DNA of 29,878 nt from the IMG/VR virus record IMGVR_UViG_3300009068_000132, positions 1 to 29,878 of that record; one strand, written 5' to 3'. Origin of the DNA: a virus. The number at the start of each line of letters is the position of its first letter. Positions within the stretch are counted from its first letter, which is position 1. Both the position numbers and the translations under genes were made by a program. The notes beneath the pieces were generated by a model. That model had not been told where the DNA came from, searched no databases, and saw only the letters and a list, made by a program, of their open reading frames with translations. Below are positions 1-29,878 of the stretch, piece by piece.

Positions 1-3000
1 AAGCGTTTCTGACCTGTCTGTTGCGGTTGCTGCTGCTGCCACTAATGTTGTCGTACAGGTCAGAAACAACACAGGGGCAACGCTGACGAAAGGTACAGTA
101 GTCTACATCAACGACGCAATTGGTCAGCTTCCTACTGTTGCCAAAGCTCTTGCCACAGCTGACAATACATCTGCTCAGACTCTTGGGATGATGTCAGCAG
201 ATCTGGCTAATAATTCAAATGGATTCGTGACCATCATTGGTCTGATTACAGGGATTAACACTCAAGCCTATGAGGATGGAGATCAGCTGTACCTCAGCGA
301 TACAGTAGCTGGCACCTTTACAAAAGTAAAGCCATTAGCTCCTTCTCATCTAGTGTATGTAGGCATTGTCGAGTACAAAAATCCAAGCAATGGTAAGATA
401 TTTGTCAAAGTTCAGAATGGTTATGAATTAGACGAATTGCATAATGTTGAAGCAGTATCACCCAGTAATGGTCAAACGATTGTCTACAATTCAAGCAATC
501 AATTGTGGGAGAAAAATACAGTATCCCTGACCGCTGGGGTCAATGGTACACTTCCTGTAGCTAATGGTGGTACAGGAGTCACCACTAGCACAGGTACAGG
601 ATCAAATGTTCTTTCCAATGCACCCACACTAACGACAGCTACATTCGCTGCTGGAACTATTTCCGCATCTGCACCTAATGTCATCACTCAGACATGGAAT
701 AATGCGGCGGTTACATTTTCTGCACTTACTACAAATATAACTAATGCAGCTTCAGCAATTGGATCAATGCTTGTAAATCTGCAAGTTGACGGCGCAAATA
801 AATTTAGTATAAGAAAAGACGGAAATATTTGCATACCAAATGGTGCCTCCATTGGGACTGACGCTGGAGGTTTATTTAGTACAAACGACAGAATACTTAT
901 TTCTAACCAAAATATGTATTTTTATGTCAATAACTGGGGTGTTTTTTGTGTTGCCGCAAACAGTTCAACTCCGGGAGTAATTATTGGAGGCGGTTTGACT
1001 TTAGGGTTTAGTTCTGCTTTAGGCTCTAATTCTGGGGATCTTCTTCTTTATCGTGACGCAGCAGACACATTAGCGCAACGCAGAACGACCAACCCCCAAG
1101 CCTTCCGGGTATACAACACCTACACAGATGCGAGTAATTATGAACGAGCGGAAATGGGATGGACAGGGAATGTTTTTAATATAGGAATAGCAAATGCAGG
1201 AACTGGCTCAGTACGAAGACTTGGCATTGGTAGCGGCACAAATGTTCCCATTAACATCAATTCTAGTATGGAGTTTCAAAGCACAAGTAGAAGTTTAAGC
1301 TGGTATACCGGAGATTATTTTGGATTAAACAATTCGGAATTAGTTCTTGGAACAACTACAAGCTTAAGTAATAGCTCGCTTGCTGTACGAAACAGTACTG
1401 CACCACAGAATTTTCGTGTATACAACACTTGGACGGATGCGAGTAACTATGAACGATTAGGGATTACATGGGCAAGTAACATCTGCACGATTAGTCCTGA
1501 AAATGCAGGAACTGGTTCTCCAAGAGCATTAACGCTAGCCACACCGAGTTTGGGAACGACTGGTACTGTACCAGCTTTGTCTCTTGTAGCAGGAAACGGA
1601 ACGGTAACAGGAGCAAAAGGTGGTTCGATAAACATAACGGCTGGTAATGGTGGATCAGGTAATGGTGGTGGGGGTGGAAGTGTAACTATTGCAGCAGGAG
1701 TAAATGTTGCAGATAATACGCAGCCTCCGGGAAACATAACAATTACAGCCGGTCAAAGTGGAGGTGCTGCCCAAAGCGGATCTGTAACTATTCAAGGAGG
1801 TACATCCTCAACTGGTGGGGCTCCTGCTGGAGGCACAGTAAACATTCTTGGTGGAGCGCAAGGAACTCCCGGAAATGTTGCTACTACTTCAAGTACTGGA
1901 TCTGTTGTTGTTAAATCACCAGACTCCAATGCTTTAATGGGAAGTGCAGCTACATCTCTTGCAAACCCAACTGGTAATGTTTCTATTGCTACTGGTAATG
2001 GAGGAACAATATCTGTTGCGTCTACACAACCTACGATTACAACCGGAAGTAGTGGGACCATCTCTATTTCCACAGGAGCAGGTGGTAGTGCGACAGTAAT
2101 TGGAACAACAAGAAATGCTGGTAGTTCTGGCACAATCACCATTTCAACTAATGCTGGTGGAAATGCTTCTGGAGGAACCACTAATAATGGTGGTTCTTCT
2201 GGATCAATTATAATTGGAACTGGAGTAGCCGGAACAGGATCTACCGCCAATGGAACTGTTGGCACAATTCAATTTAATGTTGGTGGGATCAATACTGCCA
2301 ATGTTTTATCTACAGGTTTGGGATCAAACGCAGTCACAGCAATTCCTCTCCCTACTGCCGCAACAGTCACAGCAGCTACAGGCAACGGAACCACAGTAAC
2401 CTACACGGCTGCCAATACATTCAGCGTTGGCCAAACTGTCTCGATTACAGGGTTGACCACCACTATAGGGTCAAGTCTTAACCTTTCCAATCAGACCATC
2501 ACTACTGCGTCTGCTACGCAGTTCACAATCACAAACGCAACAGTAGGTACTGCTGCTGCCACTCAGGCTGGTACAGCTACAATTCAGTCTGCGGGTAACA
2601 GCGTAACCATCACGGCTGGTAATGGCTCTGGTGTGGGTGCTGGCGGAAGCATTATCCTGCAACCGGGAGCGCAGGGAACAAGTGGTGGGAATGGCACTAT
2701 TCAAGCTGGTGGAACAATAATTCAGGCTTCTGGAACTACTGTCGTTGGCATTCAAAATACAACAACAGATGCCAATACTGTTAGCCCAACACCACGAATA
2801 TCGTTTGCAACTGATCGCAGCGGAACGGCATATGCACCATACTTTTTTCGTGGCAGACTATTTATACCGGATATTGGCGCAAATGGAACACAACTTTGTA
2901 TAGGACATCCCGGAGGCTCTGAATCTTCTGGCTATTGGGGCGAAGGTATTGGCCGAGTTATTGGCAACGGTGGCATAGCGATTTATTCTGCCCATGCTGC

Positions 3001-3499
3001 AAGGTTTTGGCAATTTCAATCAATGTGCGGAATTACTGTTTCGCTTGGATTTGGCCCAGTGTCTACTTCTACGGATGTGGCAATAGGACGGTCAGACAAA
3101 GGCGTTTTGAGAATAGCTGACGGAACATCTAGTACGGCACTAAACACTACCGGTGGATCCCTTTCTTTCCCATCATCAACCACAGCTTTTTCAGCAAACA
3201 CAAATGATCTTGCCCTTACTGCTTCAGCTTTCCAGCGAATCAATTGCACATCAGCAGCTAGTCTGACAGGCATCGCTCCTCCATCAGGCGGAACTCATGT
3301 CGATGGACGCATGATCAGAGTCTACAATGTCGGCACAGCCAACCTAACGCTGGCTCACAACAGCGCATCATCCACAGCAGCGAATAGGATGTTTAGTTCA
3401 ACAGGTGCTGACATCATTCTGGCACCTAATGACTACGCTGAATTGATCTATGATGCCACTAGCAATGGTTCAGGCGCAGCCGGATGGAGGGTCTCCTAA
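1..3499 (+). CDS. Tail-fibre-like Gly-rich structural protein, 5' end outside window
   Basis: The frame is open from position 2, well upstream of the first ATG at 188, so this is the 3' part of a longer gene (1165 codons visible). The beginning has a compact domain of a kind often seen in phage tail proteins (VQVRNNTGATLTKGTVVYI, then LITGINTQAYEDGDQLYLS). The middle holds two copies of a FRVYNT(Y/W)TDASNYER unit followed by NAGTG, at about 1096-1215 and 1404-1515. Next comes a Gly/Ser/Thr-rich stretch at about 1600-2280 with repeated GGSVTI-like strands, as in a repetitive beta structure, then a beta-sandwich-like piece (TYTAANTFSVGQTVSITG). The end (LTLAHNSASSTAANR) resembles phage fibre tips that sit in front of the stop. 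I infer a virion tail fibre or baseplate appendage. No enzyme motif is seen. It is translationally linked to the next gene through TAATG. Confidence 0.75.
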   Translation, partial: SVSDLSVAVAAAATNVVVQVRNNTGATLTKGTVVYINDAIGQLPTVAKALATADNTSAQTLGMMSADLANNSNGFVTIIGLITGINTQAYEDGDQLYLSDTVAGTFTKVKPLAPSHLVYVGIVEYKNPSNGKIFVKVQNGYELDELHNVEAVSPSNGQTIVYNSSNQLWEKNTVSLTAGVNGTLPVANGGTGVTTSTGTGSNVLSNAPTLTTATFAAGTISASAPNVITQTWNNAAVTFSALTTNITNAASAIGSMLVNLQVDGANKFSIRKDGNICIPNGASIGTDAGGLFSTNDRILISNQNMYFYVNNWGVFCVAANSSTPGVIIGGGLTLGFSSALGSNSGDLLLYRDAADTLAQRRTTNPQAFRVYNTYTDASNYERAEMGWTGNVFNIGIANAGTGSVRRLGIGSGTNVPININSSMEFQSTSRSLSWYTGDYFGLNNSELVLGTTTSLSNSSLAVRNSTAPQNFRVYNTWTDASNYERLGITWASNICTISPENAGTGSPRALTLATPSLGTTGTVPALSLVAGNGTVTGAKGGSINITAGNGGSGNGGGGGSVTIAAGVNVADNTQPPGNITITAGQSGGAAQSGSVTIQGGTSSTGGAPAGGTVNILGGAQGTPGNVATTSSTGSVVVKSPDSNALMGSAATSLANPTGNVSIATGNGGTISVASTQPTITTGSSGTISISTGAGGSATVIGTTRNAGSSGTITISTNAGGNASGGTTNNGGSSGSIIIGTGVAGTGSTANGTVGTIQFNVGGINTANVLSTGLGSNAVTAIPLPTAATVTAATGNGTTVTYTAANTFSVGQTVSITGLTTTIGSSLNLSNQTITTASATQFTITNATVGTAAATQAGTATIQSAGNSVTITAGNGSGVGAGGSIILQPGAQGTSGGNGTIQAGGTIIQASGTTVVGIQNTTTDANTVSPTPRISFATDRSGTAYAPYFFRGRLFIPDIGANGTQLCIGHPGGSESSGYWGEGIGRVIGNGGIAIYSAHAARFWQFQSMCGITVSLGFGPVSTSTDVAIGRSDKGVLRIADGTSSTALNTTGGSLSFPSSTTAFSANTNDLALTASAFQRINCTSAASLTGIAPPSGGTHVDGRMIRVYNVGTANLTLAHNSASSTAANRMFSSTGADIILAPNDYAELIYDATSNGSGAAGWRVS

Positions 3500-4197
3500 T
3501 GGCTGGCCTCAATAAAGCATACAAACGGCGACCTAATGCAGTAGCTCTCAATGGGGCTCCTATCATGTGTCTGGATGCTGGGAGCAGAATCAGCTATCCC
3601 GGTACAGGGACTGCATGGACAGACCTGAGTAGTAATGCAAACAACGGAACGCTAGTAAATGGGCCAACATTTGACTCAGCGAATGGTGGAAGCTTAGTGT
3701 TTGATGGGGTGAACGATTATGTCAATTGTGGTACTAGAACATTTAACATAACAAATAGCCTTACACTTAGCATTTGGGCAAAATTTAATACATTAAGTAA
3801 TGGCCAAATTTATTCAATGTTTTCATATGGTGGGTATATAAGTGGTGGATTTGTAGTTCAAAGAGGAGATTCAAATAGTTTTAGGTTTGCATATAATGGA
3901 TCATTTTTTACTGACGGGCAAAGTATGACGACAACAAATATTTGGTTTAATATAGTATTTGTTGCGACGCAAGGACAGCCAGTAGATTTTTATCTAAATA
4001 CATCAAAAACATCTAGCAGCACATTGCCATCAGTTTCGCTTTCGTCATCAAATACTGTCGAAATTGGTAGGCGTACTGATATAACATCTCAATATGTGTC
4101 AGGGAATTTTGGGCAAATTAACATCTACAACCGTGCCCTTTCTGCTACAGAAATAGCCACCAATTTTGAATTGCTTCGTGGACGATACGGTATTTAA
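3499..4197 (+). CDS. LamG / concanavalin-like fold virion protein
   Basis: 232 residues. The start at 3499 overlaps the previous stop (TAATG) and has GGAGG at 3486-3490; an in-frame ATG at 3484 lies upstream of that site and is less likely. Residues from about 30 to the end match the laminin-G / concanavalin-like jelly roll common in phage tail proteins: WTDLSSNANNGTL, GGSLVFDGVNDYV, LTLSIWAKFN, then IGRR and the typical closing strand GQINIYNRALSATEI. Such domains usually bind glycans or decorate fibres, so a role in adsorption is inferred. It sits between the fibre gene and small virion-type genes. The fold call is good; the ligand is unknown. Confidence 0.75.
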   Translation: MAGLNKAYKRRPNAVALNGAPIMCLDAGSRISYPGTGTAWTDLSSNANNGTLVNGPTFDSANGGSLVFDGVNDYVNCGTRTFNITNSLTLSIWAKFNTLSNGQIYSMFSYGGYISGGFVVQRGDSNSFRFAYNGSFFTDGQSMTTTNIWFNIVFVATQGQPVDFYLNTSKTSSSTLPSVSLSSSNTVEIGRRTDITSQYVSGNFGQINIYNRALSATEIATNFELLRGRYGI

Positions 4198-4211
4198 CTA
4201 AGGAGATTCCA

Positions 4212-4559
4212 ATGGCTGATACTATTCCAGAACCTGTGTTCCCTGAGATTCCAGCGACAGATCCTACGGTAGTTCCTCCTGTAGAAGGAGCAACCTACGA
4301 CCAATGGTTTTTAACTGGGACTAACATTGCTCGTCGTGATGGTGATGTGTATGACTTGGAATCCTTCTGGGTCAAAGGCAATGCAACAGCATTGTCCAAC
4401 ATTGCCACGAATAATGTGGTTAGAAATATCACTAATCTTGCTTCTTTGTCGGATCAATTAGGAGCAGATTGGTTGAACGAAAACCCTGATGTCATTGCGA
4501 TCATGCCACAGTTCCTAGCGGTACTTGCAAAGATTGCATTAAAGCAAGGTGTTCTGTAA
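4212..4559 (+). CDS. Small virion-associated protein, unknown function
   Basis: 115 residues with AAGGAG at 4200-4205 ahead of the ATG. The N-terminal 30 residues are Pro/acidic-rich, and the remainder looks mainly helical (GNATALSNIATNNVVRNITN, ending in AVLAKIALKQGVL). No family is recognised. Position inside the + strand structural run, 15 nt after the LamG gene and 3 nt before the next gene, suggests co-expression with tail genes. A fibre chaperone or connector is possible but nothing in the sequence shows it. Confidence 0.6.
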   Translation: MADTIPEPVFPEIPATDPTVVPPVEGATYDQWFLTGTNIARRDGDVYDLESFWVKGNATALSNIATNNVVRNITNLASLSDQLGADWLNENPDVIAIMPQFLAVLAKIALKQGVL

Positions 4560-4562
4560 GAA

Positions 4563-4748
4563 ATGTACGGTGAAACTCCTTACGCTTCTGTTCCATACGC
4601 TGCCTTGGGTGGCGCATTGCTTGTTGCAGCTTGTATTCATGTTGCATCTCAACTGCTGTATACATGCGATGTAGCTAAAACTTTGGTTTATACTGTTAGT
4701 GTATCTGGTTCCGTGTGTCCATGTGATTCATCTGGAGCAGTTTGCTAA
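4563..4748 (+). CDS. Small hydrophobic Cys-containing protein, unknown
   Basis: 61 residues. Residues 12-34 are hydrophobic (YAALGGALLVAACIHVASQL) and could span a membrane or form a packed beta/helical core. The end carries CPCDSSGAVC. Five Cys occur in so short a protein. It begins 3 nt after the previous stop and its own stop overlaps the next start (TAATG), which supports real translation. No homologue is recognised. Confidence 0.5.
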   Translation: MYGETPYASVPYAALGGALLVAACIHVASQLLYTCDVAKTLVYTVSVSGSVCPCDSSGAVC

Positions 4749-5041
4749 TGGCTAATCAAATTGACACAGGAGATGTGATTCGCCTCAGCGTAGTGTTCAA
4801 GAATTTGAACAAGGTTGCTGTGGATCCTTCCCAGGTAAACCTTACAATCAAACAGCCAAACGGTGTCTTGGTTGAGTACCAGTATTTAGTAGGTGTCAAC
4901 ATTGTCAAAGCCTCTGTTGGAAACTACTACTGTGACTTTTTGGTCACACAAGAAGGCATGACCTACTACAAGTGGGTTGCCACTGGAACAGTTAACGCAG
5001 CGGAAGAGTCTAGTTTCTTTACAAAGATTTCTCAAATATAG
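4748..5041 (+). CDS. Ig-like beta-sandwich virion protein, paralogue of 5874-6167
   Basis: 97 residues. Start 4748 overlaps the preceding stop (TAATG); an earlier TTG at 4742 in the same frame is less likely. It reads as one beta-sandwich: RLSVVFKN, VDPSQVNLTIKQPNG, ASVGNYYCDFLV, MTYYKWVATGT. The order VDP..V.....P.G...Y, S.G.YY..F, YY.(K/W)W.(A/G)TGT..A..ES.F is shared with the protein at 5874-6167, so the two are paralogues from a local duplication. Small beta-sandwich proteins like this are commonly tail or head decoration components. No catalytic residues are seen. Confidence 0.7.
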   Translation: MANQIDTGDVIRLSVVFKNLNKVAVDPSQVNLTIKQPNGVLVEYQYLVGVNIVKASVGNYYCDFLVTQEGMTYYKWVATGTVNAAEESSFFTKISQI

Positions 5042-5050
5042 GACAGTGCA

Positions 5051-5191
5051 ATGCCATTGAAAAAAGGTAAGTCAGACAAGACCGTCTCAGCGAACATCCG
5101 AACTGAGATGAAGGCAGGCAAGCCACAGAAACAAGCGATAGCAATCTCCTTGAGCAAGGCTGGAAGGTCCAAAAAGAAAGGGTGTAAATAA
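5051..5191 (+). CDS. Small basic phage protein (MPLKKG...KQAIAI type)
   Basis: A 46-residue ORF. It starts [17 protein letters not shown], continues [17 protein letters not shown] and ends in a Lys cluster. This pattern, a KKG N-terminus followed by a KQA(I/V)AIAL helix and a basic tail, is a widespread small phage protein of unknown role that I recognise by pattern only. Its stop overlaps the ATG of the next gene (TAATG). The ribosome site is weak. About a third of residues are Lys or Arg, so binding to nucleic acid or an acidic surface is plausible. Confidence 0.7.
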
Positions 5192-5610
5192 TGGCAAGTA
5201 TTGTATACAACTCGTTTTACAACAATGTGTTCACCGGGGCAATTGACTGTGACACCGACAGCTTTAAGATCATGCTGACCACATCGTCTTACACTCCGTC
5301 CAAGTCGCACAGCAAGCGTAGTGACATCACCAATGAAGTGACCGGTACTGGTTACACTACCGGTGGCAATGCCTGTGCGTTGACTGTAGTGACTGTTGAC
5401 AATGTCAACAACCGCCAGGAAATATCCGCATCAGTGACTTCGTGGACTACCTCCACGATCACCGCCAGGTACGGTATCATCTACAAGAACCGAGGCGGTC
5501 TTGCCACCGCAGATGAACTGGTTGGATGCCTTGACTTCACTACGGATCAATCGTCCAGCGGTGGTACATTCGCTGTTACAGTCAGCACCAATCTTAGGGT
5601 ACAGAACTAA
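5191..5610 (+). CDS. Conserved phage structural protein, beta-rich
   Basis: 139 residues. The sequence follows a very common phage virion protein pattern: an N-terminal YNSF..N...GAID.DTD..K.MLTTSSYTP, then HSKRSDITNEVTGTGYTTGG, a central strand-rich part (TSWTTSTITARYGIIYKN), and LDFTTDQSSSGGTFAVT near the end. Proteins of this type sit in tail or head-decoration modules; the exact role is not known to me. Both ends overlap neighbours by TAATG, so translation is probably coupled. The family pattern is clear, function inferred from context. Confidence 0.75.
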   Translation: MASIVYNSFYNNVFTGAIDCDTDSFKIMLTTSSYTPSKSHSKRSDITNEVTGTGYTTGGNACALTVVTVDNVNNRQEISASVTSWTTSTITARYGIIYKNRGGLATADELVGCLDFTTDQSSSGGTFAVTVSTNLRVQN

Positions 5611-5864
5611 TGGCTGTTAATGTCACCGTAATATGTGATTTTGCAACAGATGCTTCTTCATCGTTTGGTGCATTTGTAACAAACACTAAAACCGCTGGGT
5701 TAACGACGCAGACAAGTACTCCGATGGCTGGTTCTGCTTCCGGTGTAATATTGCCTTATGGATATGTCGTTTTGATTGATCAACCACAACTAAATGTTGT
5801 TTGTGCTGTAGGCACAACCCTGGGGCCTACTCTTAACGATTTATCTGGAACATCATCGTATTAG
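5610..5864 (+). CDS. Small beta-rich virion protein, unknown
   Basis: 84 residues starting at the ATG inside TAATG shared with the preceding stop. It is rich in Thr, Ser, Val and Gly (TKTAGLTTQTSTPMAGSASG) with alternating hydrophobic strands, like its structural neighbours. No family is recognised. GGAGG near its end serves the next gene. A minor virion component is the most economical guess. Confidence 0.55.
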   Translation: MAVNVTVICDFATDASSSFGAFVTNTKTAGLTTQTSTPMAGSASGVILPYGYVVLIDQPQLNVVCAVGTTLGPTLNDLSGTSSY

Positions 5865-5873
5865 GAGGTATAA

Positions 5874-6167
5874 GTGGCTGCAAACTATGTAGTTGGTTCT
5901 CCAGTACTTTTGTCTGGAGCATTTTATAACCAATCAGCATCATTCGTTGACCCGACAACGGTAACCTTCAAGGTCCGTTTGTCTGGTGGTGCTACGACAA
6001 CTTATGTCTATGGTACCGATGCTCAGGTCGTAAAGATATCCACCGGATGTTATTATGTCCTGTTCACTCCTTCCTCAGCGGGTTCCTACTATTTTCAATG
6101 GAAGGGCACAGGAACATTGGCTGCACTAAATGAATCCGGATTCAATGTCCTTGCTTCAAGTTTCTAA
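5874..6167 (+). CDS. Ig-like beta-sandwich virion protein, paralogue of 4748-5041
   Basis: 97 residues with a GTG start at 5874 behind AGGAGG (5863-5868). The beta-sandwich pattern runs VGSPVLLSGAFYN, VDPTTVTFKVRLSGG, STGCYYVLFTP, SYYFQWKGTGT and ESGFNVL. It lines up end to end with the 97-residue protein at 4748-5041, with equal length and shared VDP, YY, W.GTGT and ES.F positions. It is presumed to be a virion protein. The pair may form a hetero-oligomer or be alternative copies; the sequence does not decide. Confidence 0.7.
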   Translation: MAANYVVGSPVLLSGAFYNQSASFVDPTTVTFKVRLSGGATTTYVYGTDAQVVKISTGCYYVLFTPSSAGSYYFQWKGTGTLAALNESGFNVLASSF

Positions 6168-6179
6168 AAGGAATACTTC

Positions 6180-6701
6180 ATGAATGCTTTGCTTGCTCTT
6201 TTGATTATTGGCCAAACGACAATCACGATTGATCCTGCGTCAAAGTCTACGATTGACATCAAGACTCCTGCGCAGATCACCGTGCTTCCTGCTGGCGTAA
6301 AGATTGTCAATGGTGGGATTACAATCTTCCTTCTAAAAGAATCCGAGGTAAAACCTGTCGTGCCTACTCCAATCCCTGTAGACGATGTCCTTAGCGAAAG
6401 GGCGAAGGACTTTCAGGCAGCATTCTCCAAATCGATCCCAGACGCATCGAAAAGGGCTGAAGCGTCTAAAGTTGCTATTCCGGTAATTGAATCGATTATA
6501 GGGCAAGCTGGAGGCCTTGGATGGACTCACAGCCAGGTTATCGAGGCTTTGGCTGTGAACCTGAATGCAGCCAAGTTTGGTGAGCTTGCCAAAGGATTCA
6601 AGTTTGGGGATTGGCTTGGTTCCCAGAATGCAAACAGTGTGGAAGATATCGTGGCAGTACTTAAAGATGTTCTTTCAGCAATGAAAGGTCTGGTGAAATA
6701 G
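6180..6701 (+). CDS. Unknown 173-residue protein with hydrophobic N-terminus
   Basis: Residues 1-11 (MNALLALLIIG) are hydrophobic but lack the basic start and clear cleavage site of a signal peptide. A strand-rich, Pro-containing segment follows to about residue 68 (PVVPTPIPVDD), then a helical half (FQAAFSKSIPDASKRAEASK, GWTHSQVIEALAVNLNAAKFG). It lies directly before the papain-like peptidase and its stop overlaps that GTG start, so the two are probably co-translated. It might be a prodomain-like partner or inhibitor, or a virion component; no direct evidence for either. Confidence 0.55.
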   Translation: MNALLALLIIGQTTITIDPASKSTIDIKTPAQITVLPAGVKIVNGGITIFLLKESEVKPVVPTPIPVDDVLSERAKDFQAAFSKSIPDASKRAEASKVAIPVIESIIGQAGGLGWTHSQVIEALAVNLNAAKFGELAKGFKFGDWLGSQNANSVEDIVAVLKDVLSAMKGLVK

Positions 6702-7621
6702 TGGAGAGCCAAGATGAATCCATTATTGGTTATGGTAATTCTGATGGCTGGGTTGCCCCAGAAGAAGGAGTTGTCGAGGCCTTCAAGGAAACCCTCCAGT
6801 TTCCTGAGTTCTCGGATACTCCGATCTACGGCGCATCGGAGCCACCAGAAACAGTCCTCCTCTTCAAGAGTGTGGAAAAGGTCACTGGAAAGCCCTTGCA
6901 AGCGTTGAACCAAGGTGCGGTTGGCTCTTGCTGTGGTTTCGGTTGGACGAATGCTGCCCAGGTAACCGCTGCTGTGGAGATTGACAATGGCGACAGGGAA
7001 ACTTGGAAAGCTCTTTCACCTAGTTATGTCTATGGCGGCAGCCGTGTACTTATTGGTGGTAATGGTCGCCCTCCCTTTCGTGGTGATGGGTCGAACGCTG
7101 TCTGGTGCGCCAAGTTTTCGCAGCAATTCGGCATCGTATCCGCTGAGGAAGCTGGGGCATACTCGGAAAGTCAAGCAAGACAGTGGGGAGCCGAAGGCCC
7201 TCCCAAGCAACTCCTCGAATCCGGCAAACGGCATCTGATCAAGACGATTACCCAGGTAAAGACTGTGGCTCAGGCCATTGCTGCTTTATCTTCCGGATAT
7301 GCCATCCAGATTGCGTCTAATGCTGGATTCACCCAAGTACGAGACAAGGATGGCTTTTGCCAGCGCAAGGGTGTGTGGAACCATTCCATGGCCTGTATTG
7401 CCTACAAGGATCGAAAAGGTAAAAGGCCTGGTGCCTTGATCGTTAATAGCTGGGGTCCTAACTCAGCCAGCGGTCCTATAGTGGATATGCCTAGCGGAGC
7501 CTGCTTCTGGATCAGCTTCGATGATCTGGAATATATTGTCGGTCAAGGTGATAGTTGGGCATACTCAGCAATTGATGGATTCAAGCAAAACAAGCTTAAT
7601 TATGCTTGTTTAAACTACTAA
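6701..7621 (+). CDS. Papain-like cysteine peptidase (C1 fold)
   Basis: 306 residues, GTG start overlapping the preceding TAG. The papain signature is intact. Q71 is the oxyanion glutamine and C77 the nucleophile in QGAVGSCCGF, with the same Q-to-C spacing as papain's QGxCGSCWAF. H228 lies in VWNHSMACIAY, and N249 with W251 in LIVNSWGP. The usual Trp after the catalytic Cys is replaced by C78. The fold includes the expected L-SPSYVYGGSR and ACFWISFDDLE segments. It should cleave peptide bonds; the target is unknown. There is no export signal, and it sits just upstream of a holin-like gene, so entry functions, virion processing or attack on host cell-surface protein are all possible. Family call is strong, role inferred. 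Confidence 0.85.
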   Translation: MESQDESIIGYGNSDGWVAPEEGVVEAFKETLQFPEFSDTPIYGASEPPETVLLFKSVEKVTGKPLQALNQGAVGSCCGFGWTNAAQVTAAVEIDNGDRETWKALSPSYVYGGSRVLIGGNGRPPFRGDGSNAVWCAKFSQQFGIVSAEEAGAYSESQARQWGAEGPPKQLLESGKRHLIKTITQVKTVAQAIAALSSGYAIQIASNAGFTQVRDKDGFCQRKGVWNHSMACIAYKDRKGKRPGALIVNSWGPNSASGPIVDMPSGACFWISFDDLEYIVGQGDSWAYSAIDGFKQNKLNYACLNY

Positions 7622-7631
7622 GGAGATTATA

Positions 7632-7931
7632 ATGTTGGTACCGTATCCTGTTGAATTGCCTTCCGATGGATTGATGCTTCTGTTGGATAAGGTTCGTGGC
7701 AAAGATGTTGATAATGCTTTGCTTGTTCAAGTTGCATGGAATGTAACTGGTTATGGCCTCGGTCGATTTCTTCCTGTGGAGAAACTGATTGGTTCCGAGA
7801 ATGTTTCCGAGGAAGAGGCACTGGAAGCCTTGATTGCTTCTGGACAATCGAAGCAAGGCGTAGTATCCAGCATCGTTTTGTCAGTGGTACTCAAATTGGC
7901 TTTGAAGATCCTTGCCAACTATATTTCTTAG
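7632..7931 (+). CDS. Unknown 99-residue protein with hydrophobic C-terminal helix
   Basis: The ATG at 7632 follows AAGGAG (7619-7624). The protein has a helical N-terminal half, an acidic stretch (ENVSEEEALEALI) and an amphipathic or hydrophobic C-terminal helix (VVSSIVLSVVLKLALKIL) that could lie on or cross a membrane. It is placed between the peptidase and the holin-like gene, where a lysis accessory or holin partner would be expected, but no family is recognised. Confidence 0.55.
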   Translation: MLVPYPVELPSDGLMLLLDKVRGKDVDNALLVQVAWNVTGYGLGRFLPVEKLIGSENVSEEEALEALIASGQSKQGVVSSIVLSVVLKLALKILANYIS

Positions 7932-7951
7932 GTGAACCCATGGAGGACACA

Positions 7952-8296
7952 ATGCAATTAGTTGATCTGGTCTCCACTGTCAAAGAGATTGGGCTTCCTG
8001 CTGCATCTGTCCTCTTGGCTCTTTACATCGCCATTGTCAGTCTGAAGTGGCTTGGTAGTCAAGTGATCAAGCCACTTGCCGAGAGGCATATAAACTATCT
8101 GGATCAGGCATCAGAGACATTGACAGCTGTTGCAGCGGTTGTGACCAAGATCCTGGAAAATCAATTGGAATGGAAACAGGATGGGACCAGGTTGGTTCGT
8201 GCGCTGGAGAAGGTTGATGTGTTGGATAAGCGCACCGAGGATCAAGGTGCCAAGTTGACCGAGATCCACGCTATTATGAAGAACAATAAGAACTAG
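7952..8296 (+). CDS. Holin-like single-span membrane protein with coiled coil
   Basis: 114 residues. I start it at ATG 7952, five bases after GGAGG; an in-frame ATG at 7940 and a much longer in-frame extension from 7736 across the preceding gene are less likely. Residues 15-36 form one hydrophobic span (LPAASVLLALYIAIVSLKWL). Residues about 50-112 are charged and heptad-like (ETLTAVAAVVTKILENQLEW, KVDVLDKRTED). One N-terminal span plus a long cytoplasmic coiled coil is typical of some phage holin or holin-like proteins. No endolysin family is seen nearby, so membrane anchoring of another factor is also possible. Its stop overlaps the stop of the opposing gene. Confidence 0.55.
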   Translation: MQLVDLVSTVKEIGLPAASVLLALYIAIVSLKWLGSQVIKPLAERHINYLDQASETLTAVAAVVTKILENQLEWKQDGTRLVRALEKVDVLDKRTEDQGAKLTEIHAIMKNNKN

Positions 8297-8721
8297 AATG
8301 TTATCGCTGCGGACAAAGAAAATCCATCCGCAGGAACAGATCCTGGGGCAACAGGATTCATGGAAAAGTTAAGTGTATGCGCCCCTGATGTAAGAGCAAC
8401 TGTAGCCGTTCCAGCTCCTGTAAGTCTTGAAATGCCATCTACTTGAACTACAGGCATCCAGTTATATGTTCCACCTACTGACAAACTAAGCTCAAGCTTT
8501 CCAACTAAACTTCCAAAAACAACACTTAGTTGTGCATTCTGAAAAGAGCTTAGTGCATTATTTCCTATTACTATATTTGATGCACATCCTCCCTCTATAT
8601 ACACTCTTGTTTGTGGTGTACTTATACTGTAATGCGTTCTTGTAACTATAGATGGCGTAGAAAAATTCCCTGGGCATAATGCAGGAGAATGTGATACCCA
8701 AAAACCAATAGGTCTTTTCAT
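8293..8721 (-). CDS. Small beta-rich tail/appendage protein
   Basis: 142 residues. The start at 8721 overlaps the stop of the upstream gene (ATGA); the frame is open farther upstream but this overlap fits the neighbours. The sequence is strand-rich with Gly/Ser/Thr (GAGTATVALTSGAHTLNFSM) and resembles a tail-fibre or decoration jelly roll. It is the last gene of the - strand unit and ends on the CTAG it shares with the + strand holin-like gene. No named family. Confidence 0.6.
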   Translation of the reverse strand: MKRPIGFWVSHSPALCPGNFSTPSIVTRTHYSISTPQTRVYIEGGCASNIVIGNNALSSFQNAQLSVVFGSLVGKLELSLSVGGTYNWMPVVQVDGISRLTGAGTATVALTSGAHTLNFSMNPVAPGSVPADGFSLSAAITF

Positions 8722-9179
8722 GTGGTGGTGTCTCCAACAATTACCCATGTATTCAATGCGTATTGAATAAGGCTTGCACCACTATATCTTGCACGAAGGT
8801 TTTTACCAGGAGTATAATTTAGTGTTACGCCTGATGCTGCGCTAACGACAACTTGTGCCAATCCAAGTTGAAGTATGTCAATGCTTGTTCCAACAGGAAA
8901 ATTTACAGCACTATTTAAAGGAATAGTGACAGCAACCAATGTAGACGAATTATTAAATGTAACTAAATTTTGAGCATCTGTTAAGACAAATGTGTAAGAT
9001 GTTCCTGTCTGATTGTTGATCGTGTAGGGTCCTCCTCCACCTCCTCCTCCTCCACCAAGAGCCAATACAGAAGCGATTGTAGAGCGTCCTGCTGGGCCTC
9101 CTACAGGAGTAACTACAAGGTAGTCTGCTGTAGTCGCTGTTACATCACCCAGTTCATCCGGTCGTTTCGGTGATCCCAT
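8718..9179 (-). CDS. Tail-fibre-tip-like protein with poly-Gly linker
   Basis: 153 residues. A short N-terminal region leads to nine consecutive Gly (residues 42-50), then a beta-rich C-terminal domain: YTFVLTDAQNLVTFNN, TIPLNSAVNFPVGTSIDI, VTLNYTPGKNL. This order (short attachment part, glycine linker, fibre-tip fold with a T.VTIP.....FP.G..I.....G segment) is common in phage tail proteins. Start overlaps the upstream stop by TAATG. It probably trimerises or attaches to an appendage; receptor binding is inferred. Confidence 0.65.
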   Translation of the reverse strand: MGSPKRPDELGDVTATTADYLVVTPVGGPAGRSTIASVLALGGGGGGGGGPYTINNQTGTSYTFVLTDAQNLVTFNNSSTLVAVTIPLNSAVNFPVGTSIDILQLGLAQVVVSAASGVTLNYTPGKNLRARYSGASLIQYALNTWVIVGDTTT

Positions 9180-11140
9180 TAGATCCTCCTTGTGTAATCA
9201 TCACACTTTAAGCAAAGCTGAATAGGATTCATGTAGGTTGATGAAGCTGATCTGGTATCCCAATCTACGCCTGTAACCCTACAAGTTCCATACTTGGAAC
9301 ACTCCATCATTGGCTTCCCATTACATCCACAATTTGCAACTGTTTCCAGGTCTTGACCTGCGTATGCACAAGGATTACGCATCCTATCAATAAACTCAGA
9401 GTGCGTCAGTTTAAGCGGTGTTTTTGTGGTCGTCGCTGGTTGAATTGTTTCCTTGGCACTAAGCGGACTTGTCATCATTGCTGGTGCGGAGTTCCAAAGA
9501 ATAACATCATATGGTTTCAGTTCAGATCCATCTACACCATATACAATGTAGCTAGAACTGTCGTAGACAAGAGCATCTTCCTCAAGAGCAGGCCAAGGCC
9601 CTTCGCTTGGAGGATGATCATTTCCATTGTAACATCCAGCAATTTCAGGAGAAGGAAACTCAAGCACATAGATTGTAAGCTTTGCGTTGAACTCTGCAAA
9701 TTCAACAAAGCTAATGTATGGTATTGAGTTCTGGACATGTGTAATTTGGTTTCCGGATTTTACGACCCAGGTATCATTGTCTCCTATTCGCATTCCAAAA
9801 CAGAATGGACCTTTGTTTACACGCTTTACAAAGAATTGAAATCCAGCAGCCTTTCCAAATTGAATTTGCTGGGTAGATCCCACAGCATCATCACCAGGGC
9901 ATCCACACCCACCAATACTATTCGCTGAAAAAAACTTTGGTGTAGGATCTGAAACATAAGAAGAAGAGTATGGATGCGTAATATAAAAACACCCATGCTC
10001 TTCCGTGGACGATATTGCATTAGCACCCATCTGGGTAAACTGAGGCCTAAACGAAGGAAATGGGCTTGTTGTCAGAGGTTCTACCAAAGCCGACATACAT
10101 GAATACGCATTCATGTTTGTAGCCATATTGCATCGATTAGTTGTCAGTGGTCCACCACCAGCGGTTCCATCACAACCGAATTGTTGTGGAACTAAAAACA
10201 CAGAGTATTGCACATAGTTTACGCACCCAGATAACCCAGCGCAACCAGGATTAAATCCTTCAAGATCACTTACATAGATACGATTTTTTGTTTTGTCTGG
10301 CTGTGGACTTGTGATTGGTATTCTTCCACCGAAACCACCACAGGCACTCCACGAAGGAAGATCTGGTGGATTGTTTTTGTTTATGTCAATCGGGTTAACT
10401 AATCGTTCTAAAGTTACTGAAACGGTAACATAGTTTGGGTCTGGATCAATACACATCGTTCCAGACAATCGAAGCGTGTATCCTCTTGGAGGGTCAGTTA
10501 TCAAAGCAACATCGAATACGCCAGTGTTTCCATTCCAACAAGAAGTAGTTGCAGGTTCCAAGGAAGGGGCACATCCTAGCGGAACCTGAATAATAGATGG
10601 CATACAAATGGATGGTAATGGGTCTTCTTCACCACACACATCTGCATAAAATCGTACTTGTATCGTTCCTCCTTGCTGTGGCCATTGAAGCGAGGAGCAA
10701 ACCAAAGAACATTCAAGATCAGGAGTTGTTTTTGATTTTGGAGTTGGGTCGCATATGTCATATGCCGGTGTAAATGATTTGGAACAAAACATTGTGTCGG
10801 CTTTAGCTTGAGCAAGTTCCTGCGTATCGTATGGACCATACGCAGCGGTAGCCATTAGCCTCGTTGGCGGATTGTCAAATTCTGCAACTACCGCAGCATT
10901 TGAATCAGAATTGTACGCACAGTATGCGTAGAACCCTTTGGTGGTATTTGGACCGTAAGGTGCTTCAAGTGGATTGTAAGGGGTAATGGCATTGGAATTG
11001 GCAACGCCTTCATCATCAAATGGACCCAAGACACGGGTGTATCCTGGCGAATTATCAGACTCAACAACGAATGGATATCCTGCATTTGGCGAAGCCACTT
11101 GCAGAGTAAACGAAGTCTGTACACAAATCCAGAATGGCAT
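9179..11140 (-). CDS. Large Cys-rich tail/appendage protein
   Basis: 653 residues with AGGA five bases before the ATG. I count 29 Cys, spread along the chain and often next to Gly (GGCGCPGD, NPGCAGLSGCVNY). The body is strand- and Pro-rich, as in adhesins. The last 75 residues have a distinct Cys cluster: NPCAYAG, NCGCNGKPMMECSKYGTC and, 22 residues later, CLKCDDY. That looks like a metal-binding module; the order C..G....C.C......C...G.C...C..CDY recalls a motif I associate with Planctomycetes and their phages, from memory only. No signal peptide. Role inferred from its place in a run of tail-like genes. Confidence 0.6.
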   Translation of the reverse strand: MPFWICVQTSFTLQVASPNAGYPFVVESDNSPGYTRVLGPFDDEGVANSNAITPYNPLEAPYGPNTTKGFYAYCAYNSDSNAAVVAEFDNPPTRLMATAAYGPYDTQELAQAKADTMFCSKSFTPAYDICDPTPKSKTTPDLECSLVCSSLQWPQQGGTIQVRFYADVCGEEDPLPSICMPSIIQVPLGCAPSLEPATTSCWNGNTGVFDVALITDPPRGYTLRLSGTMCIDPDPNYVTVSVTLERLVNPIDINKNNPPDLPSWSACGGFGGRIPITSPQPDKTKNRIYVSDLEGFNPGCAGLSGCVNYVQYSVFLVPQQFGCDGTAGGGPLTTNRCNMATNMNAYSCMSALVEPLTTSPFPSFRPQFTQMGANAISSTEEHGCFYITHPYSSSYVSDPTPKFFSANSIGGCGCPGDDAVGSTQQIQFGKAAGFQFFVKRVNKGPFCFGMRIGDNDTWVVKSGNQITHVQNSIPYISFVEFAEFNAKLTIYVLEFPSPEIAGCYNGNDHPPSEGPWPALEEDALVYDSSSYIVYGVDGSELKPYDVILWNSAPAMMTSPLSAKETIQPATTTKTPLKLTHSEFIDRMRNPCAYAGQDLETVANCGCNGKPMMECSKYGTCRVTGVDWDTRSASSTYMNPIQLCLKCDDYTRRI

Positions 11141-11147
11141 AAAAATC

Positions 11148-12245
11148 CTACGCTGTCAGGTAAACTCGTCCACCACTCCAAGGTATATCATACACCTTCG
11201 TTGGTGTATGCAACGGGTTATTTGCGTTTTCAGCCAGATTAAATTGGATGCTGCGCATTTGCTTCAGCGGATTGATAAGGAAGAAATAAGGATCGCTGGG
11301 AGATACCGAGCCTGACCTCAATCCTTCTTGACTGTAAAACCACCATCGCTGCGTAAACAATCGAGGACTTTTTAAAGTATAACCTGGCGTAGATGTGACC
11401 GACAAATATGACCACAACTCAATAGACCAATACTGAAGTTCAGTGTTCAAGTATTTTGTAGGATCCGTTGGATTCAATACTGGTTTAAATCTGTCTTTCA
11501 TCATTCCGTTAAATATAAATAACTGAAATGCCATTCCATCTGATTTTCCAATAAGTGTATTTTGACTATTGTATATGTTTATAGGATCACAGAATGGACT
11601 AAATCCAAGCTGATAATCTGCTTTTGACTTATCAATTTCTGTTTCGGTGTCTTCGTAAAATTCACTGCCAAGAAATGGCTCTGCTACTCCTGCGGAATGT
11701 AACATATACTGGCTTGGAGACTCGCCATTATTGTATATGTTTCCAAGCCAATCATTTCCAATATCTGCTTGCAAAGGATCTTGTGGATAAAAATCAGTCC
11801 AATACACATTTGTAAAACCTTCCATTATCGGAGCTTTATTTGATCGCTTCCTTACTAATGGAAGAATACACTGACTGTTTTTAAATCTAAATCCTTTTAT
11901 TGTTCTGGAGTATATTGGAGAAGCAGGGTTTGATATTTTGTACGGTCCTACTTTGCTATCTAGCTCTGCAAGATCAAAATGCCATTCGCTGGGTAATTCC
12001 TTGTCTCCGGTTTGAGGCATATACCCATATGCGTAACTGGACTTTCCTTTTAACAGAGGGTTCATTGGATAACTGGTATGACTTGAATCGTACCAGCATC
12101 CTCCTGAAGTTATGTCTGTCTGTGGTGCAGCCACATCGTTTACACCCCAAACAATATGCGCTGTAGCCTGCCCAAGTTGATACCCGGACAGAACGGTATT
12201 GTAACATGAACCTTGAATGCGTGTAGCGTGAAATCCTGATCCCAT
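11148..12245 (-). CDS. Structural protein of unknown fold
   Basis: 365 residues from ATG 12245, which lies 2 nt after the upstream stop; an in-frame TTG at 12281 would give a 34-nt overlap and is less likely. The protein is aromatic-rich with few charged clusters (GGCWYDSSHTSYPMNPLLKG, QYWSIELWSYLSVTSTPGY, FTQRWWFYSQEG), consistent with a beta-rich virion protein. No enzymatic motif or known family is recognised. It is embedded between other appendage-like genes on the same strand. Confidence 0.6.
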   Translation of the reverse strand: MGSGFHATRIQGSCYNTVLSGYQLGQATAHIVWGVNDVAAPQTDITSGGCWYDSSHTSYPMNPLLKGKSSYAYGYMPQTGDKELPSEWHFDLAELDSKVGPYKISNPASPIYSRTIKGFRFKNSQCILPLVRKRSNKAPIMEGFTNVYWTDFYPQDPLQADIGNDWLGNIYNNGESPSQYMLHSAGVAEPFLGSEFYEDTETEIDKSKADYQLGFSPFCDPINIYNSQNTLIGKSDGMAFQLFIFNGMMKDRFKPVLNPTDPTKYLNTELQYWSIELWSYLSVTSTPGYTLKSPRLFTQRWWFYSQEGLRSGSVSPSDPYFFLINPLKQMRSIQFNLAENANNPLHTPTKVYDIPWSGGRVYLTA

Positions 12246-12247
12246 TG

Positions 12248-12685
12248 TCACACACCTGTTATTTGTACAGTCATAAAACAAGTTTCAGATCCAACTACAA
12301 GAAATCCTGACCATCCAGCAGTAAACACCCATTGTGTACCATCCCATGTACACGAACCTTGATTTAATGCTGTCGTAGTGTAGTTGGTAATAAAACCAAA
12401 CAGATTTGATCCCGTATCGTATTGTCCAGCAGAAAAACCTGGAAGGTTAATTTCTATTGCAATTGGGTGGCCAGTAGTAATGTAAGTAGTGGAACATCGG
12501 TTGTTTTGAAACCAGCTAACAGGATAAGTTCCATTAGCGTATGGACATACCAACGGAGCTGTACCAGAATAGGTAACAGTACCAGACACGGATGTGGGAA
12601 GTGATTCTATTCCACATTTTGGCCAAGGACGAAGCAGTGCTTCATCCGGAGATGATGGGTCAGAATAGCAATTAAAGGAAGGCAT
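12248..12685 (-). CDS. Small structural protein, unknown
   Basis: 145 residues; its ATG overlaps the upstream stop (TAATG). The N-terminus is Pro/Cys-containing (SFNCYSDPSSPDEALLRPWP) and the C-terminal half is strand-rich (LNQGSCTWDGTQWVFTAGWS). Six Cys are present, as in the neighbouring Cys-rich protein, suggesting the block shares an extracellular, possibly disulphide-stabilised setting. No family recognised. Confidence 0.6.
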   Translation of the reverse strand: MPSFNCYSDPSSPDEALLRPWPKCGIESLPTSVSGTVTYSGTAPLVCPYANGTYPVSWFQNNRCSTTYITTGHPIAIEINLPGFSAGQYDTGSNLFGFITNYTTTALNQGSCTWDGTQWVFTAGWSGFLVVGSETCFMTVQITGV

Positions 12686-13158
12686 TAGTAACCTACAACA
12701 AGCATATTAGAAACGCATTGTACACTTTTAACGCCAGACGATCCTGATCCTCCACCAATAACATCAAAGATACTGGTAGTTACATCAACAGCCCCTCTTG
12801 GCTCGGCATAAACAAAAGAATACAAACCCCTGCTTTTTATAAATACTTCCTGGTCCACAGTCAAACCTTGTGTCACTATTGGGTTTGATATAGAAAAAGT
12901 GCTTGGGGTTCCTGTTGTACCAGGATCAACTACAGTTCCTGATCCAGCAACTTCATCATCATGCAAAGACAATCCATTTTTGGTTGCTGCTATTGCAGTC
13001 CACCCATAAACAAAAAGAGCATCACTGCCACTCGGTGTTATTTCTCTAGACTGTGTAATGCGTACATGTATTAAAGAAATTTCGGAAGAATCTAAAAATA
13101 AACTATCACCAACTTGCCCTAAAGATAATCCAGTCTGATTTGTTGATTCAAGCTTCAT
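12685..13158 (-). CDS. Small structural protein, unknown
   Basis: 157 residues. The start at 13158 overlaps the upstream stop (ATGA) and is preceded by GGAGGG. The first part contains DSLFLDSSEISLIHVRITQS; a flexible GGGSGSSG piece lies near the C-terminus, ahead of a last strand with one Cys (SVQCVSNMLVVGY). This looks like a modular tail protein with a linker. It is the first of the six appendage-type genes after the sigma-like gene. Function unknown. Confidence 0.6.
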   Translation of the reverse strand: MKLESTNQTGLSLGQVGDSLFLDSSEISLIHVRITQSREITPSGSDALFVYGWTAIAATKNGLSLHDDEVAGSGTVVDPGTTGTPSTFSISNPIVTQGLTVDQEVFIKSRGLYSFVYAEPRGAVDVTTSIFDVIGGGSGSSGVKSVQCVSNMLVVGY

Positions 13159-13757
13159 CGTGCCCTCCTATGTCCACCAGGAATGTATCGTGCATCAAAT
13201 TTGATGGTAGGGGCCTCGCACACTTGCTTCTGCGGAGTTCCTCCGTACACATCGACTCGCTCGCTCATTTCCAAAATCAATTTGTCCGCAATAGCATCCA
13301 ATGCGTCGTGTACAAAATACGAATCCTCGCCTATAGCCTCCGCAATTGCTTTAAGCGTGAATCCATACACATATCTACACACCATTATATAGCCTTCAAT
13401 TGGCGTTAGGACACCAGAGTCCATCACTAAATCTTTTACACGATCCATTCCAGACATATGATCATTTGCTTTTAGATTCTTCCACCGATTTTTGGATATT
13501 TGAAACTCCAAATTAGAGCTTGGTATTCTCTTCATTTCTTCCATAACTAAAACTGGAATAGTTGATTCAAAATACCAACTATTGCTTCCCAGCATCTTGT
13601 CCATGACACTGTCAAACATCCTGTCATAAACATCATCAACATTGCCTTCAATATTTGCGGTGGACAGATACGATTTCACTCTGTCCATGACGACCACAAA
13701 CAAGTCCCAGTCTTCTTGCAGGGGCTTGTTATAAATGTGCTGTGTTAACCACCCCAT
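13155..13757 (-). CDS. Diverged sigma-70-like / HTH protein
   Basis: 200 residues from ATG 13757, overlapping the end of the polymerase gene by 13 nt. The N-terminal two thirds are helical (DLFVVVMDRVKSYLSTANIE, STIPVLVMEEMKRIPS), like sigma region 2 but without clear -10-recognition residues. Residues about 117-162 read as region 4 or a related helix-turn-helix: LTPIEGYIMVCRYVYGFTLK followed by AIAEAIGEDSYFVHDALDAI. The order L.P.E.......Y..G.....IAE..G.....V...L..I fits sigma region 4. The basic tail (PGGHRRAR) is unusual. It sits between replication and late appendage genes, a sensible place for a late-gene activator. Sigma function is inferred from fold pattern and order. Confidence 0.5.
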   Translation of the reverse strand: MGWLTQHIYNKPLQEDWDLFVVVMDRVKSYLSTANIEGNVDDVYDRMFDSVMDKMLGSNSWYFESTIPVLVMEEMKRIPSSNLEFQISKNRWKNLKANDHMSGMDRVKDLVMDSGVLTPIEGYIMVCRYVYGFTLKAIAEAIGEDSYFVHDALDAIADKLILEMSERVDVYGGTPQKQVCEAPTIKFDARYIPGGHRRAR

Positions 13758-15511
13758 GATTTTCCCACACCTGCTTCCACTTCGCAAGGGACAGTTCCCA
13801 ATAATGGTTGCATTGCATTCACCATAATTGTTTTTAGCCACTCTGCTACGCTATCAGCCTGAACCGTAGGGCACATAAGGACAATTTCATCGTGAACAGG
13901 CATGAGCATGGTCATCTCAGGCCAATCGTTCCTCTTGCTCCACACCTCAGACAAAGCTTTCTTCATACCATCTGCGGAATTGGATTGAATCGGAGTATTA
14001 CACTTCTTGGTGAACTGCTCCTGCCACTTCCAATTTCCCCAACGGTCCAGCTTCAGCTTAGGCCCCATGCCTCCCCGTGTCCTACCCCATTTGGTCCGAA
14101 AAATCAATTTACCAGGTTGTTTCATTTTTGCATGATATCGCTTTAGGCCTGGGTAGGTCTGGAAAAACTGCTTGCGCATTTCTTGCAAGTCTTCCAATGG
14201 AAGCAGTATACCCCAGTTCTTTGCCAGCGTTGTCCGCAGCGTTTTTGCTCCACAGCCATAGATCAAACCGAAGTTCAATGCTTTCGCCAGGGTGCGATCC
14301 TCCTTGGTGGGACGATCTTTCCCGAGGACATCCTTGGCCGTCTTGGTATGCAGATCTACACCATTACGAAATGCCTCTTGCATATTTGTTTCCTTTGCCA
14401 CCCAGGCAATCATTCTCAGCTCAATGGCCGAATAGTCGGCTTTGACAATTGAGAAGCCTACAGGGGCAACAAACGCCTTCCTATGACTGCCTCTAGGAAT
14501 CTGTTGCAGATTCGGAGAATTACAGGAAAACCTTCCGGTCTCTGGTCTACATTGCATAAACTCAGCATGGACTTTGGCATCCGCTCCAATATGTGCCAAC
14601 CATTCTGGCCCAAAAGTTTTGATGATCTGGTCTGCCTTACGCCACTCCATGATCTTAGACACAAAATCATTGTCTGTGTGCATACACAATTCATCTTTGC
14701 TGGTAGACTTCAATGTCAAACCAATCCGACTGGCGGCAGCTTTAATATCCCAGTGCTTTCTCCAATTCCATGGTGTGTTGATAAATGTCCTGGGAGGAAC
14801 CATTTCCTGTAATTCAGAATTCAATCGAGTTCTACGCTTGACCGCTGCATTGTACAAAGAGATCCATTTATTTTTGTCAACATTTACTCCGTTCAGCCTC
14901 ATCCAGATGGTAGCCTTGAGAACTTTGTGTTCCAGCCTCCAAATGGTCCTAAGATTATTCTTGGCAATCTCTCTATACAGAATCCTGTGGAGATCTAATA
15001 AGACAGCCGTATCCTTGGCGGCATACTCCAGTTGCGCCAAGGAAAGTTCTCCTGACCAATCTGACTTCTGGAGAACTTTGTCTACTTCAATTCCCATTCG
15101 GTCATACAAGACCGATCCCAAAGAGTTTGATACACCGAATCCGCAATTCAGCAGGAAGCTTCCAATGAAGGTATCCCTCAGTGAATTTGCTGCGAAATCA
15201 AATCCATATTGAATCAGGAACGGTGCATCAAATGCCCAGTTGTGGGCGACTATCACTTTACGCCTTAAGGACTGAATGAGACTGGACGGATCCACCTGGT
15301 CACAATCAATCACCCACGGATTTTCTCCGTCTACGCACAGGCTTAACAGCCTCATCCGGCTTGTGTGAAATGGCTTTAGTCCCGTTGTCTCCGTGTCCAA
15401 CGCCAACAAATCCACGCCTTGTAGCACAGATTGGACAGACATTAACTGAGAATGATTGGTCACTAGCGTGAAATTTGTAGGAGCCACACCAACTGATGCC
15501 GCATGAAACAT
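13745..15511 (-). CDS. Family A DNA polymerase with 3'-5' exonuclease domain
   Basis: 588 residues. Start at ATG 15511, five bases after GGAGG; an in-frame ATG at 15523 lacks a site. Exonuclease motifs are complete: D39 and E41 in LALDTETTGL, VAHNWAFDAPF with D95, and Y163/D167 in YAAKDTAVLLDL. Polymerase motif A is KADYSAIELR (D359, E364; Ala where Gln is usual), motif B RTLAKALNFGLIYG (R406, K410, F414, Y418) and motif C PVHDEIVL (D541, E542). F414 equals Phe762 of E. coli Pol I, so ddNTP discrimination is expected. There is no 5'-nuclease domain, as in other phage PolA enzymes. It replicates the phage genome with the primase-helicase encoded upstream. Confidence 0.95.
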   Translation of the reverse strand: MFHAASVGVAPTNFTLVTNHSQLMSVQSVLQGVDLLALDTETTGLKPFHTSRMRLLSLCVDGENPWVIDCDQVDPSSLIQSLRRKVIVAHNWAFDAPFLIQYGFDFAANSLRDTFIGSFLLNCGFGVSNSLGSVLYDRMGIEVDKVLQKSDWSGELSLAQLEYAAKDTAVLLDLHRILYREIAKNNLRTIWRLEHKVLKATIWMRLNGVNVDKNKWISLYNAAVKRRTRLNSELQEMVPPRTFINTPWNWRKHWDIKAAASRIGLTLKSTSKDELCMHTDNDFVSKIMEWRKADQIIKTFGPEWLAHIGADAKVHAEFMQCRPETGRFSCNSPNLQQIPRGSHRKAFVAPVGFSIVKADYSAIELRMIAWVAKETNMQEAFRNGVDLHTKTAKDVLGKDRPTKEDRTLAKALNFGLIYGCGAKTLRTTLAKNWGILLPLEDLQEMRKQFFQTYPGLKRYHAKMKQPGKLIFRTKWGRTRGGMGPKLKLDRWGNWKWQEQFTKKCNTPIQSNSADGMKKALSEVWSKRNDWPEMTMLMPVHDEIVLMCPTVQADSVAEWLKTIMVNAMQPLLGTVPCEVEAGVGKSWGG

Positions 15512-15534
15512 CACTTCCTCCATTGTTTACACTA

Positions 15535-16077
15535 TCACTGGATTGATACCCTGCCAGATAAAGCAAAGATTTTGGTTGGGTTGATGCAGTATAAGTCTTT
15601 GGCTGGATCCCCAGGTTTTGCATGCACAAATTTTTGTGTGCATGTTCCTTGCATCGGTCCGAATTTGTCAGCCATCGATACAATGCCCAAAAGCTGTTGT
15701 CGTGGGATGCCATAAAAGGTAAACTCCTTGTTGTCACCGGCTTCCTTGACGAAGTGATACCACCAGTCAAACTGGTAATGTTGACTCCGACCGGGAACCT
15801 TCACATCGTTCGGATACTCCCAGCGTTCCCACAGCAGGTCACGATACTGAGAATGGTATGTTGGCCGAACAGACACTTGGACAGAATAGGAAACATCTTT
15901 GTCCATGAACACAGCATCATGCCCGGAAATGTCGTCAACACTTCCTCCTGTTGTCGATTTTATCGTTAATGGAACTCCTGCCGCCTGGTAGTACGATTCC
16001 AAAGCTTTCAACAAGGATATAGTCAAACTCGCTGACACATCGTACCTATGCCATTTTGGTTGATCTGCGAAGTTCAT
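15535..16077 (-). CDS. Possible PDDEXK-type nuclease, unproven
   Basis: 180 residues, GAGGG about seven bases before ATG 16077. Residues 50-85 carry ISGHDAVFM, then YSVQVSVRP and YRDLLWERWE. This order (Asp strand, then a Q.(S/K).R strand, then YRD) resembles a phage group with a restriction-endonuclease-like fold in which G.D......VQVK.R is followed by YRD. The usual Lys of the (D/E/Q)xK motif is Ser here, so activity is doubtful. A helical N-terminus and FDWWYHFVKEAG follow the pattern. It is 11 nt upstream of the polymerase gene, which supports a DNA role. Other folds cannot be excluded. Confidence 0.4.
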   Translation of the reverse strand: MNFADQPKWHRYDVSASLTISLLKALESYYQAAGVPLTIKSTTGGSVDDISGHDAVFMDKDVSYSVQVSVRPTYHSQYRDLLWERWEYPNDVKVPGRSQHYQFDWWYHFVKEAGDNKEFTFYGIPRQQLLGIVSMADKFGPMQGTCTQKFVHAKPGDPAKDLYCINPTKIFALSGRVSIQ

Positions 16078-16111
16078 TTAACACCCTCATTAAGACTATT
16101 GGGTCAAACAC

Positions 16112-16342
16112 TTACCACCCTAAGTAACTGGTGCAATCCCTCTTAGTCACATCTATGACAGGTTTTGGAGGCTCAATCTCATTCGCTAAATCGATCAATG
16201 CTCTACCAATCTTCCTAGCTTCCTGTGCAGAAAAATACATGGTAAATCGGCGTTCACAGGGTTCGATTATGATGATTTCGGCATATGCTTCAACACGATC
16301 TGTACAGAGTGTAGTATCCCATTTATCCTTGAAAGTCTGCAT
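16112..16342 (-). CDS. Small unknown protein downstream of the ncRNA terminator
   Basis: 76 residues from ATG 16342, which has GGAG nine bases upstream. A longer in-frame version from GTG 16402 would begin inside a strong terminator hairpin and is rejected. The sequence has a strand pair (VEAYAEIIIIEPCERRFTMY) followed by a helix (SAQEARKIGRALIDLANEIE) and a Pro-rich tail. No family is recognised. Because it lies just past the terminator of the candidate RNA, expression probably needs read-through or a separate start point. Confidence 0.6.
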   Translation of the reverse strand: MQTFKDKWDTTLCTDRVEAYAEIIIIEPCERRFTMYFSAQEARKIGRALIDLANEIEPPKPVIDVTKRDCTSYLGW

Positions 16343-16370
16343 TTCTTTGGACTCCAGTCTAGTTTCCCGA

Positions 16371-16408
16371 AATAATAAAAGCCTGGGCTTGTTTCCAAGC
16401 ACCAGGCT
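16371..16408 (-). terminator. Rho-independent terminator of the candidate RNA
   Basis: On the - strand AGCCTGG pairs with CCAGGCT, a single T is bulged, GCTTG pairs with CAAGC, and the loop is GAAA. The stem (16380-16408) is followed by TTTATTATT. Twelve base pairs plus a U-rich tail make a good intrinsic terminator. It ends the RNA from 16806 and insulates the polymerase/appendage genes from upstream transcription. Confidence 0.75.
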
Positions 16409-16806
16409 CTCATTCTACCGGTCCTACGGTAAGATCATTGCGCTGGGAAGCTGCTGCTTGACGCACTTCGCCTTCAGCAGCAGCATGTGGAGTGACAGGA
16501 AAGTGCTAAAACATCCCCTCCTACCCCAGCGCAAAGAGCCAGCCAACCGAATCGAACGGTTGTACCAAGTGCTGTTCCTACTTGATAGTGTCGAGCCTAC
16601 CCCGAGGTAAACAGCCTCATGCGGGGTGAACTCGCCAACACGCTGGCAATACCTACTCAGTAGTTCACGCTAGTTGATCCTAAAGGATTTAAGCCTGAGT
16701 AGGTAAGTGAAGCAAAGAGGGTGCCATCCTCTATTTTCCCTATGCGCAGGGGTGTCCTAGTGTTAGACGATTGCTTCAGTGTAGACTGGCTTAATTCCAG
16801 TCTACA
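16371..16806 (-). ncRNA. Candidate structured RNA, about 430 nt, no known class
   Basis: No gene is supported in this stretch, the only long gap in the window. Perfect or near-perfect helices (plus coordinates): 16780-16789 with 16797-16806 (10 bp); 16708-16715 with 16771-16778 (8); 16716-16720 with 16728-16732 (5); 16738-16741 with 16748-16751 (4); 16650-16660 with 16695-16705 (11); 16599-16604 with 16622-16627 (6), capped outside by 16592-16595 with 16631-16634; 16545-16549 with 16557-16561 (5); 16440-16447 with 16525-16532 (8) enclosing 16450-16458 with 16476-16484 (9); 16416-16420 with 16427-16431 (5). The 16545-16561 arm read on the - strand has a tRNA-like T-loop, G-TTCGATT-C. The - strand is favoured by that loop, by a wobble pair at 16638/16643, by an extended -10 box at its 5' end and a terminator at its 3' end. 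tmRNA, RNase P and tRNA hallmarks are absent. Confidence 0.6.
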
Positions 16807-16811
16807 TTTTT
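16780..16811 (+). terminator. Hairpin with + strand T-tract (terminator or RNA 5' cap hairpin)
   Basis: TGTAGACTGG (16780-16789) pairs perfectly with CCAGTCTACA (16797-16806) around a 7-nt loop and is followed by TTTTT on the + strand. Read on +, it is a textbook terminator, although no + strand gene is nearby. Read on -, the same stem is the first element of the candidate RNA and could protect its 5' end. It may do both and stop antisense transcripts. Confidence 0.55.
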
Positions 16812-16820
16812 ACTATAGCA
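16812..16820 (-). promoter_or_regulatory. Extended -10 promoter for the candidate RNA
   Basis: The - strand reads TGC-TATAGT (16820-16812), an extended -10 element; no good -35 box lies 17 bp upstream. Transcription would start near 16805, exactly at the base of the first hairpin. It overlaps the end of the upstream gene only by its spacer. Host or phage sigma use is unknown. Confidence 0.4.
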
Positions 16821-16822
16821 TA

Positions 16823-17365
16823 CTAAAAAGGCAATTCTTCGGTTTGTGGAAAACCTTTTTTAGGAGGACTGGTAGGATCCACCGGATCACTAGATGGAGG
16901 CGTTACCCGCATTTTCCTAAGGGAAATCATCCAAGCGTCTTGTTCTGTATTCTTGAAGAACACAATCCTCCCATCGGCTTTCAACGACTGAATGGCTTGG
17001 TTGTACGCATTCCTGGTTTCTACCGTCCTTGTAAACAAATCCTTAAACATCTGATTTCCTGGTACTTGTTCAAGTTGTGCCAGAACATCAGCCTTGGCCT
17101 TAGCCAATACCTCGGGATCCACAGGAGGAGCGTTGTACGATCCACCTCCGCCAGGCTGGTAAGTAGGTTTTGGGCCAAAATACACAAAGTCTTTGCTGTG
17201 AATCTTTCCTTCTTCCTCAATCTTTTTGATGTACCCAAATGGAGATGCCCAGTCTCCAAGTCCAAGAGCATCCTTGATTGCTTTAGCAACCTTAATCTTT
17301 TCCACACCACCTGGTGCAGATTCTGCCATTTTCATTGCAATCGCCCGTGCCTGATCCATCGACAT
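16823..17365 (-). CDS. Winged-helix-like protein with SSB-type acidic C-tail
   Basis: 180 residues, AGGAGG seven bases before ATG 17365. Residues about 1-60 look like a helix-rich, winged-helix-type DNA-binding domain (KVAKAIKDALGLGDWASPFG, YIKKIEEEGKIHSKDF). A Pro/Gly-rich linker (QPGGGGSYNAPP) leads to a second helical part with KADGRIVFF. The protein ends PKKGFPQTEELPF; acidic residues followed by a final Pro-Phe are the hallmark of the tail with which single-strand DNA-binding proteins recruit replication partners. It lies directly downstream of the primase-helicase gene. A replication accessory or ssDNA-binding role is inferred; an OB fold is not visible. Confidence 0.5.
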   Translation of the reverse strand: MSMDQARAIAMKMAESAPGGVEKIKVAKAIKDALGLGDWASPFGYIKKIEEEGKIHSKDFVYFGPKPTYQPGGGGSYNAPPVDPEVLAKAKADVLAQLEQVPGNQMFKDLFTRTVETRNAYNQAIQSLKADGRIVFFKNTEQDAWMISLRKMRVTPPSSDPVDPTSPPKKGFPQTEELPF

Positions 17366-17374
17366 GTCAACCTC

Positions 17375-19150
17375 CTAGTAAAGATCTTCTTCCTCACCAT
17401 TGTTATCCTCAGAAACCCAACTACGGATCTCCACGGATGCAAAATTGGACAAGATCCGTTTAGGATCACCAGCCAATTTTATCTTAGCAGAATCGATTCT
17501 GCGTTGTGCTTCAGATACATCCATGGATGTAACATTGAATCTCATAATTCCACGATTTGCCCGGAAATTTGCCTTGACAATCCGCATCTCACGGTACCCA
17601 TTCTCAGATGGATTAACCATCAAGGTAGAACGGGAAAGATTAGGAATGCCTACAGACCCCAATACATTTGTAACATTGGGTGGAGCATTATTTTTCTTCT
17701 TTTCCCGAGATGGCTTATTAATGTGAACAAGGCCAATATACGCAGTGTTCAGTTGTAACTCATGCGTAATCTGAAGCAATTGCTCCAAAGTTTTTCTGAT
17801 TTCCTTGTTATTGTTTTCGTCTCCACCAAGATAACTAGTCAATGGATCCAGAATAACTAGTTTGGGTTTTCTGGCGGATAACAGTGCTCGTACGGAATCC
17901 GGATCATCCAGGTCAATCATCCCGTCCCGCAGGACAAAGATTCGCTCTAATGCTGCGCCTTCACTAATAAGTCTGGGCAGCAACTCAGTTTCGACCCCTT
18001 CTTCCCGAGACACCCATATCACATTTCCTCGGGGTACTGGTCCTGTGTAATCCTGGGGCCCAAGTCCAAATACCCGTTTACCCTGCGAAACCCTAGCAGC
18101 AATATGTCCGCAGAGAGAAGACTTTCCTGCTCCACCTCCGCCAGCCAGAACACATAGTGACCCAGTTAAAATCAAGCCTGGCACAAGAAAATCTCGACCA
18201 CGAAGGACAATATCAGGATGCGCTAAGGATTCAAAGTTTGCACCACATGGAAGCCGGAATCCGGTTGTGCTTGGGTCCAATTGGAAGGAAGGAGTATTAA
18301 GGACGACATCATAAAACATGTCAATGTCCCTTTCCTCCAGCCAGTCCACAATATCCTTTCCATCTGTGTCATGTGGCCATAGGTCAACAACCTTAATAGA
18401 TGCTGCGCCTAAGGATTCCATGTCCAAAGCAATGTCAATTCCATGGGCTCGTCCTACTTCATCCGAGTCCACCAGGATAACAATGTTCCTTCCTGTGAAA
18501 TAGTGTTTAAGTCGGTGCGCAATCTTATTCCATTTTCCTGCGCCACCTGGGTTTGTCGTGACAACCATATTGTCATAGGAGCCAAGGTATTCTGCTGCCT
18601 TTTCCCCTTCAACAATGTAAATTGTACCGGATGAGTTCATAATCTTGTTCAGATTGTACGGAGGTATTTCCGTACCCGATACTACTTTGAATACCCAGCG
18701 TCCTTGCTCATTTCGTGACTGTTGGAAAAAAGCCTTCTTGGTTACACCATGAACAACAGGATCACTATCCCTGCGTATGACACGCAGTGTGTCCATTCCA
18801 TTGTCGTCGCTATAAACATAAGTCTTCGTAATAGGCCATGAAAATATGTCCCATTGATCTGTTTTAACAGGAGCCAAATCTTCTGCGGTCAAATCAGGCC
18901 CGTTGTGCTTTTCGATGATTTCTCCATTAGGAGAAAATCCTAAGCCAACAGCACGAAGAATGTTCTTAGCACTACAACCATGTGAAAAGCAATGCAGCAA
19001 GACTTTTTGTGTATCGGACACAGAAATGGACAATGATGGATTATTATCTTTGTGTGATGCACAACACGCAACATATTCACCTTGGCGAATAGGAGTGAAA
19101 TGCTTCAGACGATGCTTGAGCAAATCCAATTGAAATTCTACCGAGATCAC
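17375..19150 (-). CDS. Primase-helicase: zinc finger, TOPRIM and RecA-fold ATPase
   Basis: 591 residues. I choose GTG 19150: it forms a GTGA overlap with the upstream stop and has GGAGGAG five bases ahead. The N-terminal zinc site is C30xxH33 with C54....C59 (CHC2-like). The TOPRIM core has EGEK at 181-184, DSD at 228-230 and GKDIVDWL after it. The ATPase has Walker A AGGGGAGKSS (337-345) and Walker B LVILDPLTS (431-435), then GLVHINK, as in RepA/AAA_25 hexameric helicases. The chain ends in an acidic tail (EDNNGEEEDLY). One polypeptide therefore should prime and unwind at the fork for the family A polymerase, as T7 gp4 does. Family order is clear; helicase activity is inferred. Confidence 0.9.
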   Translation of the reverse strand: MISVEFQLDLLKHRLKHFTPIRQGEYVACCASHKDNNPSLSISVSDTQKVLLHCFSHGCSAKNILRAVGLGFSPNGEIIEKHNGPDLTAEDLAPVKTDQWDIFSWPITKTYVYSDDNGMDTLRVIRRDSDPVVHGVTKKAFFQQSRNEQGRWVFKVVSGTEIPPYNLNKIMNSSGTIYIVEGEKAAEYLGSYDNMVVTTNPGGAGKWNKIAHRLKHYFTGRNIVILVDSDEVGRAHGIDIALDMESLGAASIKVVDLWPHDTDGKDIVDWLEERDIDMFYDVVLNTPSFQLDPSTTGFRLPCGANFESLAHPDIVLRGRDFLVPGLILTGSLCVLAGGGGAGKSSLCGHIAARVSQGKRVFGLGPQDYTGPVPRGNVIWVSREEGVETELLPRLISEGAALERIFVLRDGMIDLDDPDSVRALLSARKPKLVILDPLTSYLGGDENNNKEIRKTLEQLLQITHELQLNTAYIGLVHINKPSREKKKNNAPPNVTNVLGSVGIPNLSRSTLMVNPSENGYREMRIVKANFRANRGIMRFNVTSMDVSEAQRRIDSAKIKLAGDPKRILSNFASVEIRSWVSEDNNGEEEDLY

Positions 19151-19512
19151 TTGGACTCCTCCGCTGGGATGTACCATGTACACTGGGCATGATTTTGCAG
19201 ATAATACTGAAGAGGAACGCCTATATGAAAATCATTCCAGCTCCTGTAAAAATCACCTATGCGAATTCTTACATGAGGGTTACGGCGTGAAAATTCAACC
19301 GCAGTATACCAAGGGGCTTCTTTCCATTTTGAATACTCTTTCCATTCCGCTTTCAAATCTTCTTCCTCTACAACATCAGAACGAAACATTTCATTATCAG
19401 ATACAAACTCAAGTCCTTCAGTGCCAAGCTGCAAAATATATACTACATTAACAACCTTTCTGTAGTATTTCTTTCCTTCCAACAATCCCGGAATAATCTC
19501 AGCAAATTTCAT
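19147..19512 (-). CDS. Unknown; N-terminus resembles DUF2829/Tad2-like proteins
   Basis: 121 residues, AAAGGAG eight bases before ATG 19512. The first 20 residues, KFAEIIPGLLEGKKYYRK, match the usual opening of DUF2829 proteins (MxFxEAIxxLxxGKKxxRxxW), a family that includes the Thoeris inhibitor Tad2, which sequesters the signalling nucleotide. The Trp normally after the Arg is missing and the rest (WKEAPWYTAVEFSRRNPHVR) is not clearly alignable by eye. It is separated from the upstream ATPase gene by a terminator, so it may be expressed separately. Treat the family link as tentative. Confidence 0.45.
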   Translation of the reverse strand: MKFAEIIPGLLEGKKYYRKVVNVVYILQLGTEGLEFVSDNEMFRSDVVEEEDLKAEWKEYSKWKEAPWYTAVEFSRRNPHVRIRIGDFYRSWNDFHIGVPLQYYLQNHAQCTWYIPAEESK

Positions 19513-19527
19513 TTCAGTCTCCTTTCC

Positions 19528-19563
19528 AATAAAAAGGCCCCGGTAGTTTCCTACCGGGGAGCC
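19528..19563 (-). terminator. Intrinsic terminator after the Sak4-like gene
   Basis: On the - strand CCCCGGTAG pairs perfectly with CTACCGGGG (19538-19546 with 19551-19559), loop GAAA, flanked by GG/CC closing pairs and followed by TTTTTATT. It lies just after the stop of the ATPase gene at 19571. It shares the GAAA loop with the terminator at 16371-16408. It divides the long leftward unit. Confidence 0.85.
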
Positions 19564-19570
19564 TATAAAA

Positions 19571-20548
19571 TTAACCCTTTGCTTCCAAATCCTTAGTCAC
19601 TTTCAAAATTACTTCTTTCAACTTGGTATTGGCAACCGCTGTAATATCCTCCTTTCCGAAATGTTTCGCCAACTGCGGAAACCAAATGTTGGTATCCCTT
19701 TTTATTTTGATGGCAAGATCTTCTAGCTTGGTCAAAAGCTTCTGCTTCTCGGTTACATCTGGCTCGACTTCATCTTGTGGAATGATTTCAGGAACAGCAT
19801 TAACTACGACCTCTTCTGGAACATTTTGGTCGATGTTACCATTGTCCAAAATATTTAGTAACAATTGTCCGACTTCGATTCCAGGCTTGTCAAACAGTTT
19901 GTTAGCAATTCCAAACAGTCGAGTCTTGCCAATAAAGCCACGATGATCCTCATTGATTGTGAGGACATTGTCCATGTCATACTCAATTCCATTTCCAGCG
20001 GTTTGTCTCCAAACAGGCTCAAGACCCAACTTTTTGATTTTGGCTTTCTGCCCAGGTTCTTTTTCAATTTCGTATGCCATCTTTGCCCGGACGCACACCA
20101 TCAAATGACAAGGAAAATCTTTCAACCTTTCCAGTAACTTGTCAATCTTTGGCGTGACAACCTTCCACCCGGCAAATCCGTTTCCGCTAGACATGGCCCC
20201 GATCTCATCGACCTGCTCCATGATTCCGCCTTGACCATTCCAGAAGGAACTAAGGCTGTCAATGATGACCGCATCATATTTGGCAGCAACGGCACCTGCC
20301 AGGGCTTCGTGAAGCTTTTCCAGCGTATACGGAGCTCGAATCACACAAGTGTCAAACCCTCCAGGTATGTGTTTGGCGTATAGATTCTCCTTCCCACCTT
20401 CGGTGGAAATCATCGCAATCCGTCCTTCTGGTCCAACCAGTCCTCGACTGATTAGAAGACTGGACATGGTTTTCCCTGCGCCTGCTACTCCTACAATTGC
20501 CATGGTCAGCTTGACGGATGTAGTTTTTGCTGCTTTAAACATCGACAT
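19571..20548 (-). CDS. RecA-like / Sak4-type phage recombination ATPase
   Basis: 325 residues, AGGAG seven bases before ATG 20548. Walker A is GVAGAGKT at residues 20-27; Walker B is DAVIIDSLS at about 92-100, followed by SFWNGQ. Residues to about 235 form a single RecA-type ATPase core (ISTEGGKENLYAKH, CHLMVCVRAKMAYEIE). The C-terminal 90 residues are a Pro/acidic linker (VPEIIPQDEVEPDV) and a small helical domain. Phage proteins of this build (AAA_24, Sak4-like) promote strand annealing or recombination together with an SSB. The presence of RusA and a possible SSB-like protein in the same unit fits. ATPase call firm, recombinase role from family knowledge. Confidence 0.85.
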   Translation of the reverse strand: MSMFKAAKTTSVKLTMAIVGVAGAGKTMSSLLISRGLVGPEGRIAMISTEGGKENLYAKHIPGGFDTCVIRAPYTLEKLHEALAGAVAAKYDAVIIDSLSSFWNGQGGIMEQVDEIGAMSSGNGFAGWKVVTPKIDKLLERLKDFPCHLMVCVRAKMAYEIEKEPGQKAKIKKLGLEPVWRQTAGNGIEYDMDNVLTINEDHRGFIGKTRLFGIANKLFDKPGIEVGQLLLNILDNGNIDQNVPEEVVVNAVPEIIPQDEVEPDVTEKQKLLTKLEDLAIKIKRDTNIWFPQLAKHFGKEDITAVANTKLKEVILKVTKDLEAKG

Positions 20549-21341
20549 TTCGAATCTCCTGGAAAAAATCTGTCAATTCACTCAATGGTCGGAATTTCGA
20601 TAATTCCATCCTTACCATTGTCTCATCGTCACTAGGCATTCCGCTGGGAAACTTTCCCGGCGTTATGCTACGACCCATTGTAGCAAACTTCATTGCGTCT
20701 GCCCAAAGAATTGTTTCAGAGGCATAGACCACAATCACAGGACGCAAGGAATAGGCCTGCGCCACTGATTGTATTGCCTTTAGTTTTCGTTCTGTAAACA
20801 AAAACGAAACATTTGGAGTATTAATCCAAGGGAATGAATAAGCATCAACCAGGATTTCTGGCTTGCCCTTTTGACCAAGTATCGCATCCCATCCACCAAT
20901 AGCGTGGTAAGGGACAAGCGACTCTTGGCCCCACATAGCAATAATTTTTTCAGATATCTGCTTTGTGTGCATAGGAATAGATGTGTCATAGGACCACATC
21001 CTTCTGTGATTATATCCTGATGAAATGAACCCAAAATATTCTGAAGGCTCATAGGTATCAAAGAGGATACCCCCTCGGTTGCCGTCCATCCATGCATTAA
21101 GATCCTGAATGGATATCCTGGCCAACAATGGATACCAGTCATCGTAAAAGTCATATCCGCAAAAAAATCCTTCTTCTAGGATTTCCTCACAAATGTCTTG
21201 CCTTTCTTCCTCCGTCATCCTTCGCAAACTACACCACAACCCAATGATACCATGCAAGGCACCACTGGATGTGATATAAATTGTCCGGTTAACAGCAGAA
21301 CATGGGACAAGAAATTCAGACACAGGCTTTGGCTTAGGCAT
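20535..21341 (-). CDS. Unknown 268-residue protein
   Basis: Start ATG 21341 overlaps the upstream stop by 8 nt; a TTG at 21371 is in frame but less likely. The end overlaps the ATPase start by 14 nt, so co-translation is likely. The protein is mixed alpha/beta; a segment PEILVDAYSFPW..... FLFTERKLKAIQSV followed by LRPVIVVYAS looks like a nucleotide- or nuclease-type core but no complete motif is present. It is encoded between a small protein and the recombination ATPase. No family recognised. Confidence 0.6.
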   Translation of the reverse strand: MPKPKPVSEFLVPCSAVNRTIYITSSGALHGIIGLWCSLRRMTEEERQDICEEILEEGFFCGYDFYDDWYPLLARISIQDLNAWMDGNRGGILFDTYEPSEYFGFISSGYNHRRMWSYDTSIPMHTKQISEKIIAMWGQESLVPYHAIGGWDAILGQKGKPEILVDAYSFPWINTPNVSFLFTERKLKAIQSVAQAYSLRPVIVVYASETILWADAMKFATMGRSITPGKFPSGMPSDDETMVRMELSKFRPLSELTDFFQEIRNVDV

Positions 21342-21651
21342 TTTCCGTAAAATCAGAATGCCTTTCGTCAATCATATCCTGCGCATTTTCATCGTTGTCG
21401 TATTGATCCCAATCATTCACTGCCAATCCCGGAAACCCAAGACTTTCGCCTCGAATAATCGGCAGATCTTTTGGTGCTGTCACACGGATCAGGCCATTGG
21501 TTCGGCCTGTGTCGAGCAACTCAACACAAATGTAATGGTTATTGGCAAGAGGCAACCAGAGCTTATCCCCAATCTTACGGACGAGTTGTAAGGATCCGTA
21601 AGTATGCGGATGAGACACCGGAGGAACAAAATCAAATTTTCTAGACATCAT
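21334..21651 (-). CDS. Small unknown protein
   Basis: 105 residues. The ATG at 21651 overlaps the RusA stop (ATGA); a second ATG follows directly. The sequence is strand-rich first (SLQLVRKIGDKLWLPLANNH, GLIRVTAPKDLP) and ends in an acidic, Asp/Glu/Asn-rich tail (NDWDQYDNDENAQDMIDERH). No family recognised. Co-translation with the RusA gene suggests a DNA-metabolism accessory. Confidence 0.6.
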   Translation of the reverse strand: MMSRKFDFVPPVSHPHTYGSLQLVRKIGDKLWLPLANNHYICVELLDTGRTNGLIRVTAPKDLPIIRGESLGFPGLAVNDWDQYDNDENAQDMIDERHSDFTENA

Positions 21652-22046
21652 CACACCTTTCTTTGGTCTTCACTCAGTTCATGCACCAACACATCACAGT
21701 ATGCTGGTCCAGATTCTTCGGCTTTACCCATGTATTCCTGGGTATTCTTCTGTAATACATCATAGTGATCATCCACAATAACGCATGCCCTGACCAGTAG
21801 ATCTCCAATGGCTTTTTCCATATTGGAAATGTCCCGGCCTTTTCTAAGTCCTTTACCTCCAAACACTTGGATATGAATATGGCATAGGGAAATGGGAGGA
21901 TATTTTCCCATTTGTTCTTCCACAATTGCCTGGTTCAAATCAATCCATGTTCGGTATTTTGGGTTAAGGAAGTTTCCATTTTTTCCTCGATGCCAAATAG
22001 AATTGACACTAGGAGGAATTGTCATACGGAACTTGTGTGTTTTCAT
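21651..22046 (-). CDS. rusA: RusA-family Holliday junction resolvase
   Basis: 131 residues from ATG 22046, with AAGGAG five bases upstream; a longer in-frame start at 22079 is less likely. RusA features: N-terminal PPSVNSIWH, FLNPKYRTW, and the catalytic block GRDISNMEKAIGDLL followed by VIVDD. D72, K78 and D92/D93 match the metal-binding and catalytic positions. The second Asp of the common RDxDN motif is Ser (S74), which may change metal use. It cuts four-way junctions made during replication and recombination, probably before packaging. It clusters with the Sak4-like ATPase and nucleotide enzymes. Confidence 0.85.
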   Translation of the reverse strand: MKTHKFRMTIPPSVNSIWHRGKNGNFLNPKYRTWIDLNQAIVEEQMGKYPPISLCHIHIQVFGGKGLRKGRDISNMEKAIGDLLVRACVIVDDHYDVLQKNTQEYMGKAEESGPAYCDVLVHELSEDQRKV

Positions 22047-22078
22047 CACATCTCCTTTTTGGGATGTGACATTGTACA

Positions 22079-22321
22079 CTAAATGGTTCCTATTGGAATT
22101 TCAGATTCAAGTTCTGATATAACAATACTTAGACATTCCCTTGCTTTTTTCAGATCTTCTACTCCATTTTTGCTTCTCCACCTCCATTCATATTTTATGG
22201 CACATCCAATCATGTAATCACAAAAAGCTTCTAATCCTAAAGCTGCTTTCTGAGCTTTGTGACAGTGAATGCTACTGTCATCTTTTGGATAATAATGCTT
22301 AGGCTTTACCGGGTCACTCAT
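22079..22321 (-). CDS. DUF3310-family protein
   Basis: 80 residues with the family pattern: DPVKPKHYY at the start, a central ALGLEAFCDYMIGCAIKYEW, and KNGVEDLKKARECL. DUF3310 occurs widely in phages and is the core of T7 gp1.7, a nucleotide kinase that acts on dTMP/dGMP; whether stand-alone copies are kinases is not settled. Here it sits next to dCTP deaminase and ThyX, consistent with nucleotide metabolism. Family assignment firm, activity inferred. The start at 22321 overlaps the upstream stop by four bases (ATGA). Confidence 0.85.
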   Translation of the reverse strand: MSDPVKPKHYYPKDDSSIHCHKAQKAALGLEAFCDYMIGCAIKYEWRWRSKNGVEDLKKARECLSIVISELESEIPIGTI

Positions 22322-22671
22322 CGCAATTCTCCGTTCAAATCTTCCAGGAATTTCATTGCCACTGCATCTATATTAACATTACCGTTCTCAATAAAAATCC
22401 TGGAAATGTCACAAAAGTTCAAGTTGACCCATTTGTCCCCGTAAGGAATCCGGGTAACCAATAGCGGAGTGATTTTGGCATCATAATCACATAATCGCCA
22501 CAATTCAATTACCCGATATTCTGGCCACAGGCGATCATCAATCGAGTAAATCCCCATAGCCACTTTGGTTCCATCCCGGTACAGGGAGAAATCGGCATAC
22601 TCATCATCGATGCTTAGATAAGTCCCTCCAGTCTTTTCCCAAGCTTGCTTGACGGCATCTTCTATGCCCAT
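22318..22671 (-). CDS. Small unknown protein in nucleotide operon
   Basis: 117 residues from ATG 22671, overlapping the end of the dCTP deaminase gene by 10 nt; AAGGA lies about ten bases upstream. The same frame is open far into the deaminase gene but that part is a shadow. The protein is alpha/beta with aromatic residues (LSIDDEYADFSLYRDGTKVA, RLWPEYRVIELWRLCDYDAK). No known family. Its placement suggests a helper for nucleotide or DNA metabolism. Confidence 0.55.
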   Translation of the reverse strand: MGIEDAVKQAWEKTGGTYLSIDDEYADFSLYRDGTKVAMGIYSIDDRLWPEYRVIELWRLCDYDAKITPLLVTRIPYGDKWVNLNFCDISRIFIENGNVNIDAVAMKFLEDLNGELR

Positions 22672-23195
22672 TTGTGGGATTCCTTCCACAACCCAGACGG
22701 CATTGGCAATGCCTGATCCTGGTACTTTCCAATGTACAGTTTTGGTTCTCCAGTCAAAGTATGAAACACAATTTGACCGATTTCCATTCCTGCGTAAATC
22801 CACAGTGGTTGTACCACTGATAGTTCCAATGTCCATGTTCCATCAAACCCTGGGTCTCCCCAGCCTGCTGAAATATGGATCTCCAATCCTAACCGCCCTA
22901 CCGAGGATCTCCCTTCCAGTACAGGAGCATAATGATCCGTATGGATCCGTTCTACGGTATGACCCAGATACACTGTTCCAGGTTGAAGCAAGAGTCCTTC
23001 CCTGGAAGGTATTTCAATTCGGCTGGTAGGCTCCTGTAGTTTACAGTCCAGAACCCTGTTGTTGTATGTAACAATGGTGTTTCCCAGCGTAACATTCAAA
23101 CTTACAGGACTAATCTTCGCAGGGGAATATGGTAAAACCGTAATCCTTCCGTTTCTAATTTGATCTGCAATTTCCCATCCAGTTAAGACGGCCAT
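22662..23195 (-). CDS. dcd: dCTP deaminase (dUTPase superfamily)
   Basis: 177 residues, close to the bacterial Dcd length. The superfamily motifs are present: EGRSSVGRLGL (R96, S97, S98, R101), SAGWGDPGFDGTWTLEL with catalytic-type E124, IYAGMEIGQIVFHTL, and YIGKYQDQ near the end. It converts dCTP to dUTP, feeding dUMP to thymidylate synthase; a bifunctional deaminase/dUTPase cannot be excluded by eye. The gene overlaps thyX upstream by 13 nt, so the two steps are probably made together. Confidence 0.9.
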   Translation of the reverse strand: MAVLTGWEIADQIRNGRITVLPYSPAKISPVSLNVTLGNTIVTYNNRVLDCKLQEPTSRIEIPSREGLLLQPGTVYLGHTVERIHTDHYAPVLEGRSSVGRLGLEIHISAGWGDPGFDGTWTLELSVVQPLWIYAGMEIGQIVFHTLTGEPKLYIGKYQDQALPMPSGLWKESHKWA

Positions 23196-23986
23196 CCTAC
23201 TCTCTCCACTAAGTGCCTAAGTTGCATCCATCCATCCAAGTTTCCTGTTTTCATTGACCAAGGCATGGCCACATGCTCAAATGGAGACCAATGATTGTCT
23301 GCTGCAAGTCGATCTGCCAATTTGATGTCCGCATCTACATCTCGAATCCCATTGTGGTTGTCGTAAGATACTCTAGCAATCCTGGCAACCACAATTTTCT
23401 GTTTATCACTTACGGAAACATCTGGCAGATCCAATCCAAAAGGGAAATGCCATTGTAAATACTCAATATGTGTAGGTGTGGAAGCATCATACGCAATTTT
23501 CATTGCCTGGGCCAACTCTTGCATTTCTGGCTGCGCCGCATGATGCAGTCGCTGAGAAAAGAAATTGTCCAGACCTTTTTTTGTTGTGGTCATGATTACC
23601 TTAACCCACATAAACGGTTCAAGGTACCGATTAACAATTTGCTTATGAACTCCAAGTTGTGCTAAAAACTTGGCATGCTCTATCATATGGTTCAACGCAA
23701 GTCTTGCATTCATTTCCGCCATAGTAGCGTAAAAAGGTTCAAGATTTGAATCCGAGAACATGCCAGGCTTATTCACACCCCAAACTTTTGGGATATAGGG
23801 GTTCGCTTCCACTTGGGCAATCAGTTTTTTCGTGGGTATTGCCCTACTGGATGCCGTATTTCGGGAGAACGCCCTGTGTGTGTTGAACTGTGCAAGGATA
23901 AACCGAGGAAAGTTCAATACAAATGTCGTACACCTCGTATAGGGATCATTCGCCACCGAATCTGCAATTACTGACGCACTAAGCAT
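23183..23986 (-). CDS. thyX: Flavin-dependent thymidylate synthase ThyX
   Basis: 267 residues from ATG 23986, with AAGGAG six bases upstream. The ThyX signature appears in its phage variant: FNTHRAFSRNTASSRAIP (H37, R38, S41, S46, R48), where most bacterial enzymes have RHRxxSxNExSxRY. Also present are HKQIVNRYLEPF, NFFSQRLHHAAQPEMQELA and the C-terminal NHWSPFEHVAMP. It methylates dUMP to dTMP using FAD, NADPH and methylenetetrahydrofolate. With Dcd it forms a dCTP-to-dTMP route for phage DNA synthesis. Confidence 0.95.
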   Translation of the reverse strand: MLSASVIADSVANDPYTRCTTFVLNFPRFILAQFNTHRAFSRNTASSRAIPTKKLIAQVEANPYIPKVWGVNKPGMFSDSNLEPFYATMAEMNARLALNHMIEHAKFLAQLGVHKQIVNRYLEPFMWVKVIMTTTKKGLDNFFSQRLHHAAQPEMQELAQAMKIAYDASTPTHIEYLQWHFPFGLDLPDVSVSDKQKIVVARIARVSYDNHNGIRDVDADIKLADRLAADNHWSPFEHVAMPWSMKTGNLDGWMQLRHLVERVGWPS

Positions 23987-24150
23987 TCCGAGCTCCTTCC
24001 TACTATTTCCCAAAGATCCTTGTTAGCTTCATTCTCCAACGCTGTATGGTAACACTTACTATTCTCCAAAAGAGTTTTATGTTGAAGAATGGCATATTCC
24101 AGCTTATGCACCCTGGCTATTAGCCATTGAATATCGGGAGTGTCACTCAT
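23968..24150 (-). CDS. Small helical protein, unknown
   Basis: 60 residues from ATG 24150 (GGAG then AAGAGG just upstream). Most of it is one predicted helix (IQWLIARVHKLEYAILQHKT, ENSKCYHTALENEANKDLWE), coiled-coil-like. It overlaps the stop of the small membrane protein upstream (the bases ATGAGTGA are shared) and the start of thyX downstream. The frame extends upstream to 24246 but that part conflicts with the membrane ORF. Function unknown. Confidence 0.55.
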   Translation of the reverse strand: MSDTPDIQWLIARVHKLEYAILQHKTLLENSKCYHTALENEANKDLWEIVGRSSECLVRQ

Positions 24151-24250
24151 CCTCTTCTCCCTCTCGACTGGTGCGCTCCAATTTGCACATGGAGTCGATG
24201 ACCAGCCATATTGCCACAACAACCCATACAAACAAAGGGATGTCATTCAT
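24143..24250 (-). CDS. Micro-protein, single membrane span with acidic tail
   Basis: A 35-residue ORF. It begins MNDIPLFVWVVVAIWLVIDS, one clear transmembrane segment (residues 5-21), followed by a short charged tail rich in Glu (REGEEDE). It overlaps the sigma gene's stop by 8 nt (ATGAATGA) and its own stop overlaps the next start by 8 nt. AGGAGA lies about ten bases before its ATG. A similar ORF sits beside another sigma gene at 26923-27018. Real translation is likely; a role as a membrane anchor or regulator is a guess. Confidence 0.55.
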   Translation of the reverse strand: MNDIPLFVWVVVAIWLVIDSMCKLERTSREGEEDE

Positions 24251-24743
24251 CAGGATCTCCTATGTGTTGTTTAATCTTGATTAGTGCTTTTCGACAAATA
24301 AATGCAATTCTGCTTTTAGACATTCCGAGTTCTTTTGCAATCTCCCGGAACGGTTTGTGATTATAAAACCATTCCAGTACAATCTTTTTTTCTTTGGCTT
24401 CCAAATTTTTGTCGATAAATTCGGAAATTTTGTCGTACAGCATAATGTCAGGGGTTTCGGGAAGATATTCAACTTTATGGTCGTAATAGTCATTTACGAA
24501 CACTAATTGCTCAGGCTTCCACATATTCTTCCTGGCTTCCATTACCGCAAACCGTACGGTGGTAAAAATCCAGGTAGACAGTTTACCTTTCTCTGGATTG
24601 AATGACTTGGCCTGCGCCATCAGTCGCATCCAAACATGCTGACCCATGTCGGATTTGATTTGGTTTTCTGTTAGTTTGTTTGCATGCATTGCCTTGTACA
24701 CAAGGCCGATGTTTTGACTAATCAATTCACTAGTGGCAATCAT
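24243..24743 (-). CDS. Sigma-70-family RNA polymerase sigma factor
   Basis: 166 residues from ATG 24743 (AAAGGA five bases upstream). Residues 5-75 match sigma region 2: NIGLVYKAMH, then SFNPEKGKLSTWIFTTVRFA and VMEARK, the helix that melts and reads the -10 element. Residues 112-160 match region 4: NLEAKEKKIVLEWFYNHKPF then REIAKELGMSKSRI...C.RKAL. Size and layout are those of ECF-like two-domain sigmas. It would direct RNA polymerase to a set of phage promoters. It overlaps the next upstream sigma gene by 14 nt. No anti-sigma of known family is adjacent, only a micro membrane protein. Confidence 0.85.
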   Translation of the reverse strand: MIATSELISQNIGLVYKAMHANKLTENQIKSDMGQHVWMRLMAQAKSFNPEKGKLSTWIFTTVRFAVMEARKNMWKPEQLVFVNDYYDHKVEYLPETPDIMLYDKISEFIDKNLEAKEKKIVLEWFYNHKPFREIAKELGMSKSRIAFICRKALIKIKQHIGDPDE

Positions 24744-25287
24744 TGAATTCCTTTCTTCGCTCCTCGACCAAGTAATCAACACAGTACTTGACTGCGGAAA
24801 ATACACTGCCCTTAGGCATACTCATTGTCTTGGATACATCCAACTGAGTGTATCCGTCCAGAATCAACCTCATCACCTGGCGTTTGTCCCTTGGAAGATT
24901 CCAAAGTTTTTTCCTTACCCATTGCATCATGAACTCAATGTCAAGCTTGGTATCGACCACATCGGTGGCCATACCGAAGGACTCAATTTCCACCAGCGAA
25001 ACCTGGTTCCGTTCATAAAGCTTTTGTTTTGAGAATTTGGCTCTTAGTGCCGAGGCACTTTGGAAAATCGCAGACTTACCTATAAAAGTAGAGTCTTTGA
25101 TGTCAGGGCATTTATGCCTGTTTCTTACCCAGTTGCATAGGCACAAAACCAATGCATCTTGTTGTGTGTCATGGTCATACTTGACCATTTGTGCTCTGGC
25201 CACTTTGTGGACTTTATCTACTCGATCCCTTTCCTCGTCGGTTAGCGGTCGAATATTGGTCCGTCTGTTCACTTTCACTAAACTCAT
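24730..25287 (-). CDS. Second sigma-70-like factor, more diverged
   Basis: 185 residues, AGGAGG about seven bases before ATG 25287. The region 4 helix-turn-helix is clear at about 128-175: NLPRDKRQVMRLILDGYTQL, DVSKTMSMPKGSVFSAVKY. Region 2 is recognisable but altered (VKYDHDTQQDALVLCLCNWV, STFIGKSAIFQSASALRAKF), with FIGKSA in the place of the usual FxxW/Yxxx core. The basic N-terminal 20 residues are extra. It is translated directly ahead of the third-region sigma gene at 24243-24743. Sigma family call good; promoter specificity unknown. Confidence 0.75.
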   Translation of the reverse strand: MSLVKVNRRTNIRPLTDEERDRVDKVHKVARAQMVKYDHDTQQDALVLCLCNWVRNRHKCPDIKDSTFIGKSAIFQSASALRAKFSKQKLYERNQVSLVEIESFGMATDVVDTKLDIEFMMQWVRKKLWNLPRDKRQVMRLILDGYTQLDVSKTMSMPKGSVFSAVKYCVDYLVEERRKEFNDCH

Positions 25288-25310
25288 TTCTCATCCTCCT
25301 TATTTGAATT

Positions 25311-25529
25311 TTAGATGATCACTTGCTCGGCAAGATCCACCGCATTGAGGAGATTTCTCAAATCCGTGAACTGATCTTTGGTTAACTGAATCCCCACGCC
25401 AATCCTTTCCCTTCCTTCTTCTTCCTGAAAAATATTTAACTTGAATACATCAGGATGTTCATAGCTGGCCACCACTCGCCAATCATCCAGCACAATTTCG
25501 CCTTCAAATTCGACTTGTTTAGTTTTCAT
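25311..25529 (-). CDS. Small unknown protein
   Basis: 72 residues, AGGAGG six bases before ATG 25529. It looks like a compact beta-beta-alpha protein (VEFEGEIVLDDWRVVASYEH, IGVGIQLTKDQFTDLRNLLN) with an acidic surface. No family recognised. It lies between the sigma pair and another small gene and is likely co-transcribed with them. Confidence 0.6.
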   Translation of the reverse strand: MKTKQVEFEGEIVLDDWRVVASYEHPDVFKLNIFQEEEGRERIGVGIQLTKDQFTDLRNLLNAVDLAEQVII

Positions 25530-25683
25530 TGTTTACCTCCTGTATCTTAATTTGTTTCCCAGTTTCGATTCGCTCGATGATCACTCGATCATTCTCCCGC
25601 CGGACGATGCGCCATTTTAAAGCCTCCAAAAAGGACTCAAAGGTTGCTTGATTATTTGTTTCAGGGGTACTGTCTTTACTCAT
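25519..25683 (-). CDS. Small unknown protein, 54 residues
   Basis: The ATG at 25683 overlaps the stop of the upstream gene (ATGA), with AAAAGGA just ahead (GGAGGAAAAGGA). The chain has an N-terminal polar part, a helix (FESFLEALKWRIVRREND) and a basic strand (RVIIERIETGKQIKIQEV). It overlaps the next gene by 11 nt and carries that gene's AGGAGG inside its own coding sequence. No family recognised. Confidence 0.6.
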   Translation of the reverse strand: MSKDSTPETNNQATFESFLEALKWRIVRRENDRVIIERIETGKQIKIQEVNNEN

Positions 25684-26039
25684 TCCTTTTCCTCCACATA
25701 GATTTTACCACCACCCAGTTTAATCAGAAGCTTGAATTCTGACAGGGTAGTGCCTGCCGGAATTACTACTGGCGTAGCATCATCCCACCTGGATGTGGTA
25801 AGCCATGGAATAAAACCGTTGTTGATTTCTTCAACACAGTAACTGGAATTGTATCCGCCTCGTTCTGCCGGTGTCTCAAAAGATCCTTCATAGCAAAGCT
25901 TTACAGTATAGGAACTAGGAGCATAGGTATTGTGTTCGTATGGCCTTTTGTTCCATCCGTCACCGTAAACTTCACTCAAAGGCAGATCTGTGAAGTATGC
26001 CCATTGGTCTTTCACATAACACAGTTTTGGTTCACTCAT
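25680..26039 (-). CDS. Conserved phage protein of unknown function
   Basis: 119 residues from ATG 26039, AAAGGAG eight bases upstream; a longer in-frame start is less likely. The order AYFTDLPLSEVYGDGWNKRP, YEHN, FETPAERGG, SVEEINNGFIPWL-like and AGTTLSEF...I...GG.(I/V)YV is one I recognise as recurring in phage early regions, but no function is known to me. It may be a small beta-rich regulatory or inhibitory protein. Tightly spaced with the small genes on both sides. Confidence 0.65.
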   Translation of the reverse strand: MSEPKLCYVKDQWAYFTDLPLSEVYGDGWNKRPYEHNTYAPSSYTVKLCYEGSFETPAERGGYNSSYCVEEINNGFIPWLTTSRWDDATPVVIPAGTTLSEFKLLIKLGGGKIYVEEKE

Positions 26040-26085
26040 TGCCCACACTCCTTTCATTTCTTTCAAATTGCAACACGAATAGATC

Positions 26086-26388
26086 CTACGCATCCTCTGA
26101 AAAATCATTCTCAAGAACTTCTGTTATTTTTGGCAGTAGATCCCACAGCCAAGCATCTTCAGGAGTCCGCCGATAATATTGAACCTCCCTGTGATGTTCC
26201 AATTCCAGTTTCACAGCCAAGAGCAAAACACGAAGGCTTGTGGCCTTTATTCGCCACTCCGATGCCCGTTTTGTGGAATAGATGAATTGTTCAAACCAAA
26301 TGTCATCCATATCTTCATCTTCCGTTGGCTCCACCGGTACATTTCGCTGAGGATCCAGCCCTAGCGCAGATCGCAATAGTTCCCACAT
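26086..26388 (-). CDS. Small helical unknown protein
   Basis: 100 residues. ATG 26388 is chosen because AGGAG lies eight bases upstream; ATG 26394, overlapping the sigma stop (TAATG), is too close to it. Longer in-frame versions reaching 26574 would overlap the sigma gene heavily. The protein has an acidic segment (EPTEDEDMDD) and long helices (KATSLRVLLLAVKLELEHHR, DAWLWDLLPKITEVLEN). No family recognised. Coupled to the upstream sigma gene. Confidence 0.55.
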   Translation of the reverse strand: MWELLRSALGLDPQRNVPVEPTEDEDMDDIWFEQFIYSTKRASEWRIKATSLRVLLLAVKLELEHHREVQYYRRTPEDAWLWDLLPKITEVLENDFSEDA

Positions 26389-26393
26389 TCTCA

Positions 26394-26933
26394 TTACTCC
26401 TGCAATGCGTCCAGCGTCACGCCGGACAAGAAAAACCGTAGGCTTTCTAACCCACGCCGTTTCAGAACACCAACCCGTGCCTCGGAGATCCCGAGGTAGG
26501 CAGCAATCTGTATGTTGGTCCGATCCTGAACATAAAACATGTCCAGTATTGTCCTCATCCTCGGTTCCAGGCACTGTACTGCCTCGGACAGTTGACTAAA
26601 AACTATGGATCTGTCCAAACTTTCTAGCTGATCCTGTTCCGGTTCCGGGGCTGGCTTGTCCAAATCAAAGAGAACGGCCTGAATTTGCGTTCTGGCCGAC
26701 TTTTTCTTGTAATTCGACGCAAGACCCATCAAGGCCAGTTTTGCGCTCTTATAGATAAATGTAGAGGGTTTGCTGCGGGATGGGTCGTAGTTATTGGAAA
26801 ACATCCGGAGGATTCTGACAGCCAGGTCCTGGACATCATCCTCGGTGAGGTTCAGAGCCCACCCCTTCCTGGCACGGTTTGCCCGGTAGATGGCGGAGTA
26901 TATCAGCTCATGATCCAATGCTTCAGGACTCAT
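26394..26933 (-). CDS. Third clear sigma-70-family factor
   Basis: 179 residues; ATG 26933 is preferred (AGGTG six bases upstream), with GTG/ATG alternatives at 26942 and 26939. Region 2 at about 8-75: ELIYSAIYRANRARKGW, DDVQDLAVRILRMF, SNNYDPSRSKPSTFIYKSAK. Region 4 at about 113-168: LSEAVQCLEPRMRTILDMFY, VQDRTNIQIAAYLGISEARV, LKRRGLESL. Between them is a Pro/acidic linker. It is the first sigma gene downstream of the promoter near 27570, so it is probably the earliest made. The 24-nt upstream ORF overlap (26923-27018) suggests coupling. Confidence 0.85.
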   Translation of the reverse strand: MSPEALDHELIYSAIYRANRARKGWALNLTEDDVQDLAVRILRMFSNNYDPSRSKPSTFIYKSAKLALMGLASNYKKKSARTQIQAVLFDLDKPAPEPEQDQLESLDRSIVFSQLSEAVQCLEPRMRTILDMFYVQDRTNIQIAAYLGISEARVGVLKRRGLESLRFFLSGVTLDALQE

Positions 26934-27018
26934 CGTCATCACCTACCAGCCACAGGGACACCCATGAAATAAGGGCCACCAGCAGTAAGCCGGTGGCCCA
27001 TGCGATCACATCACGCAT
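26923..27018 (-). CDS. Micro-protein, single membrane span with acidic tail
   Basis: A 31-residue ORF. It reads MRDVIAWATGLLLVALISWV and continues hydrophobic to residue 25, then ends with three Asp, a Glu and a Ser. It overlaps the upstream stop by 8 nt (ATGCGTGA) and runs 11 nt into the sigma gene. Its layout (short start, one span, acidic end, 8-nt overlap, sigma gene next door) mirrors the ORF at 24143-24250. The ribosome site is weak. Function unknown. Confidence 0.5.
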   Translation of the reverse strand: MRDVIAWATGLLLVALISWVSLWLVGDDDES

Positions 27019-27508
27019 TAGTGACTACCTCGACCGAGTCATCCTCGGTAACCTCGGTGATGGTAACCTTGGTTGAACCCCGTCTGGGTGTTTTTGGCAC
27101 ACCCTCGACCAATTCCCTTTTGATTTGGTCGATTGATCCGGCCACTCGCATGTCCAATGCCCGGATTGCATTGTCCACTTCCCCAGTTGTCGCCGAAAGA
27201 ATAGCCTCTCGGAGCTTGTTGACAATGTTGTCGTGGGTTGCGCCCATGCTGATTGCCAACCTGGCGCAAACAGTCAGCCACGGAATCGTGGCGGTTGGTG
27301 CAATTAAGTGATCCTTCTCCCGCTTGACCACTCCCACCACCCGCTTGGTGGTGGTGGTTTGGGTGTAGTTGTCAGTGACACTGACCGTAAGGTCTACCGG
27401 GTAAGTGCCCGGATCGATATCACCCATCTGGGGAAATGCCTTCCCCACGACGACCGCCATAACATCGTCGCCGATCACTTCAGAATTAAACCATTGCTTC
27501 GTCATCAT
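27011..27508 (-). CDS. Unknown early protein, first gene after the leftward promoter
   Basis: 165 residues from ATG 27508 (AAGGA five bases upstream; ATG 27505 is equally possible). A beta-rich N-terminal half (EVIGDDVMAVVVGKAFPQMG, GTYPVDLTVSVTDNYTQTTT) is followed by RRVVGVVKREKD-type basic residues and a helical C-terminal half (DNIVNKLREAILSATTGEVD, IDQIKRELVEG). It is the first gene behind the candidate promoter and operator at 27537-27587, so it should be early and abundant. No family recognised. Confidence 0.6.
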   Translation of the reverse strand: MMTKQWFNSEVIGDDVMAVVVGKAFPQMGDIDPGTYPVDLTVSVTDNYTQTTTTKRVVGVVKREKDHLIAPTATIPWLTVCARLAISMGATHDNIVNKLREAILSATTGEVDNAIRALDMRVAGSIDQIKRELVEGVPKTPRRGSTKVTITEVTEDDSVEVVTNA

Positions 27509-27536
27509 CCACATCCTTTCACTCGCATCACACAAA

Positions 27537-27551
27537 GGGAAACCGTTTCCC
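27537..27551. promoter_or_regulatory. Perfect palindrome, probable operator
   Basis: GGGAAACCGTTTCCC: 7-bp arms around one base. It starts right at the expected transcription start of the leftward promoter at 27559-27587 and ends 29 bp before ATG 27508. A dimeric repressor bound here would block initiation or early elongation. A shorter look-alike, GGGAAACTTTCCC, lies at 20646-20658 inside a gene. Confidence 0.5.
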
Positions 27552-27558
27552 TCGCACT

Positions 27559-27587
27559 ATCTAATCATCTTTCCCGGATGGTGTCAA
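27559..27587 (-). promoter_or_regulatory. Candidate leftward promoter
   Basis: On the - strand a perfect -35 box TTGACA (27587-27582) is separated by 17 bp from TTAGAT (27564-27559), a weak -10 that matches 3 of 6 consensus bases. Transcription would begin near 27552 and run into the early gene at 27508 and the sigma genes. The operator-like palindrome lies just downstream. Confidence 0.5.
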
Positions 27588-27751
27588 GTTATTTCACAAA
27601 AACTCTGACTGATTTCGATCCGGGTACTACTAGTTGGTTCCTCGACAAATCTCGGATGACCTCGATTTGTCTCGTCACAGCCGCCGTGAGGCGGCGATAA
27701 GTAGGAGTCGTCGTCGACAGGCTCCTAGACTCGTTTCGACATAAGGTGTCG
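27573..27751. ncRNA. Non-coding stretch with five to six consecutive stem-loops
   Basis: No gene is supported from 27509 to 27766. Inside are: 27573-27579 pairing with 27618-27624 (7 bp) around a smaller GTCA/TGAC and AGTT/AACT hairpin; 27644-27651 with 27664-27671 (8 bp); 27680-27685 with 27690-27695 (GCCGCC, loop GTGA); 27702-27707 with 27722-27727 (6 bp, inner GTCG-T-CGAC); 27737-27741 with 27747-27751 (5 bp). The GTGA loop would be a GNRA tetraloop only on the + strand. It may be a small RNA, a structured leader or trailer, or a protein-bound DNA site. No T-tract ends it, so a simple terminator is unlikely. Confidence 0.4.
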
Positions 27752-27766
27752 TAACATAAACTAAAA

Positions 27767-28003
27767 TTACATTTTCGTAATGTTAGTCTGGGTAATCAGA
27801 TGCCGATCCTTGGCAATGTTCGCCCCCATTTCGCTGGCGAATCGTACCGCCTCCGTGAACTGGGTGAATACAGCCAGGCGGCGACCGGTCTGGCCGTTGA
27901 ATCCGGCTCGACAGGTCCAGCTCTGTCCATTGTCCTCGGTTTCAATTTCTACTGCGTCCATGGTCTTCCCCGGGGTAGTGAGTCTATACAGATGCCGTTT
28001 CAT
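27767..28003 (-). CDS. Small unknown protein
   Basis: 78 residues from ATG 28003 (GAGG six bases upstream, inside the preceding gene). It has a basic start, a beta-rich first half (DAVEIETEDNGQSWTCRAGF) and a helix (FTQFTEAVRFASEMGANIAK). It is the last gene before the hairpin-rich gap. The start overlaps the upstream gene by 20 nt. No family recognised. Confidence 0.55.
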   Translation of the reverse strand: MKRHLYRLTTPGKTMDAVEIETEDNGQSWTCRAGFNGQTGRRLAVFTQFTEAVRFASEMGANIAKDRHLITQTNITKM

Positions 28004-28187
28004 TCTGATCCTCATCGCTTGAATCTGGACAGATCCCCAACAGGATGCTGTCTGCCAATTTGTTTAATACTTCCTGGTCCATTTTGACCTGGGAAGCCTC
28101 ACCGATTTTTCCCATCTCGTCTAGATGGGCATATCGGATTTTGAGTCTTTTTTCGGCTTCGTGCAGTATCACCAAAACCGACGACAT
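27984..28187 (-). CDS. Small helical acidic protein
   Basis: 67 residues, ATG 28187 directly after the TAG of the 21-codon ORF upstream; a GGGG site lies ahead. Almost all predicted helix (LVILHEAEKRLKIRYAHLDE, QEVLNKLADSILL), ending in an acidic tail (PDSSDEDQNE). No family recognised; coiled-coil dimer possible. Confidence 0.5.
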   Translation of the reverse strand: MSSVLVILHEAEKRLKIRYAHLDEMGKIGEASQVKMDQEVLNKLADSILLGICPDSSDEDQNETASV

Positions 28188-28253
28188 CTAGCCCCTGGGT
28201 ATCGTTATCGTCACGGTATTGGGGGTCACTTGCGTAGCTACATCCATCATCAT
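28188..28253 (-). CDS. Tiny ORF, 21 codons
   Basis: It starts at ATG 28253 with an ATGA overlap to the upstream stop and GGAAAGGA just ahead, and its TAG directly abuts the next ATG. The peptide is mostly Thr/Val (QVTPNTVTITIPRG at the end), so a short strand or a leader peptide. The fit to both neighbours is the main support; function unknown. Confidence 0.4.
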   Translation of the reverse strand: MMMDVATQVTPNTVTITIPRG

Positions 28254-28885
28254 GATCCTTTCCTCCAAATCCAAAAAGGACTATCTTCCGTTCCAACATT
28301 AATCAGCCCTGGAGTGGCTCCAGGCTGACGGTCAACCACCATGGCAATTTGAGGTGCCGTGTCTTCCAGTCTACACAATAAGAGATTCCAGAATCCACCC
28401 GAGGTTTTCGCTGGGGTAATTCCCTGATCCCGGCACAGGATAGCCAACCTGTGCCTGTCAGCCGGTCGCAACCTGGGTGCCTGGGCAAGGCCAACCACCA
28501 CCTGTAAACGACCGGCAGGGCATACCGCCACCACAGGCGGCGACCTGCACAACAGATCCTCTGCAACCCTAGCGGACTCTGCCACAGGATCCCACATGGT
28601 TTCCGCAGGGGTAGGGGCAACCTGGTCGATCCCATCTACCAGACCCATACGGACCATCTCGGGTAAGCTTGGGAAGTAGATTAGACAGTAGTCTAGAATG
28701 GCCGCACTCGGACCACCTGGGATGGTCACAGGACGGACCAGCCACCTGTCCGGATTCCTGGGAGGATTCCGGAGCAGTTCAACAATTGATACCGGATCCT
28801 GCCAATCATCCGGGTAACCGTCCATCCGGATACCGTCCATCCGGATTTGGACATGGGTGACATTAGGCCAAGGGCGAGATCTCAT
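28250..28885 (-). CDS. Unknown 211-residue protein
   Basis: ATG 28885 overlaps the upstream stop (ATGA) with GGAG nine bases ahead. The longer in-frame start is less likely. The sequence is Pro/Arg-rich with a short tandem repeat near the N-terminus (RMDGIRMDGYP), and a middle part VVAVCPAGRLQVVVGLAQAP followed by RPADRHRLAILCRDQGI. That middle recalls a nucleotide- or primase-type alpha/beta piece but no motif is complete. It ends WIWRKGS. GC content is higher than on the left. No family recognised. Confidence 0.55.
   Translation of the reverse strand: MRSRPWPNVTHVQIRMDGIRMDGYPDDWQDPVSIVELLRNPPRNPDRWLVRPVTIPGGPSAAILDYCLIYFPSLPEMVRMGLVDGIDQVAPTPAETMWDPVAESARVAEDLLCRSPPVVAVCPAGRLQVVVGLAQAPRLRPADRHRLAILCRDQGITPAKTSGGFWNLLLCRLEDTAPQIAMVVDRQPGATPGLINVGTEDSPFWIWRKGS
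28818..28849. repeat. Tandem 15-bp repeat, two copies
   Basis: CCGTCCATCCGGATA is followed directly by a second copy differing at the last base. It keeps frame and doubles the RMDG(I/Y) piece in the protein encoded at 28250-28885. Probably a slippage duplication. Confidence 0.7.
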
Positions 28886-29106
28886 TCCTTGGACTCCGTG
28901 AGAGGAATCAGCACGGGAGCCACAAAATCCCATGACCAGCCATCCCCTGCCCATTCACAGGAACACTCCTCGGGGATCCCCCAAAACTGGAACTCAAAAT
29001 TGACATCGGTGACATCTACACCCCTTTTGTTAAGTTTCCGTATGCATTCGGGCAAGCTTTGCCCAAATGCACAATTGCCATCACTGGTTACCGCCCATCG
29101 TCTCAT
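28882..29106 (-). CDS. Small unknown protein, 74 residues
   Basis: ATG 29106 has AGGTG five bases upstream; GTG 29109 is an alternative. The sequence has Cys and Trp (NCAFGQSLPECIRKLNKRGV, FWGIPEECSCEWAGDGWSWD). It overlaps the downstream gene by ATGA and a small ORF upstream by 26 nt. No family recognised. Confidence 0.5.
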   Translation of the reverse strand: MRRWAVTSDGNCAFGQSLPECIRKLNKRGVDVTDVNFEFQFWGIPEECSCEWAGDGWSWDFVAPVLIPLTESKE

Positions 29107-29197
29107 CACCGCACCTCACACGATAGCAGACAGGGGAACCCGGCCCCAGGCCCACATAGGCCCAGGTAATCCGCCGGGTACCCCATTCTATTTCCAT
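29081..29197 (-). CDS. Possible small protein, 38 residues
   Basis: An ORF from ATG 29197 with AGGA eight bases upstream. The peptide is Arg/Gly-rich with Trp (EIEWGTRRITWAYVGLGPG). It fills the gap between the genes at 29208 and 29106 and overlaps the latter by 26 nt, more than is usual here, so confidence is moderate. Confidence 0.35.
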   Translation of the reverse strand: MEIEWGTRRITWAYVGLGPGSPVCYRVRCGDETMGGNQ

Positions 29198-29207
29198 CAG
29201 GCCGATC

Positions 29208-29474
29208 CTATTCGGATTTCCCTAGAATCTGATCCAACCGGTCAGACCATATGCCATCCGACCATAGCCAGTAGTCGATGGCCTCGCCGGGTGATCTAAA
29301 ATTCTCAACCTGAATCCCGAGAACCTCCATCAACTTCCTATTGTGGTAGATCGTTATGAAGGACGACCACCAACGGTGGAGGTCATTTTCTGTGGCATGG
29401 TAGCCTAGGTATGTGACGGATGTCACATGGCATTCGGCAGGTTTTGCAGTCGTCCTGTATATGGTGTAACTCAT
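29208..29474 (-). CDS. Small unknown protein, 88 residues
   Basis: ATG 29474 with AGGA eight bases upstream. Mixed alpha/beta, aromatic-rich (LHRWWSSFITIYHNRKLMEV, GEAIDYWLWSDGIWSDRLD). No family recognised. It is one of a run of small leftward genes in the GC-richer right part. Confidence 0.5.
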   Translation of the reverse strand: MSYTIYRTTAKPAECHVTSVTYLGYHATENDLHRWWSSFITIYHNRKLMEVLGIQVENFRSPGEAIDYWLWSDGIWSDRLDQILGKSE

Positions 29475-29501
29475 CACGCAGTTCCTTTCCTATTGAGTAC
29501 C

Positions 29502-29771
29502 TTATCGCACGAGGAATTCTTCCAGCGGTCCCAGATCCCGCCTGAACTCCACCGCCAGGGAATCATGGGCCCCGGTTTCGCACTGGGTACCCCCCTGGCT
29601 GAATTCCAAATCATCCACCCCATGGATTTCGTATTCAATCCACCCACCAGGTAGATCCCACTCGTCACGATCATGGTAGATTAGTCCGGACCAATGTCCG
29701 GACACAGTGTACGGTATCCCCTGATGATTCCAGGGCATGGTAAACCTTCCCGATTCCCATCGTTTCCACAT
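29502..29771 (-). CDS. Small unknown protein, 89 residues
   Basis: ATG 29771 follows GAGGTTGTGAC and begins 1 nt after the stop of a tiny upstream ORF. It is beta-rich with Trp and acidic residues (GIPYTVSGHWSGLIYHDRDE, WDLPGGWIEYEIHGVDDLEF), like small phage early proteins. No family recognised. Confidence 0.5.
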   Translation of the reverse strand: MWKRWESGRFTMPWNHQGIPYTVSGHWSGLIYHDRDEWDLPGGWIEYEIHGVDDLEFSQGGTQCETGAHDSLAVEFRRDLGPLEEFLVR

Positions 29772-29772
29772 G

Positions 29773-29835
29773 TCACAACCTCACATGGCCAACCTTCCAG
29801 CGACGGTACCAGGCCATAGGATACCGCCACCACAT
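29773..29835 (-). CDS. Tiny ORF, 20 codons, Trp/Arg-rich
   Basis: ATG 29835 overlaps the stop of the partial gene upstream (TAATG). The peptide (WWRYPMAWYRRWKVGHVRL) is Trp- and Arg-rich. It may be a micro-protein or only a translation bridge to the next gene. No ribosome site is obvious. Confidence 0.3.
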   Translation of the reverse strand: MWWRYPMAWYRRWKVGHVRL

Positions 29836-29878
29836 TACCGCCCAGGCCGTTCGATCTGCAACCGGCGCAGAGCCTCCA
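29835..29878 (-). CDS. 3' end of a gene entering from the right
   Basis: Only the last codons are visible, ending EALRRLQIERPGR before TAA at 29837-29835. The helical, basic end and the TAATG junction to the next ORF fit the local style. Nothing can be said about function. Confidence 0.4.
   Translation of the reverse strand, partial: EALRRLQIERPGR

Follow-up and report, generated by a model that had tools for sequence, protein, structure and literature searches.

Several phages encode sigma factors of their own. SP10 has three of them, "like SPO1" (PMC9429907), and the multi-sigma examples that we met, SPO1 (132 kb) and SP10, are both large Bacillus phages. Sigma-dependent promoters have been mapped for phiEco32, with the element tAATGTAtA, and for 7-11, with GTAAtg-16-aCTA (PMC8948821). 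Two further arrangements are relevant here, namely the sigma-plus-gp33 pairs carried by group-2 jumbo phages (PMC7824862) and the sporulation-type sigmas of Bacillus phages, which are dispensable for lysis (PMC9429907). The phage described below carries two certain sigma factors and one probable one in about 50 kb, which is uncommon; the family is known, and number and arrangement are a variant.

The window, that is the whole stretch analysed, is a 29,878-base IMG/VR virus record. Its sister record (IMGVR_UViG_3300027971_000071; 48,395 bases) matches window positions 2324-29878 at 99.7-100%, and as the right end of this record equals window 6-131, the genome closes into a circle and measures about 50 kb. 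Two fragments (L006 and L110) represent a second relative, which is 97% identical. Terminase, portal, tape-measure-like and tail genes are read rightward from the second half of the sister record into window 1-8296, and the genes for replication (primase-helicase, AAA protein, dCTP deaminase, ThyX, RusA-like resolvase and polA) are read leftward, starting at the far right. The same minus-strand run also includes a set of tail-type genes and reaches down to window position 8293. Among the listed genes we noticed none for a phage RNA polymerase, and therefore the host polymerase is probably used.

Three observations concern other parts of the genome. The terminase large subunit (L015 1361-2872) has its nearest counterpart in a virus assigned to Methanomicrobiales archaea (36.5% vs about 29% for the next), which contrasts with the sigma factors, as these imply a bacterial host. 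Two overlapping frames at L015 11074-11867, ahead of the tape-measure-like gene, resemble the usual frameshift pair of tail assembly chaperones. To the right of the window, L014 12000-15000 is GC-rich (up to 66%, vs 43% GC for the genome), with a strong AT skew and few convincing genes.

Scanning the 48-kb sister record with the sigma family model TIGR02937 identified exactly four places, which are those of the four genes in question (E values, listed from the strongest match to the weakest, 2e-17, 4e-17, 7e-5 and 4e-3). In the window these genes and the adjacent polymerase gene are as follows:

24243..24743, minus strand: S1, sigma-70 family protein with regions 2 and 4, 166 aa (Pfam, TIGR02937)
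24730..25287, minus strand: S2, probable ECF-type sigma, 185 aa (NCBIfam sigma match, similarity to RpoE)
26394..26939, minus strand: S3, sigma-70 family protein, ECF/FecI-like, about 180 aa (Pfam region 4, TIGR02937, FecI)
13155..13757, minus strand: S4, conserved gene with a region-4-like helix-turn-helix (region-4 match with E 0.067, dN/dS)
13745..15523, minus strand: polA, family A DNA polymerase, the gene immediately preceding S4 (PHROG, 1.5e-104)

Judged by their sequences, S1 and S3 are certain, compact sigma-70 family proteins. S1 contains both region 2 (Pfam Sigma70_r2, 6e-8) and region 4 (Sigma70_r4, 1e-6), each above its cut-off, and reaches 58.9 bits with TIGR02937 (4.5e-16; curated cut-off 42.9). 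S3 scores almost the same with this model (58.7 bits, 5e-16, again above 42.9) and passes the Pfam cut-off for region 4 (2.5e-9); its region 2 is weak at 0.06, below the Pfam cut-off. Using small region-2 and region-4 profiles built without the tested protein and 200 shuffles for each test, both halves of S1 as well as of S3 beat 200 of 200 shuffles, including region 2 of S3. The two proteins are also similar to each other, S3 resembles FecI, and S1 is similar to the sigma of the Fusobacterium phage phiRTG5 (26% over 95%, E 8e-4), with none of 1000 shuffles being as good in any of these three comparisons. Among species genomes, only FliA-type sigmas were found as relatives of S1 (29-33%). Searches of IMG/VR (S1, S2) and of the phage collection (S1-S3) revealed no close homologues outside the sister record; besides it, S1 and S3 each gave weak matches.

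S2, which is preceded by the strong Shine-Dalgarno sequence AAGGAGG, is probably an ECF-type sigma, with an N-terminal half that is without independent support. Its sole Pfam match is Sigma70_r4_2 (E 0.01) and its top NCBIfam match is a sigma family (3.6e-5), all of them below the curated cut-offs of both collections, and TIGR02937 matches nearly the full length with 17-18 bits. Its alignment to E. coli RpoE begins at the helix of region 2.4, extends almost without gaps through region 4 and has a score reached by none of 1000 shuffles, while seven non-sigma proteins gave nothing; for the match to RpoE the BLASTP E is 1e-4. The region-4 profile score is 23, and the match of the first 110 residues to the region-2 profile is marginal, as 10 of 200 shuffles were as good. 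The AlphaFold model (pLDDT 50) and its Foldseek comparison with the PDB were uninformative, and a PDB sequence search with S2 found no sigma. Thus, of the three proteins to which the first-pass annotation ascribed region 2 and region 4 patterns, S1 and S3 have both, and S4 does not.

In order to judge such scores, TIGR02937 was also applied to other phages. It identified two places in SPO1 (64 and 35 bits) and one in phiEco32 (23 bits), and in T4 it missed the gene-55 area and instead matched a site close to the end of the record (21.5 bits). In other phage records, matches as weak as that of S4 (11-14 bits) also occurred by chance, some of them spanning stop codons. As known phage sigmas are found so unevenly, a low score neither proves nor excludes a phage sigma; known ones do no better under this model, with 23 bits for phiEco32 and gene 55 of T4 missed. 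Among 78 other polA-bearing viral records five have one sigma above the cut-off and none has two, counts that are lower bounds as many of the records are fragments; the earlier statement that this phage has more sigmas than usual therefore holds. The relatives identified through polA are distant and have no sigma neighbourhood in common with it.

S4 is a different case. Its dN/dS against a 96%-identical relative is 0.26 in its own frame vs 0.75 and 1.03 in the other two, and this substitution pattern marks it as a real gene under selection. Its top Pfam match is Sigma70_r4 (E 0.067), and none of 200 shuffles was as good as its region-4-like helix-turn-helix; region 2 is not detectable, with 106 of 200 shuffles as good. 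The region-4 profile score of 26, like the 23 of S2, has to be compared to 30-42 for the non-sigma proteins UvrY, SdiA, RcsB and LacI. We rejected a region-4 match alone as proof of a sigma, because LuxR-type proteins and LacI give such matches too, as does a locus of T4 that is distant from gene 55, and since LuxR- and LacI-type proteins score at least as high as S4, its match is read as "helix-turn-helix" and not as "sigma". Pairwise comparisons revealed weak similarities to RpoE (N-terminal; 10 of 1000 shuffles did as well), to a viral sigma of the primary type (2 of 1000) and to the TerS-like protein of the phage itself (17 of 1000), and BLASTP against RpoE found nothing. The AlphaFold model (pLDDT 44) and its Foldseek comparison with the PDB were uninformative, a PDB sequence search found no sigma, and the only close relatives of S4 in IMG/VR and the phage collection are the sister record and a 9.4-kb fragment. 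Of the four sigma-70-like proteins originally proposed all genes are present with correct coordinates and frames; two are certain and one is probable as a sigma, and the fourth is undecided. In an unrelated polA-bearing phage the gene directly after polA also encodes a helix-turn-helix protein (L019 10836-11411), which may be a coincidence.

The analysis established the presence, domains and gene order of the sigma-type genes. Read leftward, the order begins with S3, which is separated by several small genes from S2 and S1; next come ThyX and the genes for replication, then polA, S4 and the tail genes of the minus strand. S1-S3 lie within 2.7 kb of this gene run, in which Shine-Dalgarno sequences are common. 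S2 and S1 are indeed encoded back to back with an overlap of 14 nt, as had been noted before. S4 shares 13 nt with polA and 4 nt with the gene that follows, leaving no promoter-sized gap before it; it lies between polA and the minus-strand tail genes and is not a demonstrated sigma. The main structural operon is encoded on the opposite strand, with its start at a distance of about 21 kb, and therefore this layout is not described by a late sigma that precedes the structural genes. The suggested cascade of an early sigma, a middle pair and a late one is not supported either, as S1-S3 are neighbours in one leftward run and not the heads of separate gene classes.

The search for promoters led to a single repeated control region, whose parts are listed together with a hairpin ahead of S3:

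27766..27783, minus strand: 18-nt dyad box ACATTACGAAAATGTAAT, containing AATGTAAT, ahead of leader copy 1
27622..27735, minus strand: structured leader copy 1, leftward unit (alignment, fold z -3.6, covariance model)
L014 16475-16588 of the sister record, plus strand: structured leader copy 2, before the rightward structural operon (alignment, covariance model)
26973..26999, minus strand: terminator-like hairpin 30 nt upstream of S3 (11-bp stem, 9 G-C pairs)

The leader element spans about 95 nt (GTCTAGGAGC...GACGACGAC...GTGACGA...AAATCGAGGTCATCCGAGATTT...GAGGAACC) and has two copies in the genome; a covariance model search of the genome found no third. All 10 pairs of its main stem are kept with three compensatory changes, in a comparison of the only two distinct sequences that exist, and sliding the partner strand destroys the pairing. 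No Rfam family is like it, and a host search of 84,980 species genomes did not find the sequence. The box ACATTACGAAAATGTAAT is located upstream of each leader copy, with identical sequence in the window and at the late operon of L110 and with 3 mismatches in the sister record (box and leader copy 2 within L014 16413-16588, plus strand), separated from the leader by 35 and 46 nt of unrelated sequence. In the pieces searched we counted five copies of its core AATGTAAT, and four of these lie in sense non-coding DNA, where it is the commonest 8-mer; as it was found post hoc and 28 of 300 shuffles (9%) reach four, this enrichment is suggestive only. The box resembles the mapped phiEco32 and 7-11 promoter elements (PMC8948821), and the 7-11-type pattern GTAAT-N-CTA is scattered, mostly within genes. 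The only repeated motif that an exact bipartite promoter search gave between genes was the leader stem, and sigma-70-like promoter matches were not in excess (25 vs 29 ± 5 in shuffles). The presence of box and leader ahead of the leftward unit and again ahead of the rightward structural operon suggests a shared control, and since this sole repeated control region serves the leftward unit as well as the late rightward operon, common rather than stepwise control appears to apply. Distinct promoter types for early, middle and late genes, for which a motif search had been recommended, were thus not found.

Two more elements were observed on the minus strand. At 27550-27590, between the leader and the gene at 27011-27535, a perfect TTGACA is followed 18 nt on by an AT-rich -10-like sequence, which makes this a candidate host-type promoter. 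The 420 nt at 16403-16822 contain no genes and fold to -167.8 kcal/mol (shuffles -134.9 ± 6.4, z -5.2), with a CyVA-1 RNA match at 16445-16526 that is below threshold (28.6 bits, gathering threshold 41.4); the relative's fragment L006 does not have about 114 nt from the middle of this stretch, which is possibly an undescribed large phage RNA.

Taken together, we consider it rather likely that the phage uses its own group-4-like sigmas S3, S1 and probably S2 on the host core polymerase at phage promoters, because S1 and S3 pass curated cut-offs and shuffle tests and S2 is RpoE-like. Encoded near the front of the leftward early/middle gene run, their mRNAs would first be made by host sigma-dependent transcription, and the proteins would then bind the host core RNA polymerase and direct it to phage promoters, which may be the box and leader regions ahead of these two main units, the leftward one and the structural operon. 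As their genes overlap, S2 and S1 are probably made as a pair, forming either two holoenzymes or a sigma with its helper. The leader RNA may help the polymerase to pass the hairpin at 26973-26999 and a second one at 19538-19559, and S4 would be a helix-turn-helix protein made late in the leftward run.

A rather unlikely alternative is that only S1 and S3 are sigmas, S2 being a region-4-like co-factor translated with S1, like gp33 of T4 and SPO1, and S4 an ordinary helix-turn-helix regulator or packaging-type protein. The signal of S2 is indeed mainly region 4 with a marginal first half, its gene overlaps that of S1, and group-2 jumbo phages provide a precedent for such pairs (PMC7824862), but a near-gapless alignment to RpoE that covers regions 2.4 to 4 would be unexpected for gp33-type proteins. 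Going in the opposite direction, it is very unlikely that all four proteins are sigma factors in a temporal cascade, even if the sites of these four genes are the only ones that TIGR02937 matches in the 48-kb record and S4 combines its helix-turn-helix with a weak N-terminal resemblance to RpoE: region 2 of S4 is undetectable, BLASTP gives no match to RpoE, non-sigma helix-turn-helix proteins match equally well, the genes are not placed at separate transcription units, and a search for separate promoter classes found none. Quite unlikely, too, is a phage of about 50 kb with four sigma-type proteins of its own, S4 being reduced to region 4, and with the leader as a possible antiterminator at both units. 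S1-S3 might also redirect host programmes instead of phage transcription, as known for the sporulation-type sigmas of Bacillus phages that lysis does not depend on (PMC9429907). This we regard as very improbable, as S1-S3 are ECF-like rather than sporulation-like and lie inside the core replication gene run together with candidate phage promoters.

If the preferred reading with phage sigmas on the host polymerase is true, two certain sigmas and one probable one, two of them overlapping, would offer a small system for studying how a phage divides its promoters, and box and leader at the two main units are directly testable promoter candidates. Compared to the group 4 (ECF) sigmas RpoE and FecI, which likewise consist of regions 2 and 4 only and have a similar length, S2 is like RpoE and S3 like FecI, but no anti-sigma or signalling partner was seen beside the phage genes. 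The closest phage sequence found for S1 is the sigma of phiRTG5, a 37-kb phage with one strong sigma in a region with an excisionase-type gene. SPO1 (gp28, gp34/gp33 and gp2.21) and the SP10 homologues share with our phage the presence of several sigmas and, as proposed here, their use in a middle/late programme, whereas SPO1 is a 132-kb Bacillus phage differing in genome and gene order, with no detectable orthology. In phiEco32 (gp36) and 7-11 (gp47) a divergent phage sigma takes the host core polymerase to middle/late promoters, as proposed here, and their elements tAATGTAtA and GTAAtg resemble the box of our phage; gp36 was compared with S1-S3 through the shared family model alone, and phiEco32 has one sigma in a 77-kb genome, whereas here two or three are found in about 50 kb.

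Follow-up and report, generated by a model that had tools for sequence, protein, structure and literature searches.

The question raised by this locus is what a virus encodes between two of its replication genes, where no gene is found over some 450 nt. The window, that is, the whole stretch of DNA that was analysed, comprises 29,878 nt (IMG/VR record IMGVR_UViG_3300009068_000132, positions 1 to 29,878). The original prediction placed there a large structured RNA, possibly of a new class, and the gap itself was confirmed. It is flanked by a minus-strand ORF (16823-17365) for which no family was found, directly downstream of a primase/helicase gene, and by a small ORF with its ATG at 16342, beyond which lies a family A DNA polymerase gene. 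The minus strand of the interval folded to -197 kcal/mol, compared with -145 ± 7 kcal/mol for dinucleotide-shuffled controls (z = -7.6, 0/100), and the plus strand gave the same z, so folding alone cannot pick the strand. Among the wobble and near-wobble cells of the core helices described below, G-U exceeded A-C by 13 to 1, and by 8 to 0 in a loop-loop helix aligned in 15 sequences; the RNA strand is therefore the minus strand, as had been predicted and as covariation also indicated. A real structured RNA is encoded on the minus strand, with the following features:

16371-16820, gene-free gap between the minus-strand ORF 16823-17365 and the ORF with its ATG at 16342
16812..16820, minus strand, extended -10 promoter-like element TGCTATAGT, from sequence, without a convincing -35
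16780..16808, minus strand, 5' hairpin UGUAGACUGG-loop-CCAGUCUACA, from fold and sequence
16709..16777, minus strand, T1, a tRNA-like cloverleaf with acceptor GAAGCAA/UUGCUUC and D-, anticodon- and T-type arms
16650..16705, minus strand, H2, a hairpin UACCUACUCAG/CUGAGUAGGUA with invariant GUGAACU at 16668-16662
16538..16647, minus strand, T3, a tRNA-like insert of 110 nt with acceptor-type stem GCCAGC/GCUGGC, long arm, variable arm and T-arm
16440..16532, minus strand, the 93-nt core, a CyVA-1-related RNA of three stems and a loop-loop helix, scoring 112 bits with covariance model R1
16501..16507, minus strand, loop-1 strand AGCACUU of the pseudoknot or kissing helix
16462..16468, minus strand, loop-2 strand AAGUGCG of the same helix
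16415..16432, minus strand, small hairpin UUACCGUAGGACCGGUAG, from fold and sequence
16370..16408, minus strand, intrinsic terminator AGCCUGGUGCUUGGAAACAAGCCCAGGCUUUUAUUAUUU with a GGAAAC loop, from terminator scan and sequence

The terminator was located at the end of the RNA, where it had been predicted. Its stem shows compensatory shortening in the relatives L010, L011 and L016, in which the small hairpin is also retained, and both elements together fold with z = -6.8. The predicted extended -10 is present as well, with an analogous TGGTATGAT at the equivalent position in L010 and L016; however, a scan of the minus strand for two-box sigma-70 promoters found none, so the -10 is the sole basis for the promoter. 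The 5' hairpin is altered yet paired in L011, and another hairpin takes its place in L010 and L016.

Rfam at gathering thresholds and ARAGORN (tRNA and tmRNA) gave no matches in the window. No Rfam model of tmRNA or RNase P and no ARAGORN tmRNA matched the window or the interval, and the covariance models of GOLLD and ROOL had no match at gathering score in the window or at E ≤ 10 in the interval. A blastn search of 50,697 phage records with the interval as query was also negative. A permissive Rfam scan of the interval gave CyVA-1 (RF02965) at 16526-16445 on the minus strand, with 28.6 bits and E 3e-4; matches to a group II intron and IRES_FGF1 in that scan were terminator-like or due to chance. 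The RNA is thus without a family above threshold, but not without a sub-threshold one.

Relatives were collected from IMG/VR by a motif scan with CyVA-1-like loops, which retrieved L001 (identical), L008, L010, L011 and L016, and by protein-based scans, which added L081, L082 and L085; L082 stops before the RNA. Across T1, H2 and the core, the window and L008 share 92% of their letters, whereas identity is 52% for their DNA polymerases, 54% for their primases and 22% for the adjoining upstream proteins, which argues either that the cassette is under strong constraint or that it was recently exchanged. Upstream of the RNA, L010 and L016 are near-identical, yet their T1 and H2 modules differ, and the modules have therefore been exchanged. 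An extra structured stretch lies between the upstream gene and T1 in L085 (~7400-7480), where L081 has an additional tRNA; judged from the sequences of these two phages, the cassette appears to grow on its 5' side.

T1 is related to tRNA, and in some relatives a recognisable tRNA stands in its place. The counterpart in L016 is a tRNA-Glu(UUC) according to ARAGORN, with 40.3 bits for RF00005, and that in L081 scores 36.5 bits, this phage having two tandem tRNA matches above the cut-off. In common with phage tRNA genes, T1 of the window has acceptor, D-type and T-type arms and matches the tRNA-Glu of L016 in position and sequence, but its T-loop, AUGGCAC, is non-canonical, its anticodon-type loop is 6 nt long, and it is accepted by neither ARAGORN nor RF00005. 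The window, L008, L011 and L085 now share the T-loop AUGGCAC and a D-loop without GG, with the arms still paired. Over the cloverleaf arms 94% of the cells are paired (0/500 shuffles); the acceptor stem and the anticodon-type stem both show compensatory changes, the latter varying as CCCCU/AGGGG, AUCCU/AGGGU and CACAC/GUGUG. Separately, Plastid-ycf2 (RF04354) matched the antisense strand of the phage tRNA-Glu (L016:4359-4430, plus strand, E 3e-5); this identity was rejected, and the match suggests that the Rfam family is a tRNA antisense.

The outer stem of H2 is swapped for ACCAGUAC/GUACUGGU in L010 and L081, and pairing is retained. T3 folds with z = -4.25; a long composite arm replaces its D and anticodon arms, and its T-arm is of canonical type (AACCG-UUCGAUU-CGGUU, 16561-16545), being the T-loop-like arm already noticed in the original prediction. 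T3 occurs in the window and L001, only its start in L081, and it is missing from L008, L010, L011, L016 and L085. GUGAACU of H2 is exactly complementary to AGUUCAC of T3 (16632-16626); this complementarity extends to 10 letters in L081 (GGGUGAACUC x GAGUUCACCC), and GUGAACU is retained also in phages without T3. A second AGCACUU, at 16573-16567 in T3, repeats the core's loop-1 strand letter for letter, and T3 could therefore compete for the loop-2 strand. With two tRNA-like modules in the locus and recognisable tRNAs in relatives, the predicted absence of tmRNA and RNase P hallmarks stood, but that of tRNA hallmarks did not.

These modules bear on whether the whole 450-nt interval is one large ornate RNA that folds and oligomerises as a unit, like GOLLD or ROOL, which we regard as improbable. 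Such an RNA would suit the strong fold of the whole interval, the conserved 3' part and variable 5' part, the phage location near tRNAs, the loop-loop pairing and the H2/T3 complementarity. However, T3 is missing from most close relatives, modules are swapped independently (L010 versus L016), at least ten further phage lineages carry the core by itself, and GOLLD and ROOL are unmatched. The likeness to these RNAs lies in being phage-encoded, structured, often near tRNAs, with kissing loops and of unknown function (PMC12286853); the RNA of the window differs in showing no sequence or structure match, in being shorter and modular, and in having as its core a 93-nt unit found elsewhere. What remains of the predicted large RNA of a possibly new class is a real structured RNA with a terminator and helices that covary, assigned to no Rfam family above threshold, but it is a chain of separable modules.

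A search of IMG/VR with the pattern ATGTTTTNNNNNTTTCCTGTCA returned 41 stretches. About half of the distinct loci have a downstream hairpin with a loop complementary to the free letters of loop 1; the other half, without a partner loop, were discarded as chance matches in coding sequence. Retrieval by this pattern fixes the conserved letters by construction and leaves free the stems and the variable loop-loop letters; since five loop-1 letters were N in the pattern, loop-loop covariation was not built in. The loop-loop helix of the 15 aligned phage cores occurs as GCACUU/AAGUGC, AUCAUU/AAGGAU, ACCAUU/AAUGGU, GCCAUU/AAUGGC, GCUGUU/AACAGC, CCGGUU/AACCGG, UCGGUU/AACCGA, ACCGUU/AACGGU and GCCGUU/AACGGC. 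Paired cells amount to 96.2%, and the covariation score is 0.648 versus 0.166 in shuffled alignments (0/500), with slid versions at ≤0.15. In nine type-A cores, double changes were found in 19 of the 29 pairs of all four helices (0/500 shuffles). Dozens of compensatory changes in relatives likewise speak for a real structure. The core thus consists of three stems and a helix of 6-7 bp that joins the two loops, with GGGAUGUUUU, UUUCCUGUCA and GAAG-GAA-CA as invariant single-stranded letters.

The covariance model R1, built from phage cores only, matched 18 phage records, each exactly once, and the core is a free-standing family present once per genome in many unrelated phages. Blastn searches with single cores gave one true match, Tunturi_4, which R1 confirmed; the remaining matches were due to chance. 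The neighbouring genes are unrelated (HNH endonuclease, head-tail connector, dCTP deaminase, RadC, dATP/dGTP hydrolase, helicase and RF-1). The core is found in many phages after a stop codon and ahead of the ribosome-binding site of the following gene, directly upstream of that site in L008, L248, L258, L268 and Tunturi_4. A T-run follows within a few bases of stem P1 in L243, L265, L261, L263, L240 and L008; in L263 both flanking genes run antisense to the core. It lies in frame within an ORF, and is therefore translated as ~31 residues, at L243:1893-1986 (helicase; contig of 51 kb) and L265:915-1008 (contig of 204 kb). The core of these two phages sits in a linker, and the domains downstream differ between them.

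Such contexts were weighed against the possibility that the core is a cis-acting mRNA element (leader, attenuator or processing site) that controls the gene immediately following it. The ribosome-binding site right after the core in the five phages named, and P1 followed by a T-run as a possible attenuator in several, speak for it; even so, we consider it unlikely. The downstream genes are unrelated and each genome holds a single copy, the core is antisense or inside an ORF in the phages described above, and in the window and L085 it is followed by a terminator of its own. Owing to these varied contexts, a separate RNA gene is likelier than the leader of one kind of gene. The predicted regulation of the downstream genes consequently found no support, as the core adjoins unrelated genes, is antisense in one phage and lies within an ORF in two.

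Single copies at arbitrary positions, even in coding sequence, would also fit a structured DNA site, for example for single-strand initiation or recombination. This reading was judged extremely unlikely, because on one strand the wobbles are nearly always G-U rather than A-C, which indicates RNA of that strand, and a terminator or T-run often comes next on that strand. Moreover, Rfam classes the bacterial homologues as sRNA, and halite cyanobacteria were found to contain CyVA-1 RNA (PMC7002113).

Most carriers lack a nearby tRNA (L248, L257, L258, L245, L268, L243 and L261), and in L012 a tRNA-Met lies ~400 nt upstream of a related element. This distribution also bears on a self-cleaving ribozyme that would trim phage tRNA transcripts or mRNAs in the manner of theta ribozymes, the HDV-like phage ribozymes acting at tRNA 3' ends (PMC10879173). 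The core resembles these small, pseudoknotted RNAs linked with phage tRNAs in its size, in its variable stems around invariant unpaired letters, in its pseudoknot and, in the lineage of the window, in its place 3' of tRNAs, for which theta ribozymes provide the phage precedent (PMC10879173). It nevertheless differs in architecture, and neither an HDV-like match nor any other Rfam ribozyme was found in the window or the interval. Theta ribozymes lie within ±5 nt of the tRNA, whereas the core begins ~70-180 nt downstream of T1, well past its 3' end; in L243 and L265, cleavage of the in-ORF core would destroy the mRNA. A ribozyme is accordingly very improbable and, like the DNA site and the single large RNA, was rated below the stable-RNA locus proposed below.

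Tunturi_4 is a cultured phage of Tunturiibacter (host Tunturiibacter empetritectus M8UP27), PP885687 (PMC11924767). Its core, at L290:1483-1569 (~44.3-44.4 kb of PP885687, minus strand of the record), lies directly upstream of a gene for an RF-1-domain protein with a GGQ motif, which is followed by:

L290:1943-2352 (PP885687, Tunturi_4), permuted tmRNA, Rfam match (RF04321, E 4e-15)

The PP885687 record has no RNA feature annotated at this place. The ~560 nt upstream of the core (L290:919-1480) are gene-sparse, with one annotated ORF of 45 codons; they fold modestly above shuffles (z = -2.2) and match no Rfam family.

With respect to CyVA-1, the window, L016 (27.6 bits) and L085 (29.4 bits), at E values from 1.6e-4 to 5e-4, all score below the gathering threshold of 41.4 bits, and by the Rfam cut-off the core is not a member of that family. 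In the reverse search, R1 matched the Rfam-accepted CyVA-1 loci L053 (6.6e-6) and L068 (2.9e-5) and, more weakly, L066, L046 and L071. As the models match reciprocally, the phage core and CyVA-1 families are homologous. The core shows the three-stem architecture, its loops carrying the conserved GUUUU and GAAGGNGAA, and the order of parts is shared: an outer stem, a hairpin in which GUUUU and UUU flank the pairing stretch, and a GAAG..GAA......CA hairpin. A loop-loop helix is likewise common to both, GCCGUU x AACGGC as against GCACUU x AAGUGC in the window. The phages differ in their invariant GGRAUG and UUUCCUGUCA, in a covarying stem P2, and in topology. Their helix between loops 1 and 2, outside the nested Rfam structure, closes a single self-paired module, whereas cyanobacteria have two modules with crosswise loops.

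Of 194 cyanobacterial genomes sampled, 17 contain CyVA-1, mostly as a single copy, and a second, similar module lies downstream of the part covered by Rfam. The crosswise loops pair with 68 Watson-Crick and 5 G-U of 78 cells (A1 x B2) and with 75 and 1 of 78 (A2 x B1), each with 0/2000 shuffles; pairing of the loops within modules (49 + 11 and 50 + 16) showed no strong excess of covariation. The Rfam model therefore spans half of the RNA in these cyanobacterial genomes. Two-module CyVA-1 RNAs of at least ~190 nt with crosswise loops were seen in L278-L289, L046, L040 and L071 (cyanobacteria and a Solibacter bin), and single self-paired modules in phages, one Acidobacteria bin and one Ignavibacteriae bin. 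Six of seven bacterial genomes tested carry a core-type RNA, five of them once and the sixth with an additional weak match close by. Most matches of a GTDB motif scan were chance matches in coding sequence, about six being true CyVA-1. R1 on phylum samples of G019, G025 and G022 (247, 289 and 296 genomes) gave one known locus or none, and absence in the last sample means little, as stricter filters missed the known G022 locus.

The explanation that we propose, and for which we see the arguments as about evenly balanced, is a phage stable-RNA locus in which tRNA-derived and tRNA-like modules accompany a trans-acting, CyVA-1-related core released from a processed precursor. A single minus-strand transcript would run, probably from the -10 at 16820 to the terminator at 16370, through T1 (tRNA-derived), H2, T3 (tRNA-like insert) and the core near its 3' end. 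Host RNase P and 3' nucleases would cut this precursor at the tRNA-like modules and free the core as a stable RNA. Calling T1 and T3 processing marks is guesswork. RNase P usually contacts the canonical T-loop of a tRNA, and T1 has no canonical T-loop, which speaks against processing. The core would then act in trans, serving the phage as a CyVA-1 RNA of its own, most likely by presenting its invariant single-stranded letters to a factor of the host translation machinery. A role in trans, probably at the translation machinery, is proposed from few contexts, because some copies neighbour tRNA, tmRNA or RF-1 and because of the parallel with GOLLD and ROOL, both located close to phage tRNA islands, GOLLD being reported as ribosome-bound in pull-downs (PMC12286853). 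The lack of a neighbouring tRNA in most carriers speaks against this link to translation, and the position ahead of a ribosome-binding site in many phages would suit a cis element as well.

A bolder reading, possible but doubtful, is that the core defines a new and widespread class of trans-acting phage RNA which imitates or replaces host CyVA-1 at the ribosome or a ribosome-rescue factor, in two topologies, self-closed and single in phages, crosswise, domain-swapped and double in cyanobacteria. If true, these topologies would let phage copies pair together or with the host RNA. CyVA-1 has so far been a 77-nt Rfam entry of unknown role, and the family is larger than that. In the window, phage tRNA genes are seen becoming tRNA-like pieces, their stems kept and the working T-loop and anticodon loop lost. 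Unrelated phages each keep one copy of the core, in which sequence and structure are both strongly constrained, and a cultured carrier, Tunturi_4 on Tunturiibacter, makes its function testable.
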